From Actinoallomurus purpureus (GTDB lineage: Bacteria > Actinomycetota > Actinomycetes > Streptosporangiales > Streptosporangiaceae), in contig NZ_JAMXMY010000011.1 of NCBI RefSeq assembly GCF_024055795.1, positions 186,001-250,000 on the forward strand: a stretch of DNA of 64,000 bases. Reading direction: 5' to 3'. Each line of letters begins with the position of its first letter. Positions within the stretch are counted from its first letter, which is position 1. Shown piece after piece: positions 1-64,000 of the stretch. Made by a program: the position numbers and the translations under genes. The notes beneath the pieces are model-generated. The model was not told where the DNA came from, did not search any database, and saw only the letters and a list, made by a program, of their open reading frames with translations.

Positions 1-1
1 C

Positions 2-94
2 GACGGCAAGGGACAGCAGGTCCGCAGCCTGAAGAACCCGGCCAAGGTCAGCAGCGCGGACGTCTTCAAGCAGCAGCTGGCGCGCCTGCGGTAG
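2..94 (+). CDS. C-terminal end of an unidentified protein (partial)
   Basis: Only the last 30 codons lie inside the window. The reading frame is open from base 2 to the TAG at 92-94 and ends in a polar, basic tail (…DVFKQQLARLR). A strong hairpin follows 17 bases after the stop, which supports a real gene end. The fragment is too short to assign a family. Confidence 0.55.
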   Translation, partial: DGKGQQVRSLKNPAKVSSADVFKQQLARLR

Positions 95-111
95 CAATCC
101 CGCGTTTCCGG

Positions 112-146
112 CCGGTGGCCGCTGCGGCGTGCGCGGCGGCCACCGG
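112..146. terminator. Hairpin terminator between convergent genes
   Basis: An 11-bp perfect stem (CCGGTGGCCGC at 112-122 with GCGGCCACCGG at 136-146) lies between the end of the partial plus-strand gene and the end of the minus-strand LacI gene. There is no T-tract, as is common in GC-rich actinomycetes, so it may serve both directions. Confidence 0.6.
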
Positions 147-202
147 TCTCATGTCCCCATGACCAGACGCGCATCGCGACCGCAGGCACCGGGATCCCGG
201 GA

Positions 203-1216
203 TCAGCAAGGCTGAGCAGGACCTGTCGACTCCCGTGGGAGGAGGCTGGGCTCGCAGACGACGCGGCGGCGGCGAGGCTTGCCGTCGATGCCGCCGACGA
301 TGACCCGCACCGCCGAGTGGACGATGCCGTCGATGTCCCAGTCGACGCTGGTGAGCGGCGGGGTGAGCAGCGCGGACATCGGGTGGTCGTCGAAGCCGAT
401 GACGGACACGTCATCGGGCACGTCAAGGCCCAGCTCACGCGTTGCCGCGTAGACGCCGTAGGCGATCGAGTCGGAGAAGCAGAACAGCGCGGTCGGGCGG
501 GCGGCGCCGGTCAGCACCGCCAGCGCGGTCTCGGTCGCGCCGGGCAGCGCCTGCGGCGAGGTGACCACGTCGACCTCGATCCCGATGCGCTCGGCCTCGG
601 CGTGGACGTGCACGTCGGCGGGGCGGTCGGGGGTGCTGGCGCGCGTGGGGGTGAGGACGGCGACGCGCCGGTGCCCGAGCCGGTGCAGGTGCTCCAGGGC
701 GAGCGTGACGCCGGCGCGGTTGTCGAACACCACCTCGCCGTAGGCGTGGCCGCCGTGCAGCGAATCGCCGATGGACACGATCGGCAGGCTCTCCCCGAGC
801 TCGGTCCACACCTCGGCTGCCGGGTCGACCGGCTGCACGATCAGGCCGTCGACGCGCTGGTCGCGCAGCTGCCGGGCGAGCATGACCTCCCGCTCCGGGT
901 CGCCGGCCGCGTCGAGGATGATGGCGAAGCGGTCGCGGGCGAACAGCGCCCGTCCGATGCCGACGGCGAGGGACTGCTGCCACAGGTCCTCGAGCGAGCC
1001 GCAGAGCAGGCCCACCATGCCGGTGCGCCCGCTGGCCAGGGCCCGCGCGATGGGATGCGCCTCGTAGCCGAGCTCCGCGGCGGCCTCGCGGACCCGCTGC
1101 TGGGTCTCCTCCGACGTCTGGATGCCGCGCAACGCGTACGAGACCGCGGCCGGCGAGAGCCCCGTCGCCTTCGCCACCTCGCGGATGGTCGCCCGCTTAC
1201 GTTGCTGCTGCGCCAC
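203..1216 (-). CDS. LacI-family transcriptional regulator
   Basis: The protein is 337 aa if it starts at the GTG at 1216. An N-terminal LacI helix-turn-helix (TIREVAKATGLSPAAVSYAL) is followed by a periplasmic-binding-protein-like effector domain with the usual family features (GLLCGSL, GLIVQPVD, VSVIGFDDHPMSALLTPPLTSV). The frame is open up to 1288, but the extra residues have no family character and would run into the hairpin at 1268-1309. The effector is probably a sugar or small metabolite. The 10-mer GAACCGGTTC lies about 50 bp upstream, and the same 10-mer sits before the amidohydrolase at 6051, so this protein may control both itself and that operon; this is inference. Confidence 0.88.
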   Translation of the reverse strand: MAQQQRKRATIREVAKATGLSPAAVSYALRGIQTSEETQQRVREAAAELGYEAHPIARALASGRTGMVGLLCGSLEDLWQQSLAVGIGRALFARDRFAIILDAAGDPEREVMLARQLRDQRVDGLIVQPVDPAAEVWTELGESLPIVSIGDSLHGGHAYGEVVFDNRAGVTLALEHLHRLGHRRVAVLTPTRASTPDRPADVHVHAEAERIGIEVDVVTSPQALPGATETALAVLTGAARPTALFCFSDSIAYGVYAATRELGLDVPDDVSVIGFDDHPMSALLTPPLTSVDWDIDGIVHSAVRVIVGGIDGKPRRRRVVCEPSLLPRESTGPAQPC

Positions 1217-1265
1217 GTCCCCAACAGTACAGAGCCCCACTGACAAAGCCGGTCCCAGAAGGAGA

Positions 1266-1275
1266 GAACCGGTTC
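1266..1275. promoter_or_regulatory. Possible LacI-type operator half of a hairpin (GAACCGGTTC)
   Basis: This 10-bp palindrome has the central CpG typical of LacI-family operators and is identical to the core of the operator at 6009-6020. It lies about 50 bp upstream of the LacI start. It is also part of the left arm of the hairpin at 1268-1309, so the match could simply reflect terminator sequence. Confidence 0.35.
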
Positions 1276-1309
1276 CCGGTCCCGCCACGAGGGCGGGCCG
1301 GGAACCGGT
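1268..1309 (-). terminator. Terminator of the egt operon and small gene
   Basis: A 12-bp perfect stem (ACCGGTTCCCGG with CCGGGAACCGGT) is extended by an inner CCCGCC/GGCGGG pairing around a 5-nt loop. It lies 29 bp after the stop of the small minus-strand gene at 1338. Reading leftward, it is followed by a pyrimidine-rich tract. Confidence 0.65.
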
Positions 1310-1337
1310 CTGTTTCAGCTGGCCACCACTGCGATGG

Positions 1338-1508
1338 CTAGCTCACCGTGCCGCCGTTCTCCGTGATCGTCTTCTCGGCCGCCGCCTTGGTCTGCCCGAT
1401 CTTGTCGTAGCTGTCGGGCTTGCTGGACTTCGACTTGCTGGACTCGAAGGTCACGCTGCCGTGCGGCGCGCTGTCGATCTTGGCCTTGCGGCTGGGAACG
1501 ATACCCAT
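1338..1508 (-). CDS. Small hypothetical protein (56 aa) downstream of egtD
   Basis: The ATG at 1508 is preceded by AGGAG at a good distance, and 56 codons run to the TAG at 1338. The protein starts MGIVPSRKAKIDSAP and ends KTITENGGTVS; it is hydrophilic, rich in Lys and Ser, and has no signal peptide or membrane segment. It lies 105 bp after egtD on the same strand and immediately before a strong terminator, so it is probably the last gene of the ergothioneine transcript or a separate short one. I do not recognise a family, and any link to ergothioneine is only positional. Confidence 0.65.
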   Translation of the reverse strand: MGIVPSRKAKIDSAPHGSVTFESSKSKSSKPDSYDKIGQTKAAAEKTITENGGTVS

Positions 1509-1613
1509 GATCACTCCTGGATTCTCGATCGTATTCTGCGCTGCGGACTCTGGCCGCAGTGATCTTCACTGTCCGGGCGCGCCGCTCCTCGGCAAGGCCG
1601 AATCTCGGCCGGA

Positions 1614-2564
1614 TCAGGCCGGCCTGAGGAGGCTGAGGGAGAAGTCGCCGTCGGGGTCGGTCCACCAGTGGTCGATGCGCAGGCCGGCGGCTCCGGCCTC
1701 GGCGTCGAGCCGGTCCCGGCGGAACTTCGCGGAGATCTCCGTGCGCATCTCCTCCCCCTCGTCGAACTCCACCTCCAGGTCGACGGCCGGCACGCGGACG
1801 ACCTGGGGTGCCACCGAGCGCAGCCGCATCTCGATCCACTCGTCGCCCGGGTTCCAGACGGCGACGTGCTCGAACCGCTCGGGGACGAAGTCGGCGCCGA
1901 GCTCACGGTTGAGGACGTTCAGGACGTTCCGGTTGAACTCCGCGGTGACACCGCGGGCGTCGTCGTAGGCACGGACGAGCCTTCGCTCGTCCTTGACCAG
2001 GTCCGCGCCGAGCAGCAGCGCGTCGCCGTCGTTCATCGTGGCCCGCAGGGCGCTGAGGAACGCCACCCGCTCGGCCGGGGCCATGTTGCCGATCGTGCCC
2101 CCGAGGAACACCACCAGGCGGCGCTCCCCGCCGGGCAGCAGGGCCAGGTGCCGCTCGTGGTCGGCCACGACGGGGCGCACCCGCAGGCCGGGGTGGTCCT
2201 CGGCGATCCGCTCGGCCGCGCGGGCGAGGAAGTCGCCGCTGACGTCGACCGGCATGTACGTGCGGAGGGTGCCGCCGAGGGCCTCCAGCAGCATCCGGGT
2301 CTTCTCCCCCGATCCGGCCCCCAGCTCCATGAGCGTGACCGCGCCGGTCGCCTCGGCGATCTCCGGCGCCCGCGCGGCGAGGATCTCGCGTTCGCGGCGG
2401 GTCGGGTAGTACTCCTCCAGCCGGGTGATCTCCTCGAACAGCTCGCTGCCGCGCTCGTCGTAGAACCACTTGGCGGGCAGTGTCCTCGGCCGTGTCCCCA
2501 GGCCGTCGGCGACGTCCTGCCGCAGCGCCTTACCGAGGTCGTCCGGGGTGAGAAAGCGATCCAC
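1614..2564 (-). CDS. egtD: L-histidine N-alpha-methyltransferase EgtD
   Basis: The protein is 316 aa, close to the usual 320. It transfers three methyl groups from SAM to the alpha-amino group of histidine to make hercynine, the first step of ergothioneine synthesis. The SAM-binding loop (ELGAGSGEKT, about residues 80-89), the acidic PVDVS strand and FLGGTIGNMAP (about 153-163) are typical of EgtD. The GTG at 2564 is chosen because AGGAG stands 5 bases before it; the open frame extends much further upstream but only as a shadow of egtC. It is the last of the four egt genes and is separated from egtC by 47 bp. Confidence 0.95.
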   Translation of the reverse strand: MDRFLTPDDLGKALRQDVADGLGTRPRTLPAKWFYDERGSELFEEITRLEEYYPTRREREILAARAPEIAEATGAVTLMELGAGSGEKTRMLLEALGGTLRTYMPVDVSGDFLARAAERIAEDHPGLRVRPVVADHERHLALLPGGERRLVVFLGGTIGNMAPAERVAFLSALRATMNDGDALLLGADLVKDERRLVRAYDDARGVTAEFNRNVLNVLNRELGADFVPERFEHVAVWNPGDEWIEMRLRSVAPQVVRVPAVDLEVEFDEGEEMRTEISAKFRRDRLDAEAGAAGLRIDHWWTDPDGDFSLSLLRPA

Positions 2565-2611
2565 GATGTCTCCTGATGTTCTCGTGTACGTCGTCGGTCC
2601 TGCGGGGGCCG

Positions 2612-3346
2612 TCACAGCGGGCTTACGCGTACGCCGAGGTGATCGACCGTCACCAGGGAGCGGTCGGGGACCTCCTCCCAGCCGGGCGCGTCGTCGTACG
2701 GCTCGGAGGCGATCACGACGCCTTCGCCCCGGCGGACGAACAGGGTGTCCCCCCAGGCGGTCGCGGCCAGGGAGCGGCCGTCGGCCGCGAGGAGGTTGTA
2801 CCGCCCGGGGGCGAGCGCGGCGGTGGCCTCGACGGCGTGCGCGAGGCCCTCCGCGAGGGTACCGCCGGCCCGCCACCGCCCCGCGGCCAGGGCGAACAGC
2901 AGCGCCGAGTCCACCGGGGCGCGGGCGTCAGGGATCGGCGCGAGGTCGCCGGCGAGCTCCCGCAGCTTCGCCTCGACCCCGGCGAACCCCTCGACCAGGC
3001 CGTTGTGGCTGAACAGCCGTTCGGAGTCGGTGAACGGCTGGGCGCACGACTCGTCCACCGGAAATCCGGGCGTCGCGGAGCGGACCGCCGCGACCACGCA
3101 GCCGCTCCGGACGACCTCGGCGATGTCGGCGAAGGACAGGTCCGTCCACATGGGCTGGGACCGGCGGTACCGGACGGGCCGGGCGCGGGTGGGGTCGTAC
3201 CAGCCCGCGCCGAACCCGTCGGCGTTCAGGATGCAGGTGCCGTTCATCCGGGGCGCGTACGACTGACGCTCCAGGGAGTACTCCGGGGCGTACAGCAGTT
3301 CGTGCAGGGTGCGCGGGGTTCCGAGGTAGGCGAGGTGACGGCACAT
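2612..3346 (-). CDS. egtC: Gamma-glutamyl-hercynylcysteine sulfoxide amidase EgtC
   Basis: This 244-aa class-II glutamine-amidotransferase-fold enzyme removes the gamma-glutamyl group from gamma-glutamyl-hercynylcysteine S-oxide. The sequence begins MCRHLAYLG, so Cys2 becomes the N-terminal nucleophile. Other family segments are visible: YAPRMNGTCILNADGFGAGW, AVRSATPGFPVDESCAQPF and FSHNGLVEGF. Its ATG overlaps the egtB stop by one base (TGATG), implying translational coupling. Confidence 0.95.
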   Translation of the reverse strand: MCRHLAYLGTPRTLHELLYAPEYSLERQSYAPRMNGTCILNADGFGAGWYDPTRARPVRYRRSQPMWTDLSFADIAEVVRSGCVVAAVRSATPGFPVDESCAQPFTDSERLFSHNGLVEGFAGVEAKLRELAGDLAPIPDARAPVDSALLFALAAGRWRAGGTLAEGLAHAVEATAALAPGRYNLLAADGRSLAATAWGDTLFVRRGEGVVIASEPYDDAPGWEEVPDRSLVTVDHLGVRVSPL

Positions 3347-4632
3347 CAGACGTCCCTCGCGCAGCGGAATCCGGCGAAGATCTGCCGGCGGATCGGGTAG
3401 TCCCAGTTGCGGAACGTCGTCCGGCCGACCAGCGGGTGCGTGGCCCAGGAGCCGCCGCGCAGCACCTTGTGGTCGCCGCCGAAGAACACCTCGGAGTACT
3501 CCTTGTACGGGTAGGCACGGAACCCCGGATAGGCGTGGAAGTCGCTCGACGTCCACTCCCAGACGTCGCCGAGCAGCTGCCGCACGCCGTACGCCGACGC
3601 CCCCTCGGGGTGGGAACCGACCGGTGCGGGCCGCATCATCCGCTGCCCGAGGTTGGCGTGCTCGCCCGTGTCGCCCCAGGGCAGGCGGCGTTTGCGGCCC
3701 GCGACCGGGTCCCAGCTCGCCGCCTTCTCCCACTCGGCCTCGGTGGGCAGCCGCTTGCCCGCCCAGCGGGCGTAGGCGTCCGCCTCGTACCAGCACACGT
3801 GCTGCACCGGCTCGTCGGGCGGTACCGGCTCGACCCGGCCGAACCGCCGCCGCAGCCACTGGCCGCCCTCCCGTCTCCAGAACGCCGGGGCGCGCTTGCC
3901 CGACCGCATGCGCCAGTCCCAGCCGTCCGGGTGCCACCAGCGCGGGTCGTCGTACCCGCCCGCCTCCATGAACGCGAGGTACGCGGCGTTGGACACCGGT
4001 GTGACGTCGATGAGGAAGGCGGGCACGTCGACCGTGTGCGCGCCGCGCTCGTTGTCGTACGCCCACGGGTCGTCGGAGGTGCCCATGACGAAGGGGCCCG
4101 CCTCGACGAGCACCTCGCGCCCGGCCAGGGCGGTGTCGCCGGGTGGAGGCTCCGGCGGCGACGGGTCGAGCAGCGCGGGGCCGTTCTCGCGGAGCTGGTG
4201 GGTGGCGAGCATCGTCTCGTCGTGCTGGTGCTCGTGCTGGATGACCATGCCGTAGACGAAGCCGCCCTCGCCGAGCGGTCCGGTCAGCGGCGCCTTCTCC
4301 AGCGAGTCGAGCACCTTGGCCCGCACCGTGTCGATGTAGGCCCGGCTCTCGGCCGGGGTGAGCAGCGGGAGCTTCGGCCGTTCGGCGCGCGGGTGCTCGA
4401 AGGCGTTGTACAGATCGTCGATCTCCGGGCGCATCGCCTCCTCGCCCGCGGCCATGCGCAGCAGCCACAACTCCTCGTAATTGCCGATGTGCGCCAGGTC
4501 CCAGACCAGCGGGGACATCAGCGGCGAGACCTGCGCCACCAGGTCCGGCCCGTCGAGCGCCTCCAGGGTCAGCCCGACGCTGCGGTCACGCGCGGCGATC
4601 AGCTCCGTCGCGATCCGTTCCTTCAGGTCCAC
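3346..4632 (-). CDS. egtB: Ergothioneine sulfoxide synthase EgtB
   Basis: This 428-aa nonheme-iron enzyme joins gamma-glutamylcysteine to hercynine with O2. The N-terminal DinB-like domain carries the candidate iron ligands His48 (DLAHIGNYEE) and the HEHQH motif at 133-137. The C-terminal formylglycine-generating-enzyme-like domain begins near GPFVMGTSDDPWAYDNE and ends with LRGGSWATHP and FRNWDYPIRRQIFAGFRCA. The start overlaps the end of egtA by 10 bp. Together with egtA upstream and egtC/egtD downstream, it specifies the mycobacterial-type pathway that uses gamma-glutamylcysteine. Confidence 0.95.
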   Translation of the reverse strand: MDLKERIATELIAARDRSVGLTLEALDGPDLVAQVSPLMSPLVWDLAHIGNYEELWLLRMAAGEEAMRPEIDDLYNAFEHPRAERPKLPLLTPAESRAYIDTVRAKVLDSLEKAPLTGPLGEGGFVYGMVIQHEHQHDETMLATHQLRENGPALLDPSPPEPPPGDTALAGREVLVEAGPFVMGTSDDPWAYDNERGAHTVDVPAFLIDVTPVSNAAYLAFMEAGGYDDPRWWHPDGWDWRMRSGKRAPAFWRREGGQWLRRRFGRVEPVPPDEPVQHVCWYEADAYARWAGKRLPTEAEWEKAASWDPVAGRKRRLPWGDTGEHANLGQRMMRPAPVGSHPEGASAYGVRQLLGDVWEWTSSDFHAYPGFRAYPYKEYSEVFFGGDHKVLRGGSWATHPLVGRTTFRNWDYPIRRQIFAGFRCARDV

Positions 4633-5849
4633 GTGGGTTCCTCCTCAGCTGCCGTGGCGGCGGGAGCGCCCGGCACCGCCCTGCATGCCTCGGTCATCGC
4701 GGGGTCGGGGCGTTCGGCGGGGTCGTCCGCCTGTCGCTCGTCGGCCGGGCATCGGCCGCGGTCGATGAAGCGGCGGGCGTAGGCGTCCACCATGGGGACG
4801 AGCGTGTCGGCGCCGAGCCGGGGCAGGGCCTCCCGCGCGGCCTCGAAACAGCGCCGCGCGGCGCGGCCCAGCACCGGATCGGTGAGAGCGTCCCGCGCGG
4901 CCTGCCGCCAGCGGTCCCGTGCGGGCTCGGCGGCCTCCGCCGCGATGTCGGCCGCGATCGGATCGTCGAGCAGCGCGGTGGCGACGGCGACCGGCACCGG
5001 CCAGTACGGCTCCGGCAGGGCGTCGATCATCCGCAGTTCGAGCCAGCCCTGCGGCCGGACCGGCGGGAACAGCGTCGACAGGTGGTAGGCCAGGTCGCCG
5101 ACGTCGGGCCGGCCCGTGGCCATCCAGTCGCGGAAGGTCATCCCCGGGGCCGCCACCCAGCCGTCGCGGATGAGCATGAGCTGCGCGTCGAGGGCGTAGC
5201 CCGCCCACGCCTCGACCGGGTCGTCGCCGGTAACCGGCGCGGTACGGCCCGGATCGAGCGTCTCCCAGACGATCTGCCGCGAGGACCGCGCGGCCGGTCC
5301 GGGCGAGTTGGCGAACGCCGCGACCAGGACGGGTCCCAGCGCGTGCGCCAGCCGCCAGCGCCGGGCGGCCTCCTTGTCGTCGGCGCCGATGTCGAGGCAG
5401 ACCTGGAGGGAGGCGGTGCCGCACATCATCCGCAGGCCCTGCTCGCCGAAGTACTCCCGCATGCACCGGTAGCGGCCCTCGGTGGCCTGGAACGCGGTCG
5501 GGCGGCCGTCGGTGCCACGCCCGTCCAGGGCCAGCCTCTCCTTTGCCAGGTGCTCGCCGACGTGGGCGACGTCGCGGGCGATCGCGGCGTACGCCGCCGC
5601 GGGGCCGCGCCGCGGGGGCGAGCTGAGTTCGAGCTGCCCGCCGGGCTCGTACGTGATGCGGCTTCCGGCGGGCGGCGGACCGGCCGCCTCCATCATCGCC
5701 CGGACGCGGGCCAGCGGAACGCGCCGCGACGGGGCGTTCCGGTCGACCACGAACCACTCGGTCTCGACACCGACCAGCCCTGGCGGGCCGGTCTTGAAAC
5801 ACACTCCCCTGACGTGTTCGTACACGTCATCGATGGTCAAGCGACTCAT
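4623..5849 (-). CDS. egtA: Glutamate-cysteine ligase EgtA
   Basis: This 408-aa GCS2-family ATP-dependent ligase makes gamma-glutamylcysteine, the sulfur donor for EgtB. Family signatures include GVETEWFVVDRN, ITYEPGGQLELSSPP, MCGTASLQVCLDIG and TLFPPVRPQGWLELRMIDALP. The ATG at 5849 follows GGAGG at a proper distance; the open frame reaches 5981 but the added residues look like noncoding shadow. It is the first gene of egtABCD. No egtE (the PLP C-S lyase of the last step) is visible in the window, so that function must be encoded elsewhere or supplied by another lyase. Confidence 0.93.
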   Translation of the reverse strand: MSRLTIDDVYEHVRGVCFKTGPPGLVGVETEWFVVDRNAPSRRVPLARVRAMMEAAGPPPAGSRITYEPGGQLELSSPPRRGPAAAYAAIARDVAHVGEHLAKERLALDGRGTDGRPTAFQATEGRYRCMREYFGEQGLRMMCGTASLQVCLDIGADDKEAARRWRLAHALGPVLVAAFANSPGPAARSSRQIVWETLDPGRTAPVTGDDPVEAWAGYALDAQLMLIRDGWVAAPGMTFRDWMATGRPDVGDLAYHLSTLFPPVRPQGWLELRMIDALPEPYWPVPVAVATALLDDPIAADIAAEAAEPARDRWRQAARDALTDPVLGRAARRCFEAAREALPRLGADTLVPMVDAYARRFIDRGRCPADERQADDPAERPDPAMTEACRAVPGAPAATAAEEEPTWT

Positions 5850-5982
5850 CGGGGCACCTCCGATCGGACGACGAACGGAGGTCCTTCCCTCCTGAACCGC
5901 ATCAATAATCCCAAAAGTTCTTTTCGTTACAGAAAGCGGCAGATGTCCGCGAGGTGTCCGGCGAGCAGGTGAAACGCTCAAG

Positions 5983-5994
5983 TGAACCGGTACA
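5983..5994. promoter_or_regulatory. LacI-type operator, distal copy (TGAACCGGTACA)
   Basis: This is an 11-of-12 match to the perfect palindrome TGAACCGGTTCA at 6009-6020. The two centres lie 26 bp apart, between egtA and the amidohydrolase start. A central CpG is typical of LacI-family operators. Confidence 0.55.
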
Positions 5995-6008
5995 CTGATA
6001 CGGTTCAG

Positions 6009-6020
6009 TGAACCGGTTCA
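6009..6020. promoter_or_regulatory. LacI-type operator, proximal copy (TGAACCGGTTCA)
   Basis: This is a perfect 12-bp palindrome 30 bp upstream of the amidohydrolase GTG. A further half site (CGGTTCA) immediately precedes it. The placement suggests repression of the amidohydrolase/thiol-dioxygenase operon; the LacI protein at 203-1216 is the nearest candidate regulator. Confidence 0.6.
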
Positions 6021-6050
6021 GCTCCCTGGAGAGCGGGAAAGGAGACCCCT

Positions 6051-6938
6051 GTGGGGATCGACGTTCACCAGCACCTGTGGGGCCCGGCCTTCCTCGACGC
6101 CCTCCGCCGGCGTACGACCGCCCCCAGGCTCGACGGCTGGACGCTCCATCTCGCCGGAGAGGCCCCGTACGAGGTCGATCCGGCCGCCCACGACCTTCGA
6201 CAGCGCACCGCGGCGGCCGCGGAAGACGGCTTCGAGCTCATCCTGACCTCCCTGTCCGCGCCGCTCGGCATCGAATGGCTGCCCCCCGAGCAGGCCGCTC
6301 CCCTGCTCGATGCCTACCACGCGGACGCGCTGGCGCTGCCCGAGCCGTTCCGCGCGTGGGCCGCCGCCGGGCTGGCCGAGATCGACACCGCCGCCCTCGC
6401 CCGGCTCCTCGACCAGGGCCTGATCGGCCTGCAGCTGCCCGCGACCGCGCTGATCGACGCGGCCGGTTACGAGCGGTGCGCCCCCCTCCTGGCGCTGCTG
6501 GAGGAGCGCGGCCTGCCGCTGTTCGTCCACCCCGGCACGGCGCCCGCCGAAGAGGCGCCGGCGTGGTGGCCCGCCCTCGTGCCGTACGTCCAGCAGATGC
6601 ACGCCGCCTGGTACGCCTTCCGCGCGTTCGGCCGGCCGCGCCATCCCGGCCTGCGCGTCTGTTTCGCGCTGCTCGCCGGCCTCGCGCCCCTCCACGGCGA
6701 ACGCCTCGCCGCGCGCGGCGGCGGACGCGGCCAGGTCGACCGGCAGGCCTACGTGGAGACGTCGTCGTACGGGCCGCGCGCCGTCGACGGCATGGTCCGG
6801 GCCATCGGCATCGACACGATCGTGTGCGGCTCGGACCGCCCGTACGCGAGGCCGCCCACCTCCTTCGGCCTCGGCGACGCCGCAGAGCACGCCATCCGCA
6901 CGGCGAACCCCCAACGACTGCTCACCGGAAAGGACTGA
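6051..6938 (+). CDS. Amidohydrolase family 2 protein
   Basis: This 295-aa TIM-barrel metal-dependent hydrolase starts at a GTG 8 bases after AAAGGAG. The N-terminal HxH metal motif (DVHQHLWGP) and the C-terminal CGSDRPYARPP fit the amidohydrolase_2 group, which includes decarboxylases and lactone hydrolases. Mid-barrel histidines are present in LFVHPGTAP and LHGERLAARGG. The substrate cannot be deduced. It is followed by a thiol dioxygenase after 3 bp and shares a divergent promoter region with egtABCD, which hints at sulfur-amino-acid or thiohistidine turnover, but that is inference. Confidence 0.85.
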   Translation: MGIDVHQHLWGPAFLDALRRRTTAPRLDGWTLHLAGEAPYEVDPAAHDLRQRTAAAAEDGFELILTSLSAPLGIEWLPPEQAAPLLDAYHADALALPEPFRAWAAAGLAEIDTAALARLLDQGLIGLQLPATALIDAAGYERCAPLLALLEERGLPLFVHPGTAPAEEAPAWWPALVPYVQQMHAAWYAFRAFGRPRHPGLRVCFALLAGLAPLHGERLAARGGGRGQVDRQAYVETSSYGPRAVDGMVRAIGIDTIVCGSDRPYARPPTSFGLGDAAEHAIRTANPQRLLTGKD

Positions 6939-6941
6939 CCC

Positions 6942-7439
6942 GTGGCCTTCGAGTCCCTCCCCGAACGAAGCCTCGACCGGCACGAACTGCGCCGGCTCGT
7001 CGACGACTTGGCCCGTCATCCCGAGACGTGGCGTGAGCTGGTCGACTTCCCCGACGGCCAGCGGCACTACGTGTCGCTGCACCGTGACGAGTACGTCGAC
7101 GTATGGCTGCTGTGCTGGACGCCGGAGAACGACACCGGCTGGCACGACCATGACCTCTCCTCGGGCGCGGTCGCGGTCGTCGACGGCTCCCTCAAGGAGT
7201 GCAACCCGCGGATCGGCGGCGCACACGTCGAGGTGGAGGTCGAGGCGGGGACGTCGTTCTCCTTCGGGCCGGAGCACATCCACCGCCTGGTCGGGTCGGC
7301 GGATCGCAGCGTGTCCATCCACGCCTACTCGCCGCCGCTCTGGCGCCTCGGGCAGTACTCCATCGACAGCGGCGGCGTCATGCGCCGCGTCTCCGTCAGC
7401 TACGCCGACGAACTCCGCCCCGTCGACCAGGTCGCCTGA
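6942..7439 (+). CDS. Cysteine-dioxygenase-family thiol dioxygenase
   Basis: This 165-aa single-domain cupin has the cysteine dioxygenase type I pattern: WHDHDLSSGAVAVVDG supplies two histidines near residues 67-69 and SIHAYSPPL near residue 124 the third iron ligand. Family members oxidise cysteine or related thiols to sulfinates. The GTG at 6942 follows the amidohydrolase stop by 3 bp, so the two are translationally linked. Its position opposite the ergothioneine operon suggests a role in thiol homeostasis; the actual thiol substrate is unknown. Confidence 0.82.
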   Translation: MAFESLPERSLDRHELRRLVDDLARHPETWRELVDFPDGQRHYVSLHRDEYVDVWLLCWTPENDTGWHDHDLSSGAVAVVDGSLKECNPRIGGAHVEVEVEAGTSFSFGPEHIHRLVGSADRSVSIHAYSPPLWRLGQYSIDSGGVMRRVSVSYADELRPVDQVA

Positions 7440-7554
7440 TCCGCGGCACCACCGCACGCTGTGACCAAATCGCACTGGCGTCGATTTTTGGCACGCTGAT
7501 ACCTTGCTCTTGACTTGGCACCAGCGGGCCCACGTGCCGGAACGGAGTTAGAGC

Positions 7555-8763
7555 GTGTCCCTGACGGAGGCGTTGCGCGCCGGCGACCCGGAGGTCTTCG
7601 GCCTGCTCTACGACGAGCATGGCGCGCGGATCTACGCCTACTGTCACCGCATGGTCGGCGACGAGGCCGCCGACGCCGTGCGGGACGCCTTCGTCGCCGC
7701 CGCCCGTCACCCGGCCGGGGCCCCGTCCGACGACGAGGCGCTGCCGGTCTGGATGCATGCGCTCGCGCGGGCGGAGTGCGTCCGCCGTGCCGCTCTGCTG
7801 CGCGCCGCCACGACGGCGCCCGGGGCGCCGCCGCTGGAGCGTGCCCTGGCCCGGTTGCGTCCCGAGCACCGCGAGGCGCTGGCGCTGACCGCCGTGCTGG
7901 ACACCGAGGAGTTCCGGCGGATCATCGGGGTGGCACGCGACACCGCCGAGCAGCTGGACCGCATGGCGCGTCGCCGGCTCGAACAGGCCGTCATCGCCGT
8001 GCTCGAGACCGGCGCCGGCGCGGACGACGGGCTGCTGACGGCGCTCGCGAAGGGCCGCCTGCGGGCGCTGATGAGCAGCCGGGCGGCCGAACCGCCCGCG
8101 TCGCTTCGGGAGCGCGTCCTGGCCGCCTGCGCCGCCGCCGAGCGGACGTCCGGCGGTGCGCTGCTGTTCGACGCCGACGGCCTGCCGCTGGACGGGCTGT
8201 TCGGTCCGGCCGAGGTGATGACCCGCCCGCTGCCGCGCGTCGCCGGGCCGGCCGCTCCCATGCCGGCCGGGCGCAGGCGCAAGCCCCGTCCTCGGCGGAA
8301 CCTCGTGCTCACCGAGGCCCTCACGCTCGCCGCGTGCGCCGCGGCGGTCATCGGGGCCATCATGATCTGGCCGGCCGGCCCCGATCAGGGGGCCTCCCGC
8401 GTCGGCGACCACAGCAGAATCGTGCGTCAGGGGTCTCCGACGAGCGGTCCCGCGTCGACGGGGGACACCACGCCGCTGGGCGGCGGGTCCTCGCCCGTCC
8501 GCGGTGCGCCCATCGCCCCGCAGACCGGCGCCGCGTCCCCGTCCGCCTCGGTCACGCCCGCGCGGCCTTCGCCGACGGTGACGGTGAGCCGTCCGCCCGC
8601 GTCCTCCGCCCGTCCCACCCCGCCCGGGACTCCGACGCCCAAACCGCCGGCGTCCGCGACTCCCTCGCCGACGTCCTCGGTGCCGCCCCTCTTGCCACCG
8701 GTCGGCGGGTCGCCGGACGCGACCCCCGCTCCGAAGAAGACCACCCAGAAGCCCGGGCACTGA
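7555..8763 (+). CDS. ECF-like sigma factor with membrane-spanning C-terminal extension
   Basis: The protein is 402 aa. The first 160 residues resemble sigma-70 region 2 (GDPEVFGLLYDEHGARIYAYC…) and a degenerate region 4 (LRPEHREALALTAVL…). There follow a linker with basic GRRRKPRPRRN, one membrane segment (about residues 250-275, ALTLAACAAAVIGAIMIW) and a 120-residue Pro/Ser/Thr-rich tail that would lie outside the cell. No separate anti-sigma gene adjoins it, so the tail may tether or gate the sigma domain. The degenerate regions leave open whether it binds RNA polymerase. Confidence 0.72.
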   Translation: MSLTEALRAGDPEVFGLLYDEHGARIYAYCHRMVGDEAADAVRDAFVAAARHPAGAPSDDEALPVWMHALARAECVRRAALLRAATTAPGAPPLERALARLRPEHREALALTAVLDTEEFRRIIGVARDTAEQLDRMARRRLEQAVIAVLETGAGADDGLLTALAKGRLRALMSSRAAEPPASLRERVLAACAAAERTSGGALLFDADGLPLDGLFGPAEVMTRPLPRVAGPAAPMPAGRRRKPRPRRNLVLTEALTLAACAAAVIGAIMIWPAGPDQGASRVGDHSRIVRQGSPTSGPASTGDTTPLGGGSSPVRGAPIAPQTGAASPSASVTPARPSPTVTVSRPPASSARPTPPGTPTPKPPASATPSPTSSVPPLLPPVGGSPDATPAPKKTTQKPGH

Positions 8764-9009
8764 CCGGCGCCCCGGGCGCGCCGCAGCGCACCGGCACGAC
8801 GGCACGCTACGGCCGGGTGTCCCGCTAGGGGCCAGGAACACGGTCAGCTCGGCCGGCGTCGCCTCCGGCGACCGATGAGAAGACCGGTCGACGCCTCGTA
8901 CGGTCCGTACGGGCAGGGCCCATCGCGAAGAATCCGCGAACCGTCGCGTAATCCGATCACGCCTTCTCCGACTTCTTGGCGTTCCTGTCCCGAGAAGAGA
9001 GGAGGTGGC

Positions 9010-9567
9010 GTGGACGAGCACGAGGCCCGATTCACCCGCCTCTACGAGACGTATTACCGCAACGTCTTCGGCTACGTCGTGCTGCGGGTCGCGCCCCAGG
9101 CGGCCGAGGACGTCACTAACGAGGTGTTCACGATCGCGTGGCGGAAGGTCGATGAGATCCCCGAGCGGGCGCTGCCGTGGCTGCTGGCCGTGGCCAGGAA
9201 CCTCGCCCGCCAGTCCCATGGCGCCGCCGGACACGCGCGCCGCCTGGTCGACCGGCTGGGCGGCCTGACCACCGACGCGGACCTGCGCGCCTGGGATGCC
9301 GCCGACCACGTCATTGCCCGTGACCAGGCGCTGGCGGCCCTGCGCACCCTGTCCCCCAAGGAGGCCGAAGCGGTCACCTTGACCGCCTGGCACGGGCTCG
9401 AGCCCGCCGACGCGGCCCGGGTCGCCGGCTGCTCCCGCACCGCCTTCACCGTCCGGCTGCACCGCGGACGCCGACGGCTGGCCAGGGCTCTGGAGGCGTC
9501 CCACGAACCCGGCACGCAAACTCCCGCACGCGTCTCGCACGACCGAGTCATCCCGGAGAAGCTGTGA
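9010..9567 (+). CDS. ECF sigma factor
   Basis: This is a 185-aa two-domain ECF sigma factor. Region 2 is seen in FTRLYETYYRNVFGYVVLRV and ALPWLLAVARNLAR; region 4 in LRTLSPKEAEAVTLTAWHGL and CSRTAFTVRLHRGRRRLARAL. The GTG at 9010 is chosen because GGAGGT stands just before it; the frame is open further upstream. Its stop overlaps the GTG of the next gene (GTGA), so the downstream membrane protein is almost surely its partner. Confidence 0.9.
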   Translation: MDEHEARFTRLYETYYRNVFGYVVLRVAPQAAEDVTNEVFTIAWRKVDEIPERALPWLLAVARNLARQSHGAAGHARRLVDRLGGLTTDADLRAWDAADHVIARDQALAALRTLSPKEAEAVTLTAWHGLEPADAARVAGCSRTAFTVRLHRGRRRLARALEASHEPGTQTPARVSHDRVIPEKL

Positions 9568-10781
9568 AGCAGAACGAACTCGACAGCATGATCAACGCCC
9601 TGAAGCCCGCGGTGGTGGACGAGCTCGCCGGCGCAGCCTATGAACGACGTCCCGACACGTCACTGGTCCGTGCGCGTGCCGGCACGGCCACCGTGAGGCG
9701 GGGTCTGGCCCCGGGACGGCGGCCGGTCCGGCGGCTGGCCTTCGCCACCGGCGCGACCGCGGTGGTGGCGGCCACGGCGGTGCTGGCCACGGGCGTGCTG
9801 TCCGGAGGACACGATGGCGGTACGGCGGGGAACGGCGCCACCGGCCAACCAGGAGCGATCAACACGCGTACGTTCCTGCTGGCCAGCGCGGAGACGGCCG
9901 CCAAGCAGCCCGCCACCCATGGGACGTGCTGGTACAGCCGGACGCGCACGTGGGATGACCACCTGGTGCCCCTCGAGCAGCCCAGCCCGCACGACAGCCC
10001 GACCCCCCAGAACAGCCCGGTCCCCCGGAACAGCCCGACCCCCCGGAACAGCCCGGTCCCCCAGAGCAAGCACCAGATCCCCCAGGTCAAGCCCCAGACG
10101 TTCCAGGCGCGGGGCGCGAGCAGCGACGAGAGTTGGGCGTGCACCGTGCCGGGCGGGACGGGCATGCGGTTCCGATCGCGCCTGCCGCTGAACGTCCAGG
10201 TCACCTTCCCCACCAAGAAGGACGAGGCGGCCTGGCGGGCGGCGGGTTCGGCGCCTCTCAACGTCAACGGCTTCACGACGGCGTCCAAGCCGCGCACGAC
10301 GACGTACCACGACGGCTCGCATTCGGTGAACCCCGACATCGGCCGCCACGAGATCGAGTGGAAGACCATCCCGAAGCTGCCGACGACCAAGAGCGGACTG
10401 GAGGGCTACCTGCAGAGGCTGTGGCAGGAGGACACCAAGGGCAGGGCCGATTTCGGGAAGTACGTCTTCGTCAGCGCCTCGGACCTGCTCAGGACTCCGA
10501 CCACCCCCGGCACGCGCGCGGCGCTCTACCGGATCCTCGCGGACTCCCCGTCCGTCCGCGTCACCGGACGGATCACGGATCGAGAGGGCAGGTCCGGCGT
10601 GGCCATCTCCGCTCACGTCACCGACGGCGTGGACACCCGACTGGTCGTGGACCCGGTGACCGCCCAGCTCCTCGACTACGAGGTGCCCGGCACCGGCACC
10701 CGCAAGAACAGCCCCGACGAGTACATCGCCTACGAAAACCAGGGCTGGGTGAACAAGATCGGCGCCGTCCCCGCCTCCTGA
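9564..10781 (+). CDS. CU044_5270-like membrane protein co-encoded with ECF sigma factor
   Basis: This 405-aa protein has a short cytoplasmic N-terminus (LDSMINALKPAVVDELAG), a basic stretch (RRGLAPGRRPVRR), one membrane segment (about residues 54-75, LAFATGATAVVAATAVLATGVL) and a large extracytoplasmic domain. The layout resembles a family often found next to ECF sigma genes in actinomycetes and annotated CU044_5270. It may sense a surface signal and act as an anti-sigma factor. Four 6-residue repeats (NSPxPx) form a Pro-rich spacer around residues 144-167. There is no recognisable zinc anti-sigma motif. Confidence 0.7.
   Translation: MKQNELDSMINALKPAVVDELAGAAYERRPDTSLVRARAGTATVRRGLAPGRRPVRRLAFATGATAVVAATAVLATGVLSGGHDGGTAGNGATGQPGAINTRTFLLASAETAAKQPATHGTCWYSRTRTWDDHLVPLEQPSPHDSPTPQNSPVPRNSPTPRNSPVPQSKHQIPQVKPQTFQARGASSDESWACTVPGGTGMRFRSRLPLNVQVTFPTKKDEAAWRAAGSAPLNVNGFTTASKPRTTTYHDGSHSVNPDIGRHEIEWKTIPKLPTTKSGLEGYLQRLWQEDTKGRADFGKYVFVSASDLLRTPTTPGTRAALYRILADSPSVRVTGRITDREGRSGVAISAHVTDGVDTRLVVDPVTAQLLDYEVPGTGTRKNSPDEYIAYENQGWVNKIGAVPAS
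9993..10064 (+). repeat. Four 18-bp coding repeats (NSPxPx)
   Basis: Four tandem 18-bp units based on AACAGCCCGGTCCCCCGG encode NSP(T/V)P(Q/R) in the membrane protein at 9564-10781. They keep frame and form a proline-rich spacer just outside the membrane segment. Confidence 0.85.
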
Positions 10782-10841
10782 CCGGTCACCGGCGATGACC
10801 AGCACATGCGTCCCCTGATCGCCCGCTGGAAGTAGCCGTCC

Positions 10842-10878
10842 CTCCGGGCACTCCGGCCCACCGCCGGGGTGCCCGGAG
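10842..10878. terminator. Bidirectional hairpin terminator
   Basis: CTCCGGGCAC (10842-10851) pairs with GTGCCCGGAG (10869-10878), with an inner CCGG/CCGG pairing. It sits between the convergent membrane-protein gene and the rhomboid-like gene. Confidence 0.65.
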
Positions 10879-10945
10879 AGTCGCGGTCGCGCTCGACGAC
10901 CGTGACGAGTGGCCGATCAGCGCCGGGACGTGCGGACGGGGGCGG

Positions 10946-11656
10946 TCAGGCCTCGCTGAGGGCGGGGACGAGCTCCGTACGCGGTCCGGTTCCGCCGGGG
11001 CCGCGGGTGCGCTCGCGGCGGGCGAAGAGCAGTCCGACGCCCGCGCCGGCGAGCAGGGCGACGACGTGGCCGACGGCCGCGACGTCCAGCCGGTCCAGTT
11101 TGTTGAACAGATGCGGTGCGAGGAAGGCCATGCCGACGCCCGCGCCGATGCGCCACCAGCGGCTCGGAACGCGGTCGAAGAGCCAGTGGCCGTGCCGGGC
11201 GGTGCGCACGAGCGGCTCGGCGCCGTACAGGATCGTCGCGACCAGGGCGGAGGCGATGACGTACGAGGGGCCGACGTCGTCGATGTACCGCATGGACGCG
11301 GGCATCGCGCCCGTCGAGATCCGCCAGGCGAGCAGGCCCTCACTGAGCAGCGTCCCGACCACCTGGGCGGCGCCGACGAGCACCAGCGTCCGTACGTTGC
11401 CGAAGCGGTGCGCCACCGGGAACAGCCCGACGATCGCGAAGGCCACCCACATCCACGGCGCGGCCTCGGCGACGAACGCCGAGGCGATCATCGTGCCGAA
11501 GGGGTCGGTCCTCAGGTTCACCAGGTTCGTGGCCGTCGTGGCGACCACCAGACGCTGCTGTGCCGGTCCCAGGCCGTACGCGTAGACGCCGGAGACGGCG
11601 CAGAACGCGACGATGAACAGCATGGGGAGGGGGTAGCGCCTGAGGATCGAGTGCAC
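10946..11656 (-). CDS. Rhomboid-like integral membrane protein
   Basis: This 236-aa protein has about six hydrophobic segments (for example LPMLFIVAFCAVSGVYAYGL, MWVAFAIVGLFPVAHRF, VGHVVALLAGAGVGLLFARR). The segments TNLVNLRTDPFGTMIASAF and VLVGAAQVVGTLLSEGL match a rhomboid-like family common in Streptomyces and relatives. The catalytic GxSG of true rhomboid proteases is not evident, so proteolysis should not be assumed. It starts with GTG and appears to be a single-gene unit. Confidence 0.75.
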   Translation of the reverse strand: MHSILRRYPLPMLFIVAFCAVSGVYAYGLGPAQQRLVVATTATNLVNLRTDPFGTMIASAFVAEAAPWMWVAFAIVGLFPVAHRFGNVRTLVLVGAAQVVGTLLSEGLLAWRISTGAMPASMRYIDDVGPSYVIASALVATILYGAEPLVRTARHGHWLFDRVPSRWWRIGAGVGMAFLAPHLFNKLDRLDVAAVGHVVALLAGAGVGLLFARRERTRGPGGTGPRTELVPALSEA

Positions 11657-11719
11657 GCCAGAAAGCGTAGGGGCACTTTCTGAGAGGTTGATGACAACCG
11701 GATGATCGTCAGTCTGGTC

Positions 11720-12121
11720 TTACCGCCGGGACAGCCGGGCCTCCCGGAAGCGGCGGAGCCGGGTGGAGACCCGGTCGACGGCGGTGGTGACCACGACGGA
11801 GCGGTACCGCCCGGGCACCTCGGCCACCCAGAACGCCCCGGCGATCGTCACGGCGGGGGCCTTCACGATCGACCCCTTGGCGTGGAACTCCACGAGCACC
11901 TCGCCACCGGGCGGCAGTTCGCCCCACGCCACGGACCAGCGCCTGCCGCGCACGGCGCCGCGTACCAGTGAGGCGTCGAGGCCGGCGGCGACGGCGACGT
12001 CGATGAGCCCGTCACCGGTGTGCACCTCGAGGGCGGGGCGGTGCCGGCTGCCACGGCCGACGCGCAGCTCCCAGCCGCTCGCGGACAAGGGAGTCGTGGG
12101 GAACGGCATCGCGTGGGTCAT
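11720..12121 (-). CDS. Hypothetical protein (133 aa) downstream of the MFS exporter
   Basis: The ATG at 12121 follows CGGAG; the open frame reaches 12181 but without a better ribosome site. The protein looks like a compact beta-rich domain (VEFHAKGSIVKAPAVTIAG, RYRSVVVTTAVDRVSTRL) with a basic C-terminus and no membrane segment. It lies 60 bp after the exporter gene on the same strand and is probably co-transcribed with it. I do not recognise its family. Confidence 0.6.
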   Translation of the reverse strand: MTHAMPFPTTPLSASGWELRVGRGSRHRPALEVHTGDGLIDVAVAAGLDASLVRGAVRGRRWSVAWGELPPGGEVLVEFHAKGSIVKAPAVTIAGAFWVAEVPGRYRSVVVTTAVDRVSTRLRRFREARLSRR

Positions 12122-12181
12122 GGTCAATCTCCGTTCGGGGGCGGGTACGGGCGGCGGCGACCGCCCGTACCCGGGTGACAC

Positions 12182-13768
12182 TCAGATGGCGACGGCCCCT
12201 TCGACCGGGGACGCGCCACGTCGTACGAGAAGGGCCGCCAGCGCGGCCACGAGCGCGACGCCCGCGGCGACCGTCATGGACGTCTGGAAACCGTCCATGA
12301 AGGCGAGGTGGCTGCCGGTGGTGATCGCCTTGGCGACCGGTCCCGGAGCGCCCGCGGGCACCGGGGCGACGCCCTGGGCGATGTAGTCCTTGGCGGTGGA
12401 GAGCTGGTGGGCCGCCGGTGCGGGCAGTCCCGCGCCGGTCAGCCGGTCGACGAGCACGCTCCCGACGCGGTTGGACAGGATCGTGCCGAGGACCGAGGTG
12501 CCCAGCACGCCGCCGATCTGGAACGCGGTCTGCTGCAGGCCGCCCGCGACCCCGGCCAGGTGGACGGGGGCGTTGGCGACGATCGCCTCGGTCCCGGCGG
12601 TGAGGATGAAGCCGAACGCCAGGCCCATGAGCACGAACCACGGCCAGATCTGGTTGTACGAGGCGTCGACCCCGATCCGGGACAGCCCGAACAGCGCGCC
12701 CGCGGTGAAGACCATGCCGAGGCCGAGCGGCACGCGGGGCCCGAAGCGCTGGGTCAGCGCCCCGCCCAGCGGCGAGGACACGATGAAGATCCCGGTCATC
12801 GGCAGCATCCGGACGCCCGCCTGCACCGGGGTCATCCCGTGCACCTGCTGCAGGTACAGCGTGATGAAGAAGATCGTCCCGAAGAGGGCGAAGGCGCCGA
12901 GGACGATGAGGCCGGTCGCGGCCGACAGCGACGCCGAGCGGAACAGGCTCATCGGCAGGATCGGGTGCGGGGTCCGCAGTTCCCAGATCACGAAGCCGAC
13001 GATCAGGACCGCGAACGCGGCGAACGACAACAGCGGCACCTGGTCACCGAAGCCGTACGTCCCGGCCTTGATCAGGCCCCAGACCAGGGCGAACAGCGCG
13101 CCCGACAGCAGGACGACCCCGAGAACGTCGAACGAGCCGGCGGCCTCCTCGTCGCGGGACTCGCGGATCACCCACAGGCCGACCAGCAGGGCCACCAGGC
13201 CGAGCGGGGCGTTGAGGAAGAAGACCGACTCCCAGTTGACGTGCTGGACGAGCAGGCCGCCGACGATCGGGCCACCGGCGATCGAGATGCCGACGGTGGC
13301 GCCCCAGATTCCGATCGCGGCGTTCAGCCGTTCAGCGGGGAAGGTGTTGCGCAGGATCGCCAGGCTGGCGGGCTGCAGCAGCGCGCCGGCGAAGCCCTGG
13401 ACGACGCGCCAGAGGATCACCATGCCGATGCCGCCGGACACGCCGACCAGCACCGAGGCGACGGCGAAGCCGATCACCCCGGCCAGGAAGGTGCGCTTGC
13501 GCCCGAACCGGTCGGCGATCTTGCCGGCCGGGATCAGGGCCACGGCCAGCGCCAGCAGGTAGCCGTTGGTGACCCACTGAAGGCCGGTCAGGTCGGCGTG
13601 CAGATCCTTGGCGATGGCGGGGTTGGCGATCGACACGACCGTCGCGTCGAGGCCGACCATCATCACACCGAGGGCGACCGCGAGCAGGGTGAGCCAGGGG
13701 TGGCCGTGCCCGGGGCGGCCTGGTCTTTCGCGCGCCCCCGGACGGGACGCGATTGTCGCTTGGGACAT
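12182..13768 (-). CDS. EmrB/QacA-type (DHA2) drug:proton antiporter
   Basis: This 528-aa protein has about 14 membrane segments. DHA2 hallmarks are present: motif A-like GKIADRFGRKRTFL after helix 2, motif C-like GATVGISIAGGPIVGGLL in helix 5, and the opening GLDATVVSIANPAIAKDL. The start at 13768 follows GGAGG, whereas the upstream ATG at 13804 has no such site. It is divergent from a TetR gene, the classic arrangement of an efflux pump and its repressor. The substrate is unknown. Confidence 0.92.
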   Translation of the reverse strand: MSQATIASRPGARERPGRPGHGHPWLTLLAVALGVMMVGLDATVVSIANPAIAKDLHADLTGLQWVTNGYLLALAVALIPAGKIADRFGRKRTFLAGVIGFAVASVLVGVSGGIGMVILWRVVQGFAGALLQPASLAILRNTFPAERLNAAIGIWGATVGISIAGGPIVGGLLVQHVNWESVFFLNAPLGLVALLVGLWVIRESRDEEAAGSFDVLGVVLLSGALFALVWGLIKAGTYGFGDQVPLLSFAAFAVLIVGFVIWELRTPHPILPMSLFRSASLSAATGLIVLGAFALFGTIFFITLYLQQVHGMTPVQAGVRMLPMTGIFIVSSPLGGALTQRFGPRVPLGLGMVFTAGALFGLSRIGVDASYNQIWPWFVLMGLAFGFILTAGTEAIVANAPVHLAGVAGGLQQTAFQIGGVLGTSVLGTILSNRVGSVLVDRLTGAGLPAPAAHQLSTAKDYIAQGVAPVPAGAPGPVAKAITTGSHLAFMDGFQTSMTVAAGVALVAALAALLVRRGASPVEGAVAI

Positions 13769-13805
13769 GAAACTTGCCTCCGAGAGAGTTCGCGTGGGAC
13801 ACAAA

Positions 13806-13863
13806 CTGTCATGCTGTGACAGTTGTCGTCAAGCGACGAACGCCTCCGTATGACGACTGTCAC
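13806..13863. promoter_or_regulatory. TetR operator region (CTGTCA palindromes)
   Basis: CTGTCATGCTGTGACAG at 13806-13822 is an inverted repeat with 6-bp arms. A second inverted repeat joins GTGACAGTTGTCGTC (13817-13831) with GACGACTGTCAC (13852-13863). Lying between the exporter and the divergent TetR, these are the likely operators for that repressor. Confidence 0.6.
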
Positions 13864-13878
13864 AAGATGAAGGAACTA

Positions 13879-13908
13879 TTGGCCGGAGCGTCCAACGTCG
13901 GCTACCCT
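13879..13908 (+). promoter_or_regulatory. Probable leaderless promoter of the TetR gene
   Basis: TACCCT at 13903-13908 lies 7-12 bases before the ATG at 13915, with TTGGCC at 13879-13884 as a weak -35 hexamer and an 18-bp spacer. No Shine-Dalgarno sequence precedes the ATG, consistent with a leaderless mRNA. Confidence 0.4.
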
Positions 13909-13914
13909 GCGGGC

Positions 13915-14592
13915 ATGGAGGCGACCACTGCTGTTCAGGCCTGCTCACCGTTGGCAGGTCGTCGTGAGCGCAAGAAGCAGCGCACCCGCGAGGCACTCGT
14001 GGACAGCGCGTTCCAGCTCTTCGCGGAGAAGGGCTTCGAGGCCACGACGGTCGAGGAGATCGCCGACGCGGTCGACGTGTCCTCCCGGACGTTCTTCCGT
14101 TACTTCGCTTCCAAGGAGGACGTCCTCCGCACGTTCCAGGACGAGCAGTTCGGCGCCGTGAAGGCGGCGTTCTCCGCTCGGCCGTCCGACGAGCCGGTGA
14201 TCACCGCCGTCCACCACGCCGCGGTCTCCATGATCCGCGCCTGCGAGGACGGCGCGTTCGGCTTCGACCCCGAGCGGTTCGGCTGCCTCCGGCAGCTGAT
14301 GGAGTCCAGCCCGGCCGTCTTCGGCAGCAGTCTCGAACACGGCCAGAAGAAGCACGCCGAGATGACCCACATCATCGCCGAGCGCATGGGCGTCGACCCG
14401 ACGACCGACCTGCGTCCGCACGTGGTCGCGAGTGCGATCAATTCCGTGTTCCACACGGCTTTCGAGCTGCTCAGCTCCGGCACGGTGAAGGTGGATCGGT
14501 TCTCGGACGTACTGTCCGAGCTGTTCGCCCTGCTCGAGGACGGCATCAACTACCCCGCCGCAGCGGCGGCGAGTCCCTCGTCGTCCGGCTGA
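13915..14592 (+). CDS. TetR-family repressor of the adjacent exporter
   Basis: This 225-aa protein has an N-terminal TetR DNA-binding domain (TREALVDSAFQLFAEKGFEA, IADAVDVSSRTFFRYFASKE). The C-terminal helical domain is typical of TetR members that sense drugs (HHAAVSMIRACEDGAFGF; FELLSSGTVKVDRFSDVL). The start at 13915 is preferred over an in-frame ATG at 13867 because of the leaderless-type promoter. It is divergent from the DHA2 exporter and very likely represses it and itself through the CTGTCA palindromes. Confidence 0.88.
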   Translation: MEATTAVQACSPLAGRRERKKQRTREALVDSAFQLFAEKGFEATTVEEIADAVDVSSRTFFRYFASKEDVLRTFQDEQFGAVKAAFSARPSDEPVITAVHHAAVSMIRACEDGAFGFDPERFGCLRQLMESSPAVFGSSLEHGQKKHAEMTHIIAERMGVDPTTDLRPHVVASAINSVFHTAFELLSSGTVKVDRFSDVLSELFALLEDGINYPAAAAASPSSSG

Positions 14593-14717
14593 CGATCACC
14601 GACACCCTCCTGCGGGAGAGCCACCGACGCCCGCTGCCGACGCCGCGGGCGTCTCCATCGCGGGTTTCCCCATCAAGATCATCGAATGGCGGAAAGCGAG
14701 GCGGGAAGCCGATCGAA

Positions 14718-14747
14718 CACGGCTTCAGGCGATCGCCCGAAGCCGTG
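14718..14747. terminator. Bidirectional hairpin between convergent genes
   Basis: CACGGCTTC and GAAGCCGTG form a 9-bp perfect stem around the nearly palindromic AGGCGATCGCCC. It lies between the ends of the TetR gene and the minus-strand gene at 14775. Confidence 0.65.
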
Positions 14748-14774
14748 ACTCTCATCGGCCCCGCCCCGCAGTTC

Positions 14775-15461
14775 TCAGGACCGCGCCATCAGCTCACGCA
14801 GTCGGCCGGCCACGGTCGTGCCGTGGTCCCTGGCATGCCGGCGGAGCGCCATGCCGACGGTGAGGGCCTCACTCCACGTAGAACGGCCGGCGCTGGGTCG
14901 TCCGCCCACACCGGCCTCGGCGATCATGTCGGCGAGCGCGGCCACCGTCCGTTCGTCGAGGGGATTGATGTCGCGCTCGTCGAGAGCATGAACCAGCGCC
15001 TTAGCCGTGAGGCGGACGCCGGCGATTCGGGGGTCGAAGCCTCCGTGGCGATGCTTCTCTAACACCTCCAGGAGCTCGTCCGCATTCCGGGCGTGCCCGG
15101 GCTCCAGCCCCGCGTCCTCGGCGGAGACGTACTCCACGAACAGCTCGAGGGTGCTGACGCATCCCATCTGCCGCGCCAGGATGCGGAGTTCTTCGAACAG
15201 CGTGTGCAAGGGGATCAGGAGATCGTCATCCGTCAGCTCCGGCGGAAGGCTGAACCCGCACTCCCCTCCCACCGCGAGATCCAGCAGATGAAGAATGGCC
15301 CTCTTCACTCGCTCGTCCGGAGTGACCCCCATGACGGTCGATGCCGTGTCCTGGGCCACGCGATCACGAAGTACGGCCACCTCTGGACTCATGGTCTCCG
15401 TGCCCACGGTGCGGTCGGCGCCGCCCTTGGCGAGCACGGTCACCGATTCCTCTCCGATCAT
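14775..15461 (-). CDS. Hypothetical soluble protein (228 aa)
   Basis: The protein is acidic and predicted mostly helical. Segments such as DERVKRAILHLLDLAVGGEC, LIPLHTLFEELRILARQMGC and LAALADMIAEAG-like stretches suggest a regulatory or scaffold protein. There is no signal peptide or membrane segment. The ATG at 15461 has only a weak GCGAGG site, and an in-frame GTG at 15518 is possible. The family is not recognised. It is divergent from the P450 at 15850. Confidence 0.6.
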   Translation of the reverse strand: MIGEESVTVLAKGGADRTVGTETMSPEVAVLRDRVAQDTASTVMGVTPDERVKRAILHLLDLAVGGECGFSLPPELTDDDLLIPLHTLFEELRILARQMGCVSTLELFVEYVSAEDAGLEPGHARNADELLEVLEKHRHGGFDPRIAGVRLTAKALVHALDERDINPLDERTVAALADMIAEAGVGGRPSAGRSTWSEALTVGMALRRHARDHGTTVAGRLRELMARS

Positions 15462-15849
15462 CTCGGCCTCGCTTTCAGGATCTCTGTTTAGGTCCCTCCG
15501 TGAAACGGGGGACGGCACCGGTGCTTGACGACCGGCCTGTCCCGGACCGTCCTTCCTGGCAGAATGTGCGCCACTCGAACCCGACTACTTCTACCGGGAA
15601 AGATGAGATAACCCAGGACGATCGGGATCGTGACGCTGAAACACGACGTGATACGCCAGGTTGAGTTCGGGGTACGCGGGCACCAGAACCGTGTGCCGGC
15701 CGATTTACGGGCTGGCCATTTTTGTTGCGGATGGTCCAAAATCCGAGGGCGGACTCCCCCCGCACCGGCATCGGCCTTCCTCTGGCCGGAAGCCGGACCG
15801 CACACGGGTCACCGGCACTCCCCCGGCCGGGTTCAGGAGAGACGCCACG
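15462..15849. other. Intergenic region upstream of the P450 gene
   Basis: This 388-bp gap holds no convincing gene. It contains a less GC-rich stretch (about 15600-15735), where promoters for the P450 and the divergent hypothetical gene must lie. An AGGAGA ribosome site precedes the ATG at 15850. No clear palindrome was seen. Confidence 0.5.
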
Positions 15850-17214
15850 ATGGGCACAGCCACCCAGGTCGGCGCGGCCGTAGCGGTCCCCGGAGTTCGC
15901 GGCGTCCCCCTCGTCGCGCTGGCGAAGGACCCCTTCGGTTTCTGCATGAGGGCCGCGCGGGAGGGCGACGGCCTGGTACGGCTCGGCGCCGGGCCAGTCC
16001 GCGCCTACCTCGTCAGCCACCCGGACTACGTGCGCCACATCCTGGTCGGCAACGCGGCCAACTACGTCAAGGGCAGCATCATGGACGGCATCCGCCTCGC
16101 CCTCGGCAACGGCCTGTTCACCAGCGACGGCGACTTCTGGCGGCGGCAGCGGCGGCTCATGCAGCCCGCCTTCCACACCCGGCAGATCCAGCGGATGGCC
16201 GAGACCGTCGCCGAGACCGTACGCGCCTCCATGGCGAGCTGGGCCCCGGCGGTCGCGAACGGCACACCCGTCGACATGCTCCGCGAGTCCATCCGGATGA
16301 ACATCACGATCATCCTGGAGACCCTCTTCGGCACCACGGTGGACGAGGAACGCTCCGCCCGCCTGCTGGACCTGACCGATCAGGTGTTCGCGGGCATGAC
16401 CCGGCGGGTGTGGACGTTCTTCGTGCCGTCGTGGCTGCCGACCCCCGGCGCCGCGGCGTACCGGCGGTCGATCGAGGCGCTCGACCAGGAGATCCACGCT
16501 CTCATCGCCGCCCGCCGTGCGGCCCTCGCCGACGGCGACGCCTGGGAGGACCTCCTGAGCGCACTGATCCAGGCCGAGGACCCCGAGACCGGCGAGCGGA
16601 TGAGCGACCGCCAGCTCCGCGACGAGATCTTCACCATGTTCCTCGCGGGGTACGAGTCGACCGCCGGCGGCGTCACGTGGGCCTGGCATCTGCTGTCACA
16701 GCACCCCGAGGCCGCCGCCCGGCTGCGCGAGGAGGTCGACCGGGTTCTCGGCGGCCGGCCTCCGGCCTACGAGGACCTGCCCGCGCTGACGTACACCCGG
16801 CGGGTCGTCGACGAGACCTTCCGGCTCTACCCGGCGTTCCCGATGTACTTCCGTGGCTCCGTCGAGGACGACGTGGTCGGCCCGTACGCGATCCCCGGCG
16901 GCGCGAACATCATCATCAGCCCGTACGCCACCCACCACGACCCGCGCCACTGGGACGACCCGGAGACCTTCGACCCCGACCGCTTCGCCCCGGAGCGCTA
17001 CGACTCCCGCGCCCGCGAGGCGTACTACCCGTTCGGCAAGGGACAGCGCATGTGCATCGGCGAGCCGATGTCACTCACCATCGCCCAGCTCCTCATCGCG
17101 ACGATCGCCCAGGCGTACGACGTGCGCACCGCACCTGGCGTCCAGGTCACCGGCCGCTACGCGATGACCTACCAGCCCAAGAACGGCCTCCCGGTCATCC
17201 TGACCCGGCGCTGA
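15850..17214 (+). CDS. Cytochrome P450
   Basis: This 454-aa P450 shows the I-helix oxygen motif (FLAGYESTAGG), the K-helix ExxR (DETFRLYP) and the heme-binding loop FGKGQRMCIG with the Cys thiolate ligand. The WRRQRRLMQPAFHTRQI segment and overall layout resemble the long-chain or terpenoid-oxidising bacterial P450s related to the CYP4/CYP102 clade rather than the CYP125-like pair at 44-47 kb. No ferredoxin gene adjoins it, so it depends on electron partners encoded elsewhere. The start at 15850 is chosen from the AGGAGA site. Confidence 0.9.
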   Translation: MGTATQVGAAVAVPGVRGVPLVALAKDPFGFCMRAAREGDGLVRLGAGPVRAYLVSHPDYVRHILVGNAANYVKGSIMDGIRLALGNGLFTSDGDFWRRQRRLMQPAFHTRQIQRMAETVAETVRASMASWAPAVANGTPVDMLRESIRMNITIILETLFGTTVDEERSARLLDLTDQVFAGMTRRVWTFFVPSWLPTPGAAAYRRSIEALDQEIHALIAARRAALADGDAWEDLLSALIQAEDPETGERMSDRQLRDEIFTMFLAGYESTAGGVTWAWHLLSQHPEAAARLREEVDRVLGGRPPAYEDLPALTYTRRVVDETFRLYPAFPMYFRGSVEDDVVGPYAIPGGANIIISPYATHHDPRHWDDPETFDPDRFAPERYDSRAREAYYPFGKGQRMCIGEPMSLTIAQLLIATIAQAYDVRTAPGVQVTGRYAMTYQPKNGLPVILTRR

Positions 17215-17237
17215 TAGGCGAGGTCACGAACGCGCCG

Positions 17238-17906
17238 TCACCGATCGAAGACGGAGACGCGGGTCCGATGGTGGCGCGGCGTCTCGATCTCGTCGATCAC
17301 CGCCACGGCGAGGTCGGCGTACGACAGGCGCGACCCGGACGGCGGCACGGTCTCACCCCCGATCCGGTAGCGCCCCGTCCTGGCGCCCACGACCTCAAGT
17401 TGCGCGGGCGGGGTCAGCATCAGCCAGTCGACAGTCGTGTCCGCCTCACGGAGCCGGTCCAGGCCGGCGGTGTGCGCGGCCGCGAACGGCCGGATCTCGG
17501 CGGGGAACGCCGTCGGATCGTCCATCACCAGGCCGCCCTGGGAGGACCTCAGGTTGGCGAACAGGCCGATCGCGAGGAGACGAGACGCCCCGGTCTCGGC
17601 CAGTCCGCGCAGCAGGGCATCGGCGGCCTTGACGAAGAAGTCGGGGTCGAGATCGTCGAATCCCTGCTCCGGCCCGGAGAACGGACTCACCGCGTTCACC
17701 GCAGCGTCCTGACCTGCCGTGATCTCGGCGACCGCCCGTACGTCGGTGACGTCTCCCCGCACCACCCGCACGCCGCCCGACTCGAGATCGGCGTAGCGGC
17801 CCGGATCGCGCACGACCGCTGTGACCTGATGCCCCCGGTTCCGCGCCTCGGCCGTGATCGCGCGCCCCGCCCGGCCGCCCGCCCCGAAGATGACGATCCC
17901 GCTCAT
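17238..17906 (-). CDS. NAD(P)-binding Rossmann-fold oxidoreductase (NmrA-like)
   Basis: This 222-aa atypical short-chain dehydrogenase-like protein opens with the dinucleotide loop GIVIFGAGGRAGRAITAEA and continues with HQVTAVVRDPGRYADL and VRGDVTDVRAVAEI, as in NAD(P)H-binding protein families. No classical YxxxK is evident. Related proteins in this arrangement are often controlled by a divergent HxlR regulator, which is exactly the neighbour here. It may sense or detoxify redox-active compounds; the substrate is unknown. Confidence 0.83.
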   Translation of the reverse strand: MSGIVIFGAGGRAGRAITAEARNRGHQVTAVVRDPGRYADLESGGVRVVRGDVTDVRAVAEITAGQDAAVNAVSPFSGPEQGFDDLDPDFFVKAADALLRGLAETGASRLLAIGLFANLRSSQGGLVMDDPTAFPAEIRPFAAAHTAGLDRLREADTTVDWLMLTPPAQLEVVGARTGRYRIGGETVPPSGSRLSYADLAVAVIDEIETPRHHRTRVSVFDR

Positions 17907-17953
17907 GCCCGCACTCCCGTTCCGGCCGCGCATCTCGCCGCCGAAACAGGACG

Positions 17954-17968
17954 GTATCCACGGGATAC
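17954..17968. promoter_or_regulatory. Likely HxlR operator (GTATCC-ACG-GGATAC)
   Basis: A perfect 6-bp inverted repeat with a 3-bp centre lies between the oxidoreductase and the divergent HxlR gene. A related GATACCGGGAT follows at about 17981. Redox-responsive HxlR regulators usually bind such palindromes in the shared promoter. Confidence 0.6.
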
Positions 17969-18005
17969 TGGTTACCTCAACGATACCGGGATAGGGTCCG
18001 GGGCC

Positions 18006-18404
18006 ATGGTGGAGCCGCTGGACCCGGAGATGTTCGACCCCGTCTGCCCGTCGAGCGCCATGCCGATCCAGATCGGCGACAAGTGGACCGCGATGGTCGT
18101 GATCTGCCTCGAAGGCGGCCCGCGGCGGTTCACCGAGTTGCGGGTCCCGTTGCGCGGCATCACCCCGAAGGTGCTCACTCAGACCCTGCGGGCGATGGAA
18201 CGCGACGGCCTGGTCACCCGCACCGCATACGACGAGAACCCTCCGCGCGTCGAGTACGAGCTGACCACGCTGGGCCGCAGCCTGCTGACCTTGATCGACG
18301 CCGCCCGCAGCTGGAGCAGGGATCACCTCCCCACCCTGCTCGAAGCCCGCCGAGCCCACGAGTCAACCCCGCGCCCGGCCCTTCTTCAACGACCCGCGCC
18401 GTGA
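18006..18404 (+). CDS. HxlR-family transcriptional regulator
   Basis: This 132-aa winged-helix protein has the HxlR pattern CPSSAMPIQIGDKWTAMVV, RRFTELRVPLRGITPKVLTQ, LRAMERDGLVTRTAY and VEYELTTLGRSLL. The first Cys (residue 14) sits at the N-terminal redox position of the family. It is divergent from the NAD(P)-binding oxidoreductase and separated from it by about 100 bp with a clear palindrome, so it likely controls that gene. Confidence 0.9.
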   Translation: MVEPLDPEMFDPVCPSSAMPIQIGDKWTAMVVICLEGGPRRFTELRVPLRGITPKVLTQTLRAMERDGLVTRTAYDENPPRVEYELTTLGRSLLTLIDAARSWSRDHLPTLLEARRAHESTPRPALLQRPAP

Positions 18405-18421
18405 AGGCACAGCCCGGCGTC

Positions 18422-18529
18422 CTACGAAGAGACCACCCGCATCGACGCGAACACGGCCACCTCGACGCAGTCGCCGCCGTTTCCCTCGCTGCGGCTACTC
18501 TTCCGCCAGGCCATATCTGCGATGTCCAT
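18422..18529 (-). CDS. Truncated DUF397 protein, second copy (35 aa)
   Basis: The ATG at 18529 opens MDIADMAWRKSSRSEGNGGD, then CVEVAV, and stops at 18422. WRKSSRSxGNGGxCVE is the DUF397 N-terminal signature. A normal DUF397 of about 60 aa continues with a VRDSK…G…VF segment, which is missing here. It lies 23 bp downstream of a near-identical truncated copy (18553-18648), indicating tandem duplication. It may be a decayed remnant or a minimal partner. Confidence 0.5.
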   Translation of the reverse strand: MDIADMAWRKSSRSEGNGGDCVEVAVFASMRVVSS

Positions 18530-18552
18530 AACGCATCCAAATAGGTTTTCGG

Positions 18553-18648
18553 TCAGTCCACAGAGTGGAACTCGACGACCGTGATCTCGACGCAGTGGCC
18601 ACCGTTTCCCTCACTGCGGCTGCTCTTTCGCCAGATGGTGTCCGTCAT
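18553..18648 (-). CDS. Truncated DUF397 protein, first copy (31 aa)
   Basis: It starts with an ATG overlapping the stop of the XRE gene (ATGA). The product begins MTDTIWRKSSRSEGNGGHCV and ends EFHSVD. The DUF397 N-terminal motif is intact but the C-terminal half is absent. The translational coupling to an Scr1-type regulator is what a functional DUF397 partner shows, so the truncation may be recent or tolerated. Confidence 0.6.
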   Translation of the reverse strand: MTDTIWRKSSRSEGNGGHCVEITVVEFHSVD

Positions 18649-19433
18649 GTCCACTGTTCCTCCAGAATCCGGCGGATCAAGTCGCGCGACATCTCGACAG
18701 GGAGGGCTCGCGACCGGATTTCGTCGTACGCCTCTGAGAGTAGGCGAATATCGTCTGATTCGCTCGTCGTGATTCCGCGCATGGCCGTCGCCACATACGC
18801 CACCTCGCTGCGGTCCGGAAGAGTCGCCAAGCCGAACGCCCCGGCGGTGTCGGCGGGGTGGAGCGGGCCAGGGACGATCTGCAGGGAGACGCGTGAGAAC
18901 GAGAGTGCGAGAAGGTGCTCGAGTTGTCCGCGCATGACGTCGCGGTCACCTACCTCGTTGCGCAGCACGCTCTCGGCCAGTAGCACGGACAGGCGGGGCG
19001 GCGGCGGGTCATCTCGCGAGAGAAGCGCCTGGCGCCCCAAGCGTGCCGCCGTGGCGGCCTTGTCACCACCCAGCAGGGCTGAGGCGTACTCCTCCGTCTG
19101 CAGCAGGCCGTCGACGACCAGGCACTGGTACGACTTGAGAAAGTCGGCATCGGTCTCGACCTTCGGCCAGTCGAACCAGACGGGGAAGGCCGCGTCGAGG
19201 ACGAGTTCGTCCCAGAGCGAGGGCAGCGCGCCCTTCGTGTCGAACAGCTCGTCGAGCTTGACGGCGATAGACCGATCGCAGCGCGTCTCACCGCGCTCGA
19301 TCTTGCCGATATGCGAGCCGCAGATGGGGATCTTCTCCCCGAGCTGATCCTGCGACAGGCCGGTGGCGCAGCGATATCCCCGCACCACCGATCCGAATAC
19401 CTTGAGCGTTCCCGGTCGTTCCTTTCCGGCCAC
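18645..19433 (-). CDS. Scr1-type XRE regulator with DUF5753 domain
   Basis: The protein is 262 aa from the GTG at 19433, chosen because GAGGAG stands 8 bases before it; GTG codons at 19442 and 19439 are alternatives. The N-terminal helix-turn-helix (ATGLSQDQLGEKIPICGSHI) is followed by the DUF5753 domain (QCLVVDGLLQTEEYASALL, LQIVPGPLHPADTAGAFGLA). In Streptomyces such regulators act with small DUF397 proteins and often with an ATPase-fold anti-sigma-like neighbour; both kinds of neighbour are present here. Confidence 0.88.
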   Translation of the reverse strand: MAGKERPGTLKVFGSVVRGYRCATGLSQDQLGEKIPICGSHIGKIERGETRCDRSIAVKLDELFDTKGALPSLWDELVLDAAFPVWFDWPKVETDADFLKSYQCLVVDGLLQTEEYASALLGGDKAATAARLGRQALLSRDDPPPPRLSVLLAESVLRNEVGDRDVMRGQLEHLLALSFSRVSLQIVPGPLHPADTAGAFGLATLPDRSEVAYVATAMRGITTSESDDIRLLSEAYDEIRSRALPVEMSRDLIRRILEEQWT

Positions 19434-19598
19434 CGTCACCACTCCTCACCCGTCTCGCGACTCTTCACGACTCGCGTCGCCGAAGTCGGCGTGTTCACCC
19501 CTGGATCCGCCAGTCGTCACCAACCGCGTTGATGTCCACGGACCATGTCACCACAGGTCATCGCGCGAATGCAGCGAGTTTCGGCGAAAGGACGTTCG

Positions 19599-20018
19599 AT
19601 GGACACGGCGAATCCGGAGAAATGGACTCCACCCCCACGACTCACCCTTGATTTGCACGCATGCGCCGAGAATGTCTACTTGGTGCGTAACCTCGTCGAT
19701 CAGGCCGCCGAGTCGTGGGGCCTGTCCAGCGACGTCCGCCATCTCGGCCGGCTGATCCTCACCGAGCTCACGACGAACGCCTGCCGGCTCTATCCGGGCA
19801 AGGTCATCCTCACGTGGGTCGCCACCCCGCGATACGGCGTCGGCGAGGTCGGCGTGTGGGACCCCGACGGCGTCAACCTGCCCCGGATCGTCGACGCCGA
19901 CGAGGCCGCCGAGACGGGGCGCGGCCTGTTCCTCATCAACGAGCTCACCGGCGGCCGGCTCGGCTGGCACCCCTCCCAGCGAGCCGGAAAGGTGGTGTGG
20001 GCCCGCTTCGGACCTTGA
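19599..20018 (+). CDS. HATPase_c anti-sigma-factor-like ATP-binding protein
   Basis: This 139-aa RsbW/SpoIIAB-like domain has the N-box ILTELTTNACRLYP, the G1 box VGVWDPDG and the G2 region ETGRGLFLINEL. The ATG at 19599 follows GAAAGGA; the frame is open to 19545. It is divergent from the Scr1-type regulator, the same gene pairing as at 40.6-42.4 kb. Such proteins often act as sigma-factor or partner-switch kinases, but the partner is unknown. The 89-bp repeat begins 17 bp after its stop. Confidence 0.82.
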   Translation: MDTANPEKWTPPPRLTLDLHACAENVYLVRNLVDQAAESWGLSSDVRHLGRLILTELTTNACRLYPGKVILTWVATPRYGVGEVGVWDPDGVNLPRIVDADEAAETGRGLFLINELTGGRLGWHPSQRAGKVVWARFGP

Positions 20019-20034
20019 TCCGACGATGGGTGGC

Positions 20035-20123
20035 GTACGAAATGCTCGGTGAAGGCGCTCGTCAGGCGCTCCGGAGTCCCGGTATGGCCGCTTCGCGGCG
20101 ACGTTCACCGAGCATTGTGTACG
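20035..20123. repeat. 89-bp hairpin-forming dispersed repeat, copy A
   Basis: The ends are inverted repeats: AATGCTCGGTGAA near the left end and TTCACCGAGCATT near the right. The centre carries an inner hairpin (GCCGCTTCGCGGC). Copies B (22878-22966) and C (26308-26396) have the same length and arrangement. It starts 17 bp downstream of a stop codon. It may be a REP/MITE-like element that acts as terminator or mRNA-end stabiliser. Confidence 0.75.
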
Positions 20124-20151
20124 GGCCGGGGAGCTCTGGGCCCCGCCTTGA

Positions 20152-20400
20152 TCACACGGCTGCGCCGGGACCTGGCAGGACGTCGACGTCGCCTGCGTGC
20201 ATCCGCTCGCCACAGTGGGCGCAGCGCAGGTCGACACCGCTGATCTCACCGCACGCGTGATGGCGGTAGAGCACTAGCTCGGCCCCCTTCGCCGTCAGGT
20301 GGTACTCATAGCGCGGCCGCCCGTCGTAGGGATGGCGCTCGAGCACGCCCTGGTCGACGAGGTGGTAAACCGGCGGCCCTACTCGCGCGGCGAGGAGCGG
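20152..20400 (-). pseudogene. Decayed HxlR-family regulator
   Basis: The minus strand encodes GVLERHPYDGRPRYEYHLTA, then KGAELVLYRHHACGEISG and LRCAHCGERMHAGDVDV up to a stop at 20152. This matches the C-terminal half of long HxlR regulators (RPYxxRPRYEYRLTxKG… CPHCGExLxARDV). The stretch normally between KGxDL and the RHxxCG segment, which forms the LLALxQWGDRY helix, is missing, and the N-terminal winged helix cannot be found upstream. This is therefore a fragment with an internal deletion. Confidence 0.65.
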
Positions 20401-20543
20401 GTCGTCGCGCTCATCGCGCCCGATCGACAGAGCATGGGCTGAGACGCCTCGGCGATGGCCGGGCCGACGGTTGCCCGCACCGCCGACAGGGTTCGCGCGA
20501 AAATCGGTTGACGGCCTGCGAACCAGGGCGGTCTTGTTTGCGG

Positions 20544-21431
20544 ATGGGCAAGATGCACGCCGATGAGGTGGACACCGGCACAGACCTCGTCGAGCAGCTG
20601 ATCCGCGGGCAGTTTCCGCAGTGGGCGGACCTGCCGGTCGAGCGACTCGCCTCCGGGGGAACAGTCAACGCCGTCTACCGGGTCGGTGATGCCCTGACCG
20701 CCCGGCTCCCCCTCGCCACGGATGGCGTGGAGACCGTGGAGTGGGAGCAGCGGTGGCTGCCGAGGCTGGCGCCCGCGCTGCCGGTGACGATTCCGACGGT
20801 GGTCGGGCGCGGTGAACCCGCCGGGGGATACCCGTGGACCTGGTCGGTGCACCGGTGGATCGACGGCGAGTGCCCGGTCGAGGCCCGAGTCGCCGAACCC
20901 GAGATTCTGGCCCGTGACCTGGCGGGTTTCATCACGGCATTGCGGAAGGTGGACGTCGACGGCGCCCCCATCGCCTACCGCGGGGGTCCGCTGGCGACCG
21001 TTGACGCGCAGACCCGTGCCACGATCGCGGAGCTGAGCGACACCGACGAGCCCTTCGACGCCGAGGCGGCCCTGGCGGTCTGGGAGCAGTCATTGGCCGC
21101 ACCGCCCTGGACCGGCCCACCGTGCTGGCTGCACTCCGACCTCATGCCGAGCAACCTGCTCCTCGCCGGTGGAAGACTCACCGGGGTCCTCGACTTCCCC
21201 ACCGCCGGGGTCGGTGACCCCGCCTGCGACCTGATCGTCGCGTGGAACCTGCTGCCCGGCTCATGCAGAGACGCATTCCAGGACGCCGTGGACGTCGACG
21301 ATGCGACCTGGTCGCGCGGTCGCGGCTGGGCCCTGTCCATGGCCGTCGGCCAGCTCCCGTACTACCGGAGCACCAACCCGATCATCTCCGCCAACGCCCG
21401 CCACGTCATCCGCGAGCTCCTCGCCGCATGA
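20544..21431 (+). CDS. Aminoglycoside-phosphotransferase-family kinase
   Basis: This 295-aa APH-fold protein carries the catalytic Brenner loop WLHSDLMPSNLLL (His197, Asp199, Asn204), GVLDFPTAGVGDPACDL as the DFG-like metal site, and an N-terminal nucleotide-binding sheet (RLASGGTVNAVYRV, ARLPLA). Family members phosphorylate aminoglycosides, macrolides, sugars or homoserine-like metabolites; nothing here fixes the substrate. A second ATG at 20553 is possible. The gene appears monocistronic. Confidence 0.83.
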   Translation: MGKMHADEVDTGTDLVEQLIRGQFPQWADLPVERLASGGTVNAVYRVGDALTARLPLATDGVETVEWEQRWLPRLAPALPVTIPTVVGRGEPAGGYPWTWSVHRWIDGECPVEARVAEPEILARDLAGFITALRKVDVDGAPIAYRGGPLATVDAQTRATIAELSDTDEPFDAEAALAVWEQSLAAPPWTGPPCWLHSDLMPSNLLLAGGRLTGVLDFPTAGVGDPACDLIVAWNLLPGSCRDAFQDAVDVDDATWSRGRGWALSMAVGQLPYYRSTNPIISANARHVIRELLAA

Positions 21432-21453
21432 AGCAAAGCCGGCGCAGTGGGTG

Positions 21454-22239
21454 TCAGCCCGCGGCGCGTCGGCGGTGTGCCCGCTGCCGGCAGGCGGAGC
21501 CGCAGTACCGCGCGCGCCGTCCGGTGCGCGCGGTCCGGATGGGCTCGCCGCACTCCGCACACCGGGTCGGCTCAAGGTCGGGCGTCGGTACCGGGACGAC
21601 CGCCGACCGACTTTCGTAACGCTCAGGTGTAGATTCCGTTACGGCGGGCAGTGAACGCCGGGCATCCCGAGCGGGCCTGAGCCCGTCGCACACGAGGGCG
21701 GTGGCGCGCCCGGCCGAGCCTCCCGCGTCGCGTTCCATGCTCACGCAGCCCAGCGCGAGACGCTGCACGTCGTCGACGGTGACGTCGGCCCGTACGGCGC
21801 CGGCCCGCTGGGCCTGTTCGAGGAGCGTCCCGAACGCCGACCGGTAGCGCTCCCGGAGTTCCGGCGCCACCTTCACGCTGTACCCCGAACCCGCCATCAG
21901 CGCCTCGCACAGCGCCTTGTTGAGCGCGGTGCGCTCGACGACCAGCGCGAACACGTCGAAGAAGGCGGCCCCCGGGTCGTCCACGGCGGCCAGTGCGCTC
22001 GTTTCGTCGACGAGCCCGCCGATCCGGTCGATCACGACCGCCTCGAAGAGCGTCTCCTTGCTCGCGAAATGGCGGTAGATCGTGCCCGGCCCGACTCCCG
22101 CCCGGCGGGCGATCTCGTCGAGCGGCACGGACAGCCCGTCGGCCGCGAACGCCTCCTGCGCGGCCCGCAGCACCCTTGCGCGGTTGCGCCGTGCGTCCGC
22201 GCGCGGCGGCGCGGTCGTACGGCCGGTGGCTCCGGACAC
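21454..22239 (-). CDS. TetR regulator with C-terminal Cys-rich zinc ribbon
   Basis: This 261-aa protein has a normal TetR DNA-binding domain (RVLRAAQEAFAADGLSVPLD, ARRAGVGPGTIYRHFASKET) and ligand domain. After a Pro-rich linker it ends in a short CAECGEPIRTARTGRRARYC, then GSACRQRAHRRR module. The four cysteines (CxxC…CxxxC) and basic tail look like a zinc-binding nucleic-acid module, which is unusual but not unique in TetR proteins of actinomycetes. The GTG at 22239 follows GAGGGGAG. It is divergent from the SnoaL-like gene it probably controls. Confidence 0.85.
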   Translation of the reverse strand: MSGATGRTTAPPRADARRNRARVLRAAQEAFAADGLSVPLDEIARRAGVGPGTIYRHFASKETLFEAVVIDRIGGLVDETSALAAVDDPGAAFFDVFALVVERTALNKALCEALMAGSGYSVKVAPELRERYRSAFGTLLEQAQRAGAVRADVTVDDVQRLALGCVSMERDAGGSAGRATALVCDGLRPARDARRSLPAVTESTPERYESRSAVVPVPTPDLEPTRCAECGEPIRTARTGRRARYCGSACRQRAHRRRAAG

Positions 22240-22273
22240 GCTCTCCCCTCTCCCGCGACACGGCGGACGCCAT

Positions 22274-22341
22274 TGACAAGCGGAGCGCTCGTTCCGTAAC
22301 GTCAAAACCGGGTTGATCGTTCCGATTCTACGGGACCTCGC
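22274..22341. promoter_or_regulatory. Divergent TetR/SnoaL promoter region
   Basis: A consensus TTGACA (22274-22279) is followed by GGAGCGCTCGTTCC, an imperfect palindrome, and by two TCGTTCCG repeats (about 22289 and 22318). These lie between the TetR gene and the SnoaL-like gene and are candidate operator elements. Confidence 0.45.
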
Positions 22342-22413
22342 CCTGCCTTCAGGGCCGCCGTCCGTGTTCCCCGGAGACCGCTCGCGCCTCCCCCGATTCT
22401 GTTGGAGTCATCC

Positions 22414-22854
22414 ATGACCGGACAAGTCATCGCCTCGCCCCGCGAGGTCGTCGCACGCTTCATCCGCGCCGCCGCCGCCAACGCGTGGGACGAGGTGGCC
22501 GACCTGTACGCGCCCGACGCCGTCATCGAGCTTCCGTTCGCCCCACCGGGGGTCCCCGGCCGGTTCGAGGGACGCGAGGGCCACCGCACCCGGTTCAAGG
22601 CCGTCGCCCCCGCGCGACGCTTCACCAAGGTCGACCCGCTGGTGCTGCGCGAGACGGATGACCCCGAGGTGGTCGTCACCGAGTACACCCTTCACGGCAC
22701 GATGACGCGGTCCGGCCGGCCGTTCGCCTTCTCGTACGTCATGGTGGTCCGGGTCAGGGACGGCCTGATCGTCCACTCACGCGACTACGGCGACAACCTC
22801 GCCGGCGCGGAGTTCCGCGAAGAGATCACCGAGGTCCTGGGCACCGTCCGCTGA
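22414..22854 (+). CDS. SnoaL-like / NTF2-fold protein
   Basis: This 146-aa protein has the cone-shaped alpha+beta fold pattern of the SnoaL/NTF2 group: EVVARFIRAAAANAWDEVAD, LYAPDAVIELPFAPPGVPG, VVVTEYTLHGTMTRSGRPF and VMVVRVRDGLIVHSRDYGDN. Members are small enzymes (cyclases, hydrolases, isomerases) or binding proteins. The ATG at 22414 follows TTGGAG. It is divergent from the zinc-ribbon TetR, whose ligand may be its substrate. Repeat copy B begins 24 bp after its stop. Confidence 0.8.
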   Translation: MTGQVIASPREVVARFIRAAAANAWDEVADLYAPDAVIELPFAPPGVPGRFEGREGHRTRFKAVAPARRFTKVDPLVLRETDDPEVVVTEYTLHGTMTRSGRPFAFSYVMVVRVRDGLIVHSRDYGDNLAGAEFREEITEVLGTVR

Positions 22855-22877
22855 TCCGACCGCGGTGAGCGGGAGCA

Positions 22878-22966
22878 CGCGCAACGCTCGGTGAAAGCCC
22901 CCGGAGGCCCTTGATCGCGTCCGCAATGAGCCGCTTTGCGGCGGCGTTCACCGAGCATTGCGCCCG
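22878..22966. repeat. 89-bp hairpin-forming dispersed repeat, copy B
   Basis: AACGCTCGGTGAA near the left end pairs with TTCACCGAGCATT near the right; the inner hairpin is GCCGCTTTGCGGC. It lacks the terminal GTAC seen in copies A and C. It lies 24 bp downstream of the SnoaL-like gene. Confidence 0.75.
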
Positions 22967-22982
22967 CACCGTCCCAGGGCCG

Positions 22983-23065
22983 CGTCGGCTCGGGCGAACG
23001 CCACGTTGGCTTGGGCGAACGCCGCGTCGGCCCGGACACCGCATCGGCCGACCCGGACACCGGGT
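22983..23065. repeat. Degenerate ~21-bp tandem repeats
   Basis: Two clear units (about 22983-23003 and 23004-23024) sharing GGGCGAACGCC are followed by two diverged units containing CCCGGACACCG. They lie in the noncoding stretch before the DUF6745 gene and right after repeat copy B. Confidence 0.6.
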
Positions 23066-23184
23066 CGGCCGTGGCGGCTGAGCGCTCGCGCCGGCCAGCG
23101 GGCGTTCGGCGGTGGACAGGGGCACGGTCGATCTGTCACCCTCTCCGACATGATCGTTGGAAAGGACGACGCCACCTTCATCTG

Positions 23185-24267
23185 GTGAGCGCTCTGGGGC
23201 AGCGGGAAGCTGCCGAAATCCGCGAAGAATGGCTGGGCCGGCTCCTGTCGGCGCTGCCCGCCGACCGTCCGGCCGCCGAGGCCGCCATCTCCGAGCTGTA
23301 CCGCCTGATCGGGCTGGGCCCGCCGCGTTTTCACTGGGTGCCTTCACCGGTCACCGCCCTGACGACCGTTCCGCCCGGCGTACGCCTGCGGCCTTCCGAG
23401 GCCGTCGAGCGCCTGGCCGAATGGCCGGTGCCCAACCGGCTCCGCGCGCTGAGGACGCGGCTGTGCCTCGACCTCGACGCCCAGGCCAGACGGGTCGACC
23501 GGGGGCTGTACCAGCACATCCACGGACGCGTCCGTATCTTGCTCGAACGCTCCTTCAACGGGTCGCTCGGCATGGTGCTACGGGCGGCGCACGACCCGCG
23601 CGAGCGCCTGGCGAGCATCTGGTACGACGCGCTGGGCATCTCCTGGATCGCCAACTACGACGCGCTGCGCCGCGTCGCCGGGCTGGTCCTCACCCGGGAG
23701 CAGGAGCGGCGGTTCGACCTGTGGGCGACCCTGGCCGGGTCCTGCGGCTGGTGGTGGCCGCGCGAACAGGTCTGCGTCGTCTCCGAGCGACCCGTCGCCG
23801 TACGCATCGAGGTTCGGGCCGGTGACGGCGAGGTGTGCCTGCACTGCGCGGACGGCCCCGCCGTACGGTACGCCGACGGGTGGGAGGTCCACGCCTGGCA
23901 CGGGACGCGGGTGCCGTCCTGGGTGATCGACGACCCGAGCGTCGAACGGATCACGAGGGAGAGCAACGTCGAGGTCCGGCGGTGCGCGATCGAGCGCATC
24001 GGCTGGGCGTCGTACGTCGACCAGGCCGGGCTGCGCCTGCTCACCACCGCCCCGGATCCCGGGAACCCCGGCTCGGAACTCCGGCTCTACGACATGCGCG
24101 AGGACACGCGGGTGCTCCTCGCCGTGAACGGGTCCGTCGAACGCGACGGGCACCGTCGCAGGTACGGGCTGACGGTGCCGGGCTTCCTCGATGATCCGAT
24201 CGCCGCCGCGGGCTGGACCTACGGGCTGTCCGCCCAGCAGTACTCCCTCCTCGTCCGCCGAACCTAA
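23185..24267 (+). CDS. DUF6745 protein
   Basis: This 360-aa protein shows the DUF6745 core: SCGWWWPREQVCVVSERPVA, then HCADGPAVRYADGWEVHAWH and GTRVPSWVIDDP. The preceding helical region has LASIWYDALGISWIANYDAL. These proteins are widespread in actinomycetes and of unknown function; the Trp-rich core suggests ligand or nucleic-acid binding. The GTG at 23185 lacks a close ribosome site. It is followed after 11 bp by a small partner gene. Confidence 0.8.
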   Translation: MSALGQREAAEIREEWLGRLLSALPADRPAAEAAISELYRLIGLGPPRFHWVPSPVTALTTVPPGVRLRPSEAVERLAEWPVPNRLRALRTRLCLDLDAQARRVDRGLYQHIHGRVRILLERSFNGSLGMVLRAAHDPRERLASIWYDALGISWIANYDALRRVAGLVLTREQERRFDLWATLAGSCGWWWPREQVCVVSERPVAVRIEVRAGDGEVCLHCADGPAVRYADGWEVHAWHGTRVPSWVIDDPSVERITRESNVEVRRCAIERIGWASYVDQAGLRLLTTAPDPGNPGSELRLYDMREDTRVLLAVNGSVERDGHRRRYGLTVPGFLDDPIAAAGWTYGLSAQQYSLLVRRT

Positions 24268-24278
24268 AGGTGATCTCC

Positions 24279-24716
24279 ATGACCGTGACCCTTGCCTCCC
24301 TTTCCCTGCAGACCGGGCTCGCCGTCCTCGACCACCTCGAACAGTCGGTGGGCATCCCCGTCGTCGACGGCCTCCAGGCCCAGGGCGACCTCATCGTCAT
24401 CCCGCTCTCCGTCGTCGCCTCGTCCGTGAAGGTCGGGGCCGATGCGCACTGGACCGACGTGCCCGCCGAGGGCGTAGAGCTGCTTCGCGGCGCCGCCGGG
24501 GGCAATCCGCACACGCTCGTCGCCGATGCCGGCACCTGCCGTTGGACGAGAGGGGTGACCGACGCCGACTGGCTGGCGATCGGCGTCTTCGAGAGCTCAG
24601 CTCCCGTCTACCTGCTGCACCCGGAGCACGGCGCCACCGGCTGCGTACCCGGCACATACGTCGTCCGGCGGCAGCGTGAGCAGGAAGGCCGAAGGAGTCG
24701 CCTCGTCGCCGACTGA
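24279..24716 (+). CDS. Hypothetical partner of DUF6745 (145 aa)
   Basis: The ATG at 24279 follows AAAGGTG, 11 bp after the DUF6745 stop. The protein looks globular and beta-rich (LQAQGDLIVIPLSVVASSVK, VELLRGAAGGNPHTLVADAG, GVFESSAPVYLLHPEHGATG) and ends in a charged tail. Small proteins of this kind follow DUF6745 genes in other actinomycetes as I recall, which suggests a two-component module of unknown role. A strong terminator follows. Confidence 0.75.
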   Translation: MTVTLASLSLQTGLAVLDHLEQSVGIPVVDGLQAQGDLIVIPLSVVASSVKVGADAHWTDVPAEGVELLRGAAGGNPHTLVADAGTCRWTRGVTDADWLAIGVFESSAPVYLLHPEHGATGCVPGTYVVRRQREQEGRRSRLVAD

Positions 24717-24725
24717 GCCGACCGT

Positions 24726-24773
24726 GATCGTCGAGGTCCTTCGTCGTTCCTCATGCGAAAAACCTCGACGATC
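24726..24773. terminator. Bidirectional terminator, 12-bp perfect stem
   Basis: GATCGTCGAGGT (24726-24737) pairs perfectly with ACCTCGACGATC (24762-24773) around a 24-nt loop. It lies between convergent genes; the last two bases overlap the stop region of the reductase gene. Confidence 0.7.
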
Positions 24774-25341
24774 AAGCTGAGGAGCGCTTCGGTTCGAAGT
24801 GCAGCACCGTTATCCCGCACCTGAACGGTTCGGCGGCGACCAGGCGGAGACGATGATGGGCGCCCAGGTCGGGGAATACGGGCATTCCGGTGCCGATCGC
24901 CGTCGGGTTGACGAACAGGTGGAGCTCGTCGAGCAGCCCCTTGGCGATCAGGCTCGCCACGAGTGTGCCGCCGCCGTAGGCGATCATGTCGCCGCCCGGC
25001 TGGGCCTTGAGCCGGTCGATGGTCTCGGTCAGGTCGCCGCCGGCGACGACGGCGTTCTTCCAGGGCGACTCGGTGAGGGTGTTGGAGATGACGACCTTCG
25101 GCGTGTCGTTCATCGCGTCGATGGCCTTCTGGTCCTCGCCGGGAGGCCCCGCCTCCCACGCCGGGATGAACCCCTCGGCGAGCCTGCGGCCCAGCACGAT
25201 GCAGTCGACCGGCTCCATGAGCGACGTGATGTAGTCCTTGATGTCGTCGGTCCACGGGAACGTCAACCAGTCCATCTCTCCGTTCGGGCCGGCCATGTAG
25301 CCATCGACGGTGGTCTGGACCTGAAGCTTGAACCTGCGCAT
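24772..25341 (-). CDS. Dihydrofolate-reductase-like (RibD C-terminal) protein
   Basis: This 189-aa protein has the RibD-C/DHFR-like fold pattern: MRRFKLQVQTTVDGYMAGPN, CIVLGRRLAEGF, KVVISNTLTESPW and IAYGGGTLVASLIAKGLLDE. The ATG at 25341 follows GGAGC. These stand-alone reductases are common in actinomycetes and usually of unknown substrate, probably using NADPH. It appears to be a single-gene unit. Confidence 0.88.
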   Translation of the reverse strand: MRRFKLQVQTTVDGYMAGPNGEMDWLTFPWTDDIKDYITSLMEPVDCIVLGRRLAEGFIPAWEAGPPGEDQKAIDAMNDTPKVVISNTLTESPWKNAVVAGGDLTETIDRLKAQPGGDMIAYGGGTLVASLIAKGLLDELHLFVNPTAIGTGMPVFPDLGAHHRLRLVAAEPFRCGITVLHFEPKRSSA

Positions 25342-25570
25342 CAGATGCTCCTTCCGGGATTCGAGCGAGCGGCGGGCCCGTCCGGCCCGCCGTCCTCATG
25401 TGCCTTCAGCCTCGCGGAACCCGTTTACGGATTCTTTACGGCTTCCTGCCGGGACGGGAGGGGATGAGACCACGATCGAATAGGTCGGCGGCTCGCCCGG
25501 GGCGCCGCGCGATCTCAACAACGGGGACCTACCCATACACTCGCGGATTCGGTCAGAGAACGGGTGCCCG

Positions 25571-26221
25571 ATGCGTATGTACCTCTCCTCGTTCCGTGTG
25601 GGCGACCACCCGGACCGCCTGCTCGCGTTGCTCGACGGCTCTGGGCCGGCCGACATCGCGGTGATCGCCAACGCGGTGGACGCCCAGCCCGAGGACGAAC
25701 GCCGGGCCGGGGTGCGGCGGGAGGTCGACGCGCTGACCCGCCTGGGCCTGCGACCGGTGGAGCTGGACCTCCGCGAGTTCTTCGATCGGTCCCAGGGCGA
25801 CATCGCGGCGGCGCTCGCCCCCTTCCCCGCCGTGTGGGTGCGGGGCGGGAACGTCTTCATGCTGCGCCACGCGCTCGCCCGCAGCGGCGCGGACACCGCG
25901 CTGGCCGCTCTCCTGCGAGACGATGCGCTCGTCTACGCCGGGTACAGCGCCGGAGCGTGCGTGCTCGCCCCGAGCCTGCGCGGTCTGGAGGACTGCGACG
26001 ACCCCCGAGTCGTGCCCGACGTCTACGGCGAACCGGTGACCTGGACCGGCCTCGGGGTCCTCGACCACGCCATCGTGCCCCACGTCGACTCCCCCGGACA
26101 CCCCGAGACGGAGGCGTTGACCGCCGTCGCGGCGTGGTACCGCGCGGACGGCGTCCCGCACCGGGCGCTGCGCGACGGACAGGTCCTGGTGATCGACAGC
26201 GAGTACGCCCGCGTCCACTGA
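25571..26221 (+). CDS. Peptidase S51 / type 1 glutamine-amidotransferase-like protein
   Basis: This 216-aa protein resembles peptidase E. AVWVRGGNVFMLRHAL and the nucleophile elbow VYAGYSAGACVLAP (Ser126) are characteristic, and PHVDSPGHPET supplies a histidine. Family members cleave Asp-X dipeptides or related substrates in the cytoplasm. A second ATG at 25577 is possible. It stands alone, with repeat copy C about 87 bp downstream. Confidence 0.83.
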   Translation: MRMYLSSFRVGDHPDRLLALLDGSGPADIAVIANAVDAQPEDERRAGVRREVDALTRLGLRPVELDLREFFDRSQGDIAAALAPFPAVWVRGGNVFMLRHALARSGADTALAALLRDDALVYAGYSAGACVLAPSLRGLEDCDDPRVVPDVYGEPVTWTGLGVLDHAIVPHVDSPGHPETEALTAVAAWYRADGVPHRALRDGQVLVIDSEYARVH

Positions 26222-26307
26222 ACGCCGCCCGACCGTCCGCGACAGCGGCTCGCTAACGGCTGCGCACACCTCGTACGGCATCGCGGAGACGTCTCCCGCT
26301 CGCCGGC

Positions 26308-26396
26308 GTACGGGATGCTCGGCAAAGGAGCCGTCCGCCGTTGACTCGTCCCGGTATGGCGCGCTTTGTGGCGGCGTTCGCCGAGCGTTCTGTACG
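26308..26396. repeat. 89-bp hairpin-forming dispersed repeat, copy C
   Basis: GATGCTCGGCAAA near the left end mirrors TTCGCCGAGCGTT near the right. It shares CGTCCCGGTATGGC and GCGCTTTGTGGCGGCGTTC with copies A and B. GTACG occurs at both ends. It lies between the S51 peptidase gene and the end of the steroid operon. Confidence 0.75.
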
Positions 26397-26448
26397 CCCG
26401 TCACCACGAGTCGCCCTCCAGGGGGCTTCCCGGCGCGCCGGGCGCCGC

Positions 26449-27618
26449 TCAGAAACGGCTGATGATCAGGCCGCTCGTCGGCACGCCCGTGCCGGCGGTC
26501 ACGATGATGTTCTCGACTCCGGCGACCTGGTTGACCGCGGTGCCGCGGACCTGGCGGACGGCCTCGGCGATGCCGTTCATGCCGTGGATGTACGCCTCGC
26601 CGAGCTGGCCGCCGTTCGGGTTGACCGGCAGGTGCCCGTCGAGCTCGACGCCGCCGTCCGCGACGAAGTCCTTCGCCTCGCCGCGCCCGCAGAAGCCGAG
26701 CTCCTCCAGCTGTACCAGGACGAACGGCGTGAAGTGGTCGTACAGGATCGCGGCCCGCACGTCGGCGGGCCCGAGCCCGGCCTGCCGCCAGAGCGTCTCC
26801 CCCACTCGGCCCATCGCGGGAAGGGTCGTCAGGTCGGTCTCGTAGTACGAGAACATCATCATCTGGTTCGGCCCGGCGCCCTGCGCGGCCCCCCTGATCA
26901 GCGCGGGCGGGTTGGGCAGGTCGCGGGCGCGTTCGGCGCTCGTCACGACGATCGCGACGCCGCCGTCGGACTCCTGGCAGCAGTCGAGCAGGTGCAGGGG
27001 CTCGACGACCCACCGGCTGGCCTGGTGGTCCTCGAGGGTGATCGGCCGCTCGTGGAACCACGCCTTGGGGTTGGTGGCCGCGTGCCGTCGCATGGCGACG
27101 GCGACCCGGCCGAAGTCCTCGCTGGTCGCGCCGTACTCGTGCATGTACCGGCGCGCGTACATCGCGACCCACGCGGCGGGTGTCGCGAAGCCGTACGGCA
27201 GGTGCCAGGAGAACTCCATGCCGGTCGAGGTCACGCCGCGATCCGAGCGGGGGGCCGCCTGGCCGAAGCGATGCCCGGAGCGCTCGTTGAAAGCGCGGTA
27301 GCACACGACCGTCTGCGCCTGCCCGGTCGCCACGGCCATCGCCGCGTGGGCGACGGTTCCGCAGGCCGCGCCGCCGCCGTACTCCACGCGGGAGAAGAAG
27401 GACAGGCCCGGGATGCCGAGCTCGCGCGCCACCGCGATCTCGGAGCTGGAGTCCGACGAGAAGGTCACCAGACCGTCGACGTCGGACGGCGTCAGCCCGG
27501 CGTCCTTGATCGCGTCGACGCACGCCTCGGCGGCGAGCTGGAGTTCCGAGCGTCCCGACTCCTTGGAGAACTCGGTGGCCCCGATCCCGGCGATCGCCGT
27601 CTTCCCGGAGAGGGTCAT
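26449..27618 (-). CDS. ltp2: Ltp2-like steroid aldol-lyase (thiolase-fold lipid-transfer protein)
   Basis: This 389-aa thiolase-fold protein lacks the thiolase active-site cysteine pattern, as do SCP2-thiolase-like retro-aldolases. VEYGGGAACGTVAHAAMAVA, AFNERSGHRFG, LLDCCQESDGGVAIVVTSAE and GGQLGEAYIHGMNGIAEAV are typical of Ltp2. Ltp2 works with the DUF35 domain of ChsH2 to release propionyl-CoA from the C17 side chain of cholesterol intermediates. Its ATG overlaps the stop of the ChsH2-ChsH1 fusion gene (ATGA), placing it last in the operon, as in the mycobacterial igr locus. Confidence 0.88.
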   Translation of the reverse strand: MTLSGKTAIAGIGATEFSKESGRSELQLAAEACVDAIKDAGLTPSDVDGLVTFSSDSSSEIAVARELGIPGLSFFSRVEYGGGAACGTVAHAAMAVATGQAQTVVCYRAFNERSGHRFGQAAPRSDRGVTSTGMEFSWHLPYGFATPAAWVAMYARRYMHEYGATSEDFGRVAVAMRRHAATNPKAWFHERPITLEDHQASRWVVEPLHLLDCCQESDGGVAIVVTSAERARDLPNPPALIRGAAQGAGPNQMMMFSYYETDLTTLPAMGRVGETLWRQAGLGPADVRAAILYDHFTPFVLVQLEELGFCGRGEAKDFVADGGVELDGHLPVNPNGGQLGEAYIHGMNGIAEAVRQVRGTAVNQVAGVENIIVTAGTGVPTSGLIISRF

Positions 27619-29036
27619 GGCTGCTCCTTGAGTCGTACGGTCGCCACCGCGTGGTCGCCGAGGCTCACCGCGCCCCGGACCTCGACGGCGCGGTCGTCGA
27701 CGACGCGCCCGGTCAGCGTGAGCGTGTCGCCGGCGTACGCGGGGACGCCGAGCCGTACGGAGATGCCCTCCAGCGCCACATCCGGCAGGTGTTCCAGGAC
27801 GTAGCGCTGGACCAGGCCCATGGTGGTGAGGATGTTCAGGAAGATGTCCTTGGACCCCTGGGCCCGGGCCAGGGCGGTGTCGTGGTGCACCGGCGTGAAG
27901 TCGCGTGTGGCCAGGGCGGTGGCGATGACGAACGTCGGCGTCAGCTCGACGCGCAGCTCCGGCAGCCCCTCGGCGGCCTCCGGGTGCAGCGCCGTCTCTA
28001 CCTCCGTCTCGGCCTCCGAACCCGCCGTCTCTACCTCCGGGCCGGGCTCCGAACCCGCCGTCTCAGCCCCAGGGCCCCGCTCCGATCGGGCCCCCGCGCC
28101 CGTCTCCGTCCCGGCCGGCGAGGGCGTCGGCGATCCGGCCGGGCGCCACTGCGGCAGGGTGAGCTCGTCGTCCATCTCCTGGAAGGACACCTCGACCGGC
28201 ATGCCGATGCGCACCTGCTCGGGCGGGCAGCCGAGGAGGTTGCCGACCATGCGCACGCCCTCGTCGAGTTCGACGAGCGCGACGACGAACGGCGGGTCGA
28301 GTCCGGGGACCGGAGGGTGGTGGTGGACGACGTAGCTGTGGAGCGTGCCACGCCCGCTCGCGGTGACGTGGTCGCGCTTGGTCGCCTGGCAGGCCGGGCA
28401 CATCGGGCCGGGCGGGTGGCGCAGCCGCCCGCACTCGGCGCAGCGCTGGATACGCAGCTCTCCGTCGCGTACGCCGTCCCAGAAGAACCGGGTGTCCGGG
28501 CCGACGGCGGGCCGGAGCGGATATCCCTTCGCCGCGTGGCTCCCGGACGAACGCCGGCGCGGGCGGAACTTCAGGACCCGGAACATCATCTCGGCGACGC
28601 GCTCGTCGCCGGAGTACCAGGTCTGGTACCAGGTGACGAAGTAGCCCTCGCCGAGGCCGGTGCGCTTGGGGCCGGTCGCTCCCCCGAACCGCATGGTGGA
28701 GCGCAGGTGCTCACCGTGCCGCAGGTACCGGTCGTAGGTCTGCTCGCAGTTGGTGGCGACGACGCCGGTGAACCCCTCATCGTTCAGCAGGGTCAGGGCA
28801 CGGTCGGCGATCGAGCCGGGCTTGTCCGGGTTCAGCCCTGGCATCGACCAGACCTGGATCATCGCGGGCGGCGCGGTCTCGGCCCAGCGGGTGCCGCGGT
28901 CGCCGAGCGCCTGGGTCCAGTTGCGGATCATCGCGGCGTTGACCGGGTCCGGGCAGGCACCTGCGGGCCGTTCCCCGGCGGCGGTCAGCTCCCCGGCGAG
29001 GGCCATCAACTGATCGTGCAATGTCTCTCCCTCCAT
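27615..29036 (-). CDS. ChsH2-ChsH1 fusion: steroid enoyl-CoA hydratase with DUF35 domain
   Basis: The protein is 473 aa. Residues 1-165 form an N-terminal MaoC-like hotdog (WAETAPPAMIQVWSMPGLNP). Residues about 185-298 are a DUF35 domain with a zinc ribbon (Cys199, Cys202, Cys213, Cys216) and OB fold (FVVALVELDEGVRMVGNLLG). Residues 301-357 are a low-complexity Glu/Thr/Gly/Ser linker with ETAGSE repeats. Residues 360-473 are a C-terminal MaoC domain with the hydratase motif D379-FTPVH384. In mycobacteria these are two proteins, ChsH2 and ChsH1, that assemble to hydrate the steroid enoyl-CoA. The start overlaps the upstream fadE stop by one base. Confidence 0.88.
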   Translation of the reverse strand: MEGETLHDQLMALAGELTAAGERPAGACPDPVNAAMIRNWTQALGDRGTRWAETAPPAMIQVWSMPGLNPDKPGSIADRALTLLNDEGFTGVVATNCEQTYDRYLRHGEHLRSTMRFGGATGPKRTGLGEGYFVTWYQTWYSGDERVAEMMFRVLKFRPRRRSSGSHAAKGYPLRPAVGPDTRFFWDGVRDGELRIQRCAECGRLRHPPGPMCPACQATKRDHVTASGRGTLHSYVVHHHPPVPGLDPPFVVALVELDEGVRMVGNLLGCPPEQVRIGMPVEVSFQEMDDELTLPQWRPAGSPTPSPAGTETGAGARSERGPGAETAGSEPGPEVETAGSEAETEVETALHPEAAEGLPELRVELTPTFVIATALATRDFTPVHHDTALARAQGSKDIFLNILTTMGLVQRYVLEHLPDVALEGISVRLGVPAYAGDTLTLTGRVVDDRAVEVRGAVSLGDHAVATVRLKEQP

Positions 29037-30208
29037 CAGCGCGGTGCGCGCGGCAGGCCGAGGCCGATCATCGCGATGAGCTCCCGCTGGATCTCGTTGA
29101 CGCCACCGCCGAAGGTCAGCACGATCGCGCCCTTCACGCCGTGGTCGAGGCGGTCGATGAAGTCGCGGGTCTCCTCGTCGCCGGGGTCGCCGTACCGCGC
29201 GAGCGCGTCGCCGACGACGCGTCCGACGTCCTGCATGCGCTCCGACCCGTAGATCTTGGTGGCGGACGCGTCGGGCGCGCCGAGCCAGCCGAGGTCCATG
29301 TTCGCGGCGACCTGCCAGTTGAGGAGCTCGTTGACGCGCAGGTACGCGTGGACCCGTGCGACCGCGCGGCGCACGTCGGGGTGGTCGATGAGCGGCCGGC
29401 CGTCGCGGCCCGGCTTCGTGCGTGCCCAGCGCAGGAAGCGGTCGTAGGTGTGCCCGATGTTGCCCGCCGGGCCGAGGGTGACCCGCTCGTGGTTGAGCTG
29501 GTTGACGATGAGGTTCCAGCCCTTGTTCTCCTCGCCGACGAGCAGGTCGGCCGGGACTCGGACGTCCTGGTAGTAGGTGGAGTTCGTGTGGTGGCGGCCG
29601 TCCATGGTGACGATCGGCGTCCAGGAGAAGCCGGGGTCCTCGCAGTCGACGATGAGCATCGAGATGCCCTTGTGCTTCTTGGCGCCGGGGTCGGTCCGCG
29701 CGGCCAGCCAGACGTACTGGGCGTAGTGCGCGCCGGACGTGAAGATCTTCTGGCCGTTGACGATGTAGTGGTCGCCGTCCCGGACCGCCGTGGTGCGCAG
29801 CGCGGCCAGGTCCGTTCCGGCACCGGGCTCGCTGTAGCCGATCGCGAAGTGACACTCCCCCGCGAGGATTCCCGGCAGGAACCTCTTCTTCTGCGCGTCG
29901 GTTCCGTACTGCACGAGGGTCGGCGCGACGGTGTTCAGCGTGATGATGGGGTACGGCACCTCGGCGCGGGCGATCTCGTTGGCGAAGATCTGCTGCTCGA
30001 CGGGGCCGAAGCCGCGCCCGCCGTACTCCCTGGGCAGGGCGATGCCGAGCATGCGGTCCCGGCCGAGCCGCCGGCAGTGCGCCATGTACGCCGTGCCGAA
30101 CGGGTCGTCGGCGATCTGGTCGCGTTGTTCGCCGGTCAGGCAGGAGCCGAAGTAGTCGTGCAGTTCGGCGCGGAGCGCCTTCTGCTCGTCGGTCAGGTCG
30201 ATGAACAT
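29036..30208 (-). CDS. Acyl-CoA dehydrogenase, FadE29/ChsE2-like
   Basis: This 390-aa protein is close in length to mycobacterial FadE29. It has FAD/acyl-CoA dehydrogenase signatures: CHFAIGYSEPGAGTDLAALR, YIVNGQKIFTSGAHYAQYVW, HTNSTYYQDVRVPADLLVGE and FGGGVNEIQRELIAMIGLGL. In the igr locus FadE28 and FadE29 form an alpha2beta2 dehydrogenase for the 3-carbon steroid side chain. Here the larger subunit follows the smaller with a TGATG overlap, the same order as in Mycobacterium. It starts at the ATG at 30208. Confidence 0.9.
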   Translation of the reverse strand: MFIDLTDEQKALRAELHDYFGSCLTGEQRDQIADDPFGTAYMAHCRRLGRDRMLGIALPREYGGRGFGPVEQQIFANEIARAEVPYPIITLNTVAPTLVQYGTDAQKKRFLPGILAGECHFAIGYSEPGAGTDLAALRTTAVRDGDHYIVNGQKIFTSGAHYAQYVWLAARTDPGAKKHKGISMLIVDCEDPGFSWTPIVTMDGRHHTNSTYYQDVRVPADLLVGEENKGWNLIVNQLNHERVTLGPAGNIGHTYDRFLRWARTKPGRDGRPLIDHPDVRRAVARVHAYLRVNELLNWQVAANMDLGWLGAPDASATKIYGSERMQDVGRVVGDALARYGDPGDEETRDFIDRLDHGVKGAIVLTFGGGVNEIQRELIAMIGLGLPRAPR

Positions 30209-31281
30209 CAGGCCACCAGAGCTCCAATCGCGTCCAGCTGCGCCTCGGCGCCGCCCAGCAGGTGCGCGTGGTGCTTGGCCCACGCGAAGTACCGGTGCAG
30301 CGGGTAGGTCACGTCCAGGCCGAGCCCGCCGTGCAGGTGCTGACAGGTGTAGAAGGCGTTCAGCGCCGGGTCGCACGCGTTGTACGCGGCGATGGCGAGC
30401 ACCTCGGCGGCGTCGTCGTAGCCCTCCGCGAGCCGCCACGCACCCGCCCACACCGCCACGTCCAGCGCCCGCTTGGCGATGTAGACGTCGCCGATCTGCA
30501 TGGTGACCGCCTGGAACTCGGCGAGGGGCCGGTCGAACTGCTCGCGGGTCTTGACGTGCTCGGTGGTCAGCGCCAGCGCGGCGTCGAGCGCTCCGGAGAC
30601 GACGGCGACGGCGCCGGCCGTGGCGTGGCCGGTGAGGGTCTCATGCGCCCCGGCGCCCAGCAGCGCGTCCGCGCCGACGCGTACGCCGTCCAGTCCCACC
30701 CGCCAGAGCGGCTCGCCGGTGGCCGACGGCTGCGGGGTGAGCGTCACCCCGCCGGGCTCGACGAGGAAGACGCCGGTCTCGTCGCCGGTCCGCGCCGGGA
30801 CGAGGATGGCGTCGGCCTGCTCGGCGTACGGCACGAAGGTCTTCACGCCGTCGAGGACGTACGCGTCCCCGTCGCGGCGCGCCGTCGCCGTGAGACCGAG
30901 GCCCGGCTCGCGGACCGCGACGCTCAGGACCGACCCGCCACCGGCGAAGTCGGCGAGCCGCGCGCGCTGCTCCCCGGTGCCGTGCCGTGCGACGGTCACC
31001 GCCGCGACGAGGGAGCCGTACGCGGGGACGGGGGCGACGTGCGCGCCGACCTGGCGCAGGACGACGGCGAACTCCACCGTTCCCAGCCCGGCGCCGCCCA
31101 GGTCCTCGGGCAGGCAGGCACCGAGCAGACCGGCTCGGGCCATCGCCTCCCACAGGGCCGCGTCGTACGGCGCGGCCGATTTCTCGTGCGTCTCCAGGCG
31201 CTCCGTCGTCACCTCGCGGTCGAACAGGCCGGCCGCGAGATCCTGCAGCTCACGCGCGTTCTCGTCCAGGTCGAAGTCCAT
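30208..31281 (-). CDS. Acyl-CoA dehydrogenase, FadE28/ChsE1-like
   Basis: This 357-aa shorter acyl-CoA dehydrogenase shows DFDLDENARELQDLAAGLFD, ACLPEDLGGAGLGTVEFAVV, DALLGAGAHETLTGHATAGA and LHGGLGLDVTYPLHRYFAWA. Short size, a reduced central beta domain and the partner position next to the FadE29-like gene fit the ChsE1 subunit, which by itself is incomplete. It precedes the FadE29-like gene with a one-base overlap and follows the ligase gene by 10 bp. Confidence 0.88.
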   Translation of the reverse strand: MDFDLDENARELQDLAAGLFDREVTTERLETHEKSAAPYDAALWEAMARAGLLGACLPEDLGGAGLGTVEFAVVLRQVGAHVAPVPAYGSLVAAVTVARHGTGEQRARLADFAGGGSVLSVAVREPGLGLTATARRDGDAYVLDGVKTFVPYAEQADAILVPARTGDETGVFLVEPGGVTLTPQPSATGEPLWRVGLDGVRVGADALLGAGAHETLTGHATAGAVAVVSGALDAALALTTEHVKTREQFDRPLAEFQAVTMQIGDVYIAKRALDVAVWAGAWRLAEGYDDAAEVLAIAAYNACDPALNAFYTCQHLHGGLGLDVTYPLHRYFAWAKHHAHLLGGAEAQLDAIGALVA

Positions 31282-31291
31282 GGTCCCCTCC

Positions 31292-32911
31292 TCACTTCGC
31301 GGTTCCGGCGGGCCACAGGTGTCCCCGGCCCCGGCTCTCGAACTCGGCGCGCAGCCGGTCGACGTCCTCGGCGGTCATGCGGCGGAACCGGATCTCCCGG
31401 CCGGGCCGCCACCACACCGGATCCGCGGTGCTCCACGCGTCCGTCGCGAGCCCGCGCTTGACGATCTTGTTGGACGCGGTGGACGGCAGGCTCTCGGCGA
31501 CCCGGACGTAGCGCGGCGTCCACTTGGGGCTCAGGTCGGCGCGCTCGCGCAGGAACGCGGCGAACCTCCCGGGATCGAAGGCGCCGACCAGCGCGACCAT
31601 CACCTGGTCGCCGGCCGCGACGTCCGGCACACCATAGACCGCGAGCGTCTCCACGCCGGGCAGCTCGCCGAGCACCCGCTCGACCTGGGCGGCGCCGAAG
31701 TTCTCGCCGTCGACGCGCAGGCGGTCGGCGTCCCGTCCGGCGAAGAACACGAAGCCGCCGGCGTTCCGGTAGGCGAGGTCTCCGCTCCAGAACATGCCGT
31801 CCCGGAGCCGGTCGTCGGCCCGTTCGTTGTAGTAGCCGTCGAACAGGCCGAGCCCGCGGGTGTTCACGAGCTCGCCGATGGCCTCGTCGCCGTTGGTCAC
31901 GCGGCCGTGGGCGTCGAGCCGCGCGGGCGGGCACTCCCGGCCGGTGGCCGGGTCGAGGATCTTGATGCCGTCGCCGAGGCGGCCGAGCGCTGCCGGCGGT
32001 CCGGCCGGATCCGGCGACAGGGCGATCGCGGTCTCGGTGGAGCCGTACCCGTCGACGACGGCGCAGCCGAAGCGCTCGGCGAACCGCTTCTGCTCCAGCG
32101 GCGCGGCTTCGTTCCCAAAGGCGACGCGGAGCGGGTTGTCCGCGTCGTCGGCGCGCTCGGGGGTCGCCAGCACGTACGACAGCGCCTTGCCGACGTAGTG
32201 CAGGTACGTGCAGCCGTACCGGCGGATGTCGGGCAGGGTGCCGGAGGCCGAGAACCGCGCGCGGAGGACGAGCTGTGCCCCGGCGACGAGCGCCGGGGCG
32301 TACGCCGCCATGACCGCGCCGGAGTGGAAGAGCGGCATGGGGCAGTAGACGACGTCCTCGGGCCGCAGCAGGCGCCCGGCCAGCACCGTGCCGGGCACGA
32401 CGACCTTCCGGTGCGTGACCCGCACCGCCCGGGGCCGCCCCGACGTGCCGGACGTGAAGATCAGCATCAGGAGGGTCTCCGGGGTGGCCGGCGCCGGAGC
32501 GTCGAGGGGCGCGGCCGGCCGGGGCTCGGTCACCGGCAGGCCGGTACGGGCGGCGACCCGGTCCGCGAGAGCGGCGTGACGCGGCTCGGTGACGATCAGG
32601 TCGCAGTCGGCGCGCGTCGCGTCACCGGCCAGTTCGTCGGCGCTCCGTGTGGTGTTGAGCGCGACGATCACGTTTCCGGACAGGGCTGCGCCGCCGAGCA
32701 GGAACACCATCTCGGGGACGTTGTCGAGCAGCACCCCCACGTGCAACGGCCGCGTCCGGCGCCCCGGACCGGCCACCGTCGCCATCCAGCCGGCGCGCGC
32801 GGCGCACTCCCGGGTGACCTCGCGCCAGGTCCAGGCGGCGTCGGCGGTGCACAGTCCGACGCGGTCGTCCGCGGACCTCGCCTGGAGCAGGTCGGCCACC
32901 GTGCCGGACAC
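31292..32911 (-). CDS. Acyl-CoA synthetase, FadD17-like
   Basis: This 539-aa AMP-forming ligase has the P-loop LIFTSGTSGRPRAVRVTH, the substrate/AMP motif DGYGSTETAIAL, the hinge WSGDLAYRNAGGFVFFAGRD and the C-terminal lysine motif SNKIVKRGL. FadD17 and FadD19 activate C5 or C3 side chains of steroids; the overall sequence is most like FadD17, but the exact chain length is not deducible. The GTG at 32911 makes it the first gene of the igr-like operon, with a KstR-type box 36 bp upstream. Confidence 0.87.
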   Translation of the reverse strand: MSGTVADLLQARSADDRVGLCTADAAWTWREVTRECAARAGWMATVAGPGRRTRPLHVGVLLDNVPEMVFLLGGAALSGNVIVALNTTRSADELAGDATRADCDLIVTEPRHAALADRVAARTGLPVTEPRPAAPLDAPAPATPETLLMLIFTSGTSGRPRAVRVTHRKVVVPGTVLAGRLLRPEDVVYCPMPLFHSGAVMAAYAPALVAGAQLVLRARFSASGTLPDIRRYGCTYLHYVGKALSYVLATPERADDADNPLRVAFGNEAAPLEQKRFAERFGCAVVDGYGSTETAIALSPDPAGPPAALGRLGDGIKILDPATGRECPPARLDAHGRVTNGDEAIGELVNTRGLGLFDGYYNERADDRLRDGMFWSGDLAYRNAGGFVFFAGRDADRLRVDGENFGAAQVERVLGELPGVETLAVYGVPDVAAGDQVMVALVGAFDPGRFAAFLRERADLSPKWTPRYVRVAESLPSTASNKIVKRGLATDAWSTADPVWWRPGREIRFRRMTAEDVDRLRAEFESRGRGHLWPAGTAK

Positions 32912-32946
32912 CGCGTCACCTCCCGTGCTCGACCCCGGAAGAAAAC

Positions 32947-32960
32947 TAGAACAGATTCTA
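32947..32960. promoter_or_regulatory. KstR-type operator before the igr-like operon (TAGAACAGATTCTA)
   Basis: It is palindromic at 12 of 14 positions and matches TNNAACNNGTTNNA except for one base (A for G of GTT). It sits 36-49 bp upstream of the ligase GTG and would overlap the -10 region of the leftward promoter, a repressor position. Confidence 0.75.
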
Positions 32961-33025
32961 ATATGTGTCCACTACCGGAGATCGAGGACCACCCACAAGG
33001 CGATGTCAGGGCTCGCTTACCTCGG

Positions 33026-33074
33026 CTAAACCTGTTCGGGCCCGCAACATGCCGGTAATGCATAACGTGTTCTC
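33026..33074. promoter_or_regulatory. Two weaker KstR-type boxes before the TetR/KstR-like gene
   Basis: CTAAACCTGTTCGG (33026-33039) and CATAACGTGTTCTC (33061-33074) both keep the AAC-NN-GTT core but lose the outer T/A. The second lies 67 bp upstream of the regulator's GTG and suggests autoregulation. Confidence 0.5.
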
Positions 33075-33140
33075 ACCGGCGGTAGGCTGATCCCTGACAC
33101 GCGCGGACGGGGCACCGCGCCCCCAGCCCAAGGAGTCGTC

Positions 33141-33734
33141 GTGACGGCAGAGTCCGCAGCCGCCAGCCACCAGGGGGTCCGCTCCCGCAGCCAGCACCAG
33201 CGCCGCCGGCGCATCGTCCAGGCGGCCGCCGCCCTCGCCTCCCGTGGCGGGGTCGAGGCGATGCAGATGCGCACCGTCGCCGAGCGCGCCGGCGTCGCCC
33301 TCGGCACGCTGTACCGCTACTTCCCGTCCAAGATGGACCTGGTCGTCGCCGTGGTCAGCGAAGAGATGGACACCCTCGAGGGCAGTCTCGATCGCCGCCC
33401 GCCCCGCTCGGCGACCGCCGCCGGGCGCGCCGTCGAGGTGCTGATGCGCGCCACGCGCGGGCTGATGCGCGAGCCGGAGCTCGCCGACGCACTGATCCGG
33501 TCACTCCTGCTGTCGGACGTCAAGACCGACTTCGGCAACCGCATGGCCGGCCTGCTGGGGCGGGTGACGGCGACGGAGGCCGACGGGGAGGGCGGGGAGA
33601 GCCGGGTCCTCCTGCGCTCGCTCAGCAGCGTGTGGGTGATGGAGATGCTCGAGATGCTCCGCGGCCACGCCACGAACGAGGAGATCCAGGCGCGGCTGGA
33701 GATCGCGGCGGACCGCCTGCTCGCCGGCTTCTGA
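33141..33734 (+). CDS. kstR: KstR-like TetR repressor of steroid catabolism
   Basis: This 197-aa protein has the N-terminal segment RRRRIVQAAAALASRGGVEA, MQMRTVAERAGVALGTLYRY and FPSKMDLVVAVV, which closely follows mycobacterial KstR (IASKGGYEAVQMRAVADRADVAVGTLYRYFPSK, as I recall it). KstR represses cholesterol uptake and degradation genes and is released by a CoA-thioester intermediate. The gene is divergent from the igr-like operon and is surrounded by genes with KstR-type boxes. The GTG at 33141 follows AAGGAG. The assignment as KstR rather than another steroid TetR rests on remembered sequence and on the boxes. Confidence 0.85.
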   Translation: MTAESAAASHQGVRSRSQHQRRRRIVQAAAALASRGGVEAMQMRTVAERAGVALGTLYRYFPSKMDLVVAVVSEEMDTLEGSLDRRPPRSATAAGRAVEVLMRATRGLMREPELADALIRSLLLSDVKTDFGNRMAGLLGRVTATEADGEGGESRVLLRSLSSVWVMEMLEMLRGHATNEEIQARLEIAADRLLAGF

Positions 33735-33765
33735 CGACGGGGACGCCGGTCCGTCGGCCAGACGG

Positions 33766-33965
33766 ACGGGCGGACGGGCGGACGGTCGGGCGGGCGGACG
33801 GTCGGGCGGGCGGACGGTCGGGCGGGCGGACGGACGGTCGGGCGGGCGGACGGTCGGGCGGGCGGACGGACGGTCGGGCGGGCGGACGGTCGGGCGGGCG
33901 GACGGTCGGGCGGGCGGACGGTCGGGCGGGCGGACGGTCGGGCGGGCGGACGGACGGGCGGCGGA
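33766..33965. repeat. G-rich 16-bp minisatellite
   Basis: About eleven tandem copies of GGGCGGGCGGACGGTC follow the kstR-like stop. Two units carry an extra GGAC, making them 20 bp. The array is about 200 bp of almost pure G/C with GGG tracts regularly spaced on the plus strand, so it could form G-quadruplexes. On the minus strand it would read as RPTVRPP repeats, but no start or ribosome site supports translation. Confidence 0.9.
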
Positions 33966-34041
33966 CCGAGGCCGGAAGCCGGGGGGAATGCGAGCACCGG
34001 CCCTCGGCGACAGGCCGGGGCCGGGACTCGAAGGGGGACGC

Positions 34042-34164
34042 TCAGGCGGCCCAGAGCTGCCGGTACATCCCGGTACGGACCAGGTGGAGGACCAGCCGGG
34101 TGGCGAGGGCCTCAAGCAGCATCACGAGCGCCTTGGCGAGGACGGTCGACACGAGGTCAGGCAT
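34042..34164 (-). CDS. Small amphipathic protein (40 aa), putative
   Basis: The ATG at 34164 is preceded by AGGTG at 6 bases. The product begins MPDLVSTVLAKALVMLLEAL and ends TGMYRQLWAA. It is a single hydrophobic/amphipathic helix with several arginines. It lies 105 bp downstream of the P-type ATPase on the same strand. It may be a small membrane-associated peptide; there is no family match from memory. Confidence 0.45.
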   Translation of the reverse strand: MPDLVSTVLAKALVMLLEALATRLVLHLVRTGMYRQLWAA

Positions 34165-34268
34165 TGGGGCACCTAGGGTGTTCGGGGACACTTACGCGTG
34201 AATTATGCCTTGCTGTCCGTATCGGTCGCGACCTGTGGGAATGTCGGGGAAATGAACATCTTCCCAAG

Positions 34269-37200
34269 TCAGGGCAGGGATCGCCGCACGCGCGTGAGCA
34301 ACACCGCCGCCAGGGCGAAGATCAGGGCCGAGCCCAGCCCGATCGCCCAGCAGTGCGGCAGCAGGGGCCGGCTGCCGAAGAAGTGACTGAGGCCCGGCAC
34401 CTGGACGATGACCGCCAGCGCGGCGAGCGACGCCAGGCCCGAGCCGAGCACCAGGGGGTCGCGCCCGCCGGCCGCGATCGTCTGGGCGAGCTGCGTGGTG
34501 ACGAGCGCGACGAGACCCGTGGTGTCGGCCTGACCGCGGGTTCCGGAGACCCGCGCCAGCGACCAGGCGGCCAGCGCCGCCCCTGCCGTGGCGCCCGCGC
34601 GCACCGTCACATCGCGGGTGAGCGCGCCACCGAGCGACCGGTCCGGGCCCTCCGCCAGCAGTTCCTCGTGCGTCACCCCGGACGGCGGGCGGGCCGCCAG
34701 GGCGATCGCGGGAAGCATGTCGGTGAGCAGGTTGACCAGGAGCAGCTGACGCACGTTGAGCGGACTGCGCCCGCTGAGCAGGCCCGTGCCCACGGTGAAG
34801 GCGATCTCACCGAGGTTGCCGCCCAGCAGCACGGCCAGGGCGTCCCGTGTGGAACGCCACATCGCGCGGCAGTCGGCGATCGCGTCGGTGATCGTCTCGA
34901 TCCGGTCGTCGGTGACGACGACGTCCGCCGTCTCGCGGGCCGCGGGCGTGGCCCGCTCGCCGAGCGCGATGCCGACGTCGGCCAGCCGGATGGCCGGGGC
35001 GTCGTTGGCACCGTCACCGGTGACGGCGACCACCCTCCCGGCGGCGCGCAGAGCCTGGACGACGCGGGCCTTCTGCGCCGGACTGACCCGGGCGAAGACC
35101 GCCACCCCGGCCAGCGCCTCGGCCAGCTCGTCGTCGCGCAGGGCGTCCAGGTCCGGCCCGATCATGATGCGGCCGTTCAGCAACCGCAGCTCGGCGGCGA
35201 TGGCCTCGGCGGTGGTCGGATGGTCACCGGTGATCATGATGACGTCGACGCCCGCCTTGCGCAGCCGGTCCACGGCCTCGGCCGCAGTGGGCCGGACCGG
35301 ATCGGCGATGCACAGCAGGCCGAGGAACCCCAGCCGGTCGATGCGCGACTCGGTGAGGTCCTGGCGTCCCGACGCCTCACGCTCCGCCACCGCCAGGACC
35401 CGGTATCCGAGACGCGCCAGCCGGTCGATCTCCTGTCCGACCTTCTCCCCCGCCTCCTGGTCGAACGGAACGGACCCGTCCTCCCGGTGCCAGGTGTCGC
35501 ACCGCTCCAGGACGATCTCCGGCGCGCCCTTCACGCTCAGCAGCTGACGGCCGTCCGTCCTGCCGAGCACGGCGTGGTAGCCGCGCGCGGGTTCGAACGG
35601 CATCTCGTCGACCCGCTCCCAGGAGCCCAGGTCCTCCGCGGGGTCCATGCCGAGCTTCCGGGCGGCTCTCATGATCGCCCGGTCGGTCGGGTGGGGCAGC
35701 CGGCGCCCACCGGGGTCGGGCGTCGCACGCACGGCGGCGGCGATCACCTTCCGGAGGAACGGCGACAGCTTCTTCTTGACGGGAGTGGCCGCGATGCCGT
35801 CGGACACCTGACGCACCCGCAGTCGTCCCTCGGTCAGCGTGCCGGTCTTGTCGAAGCAGAGCACGTCGATACGGCCGAGCGCCTCGATGGTGCGCGGATT
35901 GCGGACGAGCGCGCCCCGGCGGGACATCCTGCGCGCCGTGGCCAGCTCGGCCGCCGTGGCGACGAAGGGCAGCCCCTCGGGCACGGCGGCGACGGCGAGG
36001 CTGACCGCGGGCCCGAGCGCCTGGGCCATCGAATGCCCGCGCACCAGGTCGGACACGAAGAGCACCGCTCCGGCTCCGAGGGCGATCGGCAGCGTCACCT
36101 CCGTCAGCGCGCGCAGGCGCTTCTCCACCCCGCCCTCGCGCCCTTCGTCACCGGCCTGGCGCATCGTACGCCCGACCTCGGTCTGGGGGCCCGTGGCGAC
36201 GACGACCCCGGACGCGTCGCCCGCCGCGATCACCGTGCCCTGGTACAGCATCGAACGACGGTCCGCCACCGACTGCGACAGGCTCGGCCGGGGGCTCTTC
36301 GTGACCAGCTGCGACTCACCCGTGAGGCTGGACTCGTCGACCTCCAGGTCCTTCGCCGACAGCAGGCGCAGGTCGGCCGGTACCGCATCCCCCGCGGTGA
36401 GGACGACGACGTCGCCGGGGACGAGCTCGTCGGCGGTGGCCCGCGGTTCGGCGCCGTCCTCGCCCGGCCGCCGGAGCCGTACGCGCACCGCGCTCATGTC
36501 GACGAGCCGCCGCAGCGCGTGATCGGCGCGGACCCTCTGCAGACCGGACATCACGGCGTTCACTCCGAGGACCGCGCCGATGAGGGCCGCGTCCGTGATC
36601 GATCCCATGACCGCCGAGACCCCGGCCCCCGCCGCCAGCGCCGGAGTGAGCGGATTGTCGAGCTCCTCCACGGTCACCTGCCCCAGGCCGGGCGGCCTCA
36701 CCTGCTCGCCCAGGTCGGAGCGGCGCCGTGCCGCCTCATCCTCGTCGATGCCGGACATGGAGGAGTCCAGCCGGCTCAGCACGGCCTTGGCCGGCCACGC
36801 GTGCCAGGGCGTACGGTCCTGGGGCACGGGGGCGGGTCGCCGGGCCGCGGCCCGGCCCGACCAGGTGCCGACGGCGAACGCCGCCATGGTGGCGAGGTCG
36901 ATCGCCAGCTGCGCCCGCCGCGGCGCGCCGGCGGAAGATCCGGCCGCGGCCAGCAGCGCCCCCGACACCGATCCGACGGCGGCGATCCGTGCGCCACGCG
37001 CGCTGGTCTCCCTGGCCGGCGGGATGGACTCCAGAACCAGGCACGCCTCGGCCAGGCCGGGGCCGCACAGCAGCTGCGCGCCCCACGGCGGACGGCGGCG
37101 GTGACCGAGCAGCCCGATCCCCACGTCCGCCGCCGCGAGCGGTTCACCGCCGTGCGCGGAGACGAGCGCGACGACACGTCCCTCCTCCTGGCACGCTCGT

Positions 37201-39035
37201 ACCGAGGCGAGCAGCCGCTTCCCCCCGGCGACCGTGTGGTCGACCAAGAGCCGCTGTGCCAGCGCGGCGGGACCGGCCACGGCGACCGATCCCACGCCGC
37301 GGGCGGCCGTGATCAGCGCCTCGGCCAGGGGGTCGAGCTCGGCGACCACGGAGACGAGGGCGGCCGGCTCGCCGTCACGGGTCAGGAGGAGCACGGTCGC
37401 GCCCCGCTCGCGCAGCTCGGCCGCGCGCTCGCGGGCCTCCGCCGTGAGGTCGGGTTCTCGTGTGGGAGCGGAGCCGTCCGAGAGGGCGTCGGCGGGGCGG
37501 CGGCCGGCCGGCGCGCCGGCCGTACGCACGGGGGAGATCGTCCAGGAGCCCTCTTCCCGCCGGGCCGCCGGGCGGCCCAGGTCGACCAGGGCGTGGGCGC
37601 GTTCGTGGACCTCTTCGGCGGCCACCGCCGAAGAGAGGGGGACGACGTCCTCGATCACCATGTCGCCGGTGCGCAGCACCGAGGCGTCGAGGATCACGTG
37701 GTCGACCCGGTCGAACCGGCGTACGCTCTCCGGATCCAGGGCGACGACGTCGCGGCCGGCGAGGATCCGGCCGAGCTGGGTGGCGAACGCCTCGCGGCCC
37801 ATGCGCGCCGCCCTCGGCACGCCCGCCGCGAGCACCCCCTGCGCCCGCTGCCCGTCGTGGGTGAAGAAGTACGTGCCGACGGCGGCGGTGATCGCCGCCG
37901 GTACCACCCAGGCCGCCCGCTCCACCGGGCCGTACGGCAGCGGCACGGGCCGCCCCGGAACGGTCAGGGGTGAGGCCTCGAAGGAGCCCTCCTCACGGAT
38001 CAGGTGCTCCACGCGCCGATGCCACGCGGACCGGTGCCCGCGCATCTCCCTGGTGCGGGCCGTCCGGTGCACGGAGCCGATGAGGAGGCCGACCGGCTGC
38101 TGCGCCAGCGCCTGAACGCTCGCGAGGGCACCGCCGAGGATGACGTCGGTGGCCGCGTGCCCGATGTACCGCGTCAGCCGGTCCCTGATCTGAGGGGAGG
38201 AGTCGACCATGGAGATCGCGGTCCCCACCGCCGGAGGGATCGGCACGGCGCGCAGCGCCAGTCGGCCCGCGATCGCGGTGCCGGCGCCGGCGAGGTACGC
38301 GGCGACGAGGGCCATCTCCCGTAGCACCGCCTGCCGGTGGGCCGGGTCGGGATGCCGGCTGAACGGATCGCCGGTGGCATCGTGCCGGTCCTCGATCGTC
38401 TCCACGACGTCGAGGAGCGCGTCGACGGGCACGTCGCCGTCGTGCACCACCATGACGACCCCGAGGACGGCGTTCACCTCGGTCCGCGCCACCCCCGCGA
38501 CGTTCCGCAGCCCGGTGACGAGGTCGCCCGCCATATCCTCGCGGCCCGAGCGGTGCAGGCCACGGACCCGGATGCTGGTCCGCCCGTCGACCCGGTGCAC
38601 CCGCCGTTCCTCTATCGCCTCGACGACGGTGCGCAGCGCGGCGCCCGACTCCCGTACGACCGCGTCCGAGGCCCGGACGGCGGCCGCGGGCAGGCGCGTC
38701 ACCAGCCCCGGCAGCCGCGCCATCTCGCCCGGCGCCCGCACGGCGAGGTCCGGTAGTTCCGCGACCGCGCCCGGGAGACGCGCCACGGCACCCGGCAGAC
38801 CCGCGACCGCACCGGGCAGACGCGCCGCACCCGGCACGCCCGCGACCACGCCGGGCAGACTCGTCACCGCGCCGGTCACGGCACCCGGCAGACTCGTCAG
38901 ACGCGCGGCCTCGTCCGAGGCTCGCCGCGCCACGGCAGGCAGTACCGCGCCCGACGCCAGCGCGGCCGTGCCAGGGAGTGTCGTCGCGATGTAGACAAGA
39001 TCAGTCGCGGTACGGAGCAGGCCTCGCAGCGGCAT
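34269..39035 (-). CDS. ctpI: CtpI-type P-type cation ATPase with degenerate duplicated N-terminal half
   Basis: This 1588-aa protein is far larger than ordinary P-type ATPases but close to mycobacterial CtpI (about 1630 aa). The C-terminal half is a complete ATPase: DESSLTGES, VAAVPEGLP, CFDKTGTLTEG (Asp near 1060), MITGDHPTTAEAIA, VTGDGANDAPA. The N-terminal half looks like a second, dead copy: the phosphorylation site is replaced by ILDASVLRTG (near 448) and the hinge by AADVGIGLLG. It begins with LPGAV-type repeats. The transported ion is unknown. It follows a small basic membrane protein by 18 bp. Confidence 0.9.
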   Translation of the reverse strand: MPLRGLLRTATDLVYIATTLPGTAALASGAVLPAVARRASDEAARLTSLPGAVTGAVTSLPGVVAGVPGAARLPGAVAGLPGAVARLPGAVAELPDLAVRAPGEMARLPGLVTRLPAAAVRASDAVVRESGAALRTVVEAIEERRVHRVDGRTSIRVRGLHRSGREDMAGDLVTGLRNVAGVARTEVNAVLGVVMVVHDGDVPVDALLDVVETIEDRHDATGDPFSRHPDPAHRQAVLREMALVAAYLAGAGTAIAGRLALRAVPIPPAVGTAISMVDSSPQIRDRLTRYIGHAATDVILGGALASVQALAQQPVGLLIGSVHRTARTREMRGHRSAWHRRVEHLIREEGSFEASPLTVPGRPVPLPYGPVERAAWVVPAAITAAVGTYFFTHDGQRAQGVLAAGVPRAARMGREAFATQLGRILAGRDVVALDPESVRRFDRVDHVILDASVLRTGDMVIEDVVPLSSAVAAEEVHERAHALVDLGRPAARREEGSWTISPVRTAGAPAGRRPADALSDGSAPTREPDLTAEARERAAELRERGATVLLLTRDGEPAALVSVVAELDPLAEALITAARGVGSVAVAGPAALAQRLLVDHTVAGGKRLLASVRACQEEGRVVALVSAHGGEPLAAADVGIGLLGHRRRPPWGAQLLCGPGLAEACLVLESIPPARETSARGARIAAVGSVSGALLAAAGSSAGAPRRAQLAIDLATMAAFAVGTWSGRAAARRPAPVPQDRTPWHAWPAKAVLSRLDSSMSGIDEDEAARRRSDLGEQVRPPGLGQVTVEELDNPLTPALAAGAGVSAVMGSITDAALIGAVLGVNAVMSGLQRVRADHALRRLVDMSAVRVRLRRPGEDGAEPRATADELVPGDVVVLTAGDAVPADLRLLSAKDLEVDESSLTGESQLVTKSPRPSLSQSVADRRSMLYQGTVIAAGDASGVVVATGPQTEVGRTMRQAGDEGREGGVEKRLRALTEVTLPIALGAGAVLFVSDLVRGHSMAQALGPAVSLAVAAVPEGLPFVATAAELATARRMSRRGALVRNPRTIEALGRIDVLCFDKTGTLTEGRLRVRQVSDGIAATPVKKKLSPFLRKVIAAAVRATPDPGGRRLPHPTDRAIMRAARKLGMDPAEDLGSWERVDEMPFEPARGYHAVLGRTDGRQLLSVKGAPEIVLERCDTWHREDGSVPFDQEAGEKVGQEIDRLARLGYRVLAVAEREASGRQDLTESRIDRLGFLGLLCIADPVRPTAAEAVDRLRKAGVDVIMITGDHPTTAEAIAAELRLLNGRIMIGPDLDALRDDELAEALAGVAVFARVSPAQKARVVQALRAAGRVVAVTGDGANDAPAIRLADVGIALGERATPAARETADVVVTDDRIETITDAIADCRAMWRSTRDALAVLLGGNLGEIAFTVGTGLLSGRSPLNVRQLLLVNLLTDMLPAIALAARPPSGVTHEELLAEGPDRSLGGALTRDVTVRAGATAGAALAAWSLARVSGTRGQADTTGLVALVTTQLAQTIAAGGRDPLVLGSGLASLAALAVIVQVPGLSHFFGSRPLLPHCWAIGLGSALIFALAAVLLTRVRRSLP
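38685..38900 (-). repeat. LPGAV coding repeats in CtpI
   Basis: Residues about 46-117 of the ATPase consist of roughly nine 7-10 residue units of the form LPGAVAx, encoded by imperfect 21-bp DNA repeats. They lie before the first HMA-like segment and may form an amphipathic spacer. Confidence 0.75.
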
Positions 39036-39053
39036 GACGCGGGGGCCCGGCCG

Positions 39054-39662
39054 TCAGACGCTCTCGGGGGCCTTCGACCGGCCGGTCGCGGACTCTCCCG
39101 CGGTTCCCGACCGGCTCCCGGCTCCGCTCTCGCTCGCGGTCCTGGCCGCGGTCGCAGTCCTGGCCGCGGTCGCGGTCCTGGCCGTCGTTCGGGACCGGCC
39201 CGTCGCTCCGGACCGGCTCGTGGACCGAGACGTGCTCGCCGGCTGTCCCGTTTCCTGCGCGCTCGGCGCCCGGGAGGGCTGCGCCGGTCCTCGCTTGCCG
39301 AATGCCCGGCGCGCCATCATCGTTCCGACGCCGATGGCGGCGGCGACCGGCCAGTCGATGATGCCGAACACGGCGGCGGCTCCCAGACCGCCGTAGAACA
39401 TCAGCCGGTCCGGAGGCGGCAGGAAGGAGACGGCGACCCGGCCCGCGTCGCCGACGTAGGAGATCCCACGGGTGGGAACGGGGACCTGCATGACCTTCAC
39501 GCGCGGCATGACGACGGGGACGGGAACCGTCGCCCCGTGCTCAGCGCGCCGCGACGTCCGCTCCAAGGTCGCCGATCGGCCGCCCCGGCCGGTGGCCGTG
39601 GTCTTCGCCGATGCCCTCCGCGACGTGGACTTCTCTTTCGTGGCCTTCTTCTGCGCGGCCAT
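39054..39662 (-). CDS. Basic membrane-anchored protein upstream of CtpI (202 aa)
   Basis: The N-terminus is highly basic (AAQKKATKEKSTSRRASAKT). Residues about 80-125 contain two hydrophobic stretches (LMFYGGLGAAAVFGIIDWPV, AAAIGVGTMMARRAF). The C-terminal 80 residues are low-complexity Arg/Ser/Thr/Ala with TARTATAARTA repeats. The ATG at 39662 is preferred because a run of Gs lies 9 bases before it; 39671 is an alternative. It is co-directional with the ATPase 18 bp downstream and may be an accessory or nucleoid-tethering protein. It is not in a family I recognise. Confidence 0.65.
   Translation of the reverse strand: MAAQKKATKEKSTSRRASAKTTATGRGGRSATLERTSRRAEHGATVPVPVVMPRVKVMQVPVPTRGISYVGDAGRVAVSFLPPPDRLMFYGGLGAAAVFGIIDWPVAAAIGVGTMMARRAFGKRGPAQPSRAPSAQETGQPASTSRSTSRSGATGRSRTTARTATAARTATAARTASESGAGSRSGTAGESATGRSKAPESV
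39136..39189 (-). repeat. Three 18-bp coding repeats
   Basis: Three tandem units of GCGGTCCTGGCCGCGGTC encode alternating TA(R)TA residues in the C-terminal tail of the basic membrane protein. Confidence 0.8.
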
Positions 39663-39956
39663 GCCGACCATCCCCCCCGTGCCGGAACACCGTTTTCCGC
39701 TCTCGAAGCTCCACGTTGCTCCGCGGAAGGCCTCGACACAAGCCCACAAGGGGAGATCCGGACAGACCTTTTCCCTGGTCAGGGTCATACGAACGGCAAC
39801 TTCGGGCGATTTGCGCCAGACGCCGGACTTGCAGCAGGCCCGACAGTCCGCGAACGCCGTTCGCCGCACGATGGAGACCGTCGGTGGGGTCGCCGACGGA
39901 CCGCGGTGACGGGCACAGGCATCATCGAACTACGTCTCGACCGTCTGAGGAGGAAG

Positions 39957-40304
39957 ATGCCGGACGACGAACCCGGGCACGAGCCCGACTACCGGTTCTC
40001 GCTCGCCAATGAACGAACCCTGCTGGCCTGGGTGCGAACGTCTTTTGGACTGGTCGCGCTGGGCATACCGCTGGCCGGCGGGATCCAGGGCGTGGCCCTG
40101 CCGGGCTGGCACCGCGAGATCGGCCTGGGCGCGATCGCGTTGAGCGTGGCGATCGCGCCCATCGCCTACCGCCGATGGCGGCGCGCCCAAGAGGCCATGC
40201 GCCTCGGCGTCTGCCTGCCGCGTGATCCCCTTCCCGCCCTCCTGACGGTGGGCGTGGCGATCCTGTTCGCCATCACGCTCATAAGCACGGTCGTGACCCG
40301 GTGA
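39957..40304 (+). CDS. DUF202 membrane protein (YidH-like)
   Basis: This 115-aa protein has the DUF202 signature RFSLANERTLLAWVRTSFGL followed by three membrane segments (GLVALGIPLAGGIQ, IGLGAIALSVAIAPIAYR, LLTVGVAILFAITLIS). The ATG at 39957 follows GAGGAGG; the longer frame upstream is noncoding. Its stop overlaps the GTG of a second DUF202 gene (GTGA). Such pairs are common and of unknown function. Confidence 0.88.
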   Translation: MPDDEPGHEPDYRFSLANERTLLAWVRTSFGLVALGIPLAGGIQGVALPGWHREIGLGAIALSVAIAPIAYRRWRRAQEAMRLGVCLPRDPLPALLTVGVAILFAITLISTVVTR

Positions 40305-40570
40305 GCTCCGGCCTGCAGGCCCAGCGGACGGAACTGGCGTGGCTGCGGACGACGCTGTCGAGCTGGGCGGTCGGCCTGCTCGCCCTCAAGATCGCTTTCC
40401 CGGTCGGGGCCGTGGCGCTGCTCGGCCCGCTGGCCGTGACCGTCGTCGCGCACCGCAGGCGACGGCGGCTGCGCGCGTACGGCGTGCCGCCGCCCCTTTC
40501 ACGGGCGGAGGGAATGCTCGTCGCCGGCGCCTGCGCGGTGATCGCGATCGCGGGCGCCGTGCTGATCTGA
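40301..40570 (+). CDS. DUF202 membrane protein (YidG-like)
   Basis: This 89-aa protein has the DUF202 N-terminal motif QAQRTELAWLRTTLSSWAVG and three short membrane segments. It begins at the GTG overlapping the previous stop. It probably forms a heteromer with its neighbour, as deduced only from the coupling. Confidence 0.87.
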   Translation: MSSGLQAQRTELAWLRTTLSSWAVGLLALKIAFPVGAVALLGPLAVTVVAHRRRRRLRAYGVPPPLSRAEGMLVAGACAVIAIAGAVLI

Positions 40571-40602
40571 CCCAGCCGCCGTACGGGTCCGGCGTGGCAC
40601 GG

Positions 40603-41139
40603 TCAGCAGGCGGCGCGCACCGTGAAGCTCGCCCACACCACTTTTCCGTGGCCGTACAGCGGGGTCCAGCTCCACGAGTCGCTGAACGCGGCGACGAGGT
40701 ACAGGCCACGGCCGCTCTGCGAAACGAAGTCGGCCTCCCCCGGCATCGGCACCTCGTCGCTGGGATCGGCGACCGCGCAGGTCAACCGGCCGCCGGTGCG
40801 CAGCAGCCCGAGCCCGATCGGCGTCTCGCCGACGGAACGGGCCGCCCCTCCGACGGCATGCCGCAGGGCGTTGGTCACGAGTTCGGACACGACGAGCCCG
40901 ACGTCGTCGTACATGGCCGCCAGGCCCCATCGGGCGAGTCCGTCCCGCGAGAACTCGCGCGCCTCCCGTACGGATTCGGGCACCGCGGCGAGGTCCCGCG
41001 TCACCATGTTCAACCCCGCCCTGGCGGGCGGGACCGTGTGGTCATGCCACCGTTCCCCGCGGGCGATCGCCGACAACAGCCACTCTTGCGCTTCATCGAC
41101 GCTCTCTCCGGTCATCCAGCGCGCTCCGTGTGCTGTCAT
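40603..41139 (-). CDS. HATPase_c ATP-binding protein (anti-sigma-like)
   Basis: This 178-aa protein carries an RsbW-like domain: VGLVVSELVTNALRHAVGGA (N box), TCAVADPSDEVPM (G1) and SQSGRGLYLVAAFSDSW (G2). The N-terminal 60 residues (ESVDEAQEWLLSAIARGERW) are an added helical segment. The ATG at 41139 follows AGAGG. It is divergent from an Scr1-type XRE/DUF397 pair, repeating the arrangement at 18.4-20.0 kb. Confidence 0.85.
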   Translation of the reverse strand: MTAHGARWMTGESVDEAQEWLLSAIARGERWHDHTVPPARAGLNMVTRDLAAVPESVREAREFSRDGLARWGLAAMYDDVGLVVSELVTNALRHAVGGAARSVGETPIGLGLLRTGGRLTCAVADPSDEVPMPGEADFVSQSGRGLYLVAAFSDSWSWTPLYGHGKVVWASFTVRAAC

Positions 41140-41196
41140 CGCGATCCTCTGGGAAGCAGTGATCGGCGTACCTCGCGCGCTATCCTGCTCGACATG

Positions 41197-41227
41197 CCTT
41201 GCATATGCAAGGCCCGATGCACGTGCA
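41197..41227. promoter_or_regulatory. Two palindromes between HATPase and XRE genes
   Basis: CCTTGCATATGCAAGG (41197-41212) is a perfect 16-bp palindrome. TGCACGTGCA (41218-41227) is a perfect 10-bp palindrome immediately after it. They share the TTGCA/TGCA element and are the probable operator of the Scr1-type regulator. Confidence 0.6.
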
Positions 41228-41302
41228 GGCAATCGTGCAACTCTGACAGCGGAGGGGAGGGAGTGGCACACTGTGCGCTGACCGATGCTCATGGAGGTAG
41301 GG

Positions 41303-42169
41303 GTGGACACAGCGCAGCCCGCTGGGGGACCGACCGTTCTTCGCCGGCTCCTTGGTGCTCAGCTGCGCCGGTTGCGTGAGCGGCAGGGCATCACCCGCGA
41401 GGAGGCCGGATACGCGATCCGGGCCTCCGGTTCCAAGATGAGCCGCCTGGAGTTGGGACGGGTGGGCTTCAAGGAACGCGACGTGGCCGACCTGCTCACT
41501 CTCTACGGGGTCATGAACGAGCGGGAAAGGGCGACCCTTCTCGACCTCGCCCAGGACGCCAACACTCCCGGCTGGTGGCACAGGTACGGCGACGTTCTGC
41601 CGGGCTGGTTCGAGACCTACGTGGGGCTGGAAGAGGCCGCTGCGCTGATCCGCACCTACGAGGTCCAGTTCATCCCCGGTCTGCTGCAGACCGAGGAATA
41701 CGCCCGTTCCGTCATCTCCCTGGGCAACTCGGCCGCGCCTCCCGAGGAGATCGAGCAGAGGGTCAGCCTGCGGATAACTCGTCAGAAACTGCTAACACGA
41801 GGGGACGGTCCCCGACTGTGGGCGGTCGTGGACGAGGCGGCGTTGCGACGCCCGATCGGGGGACGAGAAGTGATGCGGGGTCAGATCGAGCGCCTCATCG
41901 AGGCGACCAAACTGCCCAATGTCATTCTCCAGGTGTTGCCGTTCCGGGTCGGCGGTCATACCGCCGAGGCCGGGGCGTTCACCATCCTGCGGTTTCCCGA
42001 GTCGGACCTGCCGGACGTGGTCTACATCGAGCAACTGACCAGTGGCCTGTATCTGGACAGACGCGATGACGTGGACGCCTACATGGAGGCGATGGAACGC
42101 CTCTGTGTGGTCAGCGCACCTCCGGACAACACCGCCGAGATCCTCAGCAGGATTCTCCAGGAGACATGA
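41303..42169 (+). CDS. Scr1-type XRE regulator with DUF5753 domain
   Basis: The protein is 288 aa from the GTG at 41303, which follows GGAGGT; an ATG at 41285 is in frame. The helix-turn-helix is in ERQGITREEAGYAIRASGSK and the DUF5753 domain in VQFIPGLLQTEEYARSVISL and LQVLPFRVGGHTAEAGAFTI. A full-length DUF397 gene starts at the base after its stop. Such pairs control secondary metabolism or development in related genera. Confidence 0.9.
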   Translation: MDTAQPAGGPTVLRRLLGAQLRRLRERQGITREEAGYAIRASGSKMSRLELGRVGFKERDVADLLTLYGVMNERERATLLDLAQDANTPGWWHRYGDVLPGWFETYVGLEEAAALIRTYEVQFIPGLLQTEEYARSVISLGNSAAPPEEIEQRVSLRITRQKLLTRGDGPRLWAVVDEAALRRPIGGREVMRGQIERLIEATKLPNVILQVLPFRVGGHTAEAGAFTILRFPESDLPDVVYIEQLTSGLYLDRRDDVDAYMEAMERLCVVSAPPDNTAEILSRILQET

Positions 42170-42409
42170 ATGCAGTACCGGGTGTACAACGGCATCCCCG
42201 CCACCGATCTCGCCGACGTCCGATGGCAGAAGAGCCACCGGAGCAACTCGCAGGGTAATTGCGTCGAGCTGGCGCAGCTCCCCGACGGGAGCGTCGCCGT
42301 CAGAAACTCCCGGCATCCGGCCGGGCCCGCGCTGGTCTACACGAAGGCGGAGATCAAGGCCCTGATCCAGGGCGCCAAGTCCGGCGATTTCGACACTCTG
42401 ATCGCCTGA
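42170..42409 (+). CDS. DUF397 protein
   Basis: This 79-aa protein is a full-length DUF397: RWQKSHRSNSQGNCVELAQL, GSVAVRNSRHPAGPALVYTK and a C-terminal helix (AEIKALIQGAKSGDFD). The ATG directly follows the TGA of the XRE gene. It is intact, in contrast with the two truncated DUF397 genes at 18.4-18.6 kb. Confidence 0.92.
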   Translation: MQYRVYNGIPATDLADVRWQKSHRSNSQGNCVELAQLPDGSVAVRNSRHPAGPALVYTKAEIKALIQGAKSGDFDTLIA

Positions 42410-42509
42410 CCAACCTCACACAACCCCCCGCCCGGGCACCCTCGGCCGGGGGTCACCGGAAGGGGCACCACCGAGCCTCCGCGGCCACGCTCACCGAATC
42501 GAACCGAAC

Positions 42510-42523
42510 AGGAACAAGTTCTC
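42510..42523. promoter_or_regulatory. Secondary KstR-type box (AGGAACAAGTTCTC)
   Basis: The AAC-AA-GTT core with a perfect GAACAAGTTC-like symmetry (GAAC/GTTC) lies 90-103 bp upstream of the thiolase start. The outer T/A are not conserved. Confidence 0.45.
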
Positions 42524-42564
42524 TTCGTCCGTTACGTACGCGAAGAGGCTTGCAGAAGCCGTAT

Positions 42565-42578
42565 TAGAACGGGTTATA
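42565..42578. promoter_or_regulatory. KstR-type operator before fadA5 (TAGAACGGGTTATA)
   Basis: This is a full match to TNNAACNNGTTNNA located 35-48 bp upstream of the thiolase ATG, where it would overlap the promoter. Confidence 0.75.
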
Positions 42579-42579
42579 G

Positions 42580-43809
<1,230 letters not shown>

Positions 43810-43830
43810 GCTTCGGCCGACGGCACCACG

Positions 43831-43881
43831 CGCGCGCCCGTACGCGCCCGTAGTAGGCGCCCGTAGGCGCCCGCTACGCGC
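43831..43881. repeat. Short GCGCCCGTA repeats
   Basis: Four imperfect copies of (G)GCGCCCGTA lie between the thiolase stop and the P450 promoter. The GTACGCGCC / GGCGC…GCTACGCGC symmetry could form a weak hairpin that ends the thiolase transcript. Confidence 0.5.
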
Positions 43882-43990
43882 GCCGAAACGGTCTCCGAGA
43901 TTCGGTTATCGGTCGATCACGATGCGTTGATGAGACACGCGCCACGTCCCCGTCGACCTCCCGCATCTTGACCCTAACGAGCGCTTGGTT

Positions 43991-44004
43991 TAGAACGTGT
44001 TCCA
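43991..44004. promoter_or_regulatory. KstR-type operator before the first P450 (TAGAACGTGTTCCA)
   Basis: This is a full match to TNNAACNNGTTNNA with a nearly perfect GAACGTGTTC palindrome, 28-41 bp upstream of the P450 ATG. Confidence 0.78.
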
Positions 44005-44031
44005 GAGCCAGCCGCCTCCTGAGGAGCGCCG

Positions 44032-45252
44032 ATGCCGATCGACATCATCACGCCGGAGATCTACGAGCGAGGGGGCTTCCCGGATGAGGGCTTCCGCCGG
44101 CTGCGACGGGAGTCCCCGGTGTACTGGCACGAGGACCCCAACGACAGCTCGCCGGGCTTCTGGGCGGTGACCAAGTACGACGACGTGGTCCACGTCTCCC
44201 GGCATCCGGAGCTCTTCTCCTCGGCCGAGCGTACGTCGATGTTCGATGAGTTCACCGACGATGACATCGCGCTGTACCGGCTGATGATGCTCTTCATGGA
44301 CCCACCGCAGCACACCCGCCAGCGCGGCTACGTCAACAAGGGCTTCACGCCACGGATGATCAAACAGCTCGAGGAGCACATCCGCGACGTCAGCCACCAG
44401 CTGATCGACGACGTGGTCGAGCGCGGCGAGGCCTGCTTCGTCCGCGACATCTCCGCGCCGTTCCCGCTGTATGTGATCTGCGAGCTCATCGGCGCGCCCG
44501 TGGAGGACCGCGGCAGGCTGTTCGACCTGTCCAACGCCCTGATCGGCTTCGACGACCCGGACTACGGCACCTCCACCGAGCACGCGCGCGACGTCTCGGC
44601 GGAGGTCCTCACCTACGCCCACGAGCTGGCCGCGTACCACCGGGAACACCCGGGCGACGACATCGCCACCAAGCTGCTGCAGCCCGACGCCGACGGCCGG
44701 GTGCTCAGCGCGGACGAGTTCGCGATGTTCATCCTGATGCTGATCATGGCGGGCAACGAGACGACGCGGAACGGCGCGTCGGGCGGCATGCTGGCCTTCT
44801 TCGAGCACCCGGACCAGTGGCGGCGACTGCTCTCCAACCAGGGTCTGATCAAGACCACCGCGGACGAGATCGTGCGCTGGGTCAGCCCGGTGAACCTGTT
44901 CCGGCGGACGGCGATGCGCGACACCGAACTGCGCGGGCAGCGCATCAAGGAAGGCGACAAGGTCGTCATCTTCTACCCCTCGGCCAACCGCGACGAGGAC
45001 GTGTTCGACGACCCGTACACCTTCGACGTCGGCCGCGACCCGAACCCCCACATCGGCTTCGGGGGCGGCGGCCCGCACTTCTGCCTCGGCACGCACCTCG
45101 CGCGGCTGGAGCTGACCGTGCTGTTCGAGGTGCTCCTGGAGCGGATGCCGGACATCGAGCAGGCGGGCGAGGCGCGCCGCCTGCGGTCCAACTTCATCAA
45201 CGGCATCAAGGAGCTACCGGTCCGATTCACCCCCTCGAAACCGCGCAAATAG
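44032..45252 (+). CDS. Cytochrome P450, CYP125-like
   Basis: This 406-aa P450 has the I-helix MAGNETTRNG, the ExxR DEIVRWVSP and the heme loop FGGGGPHFCLG. MLFMDPPQHTRQRGYVNKGF and AFFEHPDQW are very like CYP125, the steroid C26/C27 hydroxylase that starts side-chain oxidation, though CYP124/CYP142 relatives remain possible. It has its own KstR-type box, and the box for the next gene overlaps its stop codon. A closely related P450 follows after one SDR gene. Confidence 0.88.
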   Translation: MPIDIITPEIYERGGFPDEGFRRLRRESPVYWHEDPNDSSPGFWAVTKYDDVVHVSRHPELFSSAERTSMFDEFTDDDIALYRLMMLFMDPPQHTRQRGYVNKGFTPRMIKQLEEHIRDVSHQLIDDVVERGEACFVRDISAPFPLYVICELIGAPVEDRGRLFDLSNALIGFDDPDYGTSTEHARDVSAEVLTYAHELAAYHREHPGDDIATKLLQPDADGRVLSADEFAMFILMLIMAGNETTRNGASGGMLAFFEHPDQWRRLLSNQGLIKTTADEIVRWVSPVNLFRRTAMRDTELRGQRIKEGDKVVIFYPSANRDEDVFDDPYTFDVGRDPNPHIGFGGGGPHFCLGTHLARLELTVLFEVLLERMPDIEQAGEARRLRSNFINGIKELPVRFTPSKPRK

Positions 45253-45263
45253 AACAAGTTTCA
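45250..45263. promoter_or_regulatory. KstR-type operator before the SDR (TAGAACAAGTTTCA)
   Basis: This is a full match to TNNAACNNGTTNNA. Its first three bases are the TAG stop codon of the upstream P450, so operator and stop codon are fused. It lies 82-95 bp upstream of the SDR start. Confidence 0.72.
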
Positions 45264-45344
45264 CTTATATTGAGACGCGGCATGTCAGCCATCCGGAAGG
45301 CCACCCGGACGGTTGACATGCCGCCGCCCGGTGGAAGGAGCCGC

Positions 45345-46220
45345 ATGGCCGTCTCGCCCAACGGAAACGACGTCTCGCTCAAGGACAGAGTCGTCGCGGT
45401 CACCGGTGCCGGCAACGGCCTCGGCCGCGCGCACGCGCTGGAATTCGCCCGCCGGGGGGCGCGGCTGGTCCTCAACGACCTGCCGGGCGAGGCCGTCCGG
45501 CGGACCGCCGAACTCGTGCGCAAGCAGGACGCGGAGGCGGTGATCGCCGAGGGCGACGTCGCCGACTGGTCGACCGGCGAGGTGCTGCTGAAGACCGCGC
45601 TGGAGGCCCACGGGACCCTCGACGTCCTGGTCAACAACGCGGGCATCACGCGCGACCGCATGATCTTCAACATGTCCGAGGCGGAGTGGGACGCCGTCGT
45701 GAACGTCCATCTGAAGGGCCACTTCGTGATGGCCCGCCACGCGACGGCGTACTGGCGGGCCCGGTCGAAGGAGGTGGGCGGCCCGGTCTACGCCCGGATC
45801 GTCAACACCGCGTCCGAGGCCTTCCTGCTCGGCTCGCCCGGCCAGCCGAACTACGCGGCGGCCAAGGGCGGCATCGCCGCGCTCACGGTCGCCATCGCCC
45901 AGTCGTGCGGGCGCTACGGCGTGCGCGCCAACGCGATCTGCCCGCGCGCCCGTACGGCCATGACGGCCGGCGTCTTCGGCCCGCCGCCCGAGGACGCCCC
46001 CGACCCCCTTGCCCCGGAGCACGTGTCACCGCTGGTCGCGTACCTGGCCTCGCCCGCCGCCGAGGACGTCACCGGTCAGGTGTTCGTCGCGTACGGCGGC
46101 ACCGTCACGGTCATGGCGCCGCCCACGGTGGCCCTGCGGGTGACGGGCTCGACCACGGAGGCGTTCGCCGAGGCGCTGAGCGGACTGCCCGCCGGAGGAT
46201 TCAAAACAGCCGACCTGTGA
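45345..46220 (+). CDS. Short-chain dehydrogenase (Hsd4A-like)
   Basis: This 291-aa SDR has the cofactor loop AVTGAGNGLGRAHALEFARR, NNAGITRD, and the catalytic NTASEAF … YAAAKGG. The layout with long C-terminal segment resembles the 3-hydroxyacyl-CoA dehydrogenase domain of MFE-2 and Hsd4A, which act on steroid side-chain CoA thioesters. The ATG at 45345 follows GAAGGAG. It is 13 bp upstream of the second P450 and likely co-transcribed with it under the box at 45250. Confidence 0.85.
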   Translation: MAVSPNGNDVSLKDRVVAVTGAGNGLGRAHALEFARRGARLVLNDLPGEAVRRTAELVRKQDAEAVIAEGDVADWSTGEVLLKTALEAHGTLDVLVNNAGITRDRMIFNMSEAEWDAVVNVHLKGHFVMARHATAYWRARSKEVGGPVYARIVNTASEAFLLGSPGQPNYAAAKGGIAALTVAIAQSCGRYGVRANAICPRARTAMTAGVFGPPPEDAPDPLAPEHVSPLVAYLASPAAEDVTGQVFVAYGGTVTVMAPPTVALRVTGSTTEAFAEALSGLPAGGFKTADL

Positions 46221-46233
46221 GGGAGCTCCGCCG

Positions 46234-47436
46234 ATGGACATCGACCTCGTCGACCCCGACCGGTACGCCGACGCCGGCATCCCGCACGACCAGCTACGCC
46301 GCCTGCGCCACCACGACCCCGTCCATCGGCACTCCGGCGAACCGGACTTCTGGGCGGTCACCCGGTACGACGACGTGGTGCACGTCTCCCGCCATCCGGA
46401 GATCTTCTCCTCGTACCGCAGGCTCGCGCTGTTCCCCGAGCCGACCGACGAGCAGCTCGCCATGCAGCGGATGATGATGCTCAACCAGGACCCGCCCGAG
46501 CACTCCCGCAAGCGGAGCATCGTGGGCAAGGGGTTCACCCCGCGGACGATCGGCCGGCTGGAGGACCACGTCCGCGAGATCTGCCGTGGTCTCATCGACG
46601 AGGTCGCGGGCCGGGGCGAGGCCGACTTCGTCCGCGACATCTCCGCTCCCCTGCCGCTGTACGTGATCTGCGAGCTCATCGGCGCGCCGACGGAGGACCG
46701 GGAGAAGATCTTCGAGTGGTCGAACCGTCTGATCGGCGAGGACGACCCCGACCTGCGTTCGACAGAGGAGGAAGAGGGCGCCGCGGCGGCCGAGCTGTAC
46801 GCCTACGCCAACGAGCTCGCGGAGCGGCGCCGGAAGGAGCCGCGGGACGACATCGTCACCGCGCTGTTGCGTCCGCACGGCGGCGAGGAGCTCACGGTCG
46901 ACGAGTTCGACCTGTTCATGATGCTGCTCATCGTCGCGGGCAACGAGACCACCCGCAACGCCGCCTCCGGCGGCATGCTGGCCTTCTTCGAGCACCCGGA
47001 CCAGTGGCGTCGCCTCGTCGGCGACCGGCGGAACGGCGGCGACCTGGGGCGTACGGCCGCCGACGAGATCGTGCGCTGGGTCAGCCCGGTCAACCTGTTC
47101 AGGCGCACGGCGACGCGCGACACCGAGCTGGGCGGGCGGGAGATCCGCGAAGGCGACAAGGTCGTGGTGTTCTACGCCTCGGCCAACCGCGACGAGGGCG
47201 TCTTCCACGACCCGTACGACTTCGACATCGGCCGCGACCCGAACCCGCACATCGGCTTCGGCGGCGGCGGCCCGCACTTCTGCCTGGGCTCGCACCTCGC
47301 GCGACTGGAGCTGCAGGTGCTGTTCGAGACGCTGGCGGAACGGCTTCCGCACATCGCCCCGGCCGGCGAGGCGCGCCGCCTCCGCTCCAACTTCATCAAC
47401 GGCATCAAGGAGATGCCCGTCCGCTTCACCGCCTGA
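46234..47436 (+). CDS. Cytochrome P450, paralogue of the CYP125-like enzyme
   Basis: This 400-aa P450 has VAGNETTRNA, DEIVRWVSP and FGGGGPHFCLG. It is clearly a paralogue of the P450 at 44032: from SGGMLAFFEHPDQWRR to RLRSNFINGIKE the two are nearly identical. The N-terminal substrate-recognition regions differ more, suggesting different sterol substrates or positions. The ATG at 46234 follows GAGGGAG. Confidence 0.88.
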   Translation: MDIDLVDPDRYADAGIPHDQLRRLRHHDPVHRHSGEPDFWAVTRYDDVVHVSRHPEIFSSYRRLALFPEPTDEQLAMQRMMMLNQDPPEHSRKRSIVGKGFTPRTIGRLEDHVREICRGLIDEVAGRGEADFVRDISAPLPLYVICELIGAPTEDREKIFEWSNRLIGEDDPDLRSTEEEEGAAAAELYAYANELAERRRKEPRDDIVTALLRPHGGEELTVDEFDLFMMLLIVAGNETTRNAASGGMLAFFEHPDQWRRLVGDRRNGGDLGRTAADEIVRWVSPVNLFRRTATRDTELGGREIREGDKVVVFYASANRDEGVFHDPYDFDIGRDPNPHIGFGGGGPHFCLGSHLARLELQVLFETLAERLPHIAPAGEARRLRSNFINGIKEMPVRFTA

Positions 47437-47467
47437 TCCGGCGCGTGCCGTCCCAACTGCGCCGAAC

Positions 47468-47488
47468 GTGGCTTTCGCCACCTTTTTA
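47468..47488 (+). terminator. Hairpin and T-tract after the second P450
   Basis: GTGGC-TTTC-GCCAC is followed by CTTTTT, a small classical rho-independent terminator 32 bp after the P450 stop. Confidence 0.55.
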
Positions 47489-47577
47489 GACTCGGCGCCT
47501 AATACGGGGCCGTCGGTAACAGTTGTCAGGCTATGGTCTAACTTCACCAGGAGTGACGTTTGCGGGAGGGGCGACGC

Positions 47578-48843
47578 GTGGGTGAGGTCGGCGAACCATT
47601 GCGCGTGGCCCTGCTCTCCTATCGGAGCAAGCCGCACTGCGGCGGCCAGGGCGTCTATCTGCGGCACCTGTCCCGGGAGCTGGCCGAGCTGGGGCACCGC
47701 GTCGTCGTGTTCTCCGGCCAGCCCTACCCCGAGCTCGACCGCGACGACATCGTGCTGCACAAGGTGCCGAGCCTGGACCTGTACGGAGACGACGACCCGT
47801 TCCGCACGCCGGCGCTGTCGGAGTACCGCGACTGGATCGACGTCCTGGAGTTCGCGCACATGCGGACCGGCGGCTTCCCCGAGCCGCTGACCTTCAGCCT
47901 GCGGGCGCTGCGCGAGCTGCGCAAACGCCGCCACATGTTCGACGTCGTGCACGACAACCAGGTGCTCGGCTACGGCAACCTCGCCATCCCCCGCCTCGGC
48001 CTGCCCCTCGTCACCAGCATCCACCACCCCATCAGCGTGGACCGCCGGATCGAGATCGAGGCCGCCAAGGGCCTCAAGCAGCGGTTCGGCAAGCGCCGCT
48101 GGTACGGCTTCGTCGCGATGCAGGCACGGGTCGCCCAGCGCGTCGGCCCGATCCTCACCGTCTCCGAGTCGTCCAAGCGCGACATCATCCGCGACTTCCA
48201 GGCACCCCCCGAGCAGGTGCACATCCTGCCGCTCGGCGTCGACACCCACTGCTTCCACCCGCGCGGCGAACGGGTCCCCGGCCGCATCGTCGCCGTCGCC
48301 AGCGCCGACTCCCCGCTCAAGGGCGTCGCGACGCTGCTGCGCGCGGTCGCCAAGCTCGCCACCGAACGCGACGTCCACGTCATCGTCGTCAGCAAGCCGA
48401 CCCCCGGCGGGCCCACCGACAAGCTGGTCGGCGAGCTGTCGCTCGGCGACCGCGTCCGGTTCGTCTCCGGCATCTCCGACGAGGAGCTCGGCGAGCTGCT
48501 GGCCAGTGCCGAGATCGCGGTCGTGCCCTCGCTGTACGAGGGCTTCTCCCTGCCCGCCGTCGAGCACATGGCCTCGGGCACGCCGCTCGTCGCCAGCCGT
48601 ACGGGCGCGCTGCCGGAGGTGGTCGGCGACGCGGCGATCCTCGTCGAGCCCGGCGACGTCGAGGAGCTGGCGGGCGTACTCGGCCGGCTGCACGACTCCC
48701 CGGAGGAACGCGAGCGGGTCGGCGCGTCGGGCTACGCGCGCGTGCAGGAGCGGTTCACCTGGTCCGCCGTCGCACGAGCCACCGTGGGCCACTACGAGAC
48801 CGCCATCGCCCGCCGCCGCGGGCACCGCCCGGAAGGAGCATGA
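47578..48843 (+). CDS. GT4-family glycosyltransferase
   Basis: This 421-aa retaining glycosyltransferase has GT-B fold features: the N-terminal LLSYRSKPHCGGQGVYLRHL, VVHDNQVLGYG and the donor site YEGFSLPAVEHMASGTPLVA. The GTG at 47578 follows GGGAGGGG; a TTG at 47560 after AGGAG is an alternative. Its stop overlaps the methyltransferase start (ATGA). The operon with a methyltransferase and an alpha/alpha-barrel protein suggests synthesis of a glycolipid or methylated saccharide, but no product can be named. Confidence 0.88.
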   Translation: MGEVGEPLRVALLSYRSKPHCGGQGVYLRHLSRELAELGHRVVVFSGQPYPELDRDDIVLHKVPSLDLYGDDDPFRTPALSEYRDWIDVLEFAHMRTGGFPEPLTFSLRALRELRKRRHMFDVVHDNQVLGYGNLAIPRLGLPLVTSIHHPISVDRRIEIEAAKGLKQRFGKRRWYGFVAMQARVAQRVGPILTVSESSKRDIIRDFQAPPEQVHILPLGVDTHCFHPRGERVPGRIVAVASADSPLKGVATLLRAVAKLATERDVHVIVVSKPTPGGPTDKLVGELSLGDRVRFVSGISDEELGELLASAEIAVVPSLYEGFSLPAVEHMASGTPLVASRTGALPEVVGDAAILVEPGDVEELAGVLGRLHDSPEERERVGASGYARVQERFTWSAVARATVGHYETAIARRRGHRPEGA

Positions 48844-49601
48844 CCCTGCTGACCGTGGACTTCAACAGGTTCCGCGTGTCGCCCGGCGAGCACGTGCTCG
48901 ACATGGGCTGCGGCGCGGGCCGGCACGCGTTCGAGCTCTACCGGCGCGGGGCGCACGTCGTGGCGTTCGACCGGGACGAGCGGGAGCTGGCCGAGGTCGC
49001 GACGATGTTCGCCGCGATGGACCTGGAGGGCGAGGCGCCCGAGGGCGCGTCGGCGCGCACGGTGACCGGCGACGCGCTGCGCCTGCCGTTCCCCGACGAC
49101 ACCTTCGACAAGATCGTCGCAGCGGAGGTGCTCGAGCACATCCCGGACGACATGGCGGCCATGGCCGAGCTGCTCCGGGTGCTCAAGCCGGGCGGTGAGC
49201 TCGCCGTGACCGTGCCCTCGTGGCTTCCCGAGCGCATCTGCTGGGCGCTGTCGGAGGACTACCACACCGCCCCGGGCGGCCACGTGCGCATCTACACCCG
49301 CGCCGAACTCGAGGCCAAGCTCAAGTCGACCGGCTTCGAGGTCGGCGACCACCACCACGCCCACGGCCTGCACGCGCCGTACTGGTGGATCAAGTGCGCG
49401 GTGGGCGTGAACAACGACGGTCACCCGCTCGCCAAGGCGTACCACCAGGTGCTCGTCTGGGACATCATGAAGCGCCCCCTGGCGACGCGACTCGCCGAGC
49501 GGGTGCTCAATCCGGTCGTCGGCAAGAGCGTCGTCGTCTACTTCACCAAGCCCACCGCCTCCGTCACCGAGGAGCAGGAGCAGACGCATGCGGCGGCCTG
49601 A
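48840..49601 (+). CDS. Class I SAM-dependent methyltransferase
   Basis: This 253-aa methyltransferase has motif I LDMGCGAGRHAFEL, the acidic VVAFDRDERELAEV, LPFPDDTFDKIVAAEVLEHI and LKPGGELAVTVPSW. The C-terminal region (GHVRIYTRAELEAKLKSTGF) is typical of UbiE/Methyltransf_11 proteins. It starts inside the glycosyltransferase stop and overlaps the next gene by 14 bp, so the three proteins are tightly co-expressed. Confidence 0.9.
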   Translation: MTLLTVDFNRFRVSPGEHVLDMGCGAGRHAFELYRRGAHVVAFDRDERELAEVATMFAAMDLEGEAPEGASARTVTGDALRLPFPDDTFDKIVAAEVLEHIPDDMAAMAELLRVLKPGGELAVTVPSWLPERICWALSEDYHTAPGGHVRIYTRAELEAKLKSTGFEVGDHHHAHGLHAPYWWIKCAVGVNNDGHPLAKAYHQVLVWDIMKRPLATRLAERVLNPVVGKSVVVYFTKPTASVTEEQEQTHAAA

Positions 49602-50703
49602 GGCCGTACCCGGAGTCCTGACCGCCGACGACATCCTCATCACCGCTCGCAGCATCGCCGCCCAGCAGGAGCCCTCGGGCGCCATCCCGTGGTTCGCGCC
49701 GATCGACGGGCTCCCCGGCCACGTCGACGCGTGGAACCATGTCGAGGCCGCGATGGCGCTCTCGGTGGCCGGGCTCCGCACCGAGGCGCGCCGGGCGTAC
49801 GAATGGCTGCGCGCGAACCAGCGCCAGGACGGCTCCTGGGCCGCCAAGTGGGTTCTCAGCGAGGTCACCGAGCCCGGCGGGGAGTCCAACCACGCCGCCT
49901 ACATCGCCGTCGGCGTCTGGCACGAGCTGCTGCTCACCGGCGACCAGGAATTTGCCGAGCGCATGTGGCCGGCCGTCCGCCGCGCGATCGAGTTCACCCT
50001 CGGCCTGCAGACCGCCCGCGGCGAGATCATCTGGATCCGGCACGCGGACGGATCGCCCGACGACCACGCGCTGCTCACCGGCTGCTCGTCCATCCACCAG
50101 TCGCTGCGCTGCGCCGTCGCCCTCGCCGAACGCCTCGACGAGCCCCAGCCCGACTGGGAGCTCGCCGCCGACCAGCTCGGCCACGTCGTCGCCTCCCACC
50201 CGGAGGCGTTCGCCGACAAGAACCGCTTCTCGATGGACTGGTACTACCCCGTGCTCGGCGGCCCGCTGCGCGGCCCCGCGGCGTACCGCCGGATCGACGA
50301 GGGGTGGGAGACGTTCGTCGTCGACGGCCTCGGCTGCCGGTGCGTCTCCGACCAGCCGTGGGTCACCGGCGCGGAGTCGTGCGAGCTCGTGCTCGCCCTC
50401 GACGCGATGGGCGACACGGCCCGCGCCCGCGAACTGTTCGCCACCATCCAGCACCTGCGACACGACGACGGCTCGTACTGGACAGGCTGGCAGTTCGCCA
50501 ACCAGCGCCACTTCCCTGGCGACCGCTCGACCTACACGGCCGCCGCCGTCATCCTCGCCGCCGACGCCCTCGCCGACACCTCCCCCGCCGCCCGCCTCTT
50601 CAAAGAGGTCGACGGCCGCCCCCTCGGCCCCTCCGAACCCGCCGACCCGGTCGCCTGCGGCTGCGAGTCGGAGTCCCTGGCCGACACGGTCCACAGCCGC
50701 TGA
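49588..50703 (+). CDS. Alpha/alpha-barrel protein (prenyltransferase/six-hairpin-like)
   Basis: This 371-aa protein shows repeated helical hairpins with Gly-Ser-Trp turns (RANQRQDGSWAAKWVLSEVT, RHDDGSYWTGWQFANQRHF), as in prenyltransferase/terpene-cyclase-like or glycoside-hydrolase six-hairpin barrels. Acidic residues (DAWNHVEAAMAL, WIRHADGSPDDHALL) could be catalytic. It lacks a DxDD cyclase motif, so cyclase activity is unlikely. It is the third gene of the glycosyltransferase operon and may hydrolyse or bind the glycan. Confidence 0.75.
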   Translation: MRRPEAVPGVLTADDILITARSIAAQQEPSGAIPWFAPIDGLPGHVDAWNHVEAAMALSVAGLRTEARRAYEWLRANQRQDGSWAAKWVLSEVTEPGGESNHAAYIAVGVWHELLLTGDQEFAERMWPAVRRAIEFTLGLQTARGEIIWIRHADGSPDDHALLTGCSSIHQSLRCAVALAERLDEPQPDWELAADQLGHVVASHPEAFADKNRFSMDWYYPVLGGPLRGPAAYRRIDEGWETFVVDGLGCRCVSDQPWVTGAESCELVLALDAMGDTARARELFATIQHLRHDDGSYWTGWQFANQRHFPGDRSTYTAAAVILAADALADTSPAARLFKEVDGRPLGPSEPADPVACGCESESLADTVHSR

Positions 50704-51070
50704 GACTCAGGCCCGCACGATGGCGTGCGTCGCGGTCCAACGGATCGATCAGCCGGACGTCGATGACTCGGGCACTTGACAGGCGTCGTCAAGTAGCTAC
50801 CGTTTCTGTGCCTTCTACTCAGCCGCGAAAATTCCACTCACGCGAAACACCTCAGGACGAGGACGGTCCTCGCGCTAGGTACGTCACGCTCGACGCGCGT
50901 ACCGCCCGATAGCTCCTACGCGGCGTCCGCGGCGTCGGCGAGCGCGCAAGCCGCCCTCGTGCTCCTCCACCACGAAAACAACTGGACCGTCACGCCATCA
51001 CACAACGTGATCTTCCGGTTCTGACGTGGTGAAGACACCCCTCACCCGCCAGATCCAGGAGGAGCAGCGA
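50704..51070. other. Gene-poor stretch with a candidate small transcript
   Basis: No start codon with a ribosome site gives a credible protein here. A consensus-like promoter (TTGACA 50776-50781, 16-bp spacer, TACCGT 50798-50803) points right. A CTTGAC…GTCAAG inverted repeat (50775-50793) overlaps the promoter. A small hairpin (GAGGACGGTCCTC, near 50863) follows. Confidence 0.5.
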
Positions 51071-51104
51071 AGCGGCCCCTCTGGGAAGAGGGGCCGCTCT
51101 ATTT
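50810..51104 (+). ncRNA. Candidate small RNA
   Basis: A transcript of about 290 nt would run from the promoter at 50776-50803 to the strong intrinsic terminator at 51071-51104. No convincing open reading frame lies between. The evidence is the promoter-like pair, the terminator that no other rightward gene needs so far from its stop, and the absence of coding sequence. Long 3' UTR of the preceding gene is the alternative. Confidence 0.35.
51071..51104 (+). terminator. Strong intrinsic terminator
   Basis: AGCGGCCCCTCT (51071-51082) and AGAGGGGCCGCT (51087-51098) form a 12-bp perfect stem with a GGGA loop, followed by CTATTTT. It is the best classical terminator in the window and faces right. 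Confidence 0.85.
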
Positions 51105-51183
51105 TCTACCTGGGCTTTGTTCCTCCTGGAGCCGCCACTGGGGCAGTGCAGCGAGGTGGCTCAGCCGACGGCAGTAGTTGCTG

Positions 51184-51384
51184 TCAGCCGTTCTTCTTCT
51201 TCCTGGCTGCGGCTCCCGCCACACCACCGAGCACAGCACCCGCGGCGGTGGCCTGGGGGTTACCACCGGTGGCCTTGGCGCCGGCGACAGCGCCGGCAGC
51301 CGCGCCACCCAACGGGCCCGCCCCGCCAGCCGTATTCACCACGGCCCTCTTCGCGGCGTCCCCGACAGCCTTCTTTATGCCCAT
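51184..51384 (-). CDS. Small Gly/Ala-rich hydrophobic protein (66 aa)
   Basis: The ATG at 51384 follows GGAG. The protein starts MGIKKAVGDAAKRAVVNTAG, continues with Gly/Ala-rich GPLGGAAAGAVAGA and GAVLGGVAGAAARK, and ends in KKKNG. The glycine-zipper-like pattern suggests self-association in or at the membrane, as in glycine-zipper or small toxin-like proteins, but no function is known. It stands alone. Confidence 0.65.
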   Translation of the reverse strand: MGIKKAVGDAAKRAVVNTAGGAGPLGGAAAGAVAGAKATGGNPQATAAGAVLGGVAGAAARKKKNG

Positions 51385-51777
51385 GTCGATCACTCTCCAG
51401 GTTCTCTTCTTTTTGCCCAGCCGTGAAGCGGGACAGCCCTGGCCATCCAGGGTGTACTTAGGAATGTCCGGATTCGGGGCGGATCAGCAGGTCGGCGCCG
51501 GTCGCGTACCAGGGCGATTTCAAAGTCCCTTGTGTCAGGCTCTAGTGAAACAAACGGGGATGAAGTTCCCGATGTGCGTCGCAACGCCCGAAGACCCGTT
51601 TCGGCGTCGCGGGACCGGGTGGCGGGCGCAACGTGACGTCGGTGAACGCCGAATCACTCGAGTTGCCGTCGGTCGTCGCCGAGGCGGTCGTCCGCGCGGT
51701 ATGCGGCGGCTGACCGGGCCGTCCGGGATACGAAATCACGTTGCCCGAGACATCCCCGTCCACCAGCATCGGGCGGT
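51385..51777. other. Intergenic region without recognised genes
   Basis: This is a 393-bp gap between the small hydrophobic protein and the NADAR gene. It holds the promoters of both divergent genes; open frames on either strand lack ribosome sites and typical codon bias. Nothing else was recognised. Confidence 0.5.
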
Positions 51778-52323
51778 ATGCGCGTCGAGGATCTGGTCCA
51801 GTTGGAAGGGCAGGGCGAGCTGCCGGAGTTGCTGCTGTTCTGGGGGCATCGGCCGCCGAAGGGCGGTGGCGTCGGCAAGGGGTGCCTGAGTCAGTGGTAT
51901 CCGGCGCCGTTCACGGTGGACGGCGTGCGCTACGCGACCGCCGAGCACTTCATGATGGTCGGCAAGGCGCGGCTGTTCGGGGATGCCGAGGCGGAGAAGG
52001 TCGTGCTCGCCGACGACGACCCGGGCAAGGCCAAGGGCGCCGGGCGCAAGGTGCGCGGGTTCGATGAGGAGACCTGGGCCGAGCGCCGGTACGACCTGGT
52101 CGTCGCGGCCAATGAGGCGAAGTTCGGGCAGCATCCCGCGTTGCGCGACTTCCTGCTGGCGACGGGTGATCGGGTGCTCGTGGAGGCCAGCCCGTACGAC
52201 ACCGTGTGGGGAATCGGGCTGTCGGCGTCGCAGCCGGAGGCGCGGCATCCGGCTCAGTGGCGCGGCCTCAACCTGCTCGGCTTCGCGCTGATGGACGTGC
52301 GGGGCTCGCTCGCCGGACGGTGA
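51778..52323 (+). CDS. NADAR-family protein (YbiA-like)
   Basis: This 181-aa protein has all NADAR blocks: LSQWYPAPFTVDGVRYATAE with HFMMVGKARLF, KFGQHPALRDFLLATGD, ASPYDTVWGIGLS and WRGLNLLGFALMDVR. NADAR proteins cleave N-glycosidic bonds of riboflavin intermediates or ADP-ribosylated substrates, and some reverse ADP-ribosylation of nucleic-acid guanines. No ADP-ribosyltransferase toxin is next to it, so a housekeeping role is as likely as defence. Confidence 0.9.
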   Translation: MRVEDLVQLEGQGELPELLLFWGHRPPKGGGVGKGCLSQWYPAPFTVDGVRYATAEHFMMVGKARLFGDAEAEKVVLADDDPGKAKGAGRKVRGFDEETWAERRYDLVVAANEAKFGQHPALRDFLLATGDRVLVEASPYDTVWGIGLSASQPEARHPAQWRGLNLLGFALMDVRGSLAGR

Positions 52324-52331
52324 GGCGCCGG

Positions 52332-53096
<765 letters not shown>

Positions 53097-53121
53097 TCAT
53101 AGAGAGAGGGTGTGTCGATCA

Positions 53122-53159
53122 TGTAAACGTTTCCATACACTCCCGTGTAATCGTTTCCA
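53122..53159. promoter_or_regulatory. Two RbsR (LacI-type) operators
   Basis: TGTAAACGTTTCCA (53122-53135) and TGTAATCGTTTCCA (53146-53159) share the LacI-family core with a central CpG. Their centres lie 24 bp apart, immediately upstream of rbsR and the ribose operon, where autoregulation and control of rbsACBKD are expected. Confidence 0.8.
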
Positions 53160-53180
53160 CGCCGCTGATCAGGAGGCTCG

Positions 53181-54182
53181 ATGGCCGGCATCAAGGATGT
53201 CGCCGCACACGCGGGCGTGTCCGTCGCCACGGTGTCGCGCGTGCTCAACGACAGCCCGAGAGTCACCGCGGAGACACGGGAGAAGGTCCGGGACGCCATG
53301 CGGGCGCTGCGGTACCGGCCGAACGGCGTCGCGCGCTCGCTGCGCACCGAGGCCACCCGGACGCTCGGACTGATCATCGGCGACATCCTCAACCCTTTCT
53401 TCGCCGCCATGGCCCGGGCCGTGGAGGACGAGGCGCGCGCCGCCGGCTACACCGTGGTCATCGGCAACGCCGACGAGCGCCCCGAGCAGCAGGACCACTA
53501 CGTGCGCACGCTCCTGGAGCAGCGGGTCGACGGCCTGCTGATCTGCCCGACCGCGGAGACGACCCCGCTCGTCGAGGACTGCGTACGGTCCGGAAGCCCT
53601 CTGGTGTTCCTCGACCGGACGCTGCCCGGCCTCGACGTGCCGGCCGTACGCGCCGACGGCACCGAGGCCATCCACGACCTCGTCCGGCACATCCACCGGC
53701 TCGGTCACCGCCGCGTCGCGTTCATCTCCGGACCCGAGCTGCTGTCCACCGGCCGGGAGCGGACGCGGGCGTTCCTGGACGCGATGCGAGAATGCGACCT
53801 GGACATCCGTGACGAATACCTCGAAACGGGTGACTTCCAGGCAGCCAGCGGGCGGGCCATCGCGGCCCGGTTCCTCGACCTGCCGCACCCTCCCGAAGTG
53901 ATCTTCACGGGAGACAACCTCATGGCGCTCGGCGCCCTGGACGAGATCCGGGCGCGCGGGCTGCGGATCCCCGACGATGTCGCCCTCGCCTCGTTCGACG
54001 ACGTGGCCTGGTTCGTCCACCTGGACCCGCCGATCACCGCGATCACCCAACCCGCCGAAGAGCTCGGACGGCACGCGGTGCGCGTGCTCCTGGAGCGCGT
54101 CGAGCGGCGCCCCGTCGAGTCGGTCGTCCTGCCGGCCCGGCTCGTGATCCGCCGTTCCTGCGGAGAAACGGAGAGCACATGA
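53181..54182 (+). CDS. rbsR: LacI-family ribose operon repressor
   Basis: This 333-aa protein has an N-terminal LacI helix-turn-helix (GIKDVAAHAGVSVATVSRVL) and hinge helix (RPNGVARSLRTEATRTLGLI). The sugar-binding core includes LIIGDILNPFFAAMARAVED, DGLLICPTAETTPLVEDCV and PDDVALASFDDVAWFVHLDP. The ATG follows CAGGAGG. It is the first gene of a ribose operon and its stop overlaps the rbsA start (ATGA), so repressor and transporter are coupled. Confidence 0.92.
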   Translation: MAGIKDVAAHAGVSVATVSRVLNDSPRVTAETREKVRDAMRALRYRPNGVARSLRTEATRTLGLIIGDILNPFFAAMARAVEDEARAAGYTVVIGNADERPEQQDHYVRTLLEQRVDGLLICPTAETTPLVEDCVRSGSPLVFLDRTLPGLDVPAVRADGTEAIHDLVRHIHRLGHRRVAFISGPELLSTGRERTRAFLDAMRECDLDIRDEYLETGDFQAASGRAIAARFLDLPHPPEVIFTGDNLMALGALDEIRARGLRIPDDVALASFDDVAWFVHLDPPITAITQPAEELGRHAVRVLLERVERRPVESVVLPARLVIRRSCGETEST

Positions 54183-55675
54183 CAGAGGAGATCCTGCGGG
54201 TACGCGGGCTGCGCAAGCGGTTCCCCGGGGTCGTGGCGCTCGACGGCGTCGACTTCGACCTTCGCCCGGGCGAGGTGCACGTCCTCCTCGGCGAGAACGG
54301 CGCGGGCAAGAGCACGCTGATCAAGATGCTGTCCGGCGCGTACCACCCGGACGAGGGCACGATCTTCATGGACGGCCGGGAGACCGCCATCCGCACCGCC
54401 GAGGACGCCCAGCGGCACGGCATCGCCACGATCTACCAGGAGTTCAACCTCGTACCCCAGCTGACCGTGGCGGAGAACCTCATGCTCGGCCGGCCGCCCC
54501 GGCGGTTCGGGTTCGTGGACAAGAAGGCGATGTACCGCCACGCCCAGGAGCTGCTCGACCGGGTCGGCGTTGACGCCGACCCGCGGGCGCCGCTGGCGAG
54601 CCTCGGCATCGCCCGGATGCAGATGGTCGAGATCGCCAAGGCGCTCGGCCTCGACGCGCGCGTGCTGATCATGGACGAGCCGACCGCCGTGCTCACGACG
54701 TCCGAGGTGCAGCGGCTGTTCACGATCGTCCGGCAGCTCAAGGAGCAGGGCGTGGCGATCGTCTTCATCACCCACCACCTGGAGGAGATCGCCCAGATCG
54801 GCGACCGGGTCACGGTCCTGCGGGACGGTGCCTCGGTGGCGGAGGTGCCCGCCGACACGCCCGAGGAGGAGCTGGTCCGGCTGATGGTCGGCCGCTCCAT
54901 CGACCAGCAGTACCCACGGGAACGTTCCACCCAGGGCGCTCCCCTGCTGGAGGTCCGGGGCCTCACCCGCAAGGGCGTCTTCGAGGACGTCTCCTTCGAG
55001 GTGCGCGCCGGCGAGGTCGTCGGCCTGGCCGGGCTGGTGGGCGCCGGTCGTACCGAGGTGGTCCGGGCGATCTTCGGCGCGGACCCGTACGACTCCGGCG
55101 AGGTCCTGGTGGACGGCCTGCCACTGCCGCGCGGCAAGGTCACCGCCGCCCTGGAGGCCGGGCTCGGCCTCGTGCCCGAGGACCGCAAGGGCCAGGGGCT
55201 CGTCCTCGGCGCGAACATCCGGGAGAACCTCGGCCTGGTGACGATGCGCCGGGCCACGCACGGCGGCTTCGTCGACCGCGCGGGCCAGGCCAAGGCCGCC
55301 GCAGAGGTCGCCGAGCAGCTCGGTGTGCGGATGAGCGGCCTCGGCCAGGAGGTCCGCACGCTGTCCGGCGGCAACCAACAGAAGATCGTCATCGGCAAGT
55401 GGCTGCTGGCCGAGGCGAACGTCCTCATCCTCGACGAGCCGACGCGCGGCATCGACGTCGGCGCCAAGGTCGAGATCTACCAGCTCATCAACTCCCTCAC
55501 CGCCGCCGGACGCGCGGTTCTCATGATCTCCAGCGACCTCCCCGAGGTCCTGGGCATGAGCGACCGGGTGCTCGTGATGGCGCGCGGGAGGCTCGCCGGC
55601 GAACTCAGCGCCGCCGAAGCGACCCAGGACTCGGTGATGGCACTCGCCGTCGGCGAATTGGAGGAAACGGCATGA
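54179..55675 (+). CDS. rbsA: Ribose ABC transporter, tandem ATPase
   Basis: This 498-aa protein has two ABC cassettes. The first has Walker A GENGAGKSTLI, Walker B VLIMDEPTAVLT and a divergent signature (SLGIARMQMVEIAKAL instead of LSxGQxQ). The second has EDRKGQGLVLGANIRENLGL, LSGGNQQKIVIGKWL and ILDEPTRGIDVGAK. It energises import of ribose or a related pentose with RbsC. The second cassette lacks a normal Walker A (LAGLVGAGRTEVVRAIF), as usual for RbsA. Confidence 0.94.
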   Translation: MTEEILRVRGLRKRFPGVVALDGVDFDLRPGEVHVLLGENGAGKSTLIKMLSGAYHPDEGTIFMDGRETAIRTAEDAQRHGIATIYQEFNLVPQLTVAENLMLGRPPRRFGFVDKKAMYRHAQELLDRVGVDADPRAPLASLGIARMQMVEIAKALGLDARVLIMDEPTAVLTTSEVQRLFTIVRQLKEQGVAIVFITHHLEEIAQIGDRVTVLRDGASVAEVPADTPEEELVRLMVGRSIDQQYPRERSTQGAPLLEVRGLTRKGVFEDVSFEVRAGEVVGLAGLVGAGRTEVVRAIFGADPYDSGEVLVDGLPLPRGKVTAALEAGLGLVPEDRKGQGLVLGANIRENLGLVTMRRATHGGFVDRAGQAKAAAEVAEQLGVRMSGLGQEVRTLSGGNQQKIVIGKWLLAEANVLILDEPTRGIDVGAKVEIYQLINSLTAAGRAVLMISSDLPEVLGMSDRVLVMARGRLAGELSAAEATQDSVMALAVGELEETA

Positions 55676-56631
55676 CGACGGGAACGCTGCGCCTGCGCAA
55701 GGGCAGTTCCATACTGAGCGAGAACGGCTCGCTCATCGGGCTAGTCGTCCTGCTCGTCGCCCTGACGCTGCTGTCGGGCGACTTCCTGACGGTCACCAAC
55801 CTGCTCAACGTCGGCGTCCAGGCGGCGGTCACCGCGATCCTCGCCTTCGGGCAGACCTTCGTCATCATCACGTCGGGCATCGACCTGTCGGTCGGCGCGG
55901 TCGCGGCCCTGTCGGCGGTCGTCCTCGCCTGGACCGCCACCAGCCACGGCATGGCCTGGCCCCTGGCCACCGGCTTCGCGCTCATCGTCGGCATCGCGTG
56001 CGGCCTCGTGAACGGCGCGCTGATCACGTACGGGAAGCTGCCGCCGTTCATCGCGACACTCGCCATGCAGGGCATCGCGCGCGGCCTCGGCCTCGTCATC
56101 TCCCAGGGCAGCCCCATCGCCCTGCCGGACTCGGTGTCGCACGTCGGCGACACCATCGGCGGCTACCTGCCGGTCCCGGCGATCGTGATGCTCCTGATGG
56201 GCGTCATCACCGCCGTCGTGCTGAACCGGACGTACGCCGGCCGCGCGATGTACGCGATCGGCGGCAACGAGGAGGCCGCGCGGCTGTCCGGGATCAAGGT
56301 CACCCGGCAGAAGCTCATCACGTACGCCCTCGCGGGCGGCTTCGCCGCCGTCGCCGGGATCGTGCTGGCCGGCCGGCTCGCGTCGGCTCAGCCGCAGGCC
56401 GCCCTCGGCTACGAACTGGACGCCATCGCCGCCGTCGTCATCGGCGGTGCCAGCCTCTCCGGCGGCAAGGGCAAGGCCCTCGGCACCTTCGTCGGCGCGC
56501 TCATCCTCGCCGTGCTCCGCAACGGCCTGAACCTCCTGTCGGTCTCCGCCTTCTGGCAGCAGGTCGTGATCGGGATCGTCATCGCCCTCGCGGTGCTCCT
56601 CGACACGCTGCGCCGCCGCCAGGCCAGCTGA
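55672..56631 (+). CDS. rbsC: Ribose ABC transporter permease
   Basis: This 319-aa permease has about eight to ten membrane segments and the sugar-permease signature FGQTFVIITSGIDLSVGAVA, GLVNGALITYGKLPPFIATL and AIGGNEEAARLSGIKVTRQK. The ATG overlaps the rbsA stop (ATGA). It forms the membrane channel with RbsA and receives sugar from RbsB. Confidence 0.94.
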   Translation: MTTGTLRLRKGSSILSENGSLIGLVVLLVALTLLSGDFLTVTNLLNVGVQAAVTAILAFGQTFVIITSGIDLSVGAVAALSAVVLAWTATSHGMAWPLATGFALIVGIACGLVNGALITYGKLPPFIATLAMQGIARGLGLVISQGSPIALPDSVSHVGDTIGGYLPVPAIVMLLMGVITAVVLNRTYAGRAMYAIGGNEEAARLSGIKVTRQKLITYALAGGFAAVAGIVLAGRLASAQPQAALGYELDAIAAVVIGGASLSGGKGKALGTFVGALILAVLRNGLNLLSVSAFWQQVVIGIVIALAVLLDTLRRRQAS

Positions 56632-56658
56632 AGAATCACATCGAAAGGTCTCACCATC

Positions 56659-57621
56659 ATGCAGTTCACCAAGCCGGCCGCGATCGCGGCCGCCGGAGCG
56701 ATCCTGGCCCTCGGCCTCACGGCCTGCAACAACGGCTCCTCCTCTTCCGCCGGCGGCAGCGGTGGCGGTGGCGGCGACATCAAGATCGGCCTGTCCGTCT
56801 CCACGCTCAACAACCCGTACTTCGTGCAGCTGCGTCAGGGCGCCGAGGCGGAGGCGAAGAAGGAGGGCGTCAAGATCACCACGACGGACGCCCAGAACGA
56901 CGCCTCGCAGCAGGTCAACCAGGTGCAGAACTTCGCCAGCCAGAGCATGAAGGCGATCATCATCAACCCGGTCGACTCCTCGGCCGCCGCGCCCGCCGTG
57001 AAGGCCGCGGACCGCAGCAAGATCCCCGTGATCGCCGCCGACCGCGGCGTCACCGGGGCGACGGTCACCCAGACCGTCGCGTCCGACAACGTCGCCGGCG
57101 GAAAGCTGGCCGCCCAGGAGCTCGGCAAGGCGCTCGGCGGCAAGGGCAAGGTCGCCGTCCTGCAGGGCACGGCGGGCACGTCGGCCGCCCGTGACCGGCA
57201 GCAGGGCTTCGCCGAGGGCATCAAGGCCTTCCCCGGCATTCAGGTCGTCGCCCAGCAGCCCGCCGACTTCGACCGGACCAAGGGCCTGGACGTCATGACC
57301 AACATGCTGCAGGCCCACTCCGACATCACGGGTGTGTTCGCGGCCAACGACGAGATGGCGCTGGGCGCGATCAAGGCGCTGGGCGCGAAGGCCGGCAAGC
57401 AGGTCAAGGTGGTCGGCTTCGACGGCTCGCCGGACGGGCTCAAGGCCGTCCAGGCGGGCACGCTCAGCGCCGACGTCGCCCAGCAGCCGGTGCTCCTGGG
57501 CCAACTGGCCGTACAGTCCGCCGTGAAGGCCGCGAAGGGCGGCAAAATCGAGGCGACCGTGGCCGTCCCCGTGAAGGTGGCCACGAAGGACAACGTCGCC
57601 CAGTTCACGAACGGAGCCTGA
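56659..57621 (+). CDS. rbsB: Ribose-binding lipoprotein
   Basis: This 320-aa substrate-binding protein has a lipoprotein signal peptide ending at LGLTAC (Cys23 would be lipidated) and a Gly/Ser linker. The mature part has the ribose-binding core IKIGLSVSTLNNPYFVQLRQ, GTAGTSAARDRQQGF and GVFAANDEMALGAIKAL. Aromatic and charged residues near the sugar site fit RbsB. It lies 27 bp after rbsC. Confidence 0.94.
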   Translation: MQFTKPAAIAAAGAILALGLTACNNGSSSSAGGSGGGGGDIKIGLSVSTLNNPYFVQLRQGAEAEAKKEGVKITTTDAQNDASQQVNQVQNFASQSMKAIIINPVDSSAAAPAVKAADRSKIPVIAADRGVTGATVTQTVASDNVAGGKLAAQELGKALGGKGKVAVLQGTAGTSAARDRQQGFAEGIKAFPGIQVVAQQPADFDRTKGLDVMTNMLQAHSDITGVFAANDEMALGAIKALGAKAGKQVKVVGFDGSPDGLKAVQAGTLSADVAQQPVLLGQLAVQSAVKAAKGGKIEATVAVPVKVATKDNVAQFTNGA

Positions 57622-58505
57622 TGCCGGAAAAGACCTACGACGTGCTGGTCGTCGGCTCGGTCAACGCGGACCTCGTGGTCCGCGTCGACCGGCGCCCGGC
57701 GGCCGGGGAGACCGTCCTCGGCTCGGACCTGGCCACCTACCCGGGCGGCAAGGGGGCCAACCAGGCCGTCGCTGCCGCCCGGCTGGGCGGCCGGGTGGCC
57801 TTCCTCGGCCGCGCCGGCACGGACGGGCAGGGCGACTTCCTCCGGGGCGCCCTGCGCGGCGACGGCGTGGACATCGCCCACCTGATCACCACGCCGGGCC
57901 CGAGCGGGGTCGCGCTGATCACCGTGGGCCCCGAGGGGGACAACAGCATCATCGTCTCCCCCGGCGCGAACGGCCGGGTCACCGAAAAGGACGTCATGGC
58001 GGCCGGGCCGCTGTTCGCCGACGCGTCGGTGGTCTCGCTCCAGCTGGAGATCCCCCTCGACGCCGTGCTGGCCGCCGCGCGCGCCGCCAAGGCCGCCGGC
58101 GCCCGCGTGGTGTTCAACCTGTCGCCGCCCGCCGCCGTGCCGGACGAGCTGCTCGCGCTGTGCGACCCGCTGGTCGTCAACGAGCACGAGGCCGCCTTCC
58201 TCGGGGCGAGCGATCCGGCCGGTCTGCTGGCGCGCGGCCCGCGCTCCGTCGTGATCACCCGGGGCGCGGACGGGGCCGTCGTCGCCGACGGCGGCGGCGT
58301 CATCGAGGTCCCGAGCCCGCGCGTCGAGGCGGTCGACACCACCGGGGCCGGAGACGCGTTCACCGGCGCCCTGGCCTGGCGGCTGGCGCGGGGCGACGAC
58401 CTGGCGGCGGCCGCGCGCTTCGCCACCCGCGTCGGGGCCGCCGCCGTGCGCGTCGCGGGCGCCCAGAGCTCGTTCCCGCGCCTCACCGATCTGGAGGACG
58501 TGTGA
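57621..58505 (+). CDS. rbsK: Ribokinase
   Basis: This 294-aa PfkB-family sugar kinase has VVGSVNADLVVRVDRRPAAG, YPGGKGANQAVAAARLGG and the catalytic DTTGAGDAFTGALAW motif (Asp base, GAGD anion hole). It phosphorylates ribose to ribose 5-phosphate. Its ATG overlaps the rbsB stop (TGATG), and its stop overlaps rbsD (GTGA). Confidence 0.94.
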   Translation: MPEKTYDVLVVGSVNADLVVRVDRRPAAGETVLGSDLATYPGGKGANQAVAAARLGGRVAFLGRAGTDGQGDFLRGALRGDGVDIAHLITTPGPSGVALITVGPEGDNSIIVSPGANGRVTEKDVMAAGPLFADASVVSLQLEIPLDAVLAAARAAKAAGARVVFNLSPPAAVPDELLALCDPLVVNEHEAAFLGASDPAGLLARGPRSVVITRGADGAVVADGGGVIEVPSPRVEAVDTTGAGDAFTGALAWRLARGDDLAAAARFATRVGAAAVRVAGAQSSFPRLTDLEDV

Positions 58506-58891
58506 AGCGCGGGGGAATCCTCAACGGCGCCCTCTCCGGCGCCCTGGCCCGGCTGGGGCACACCGACCAGGTGCTGATCTGCGACAGCGGCATGCCGATC
58601 CCGGCCGGTGTCGAGGTCGTGGACCTCGCGTTCGTGCCGGGCATCCCCGGCTTCGCCGAGGTGCTCGACGGGATCCTGGCGGAGCTGGTCGTCGAGGGCG
58701 CGATCGCGGCGGAGGAGGTCGTGGGCGGCAACCCCGAGTGCGACGCCCTCCTCGACGACCGGCTTCCCGCGTTGGCGTACGTGCCGCACGAGGAGCTGAA
58801 GCTGCTGGCGCACGCGGTCAAGGTCGTGGTCCGCACGGGCGAGGCGACCCCGTACGCGAACGTGATCCTCCGGTGCGGCGTGGCCTTCTGA
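58502..58891 (+). CDS. rbsD: D-ribose pyranase
   Basis: This 129-aa RbsD/FucU-family protein interconverts pyranose and furanose forms of ribose. Start region LNGALSGALARLGHTDQVLI carries the catalytic His20; CDSGMPIPAGVEVVDLA and TGEATPYANVILRCGV complete the active site. It is the last gene of the ribose operon. Confidence 0.93.
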   Translation: MKRGGILNGALSGALARLGHTDQVLICDSGMPIPAGVEVVDLAFVPGIPGFAEVLDGILAELVVEGAIAAEEVVGGNPECDALLDDRLPALAYVPHEELKLLAHAVKVVVRTGEATPYANVILRCGVAF

Positions 58892-58916
58892 CCGGAGTCC
58901 CCTTGCCCACGCTTAC

Positions 58917-58930
58917 TGAAACGTGTTCTA
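58917..58930. promoter_or_regulatory. KstR-type operator before the PPOX gene (TGAAACGTGTTCTA)
   Basis: This is a full match to TNNAACNNGTTNNA, 9 bp upstream of the GTG at 58940, so it would cover the promoter. It extends the steroid regulon beyond the unrelated ribose operon. Confidence 0.72.
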
Positions 58931-58939
58931 CTTTCTCGC

Positions 58940-59392
58940 GTGAGTCAGCGCTCCCGTGTCGGGATGACGGATGACGAGGTCGCCACGCTCCTGCAGGAGC
59001 AGAAGAAACTGCAGCTGGCGACCATCAACCGCGACGGCACCCCGCACCTCGTGACCATGTTCTACGGCCTGATCGACGGCAAGATCACGTTCTGGACGTA
59101 CCGGACCTCGCGCAAGGCGCACAACCTGCGCCGCGACCCCCGGGTGACCTGCCTGATCGAGACGGGCGGGGAGTACTTCGAGCTACGCGGGCTGATGATG
59201 TACGGCACGGTCCGGACACTTACCGAACTGAATGACGTTCGGTATGTTGGCGCCGAAGTGGTCCGCAGGATGATGGATCTGGAGGACGAGGACGCCATCG
59301 CCCCGTTCGTCGATCAGACCGCGGCCAAGCGGCACGCGTACATCGTCGAGCCGACGAGCGTCGCGTCCTGGGACCATCGCAAGCTCACCTGA
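58940..59392 (+). CDS. PPOX-class (pyridoxamine-oxidase-like / F420-type) flavoprotein
   Basis: This 150-aa split-barrel protein has LQLATINRDGTPHLVTMFYG, ITFWTYRTSRKAHNLRRDPR and VTCLIETGGEYFELRGLMMY. Such proteins bind FMN or F420 and reduce or oxidise small molecules. The GTG at 58940 lies so close to the operator that the mRNA is probably leaderless; an ATG at 58964 is an alternative. It precedes an FdxD-like ferredoxin by 11 bp. Confidence 0.85.
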   Translation: MSQRSRVGMTDDEVATLLQEQKKLQLATINRDGTPHLVTMFYGLIDGKITFWTYRTSRKAHNLRRDPRVTCLIETGGEYFELRGLMMYGTVRTLTELNDVRYVGAEVVRRMMDLEDEDAIAPFVDQTAAKRHAYIVEPTSVASWDHRKLT

Positions 59393-59403
59393 GCGAGGGA
59401 GCC

Positions 59404-59595
59404 ATGGAAGTACGAGTCGATCCACTGGTGTGCGAGGCCAACGGCGTGTGCGTGGGACTGGTGCCCGAGGTGTTCGACCTCGACGATGACGACGTCCTGC
59501 ACATCGTCGAGCCGAACCCCCCGGCCGAGCTGATCGACCGCGTCCGGCACGCCGTACGGTCCTGCCCCAAGGCCGCGCTGACCCTCGAGGAGTAG
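59404..59595 (+). CDS. fdxD: [3Fe-4S] ferredoxin, FdxD-like
   Basis: This 63-aa ferredoxin has the three cluster cysteines in CEANGVCVG and SCPKAAL and the typical PEVFDLDDDDVLHIVE. It closely resembles mycobacterial FdxD (Rv3503c), which sits in the cholesterol regulon next to hsd4A and is an electron donor to P450s. It is therefore a likely partner for the P450s at 44 and 46 kb. The ATG follows GAGGGAG. Confidence 0.9.
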   Translation: MEVRVDPLVCEANGVCVGLVPEVFDLDDDDVLHIVEPNPPAELIDRVRHAVRSCPKAALTLEE

Positions 59596-59666
59596 TCCCG
59601 GCGCCCGGACCGGGCGCCGTATCGTCGGCCGGCGCTCCCGTCGGCCCTGCCATGGAGGTGTGCACG

Positions 59667-60752
59667 GTGCGAGCCGCGGTCCTACGCCAGATCGGCGACG
59701 AAGAGCTCGATCTGCGCGACGACGCCACGACGACCGAGCCCGGCCCCGACCAGGTGAAGGTGAGGGTCAAGGCGACCGGCGTCTGCCACTCCGACCTGTC
59801 GGTCCTGTCGGGCCTGCTGCCGATGCCGACCCCCTGCGTTCTCGGGCACGAGGGCGCCGGCGAGGTCGTCGAGGTCGGCGACCGGGTCACCAACGTCCGG
59901 CCCGGCGACCACGTCGTCGTCAACTGGACCCCGGACTGCGGCACCTGCGCCGACTGCCTTCGCGGCGAGCCGTACCTCTGCATGAGCTTCCTCGCCGAGG
60001 CGTTCGGCGACCCCAGGTTCCGGCTGGGCGGCGACGCCCCCGCCTTCGGCATGGTCGGCTGCGGCACCTGGGCGGAGGAGCTCGTGGTGCCGTGGCAGGG
60101 CGTCATCAAGGTGGCCGACGACGTGCCGTTCGAGTACGCCGCGCTGCTCGGCTGCGGCATCCCGACCGGCGTCGGCGCGGTGTTCAACACGGCCAAGGTG
60201 CGGCCCGGTTCCAAGGTCGCCGTGGTGGGTGCGGGCGGCGTGGGCCTGTCGGTGGTCCAGGGCGCCCGGATCGCCGGGGCGGCGACCATCCTGGCGATCG
60301 ATCCGAACGAGGCCAAGCACCCGATCGCCAAGCAGTTCGGTGCCACGCACACGGCCACACTCGACAACCTGGCAGAAACGAACGGCCTGCTGACGGGGGG
60401 CCAGGGCTTCGACTACGTCTTCGAGGTCGTCGGGAAGGCCGCGGCCATCCAGACGGCCTGGCAGACGACCCGGCGCGGTGGTGACGTCATCGTGGTCGGC
60501 GCGGGCGCGGGCGACGACAACTTCCAGATGAGCGCCTTCTCTCTGCTGTTCGACGGCAAGACCCTCAAGCCCTCGCTGTACGGCGAGAGCGACTTGAAGC
60601 GCGACATCCCGCTGTTCGTCGACCTGTGGCGCGCCGGGAAGCTGGACCTCGAGGGTCTGATCACACGGCGGATCCGCTTCGAGGACCTCAACGACGCCGT
60701 CGCGACCCTCAAGCGCGGCGACGCGATCCGCCAGGTCGTCCTGTTCGACTAG
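59667..60752 (+). CDS. Zinc-dependent medium-chain alcohol dehydrogenase
   Basis: The 361-aa protein starts at the GTG at 59667, which follows GGAGGT; an ATG at 59652 overlaps that site. Catalytic zinc ligands are GVCHSDLS and GHEGAGEV; structural zinc is bound by CGTCADCLRGEPYLC. The NAD(P) loop is VVGAGGVGLSVV. It may oxidise the C26 alcohol or aldehyde made by the P450, or another alcohol; the order PPOX-FdxD-ADH under one KstR-type box supports a steroid role. Confidence 0.88.
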   Translation: MRAAVLRQIGDEELDLRDDATTTEPGPDQVKVRVKATGVCHSDLSVLSGLLPMPTPCVLGHEGAGEVVEVGDRVTNVRPGDHVVVNWTPDCGTCADCLRGEPYLCMSFLAEAFGDPRFRLGGDAPAFGMVGCGTWAEELVVPWQGVIKVADDVPFEYAALLGCGIPTGVGAVFNTAKVRPGSKVAVVGAGGVGLSVVQGARIAGAATILAIDPNEAKHPIAKQFGATHTATLDNLAETNGLLTGGQGFDYVFEVVGKAAAIQTAWQTTRRGGDVIVVGAGAGDDNFQMSAFSLLFDGKTLKPSLYGESDLKRDIPLFVDLWRAGKLDLEGLITRRIRFEDLNDAVATLKRGDAIRQVVLFD

Positions 60753-60767
60753 ATCCCCCGGCTCACC

Positions 60768-60795
60768 GGCGGCCCCACCGTTCGGTGGGGCCGCC
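60768..60795 (+). terminator. Terminator of the PPOX-FdxD-ADH unit
   Basis: GGCGGCCCCACCG and CGGTGGGGCCGCC form a 13-bp perfect stem 15 bp after the ADH stop, followed by GCACGCTTTTA. Confidence 0.8.
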
Positions 60796-60835
60796 GCACG
60801 CTTTTACGGAAGGTTCGGCCCGTTACCGCGCGCGT

Positions 60836-60878
60836 AAAAAAGGGCGGCCGGCGGGCGCTGCCCGGCCGCCGGCCGCCC
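60836..60878 (-). terminator. Leftward intrinsic terminator
   Basis: GGGCGGCCGGC (60842-60852) pairs with GCCGGCCGCCC (60868-60878). On the minus strand the hairpin is followed by six Ts. No minus-strand gene ends nearby, so it may end antisense or read-through transcripts from the gene at 61398. Confidence 0.6.
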
Positions 60879-61099
60879 CGCCGCGACCCACACTCCCTGA
60901 CCCAGTGCGGGGAGCGCGGGTCACGCCGTGATGAGGTGTCCCGGACCGGGACGCCGGTCACCCTTGCGTGGTGACTCACCTGCTTCATCGCCGCGAGTGG
61001 CGAATTCGCTACACACTTCGCGGCGGTCCTCAACTGGCGAAAGTTTTGATTGCCGCATATCGGGCATCTGGGCGTTCAGTCCGGAACCAGGAGGCTCCA
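60879..61099. other. Intergenic region before the small membrane protein
   Basis: This part of the 347-bp gap between the ADH and the small gene holds no gene of its own. It should contain the promoter of the gene at 61100; no clear hexamer pair was fixed. Confidence 0.45.
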
Positions 61100-61276
61100 A
61101 TGCGGATAAGGGGCGGCATCAGCTTCGTCGGCCTGATTTACATATTGATCGGCATCTTCGTGGCGTGGGACCACGGCTACATCACGATCGGCCTGGCCAA
61201 GCGCATTCTGAGCGCCCTTCTGGCCATCTTCCTGTGGGTGCTCATCCTCCTCGGCATCGACCTGCACGTCAGCTGA
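61100..61276 (+). CDS. Small membrane protein (58 aa)
   Basis: The ATG at 61100 follows AGGAGG. The protein starts MRIRGGISFVGLIYILIGIF, has a short loop VAWDHGYITIGLAKR, and a second helix SALLAIFLWVLILLGIDLHV. Two membrane segments with few charged residues fit a small conserved actinomycete membrane protein of unknown function. A strong terminator follows 12 bp after the stop. Confidence 0.78.
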   Translation: MRIRGGISFVGLIYILIGIFVAWDHGYITIGLAKRILSALLAIFLWVLILLGIDLHVS

Positions 61277-61288
61277 CGCCCCTCGACC

Positions 61289-61333
61289 GCCATTGCGGCC
61301 GCCGTTCGACAAGGGCGGCCGCAATGGCGTTTT
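61289..61333 (+). terminator. Terminator after the small membrane protein
   Basis: GCCATTGCGGCCGCC (61289-61303) pairs perfectly with GGCGGCCGCAATGGC (61314-61328), followed by GTTTTC. It may also serve the convergent minus-strand gene. Confidence 0.85.
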
Positions 61334-61397
61334 CGTCTGACCGAATCGGCGGATCGCCCCTTCGGACGTCACTTCTTCGGACAGAGCCGTGTCCTGC

Positions 61398-63992
61398 TCA
61401 GGGAATGGGAGTGCGCCAGAGGGTCGGGACGTCTCCGGTGGCGTCACCGGTGAACCCGACGCCGACCAGCGTGCCGCCGGCGACGGTCAGCCCGGTGATC
61501 CGCTGCGTGCCCAGCCCGTCCAGCCCCGTGCCGTGCGGTCGCGACGACCGCCACGTGCGGCCGTCCGGCGAGGTCCACAGCACCACGTCGGAACCCGTCG
61601 TACCGGCGAGCACGAACCCGTGCGCCGTCGCCGTGCCCGCCGTCACCGCCGCGCCCTGCCCTGCCCCGGGCAGCGCGATGGGCTGCCACGTCCGGCCGCC
61701 GTCCGCCGAGACCGTGGCGAAGGCGGCGGAGCCCGGCGCGCCCGCGGCCGGCGGGCCGGTGACGCCCGCGGCGCCTGTCACGCCGGTCGCGACCAGCACC
61801 CCGCCCCGCGCCACCACCGACGTCAGGGAACCCGCGGCTGCACCCTGCGGAAGCACGGGAGCGGCCGGTGACAGCGCCCACTTCTTCCCGTCCGGCGAGG
61901 TCCAGACCGCCGGCTGCGCCGTCTTGTTCCTCGTCTGCCCGCCGACCGCGACGAACCCGGCCGGGCCCGCCGTCACGTCGCCCATCCACTTGGGCGCGTC
62001 GCCGGTGCCGACCAGGTCGCCCTTGCCCGCGTTGCCGGACCAGGCCCAGTTCTTGAGGTCCGTGGAGTACCAGGCGGCGGCGGTGTCGTTCTGCCGGCCC
62101 ACGACGACGTACGCGCCGCCGTTCGCCGCGGCGGCCACCGGCACGAGGCCGGACCCGCCGAAGACCTTCCCGCCCGGGACGAACTGCCAGGAGCCGCCGT
62201 CCGATGACATCAGGGTCAGCGCGCGGCCACCGGCGCGCCCGACCGCCAGCCAGCCGGCGGCCCCGTGAACGGCGTCGACGATCTGGCGGGGAGGCGTCCC
62301 CGCCGGGAGCGTCGCTCGGGTCCACGCCGAGCCGCCCGGTGAGGTCCACACGGCGGCGTCACCGCTGGAGCCGCCGACCGCGATGACGCGGCCCGCGTCG
62401 GAGACCACCCCGGTGAGCGTGCGCTCCGGGTGCACGGCGTCCGGGACCGCGGTGAGGTTCACGTCGCCCGCCCCGGCCACCGAGAGGTAGGCGTCACCCG
62501 TGCCCAGCCGGCCGGTGACCACCGCGCCGGCGGCCGCCGGCGCCACGTCGGTGAGGTTCCGGCCCGGCGGGACGTCGCCCGCCCGCTGCCAGCTCTTACC
62601 GTCGGCGCTCGTCAGCACGGCCGTCTTCCCGGCGCCGACCGGCACGAGGGCGGCCAGTCCCGCGTCCGCGCCGCGCAGCGCGCCGAGGCGGGAGTACCCG
62701 TCCACGCCGAGCTGACCGATCGGCGCCCAGGTCTGCCCGTCGGCGGAACCGAAGATCACGGCGTAGGAGGTCGTCCTGCGGTGCTTCTTCGACCCCGTGG
62801 TCCGCGACGCCTCACGGGCGGCGAAGAGGCCGGAGCGGGTCCCCACCAGGGCCACGATGTTCCCCGACGACCCCTGGGCCTGCGGGATGGTCACGGGCGC
62901 CCAGCTGTGCCCGGAGTCGGGGGACCTCCAGAAGGCCTCCCGCACGACCGTCTGCTGGACACTCTTCTTTTTCTTCTTGACCTTCTTCGTGACCGTGACG
63001 GTGGTCCGCAGCGTCCCTTCGGCGACCACCGTGTCGCCGTAGGCCGCGACCGAGGAGATCGACAGCGGGGTGCCGCCCGGCTGCGGCGAGAGCTGCTCCG
63101 GCCCGAGGCGCGTCCACGCGCGGCCGTCACGGGAGGTCCACACGATCGCCTGCGTGCCGCCCTTGACCGCGCCCGTCCCGGCCGCGACGAACCCCGAACC
63201 GGTGCGGACGAGTCGGTTGATCTTGTCACCGGGGCCGAACGCACCGGCGACCGCCGCGCGCGTCCACGACCGGGAGTCATGGCTCGTCCACGAGACGACG
63301 CCCGAGGACGTCACGCCGAGCGCCGCCCATCCGCCGGTGTTCCCCGCGACCAGCTGGGGGTACTCCCCCGGCGGCGGATCCCCGCCGTCGGCCGCGCGCA
63401 CCCGCGCGACCCGCCAGGTGCGGCCGCCGTCGGCGGAGGTCAGGAACTGCCCGCGCGAATAGACGCCTCCCTGCTCGGACCCGATCGCCACGATGGCGCC
63501 GCCGGCGGCGGCGACGGCGGTGAGCGCGTGCGACCGGCCGCTGCTCTTGGCCGCCGGGTCGAGGGTGAACAGGCGGTCGGCCGCCACCGGGACGGGCGCC
63601 GCCGGCTTCTTCGGCTCGTCGCCGCCCGTGCCGAACAGGGCGTAGGCGCCTCCGCCGAGGACGATGACGGCGGCGGCGCCGATCGCGACGGGCCGGAGCG
63701 GCACCGACGGCAGGCGGCGCGTCCGCGTCGGCGGCGTCCACGGCACCGCGTCCGCCGCCGGCTCCTCCGGAGCCACGACGGAGGGTGTCGCGGGCACGGC
63801 AGGTGCGGCAGGGGGGACGGCCGCCGTGGGCCGCTGCGCGGCACTCGCCGCACTGGGATACGCCGCGGCGCTGGCGGCGACGGGGACGCTGGCCGGAGCC
63901 GACGGGCGGGGCTCCGGCTCGGCGCGGCTCCAGTCGATGCCGGCGCGGTGCCACACCCCGTTGGAACGCTGCCAGGGCGAGGAACTCGGCAC
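61398..63992 (-). CDS. Large membrane-anchored BNR/beta-propeller-like protein (possibly 5'-truncated)
   Basis: The visible part is 864 aa. A Pro/Ala-rich cytoplasmic region with WSRAEPEPRPSA is followed by a single membrane segment (about residues 102-120, VAIGAAAVIVLGGGAYALFG) and a very long extracytoplasmic part. That part is made of repeated blades with Asp-box-like motifs (SADGGRTWRV, TSRDGRAWTR, SPDGKKWALS, SADGGRTWQP), as in sialidase/BNR propellers. An odd Lys-rich loop (TKKVKKKKKSVQQTV) occurs near residue 340. A GTG at 63992 could be the start, but the frame is open to the window edge, so the true start may lie outside. Confidence 0.78.
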   Translation of the reverse strand: MPSSSPWQRSNGVWHRAGIDWSRAEPEPRPSAPASVPVAASAAAYPSAASAAQRPTAAVPPAAPAVPATPSVVAPEEPAADAVPWTPPTRTRRLPSVPLRPVAIGAAAVIVLGGGAYALFGTGGDEPKKPAAPVPVAADRLFTLDPAAKSSGRSHALTAVAAAGGAIVAIGSEQGGVYSRGQFLTSADGGRTWRVARVRAADGGDPPPGEYPQLVAGNTGGWAALGVTSSGVVSWTSHDSRSWTRAAVAGAFGPGDKINRLVRTGSGFVAAGTGAVKGGTQAIVWTSRDGRAWTRLGPEQLSPQPGGTPLSISSVAAYGDTVVAEGTLRTTVTVTKKVKKKKKSVQQTVVREAFWRSPDSGHSWAPVTIPQAQGSSGNIVALVGTRSGLFAAREASRTTGSKKHRRTTSYAVIFGSADGQTWAPIGQLGVDGYSRLGALRGADAGLAALVPVGAGKTAVLTSADGKSWQRAGDVPPGRNLTDVAPAAAGAVVTGRLGTGDAYLSVAGAGDVNLTAVPDAVHPERTLTGVVSDAGRVIAVGGSSGDAAVWTSPGGSAWTRATLPAGTPPRQIVDAVHGAAGWLAVGRAGGRALTLMSSDGGSWQFVPGGKVFGGSGLVPVAAAANGGAYVVVGRQNDTAAAWYSTDLKNWAWSGNAGKGDLVGTGDAPKWMGDVTAGPAGFVAVGGQTRNKTAQPAVWTSPDGKKWALSPAAPVLPQGAAAGSLTSVVARGGVLVATGVTGAAGVTGPPAAGAPGSAAFATVSADGGRTWQPIALPGAGQGAAVTAGTATAHGFVLAGTTGSDVVLWTSPDGRTWRSSRPHGTGLDGLGTQRITGLTVAGGTLVGVGFTGDATGDVPTLWRTPIP

Positions 63993-64000
63993 GCCGGGGA

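Follow-up and report, generated by a model that had tools for sequence, protein, structure and literature searches.

The KstR operator, the KstR sensor and the breakdown of the steroid ring are usually taken as one, and a 64-kb stretch of the genome of the soil actinomycete Actinoallomurus purpureus (hereafter, the window) raises the question of whether they have to occur together. An earlier reading of its letters alone (the sequence-only reading) had placed one operator pattern ahead of five steroid-type transcription units in this stretch, together with a KstR-like regulator gene. Across the whole window, nine matches to TNNAACNNGTTNNA with at most one mismatch were recovered (100 shuffles gave a mean of 2.2, and none reached 9). 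Five of these were intergenic, on the forward strand and ahead of the named units, as had been claimed: exact boxes for fadA5 (42565..42578), the first P450 (43991..44004), the SDR–P450 unit (45250..45263) and the PPOX–ferredoxin–alcohol dehydrogenase (ADH) unit (58917..58930), and, with one mismatch, the asymmetric variant TAGAACAGATTCTA between the regulator and the ligase/FadE operon (32947..32960). The remaining four of the nine lay within called genes. Exact matches numbered 34 genome-wide, with 4 in the window against 0.21 expected for 64 kb at the outside-window rate (Poisson P = 6.7 × 10−5), and the core AACNNGTT occurred 10 times in ~9.0 kb of intergenic DNA versus 3 times in ~55 kb of coding DNA (Fisher P = 6 × 10−7, with the window divided by a simple gene caller made for this analysis), so the pattern was not equally frequent in coding DNA, the outcome that the sequence-only reading had named as counting against it. 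A looser pattern was not enriched (TAGAACNNGTTCTA with two mismatches gave 105 matches genome-wide versus 229 for its reversed control).

A matrix from 80 named loci (51 distinct boxes; six of the 80 loci were congeners), built from boxes chosen beforehand because they lay near regulon-type genes and departed from TNNAACNNGTTNNA in no more than one position, was scanned over the window and ranked the five strong boxes 1–5, followed by two weaker copies at 33061 and 42510 (ranks 6 and 7). With a congener-free matrix (74 loci, 41 distinct boxes), ranks 1–5 again went to the five strong boxes (21.5–24.2 bits; next site, 10.3 bits), and the weaker copies came eighth (33061; 9.1 bits) and ninth (42510; 9.0 bits), neither standing out. 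Genus conservation nevertheless points to both as weaker operators: the core of the site before the regulator gene (33061..33074, +) was identical in 8 of 8 genus genomes, and a second fadA5 site matching 42510..42523 (+) occurred 53–55 bp upstream in 6 of 6 congeners. The third weaker copy that had been proposed (33026..33039, +) was rejected as an operator, being common to one congener only (G003) and scoring −1.0 bits with the congener-free matrix.

Among the seven congeners compared (eight genomes including A. purpureus, with a readable subset for each box), the 43991 and 45250 boxes were exact in 6 of 6 readable genomes, as was the 58917 box in 6 of 6, and the 42565 box differed in no more than one position in 6 of 6, as did the 32947 box in 6 of 7 (G004 has two mismatches there). 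We rejected decay as the cause of the 32947 mismatch, as the asymmetry is fixed beside the regulator: 77 of the 80 named loci, and 72 of the 74 left once the congeners are removed, have an AACnnATT operator no more than 450 bp from the start of the regulator. At these 80 loci, exact boxes within 450 bp preceded fadA5 (52/56), manT (9/11) and PPOX (4/4), and boxes with at most one mismatch preceded FadE/FadD (73/75) and P450 genes (15/17), compared with 18 of 1,417 called gene starts as a control; as the genomes are related, such counts are not independent.

The predicted 197-amino-acid product of the gene at 33141..33734 (+) belongs, by profile score, tree and alignment, to the KstR subfamily of TetR regulators. 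It had been described as strongly resembling KstR, which holds for its type and for its DNA-binding half: on alignment, 33141 has retained both the DNA-binding domain and the operator of KstR, and its QMR...VALGTLYRYFPSK segment agrees with the canonical KstR recognition segment. The resemblance does not extend to orthology. On the KstR equivalog profile (NCBIfam NF033703), 33141 reached 139.8 bits, short of the 280-bit cut-off, whereas four canonical KstR copies scored 308–334 bits; 31 window-type rows formed one clade (100/99) and 11 canonical KstR rows another (94/92); and the sensor part was 19–28% identical to canonical KstR. By these measures, mycobacterial KstR and 33141 are not orthologues, and KstR matches in these families that fall short of the curated cut-off would be better annotated as a different group. 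KstR itself binds as a dimer, overlaps the −10 element and represses (PMC1995591), and it is released by a cholesterol-derived CoA thioester (PMC6678751). From sequence and conservation, the operator TnnAACnnGTTnnA lies at the putative promoter of the regulator itself and at its predicted targets, and this KstR-type relative probably controls side-chain-cutting genes through it. It is very improbable that the boxes are chance palindromes or are read by another TetR protein: the genome does hold 54 TetR genes detectable with NF033703, and one box (C12) flanks another TetR gene, whose product may own it, but the boxes are positionally conserved in genus and family, the operator beside the regulator is fixed and the recognition segment is that of KstR.

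The genes behind the boxes suggest what is controlled. On the reverse strand, the operon comprises an acyl-CoA ligase resembling steroid-22-oyl-CoA synthetase (31292..32911; 565 bits, under the cut-off of 900), two FadE acyl-CoA dehydrogenases (30208..31281 and 29036..30208, by homology), a protein in which a MaoC domain is fused to a ChsH2-type zinc ribbon and OB fold (27615..29006) and an Ltp2-type lipid-transfer thiolase (26449..27618; PRK07855, 681 bits for a cut-off of 469). On the forward strand lie a FadA5 steroid 3-ketoacyl-CoA thiolase (42613..43809; 629 bits, cut-off 515), a P450 whose closest solved relatives are CYP125 (44032..45252), an SDR (45345..46220; PRK07792, 371 bits for a cut-off of 414) and a second P450, paralogous to the first by homology (46234..47436). 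The 44032 protein scored 526 bits with a reconstructed CYP125 ancestor and 376 bits with M. tuberculosis CYP125, making it a candidate sterol C26-hydroxylase. FadE genes stood beside the regulator in 73 of the 80 named loci. The ligase and SDR were missing at this locus in 5 of 7 congeners, indicating that the pathway varies within the genus.

A PPOX-type flavin protein (58940..59392; closest solved relative, Rv2991), a small single-cluster ferredoxin (59404..59595) and a zinc ADH (59652..60752; closest to the NDMA-dependent subfamily, under its cut-off), all on the forward strand, form the last boxed unit. Their earlier grouping with the regulon was borne out: all nine of the Streptosporangiaceae-type genomes read that have PPOX (each counted once) place the box 8–9 bp ahead of the start of that gene, and it was kept ahead of ferredoxin–ADH in G001 and G006, which have lost PPOX. 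As judged by boxes and homology, the predicted targets of 33141 are thus a sterol-type side-chain module (FadA5, Ltp2, ChsH-like and CYP125-like) and the PPOX–ferredoxin–ADH unit.

Beyond the window, 26 of the 30 exact boxes were inspected (all except C14, C19, C23 and C52), of which 16 were inside genes and 6 of the ten intergenic ones had no lipid context. Other boxed units were an EchA19-like/FadD unit, a DUF35–Ltp unit followed by one Mce-family gene (C49) and an Rv3520c-type F420 oxidoreductase; a nitronate monooxygenase and an SDR elsewhere in the genome are probably further targets. The C17 box, TAGAACCTGTTCTA, is identical to the 14-mer printed for Rv3520c/Rv3521 in Kendall 2007, which was also the only source in one open-access library to name SCO2319.

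The steroid role proposed for the regulon has homology behind it only as far as the side chain. KshA, KstD and HsaC, whose genes would be expected under the operator in a ring-degrading regulon, had no match by homology in the genome, an absence that rests on homology in a 97.9% complete draft. Three full-length FAD_binding_2 proteins were rejected as KstD (NadB and two SDH/FRD subunits), and a 4-hydroxy-2-oxovalerate aldolase cluster (C33) was rejected as steroid hsaEFG, lying in a stretch without a box in a genome without an HsaC or KshA match. An ordinary KstR cholesterol regulon, sensing a sterol CoA thioester while undetected or distant enzymes or community partners cleave the rings, would share the operator and the side-chain genes (FadA5 and Ltp2 exceed curated cut-offs), as well as the boxed EchA19-like and Rv3520c-type genes, and full ring clusters are present in three congeners. 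We consider it unlikely, however, because the regulator differs in clade, profile score and sensor, the ring genes found no match in this genome, and the ring clusters of two congeners (G001 and G006) had no box in the stretches read. Strong KshA matches (a set of 23 genomes at better than ~1 × 10−60, with 12 weaker ones excluded) did occur in 12 of the 55 genomes with a 33141-type regulator, which counts against the side-chain-only reading; against the cholesterol-regulon one, 7 of those 12 carried another KstR-like gene near kshA. Among eight loci with such kshA-linked paralogues (L164–L171), one degenerate box was found and otherwise none beside the regulator; palindromes upstream of seven of them gave one match in 1 of 7 and nothing in common. 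In one open-access library, the matches listed for Actinoallomurus and steroid had nothing relevant in their titles or abstract openings, and the word KstR was in none of the matches listed for it with the family and genus names; among the terms searched, the available text of Bergstrand 2016 (PMC4810484) yielded only Thermomonospora for this group of bacteria.

Genes downstream of the second P450 had been read as a glycosyltransferase operon unrelated to the regulon. That description has to be abandoned, as they form a cluster for methylmannose polysaccharide (MMP), which across the family stays close to the regulator and often carries a box. A role in binding fatty acyl-CoA has been proposed for this polysaccharide. 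By homology, the cluster encodes a ManT-type mannosyltransferase (47605..48843, +), an MmpH-type MMP hydrolase (49588..50703, +) and a MeT1-type 1-O-methyltransferase (52332..53024, −), matching 7QSG, 7QSJ and 6G7D; the fourth protein (48840..49601, +) has a methyltransferase fold and the position of pMeT3 in the nontuberculous mycobacterial cluster of ManT, pMeT3, MmpH and MeT1 (PMC9883506). An exact box preceded manT in 17 of 51 genomes read, and none was found ahead of manT in Actinoallomurus and seven related genomes, or at two f6 loci whose canonical KstR lies elsewhere. Given the unboxed manT of the genus and a terminator-like hairpin with a T tail between the P450 and manT (47468..47481, +), MMP may lie outside the regulon in A. 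purpureus.

The system might instead serve mainly MMP and acyl-CoA homeostasis, with a fatty or isoprenoid acyl-CoA sensed and the P450, ferredoxin, ADH and side-chain genes acting on an endogenous branched lipid. This is possible, if somewhat doubtful: manT lay within 23 kb of the regulator in 50 of the 55 genomes with it, divergent regulator–manT pairs share an exact box (f20 and f28), some loci have regulator and manT with no FadE nearby (L200–L203, and L319 of the named set), and PPOX–ferredoxin–ADH adjoins MeT1 in other genera, yet FadE is the regulator's usual neighbour, manT is unboxed in Actinoallomurus, and FadA5, Ltp2 and CYP125 indicate sterol-like substrates.

We therefore favour, at a probability of roughly two in three, a repressor of the KstR sister group that controls degradation of the side chain only and is probably released by another acyl-CoA; the diverged sensor together with the family-wide MMP link suggests a response to an acyl-CoA other than the cholesterol-derived one. 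Binding, repression, ligand, substrate and reaction order we infer as follows. The TetR-type 33141 protein would sit on TnnAACnnGTTnnA at the regulator gene itself, the ligase/FadE/ChsH/Ltp2 operon, fadA5, the two CYP125-like P450 units and PPOX–ferredoxin–ADH, as well as on the EchA19-like/FadD, DUF35–Ltp–Mce and Rv3520c-type boxes and probably those of the nitronate monooxygenase and SDR, until released, probably by one of the pathway's CoA thioesters. P450, fed by the ferredoxin, would hydroxylate a branched side chain of the sterol or isoprenoid type; the ADH would oxidise the resulting alcohol, the ligase would activate the side chain, and β-oxidation with retro-aldol cleavage would remove it, going no further than the ring system.

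If so, a side-chain-only regulon would be widespread, and the PPOX, ferredoxin and ADH genes would gain a place; were sterols the substrate, these bacteria would leave intact the ring that industry preserves in its products by blocking ring enzymes. MMP would gain its first candidate regulator, and its proposed role in fatty acyl-CoA metabolism could be tested through a KstR-type repressor. In one open-access library, no paper was found joining KstR with methylmannose or MMP with a transcriptional regulator, and neither 'regulat' nor 'transcription' occurs in the main text of PMC9883506. More speculatively, the KstR operator code may predate cholesterol use, with an acyl-CoA-sensing MMP repressor as its early reader (compare the f20 and f28 pairs), the Streptosporangiaceae-type family later adding the CYP125/side-chain pathway without ring cleavage and a related regulator becoming tied to complete cholesterol degradation in mycobacteria; on this view, a KstR-type acyl-CoA sensor would have a polysaccharide, MMP, under its control.

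Compared with mycobacterial KstR (Rv3574/MSMEG_6042), the 33141 system shares the operator, the DNA-binding domain, operators at its own gene and the side-chain targets (FadA5, Ltp2, CYP125-like, Rv3520c-type and EchA19-like), but differs in its separate clade, its score (140 of 280 bits), a sensor ~25% identical, the fixed asymmetric operator by the regulator, the ring-cleavage genes not found in the genome and the family's link to MMP genes. The kshA-linked KstR-like paralogues belong to the same superfamily and lie near kshA, with a QMH or QMN recognition segment that sets them apart from the 33141 type. The M. tuberculosis igr-type operon and side-chain genes likewise comprise two FadE, ChsH2/MaoC, Ltp2, FadA5 and CYP125, whereas here the ChsH2-type and MaoC parts are fused, the ligase leads the operon and the regulator is divergent. 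Finally, all four genes of the nontuberculous mycobacterial MMP cluster (PMC9883506) are present, the difference here being their family-wide link to a KstR-type regulator.

Five strong operator boxes had been proposed in the sequence-only reading, and a pattern search of the window found TNNAACNNGTTNNA at each position (32947, before the ligase/FadE operon; 42565, fadA5; 43991, a P450 gene; 45250, SDR-P450; and 58917, PPOX-ferredoxin-ADH), exact in four of the five and always intergenic. Exact copies were strongly enriched in the 64 kb (4 observed versus 0.21 expected from the remaining genome; P = 6.7 × 10−5), the four other one-mismatch matches in the window all lay within called genes, and the core AACNNGTT, far from being as common in coding DNA, was approximately 20 times denser in intergenic than in intragenic sequence. 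A matrix of 51 distinct boxes (intergenic, near regulon-type genes and each preselected as having at most one mismatch to TNNAACNNGTTNNA), drawn from the best 80 of 196 confirmed loci around related regulators, ranked the five strong boxes 1–5 in the window, followed by the weak copies at 33061 and 42510. With the congeners (6 of the 80 loci) removed, the 41-box matrix still ranked the five first (21.5–24.2 bits, with the next window site at 10.3), and 33061 and 42510 dropped to ranks 8 and 9. Above 14 bits, the window held five sites; two of eight window shuffles held one each and the rest none.

Box sites occupied the same places in the seven other genus genomes. The 43991 and 45250 boxes were exact in 6 of 6 readable congeners and the 58917 box in 6 of 6 congeners; the 42565 box departed from the pattern by no more than one base in 6 of 6 and the 32947 box in 6 of 7. 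All eight genus genomes had the same 33061 core, and 6 of 6 congeners had a counterpart of 42510 as a second fadA5 site; it is this conservation, and not the matrix, that supports the two weak boxes. The proposed weak copy at 33026, common to a single congener (G003), was not upheld. Two congeners (G001 and G006) had lost PPOX and kept the box upstream of ferredoxin-ADH. In five congeners neither ligase nor SDR was found; the box before FadE was kept in four of these and degraded in one (G004), and the box before the second P450 was kept.

The proposed role in steroid metabolism was borne out in part. FadA5 and Ltp2 in the window both exceeded curated cut-offs, the 27615 protein joins the zinc ribbon and OB fold of ChsH2 to a MaoC domain in a single chain, and the first P450 is nearest to CYP125 (the ligase, SDR, PPOX and ADH passed no equivalog cut-off); however, alongside these boxed genes, the source assembly (a 9.25 Mb draft in 52 contigs, 97.9% complete) yielded no match for KshA or HsaC, and none for KstD at E values up to 1 × 10−10. 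Three full-length FAD_binding_2 proteins considered as KstD were rejected as NadB and SDH/FRD subunits. Among congeners, three (G001, G005 and G006) had strong matches for all three ring enzymes, two (G002 and G004) had weak matches only, and in two (G003 and G007) KshA and KstD were not found and HsaC-like matches were weak. The stretches read of the 9,10-seco ring clusters of G001 and G006 (KshA, KstD, HsaA, HsaC and HsaD-like; L097–L099) contained no exact or intergenic one-mismatch box, and an IclR-like gene, assigned by eye, lies near that of G001. Regulators of the window type (at least 60% identity) occurred in 55 of 120 relatives, 12 of which had a strong KshA, 7 of these carrying, no more than several kb from kshA, an additional KstR-like gene that has diverged; KshA, KstD and HsaC were found at none of the 80 loci (flanks up to 10 kb).

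Outside the window, boxes preceded genes for an Rv3520c-type F420 oxidoreductase (439.7 bits against 335; its 14-mer is that printed by Kendall et al. for Rv3520c/Rv3521, PMC1995591), a nitronate monooxygenase family protein, an EchA19-like protein (342.6 bits against 400) with FadD, a DUF35-Ltp-Mce unit and an SDR unit. The EchA19-like box, AAGAACGGATTCTA (L053:6455, contig C49), lies between the EchA19-like gene and FadD; it is a one-mismatch box of the asymmetric AACnnATT kind, the second such copy in the genome, and was missed by the strict pattern. The SDR-unit box (L055:7414-7427, C12) is exact and lies between the unit and a divergent TetR gene, and either regulator could own it. Of the 30 exact outside boxes, 26 were inspected: 16 were inside called genes and 10 intergenic, 4 of the latter in such regulon-like contexts and 6 not. 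A pair of exact boxes, spaced 36 bp apart, separates an MFS-like gene from an ABATE/CGNR zinc-finger gene (L057:7579-7628, C1) in a non-lipid context and is perhaps the site of another regulator.

The glycosyltransferase operon, previously set aside as unrelated, matched ManT (47605; 7QSG, 8 × 10−149), MmpH (49588; 7QSJ, 1.4 × 10−122) and MeT1 (52332; 6G7D, which we take to be MeT1, 1.1 × 10−79), with a methyltransferase, assigned by its fold and its place in the cluster, at the pMeT3 position (48840) and a NADAR-domain gene (51778–52323) between MmpH and MeT1. By these matches, it is the four-gene methylmannose polysaccharide (MMP) cluster of Maranha et al. (PMC9883506), whose main text mentions neither regulation nor transcription and who note a proposed role of such polysaccharides in sequestering fatty acyl-CoA. 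In 50 of the 55 genomes with a window-type regulator, its gene and manT were no more than 23 kb apart on one contig; the remaining 5 had them on separate contigs. Of the 51 genomes in which the DNA upstream of manT could be read, 17 had an exact box in the 450 bp before that gene, and none of the 10 that lack a window-type or manT-linked regulator did (Fisher P = 0.010). In two genomes of family f20 and one of f28, manT and a KstR-like gene diverge from an intergenic region that holds an exact box, and in seven genomes (L202, L244, L246, L247, L248, L250 and L252) the regulator-side box preceded a gene leading on the same strand into manT (the two scanned encode metallo-beta-lactamase-fold proteins). 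In Actinoallomurus, manT lacks a box of its own, and in the window a terminator-like hairpin stands between P450 and manT, so we claim the MMP link at the level of the family and not as direct control here. The sequence TGTAATCGTTTCCA (53146–53159; 9.4–9.9 bits), which lies in the interval from MeT1 to the ribose regulator gene, is perhaps a decayed box from an old MeT1 promoter.

In other genera, the PPOX-ferredoxin-ADH unit is the direct divergent neighbour of MeT1, from which the ribose operon (53181–58891) separates it in the window. With each genome counted once and starts placed by alignment, the box lay 8–9 bp before PPOX in 9 of 9 PPOX-bearing Streptosporangiaceae-type genomes, window included, supporting the assignment of PPOX and zinc-ADH to the regulon; the f28 genome had no box directly before PPOX. 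At PPOX-less loci, ferredoxin-ADH had an upstream box in three (L045, L051 and L253) and none in four (L200, L203, L310 and L315). The window PPOX is closest to Rv2991. In M. tuberculosis, FdxD serves CYP125-type P450s.

The 33141 protein, whose top PDB matches are M. tuberculosis KstR, is by sequence a KstR relative without a close second in its genome (139 versus 45 bits). Its claimed strong resemblance to KstR holds for kinship and the DNA-binding part, but it is not canonical KstR: it scored 139.8 bits on the KstR equivalog profile (cut-off 280; four canonical copies, 308–334; two kshA-linked paralogues, 111–123), and a 63-row tree gathered all 31 window-type rows into a clade (100/99) separate from those of the 11 canonical rows (94/92) and the 8 kshA-linked paralogues (100/100). 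Outgroup branches in this tree are long, which makes its deep order less certain. The manT-linked regulators of f20 fell on the window-type side (98/97) and that of f28 beside the canonical group (94/93); the latter (L235, G119), adjoined by SDR, ferredoxin and PPOX, scored 253 of 280 bits. The kshA-linked paralogues at L164–L171, a third regulator group, have QMH or QMN in place of QMR in the recognition segment; next to these regulators, boxes are missing except for one degenerate match. Families f14 and f16 contain more distant KstR-like genes next to FadE-type genes (L236, G087; L237, G089; L238, G111), and one of these loci, L236, has an exact box.

Dimers of KstR bind to this palindrome, where they overlap the −10 region and act as repressors (PMC1995591), and a CoA thioester derived from cholesterol releases them (PMC6678751). 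The 33141 protein, if it works likewise, would keep the units behind the boxes repressed until an acyl-CoA of the pathway releases it; we infer this release step, as we do the substrate and product of the pathway. Its DNA-binding part is 60–72% identical to canonical KstR copies and the remainder 19–28%: the operator reader has been conserved and the sensor has not. Because the sensor has diverged, the releasing acyl-CoA is probably not that of KstR. McGuire et al. (PMC3388012) described more distant actinomycetes as having two or three paralogues of KstR, and our results assign to one of these groups an operator, a set of targets and a likely role.
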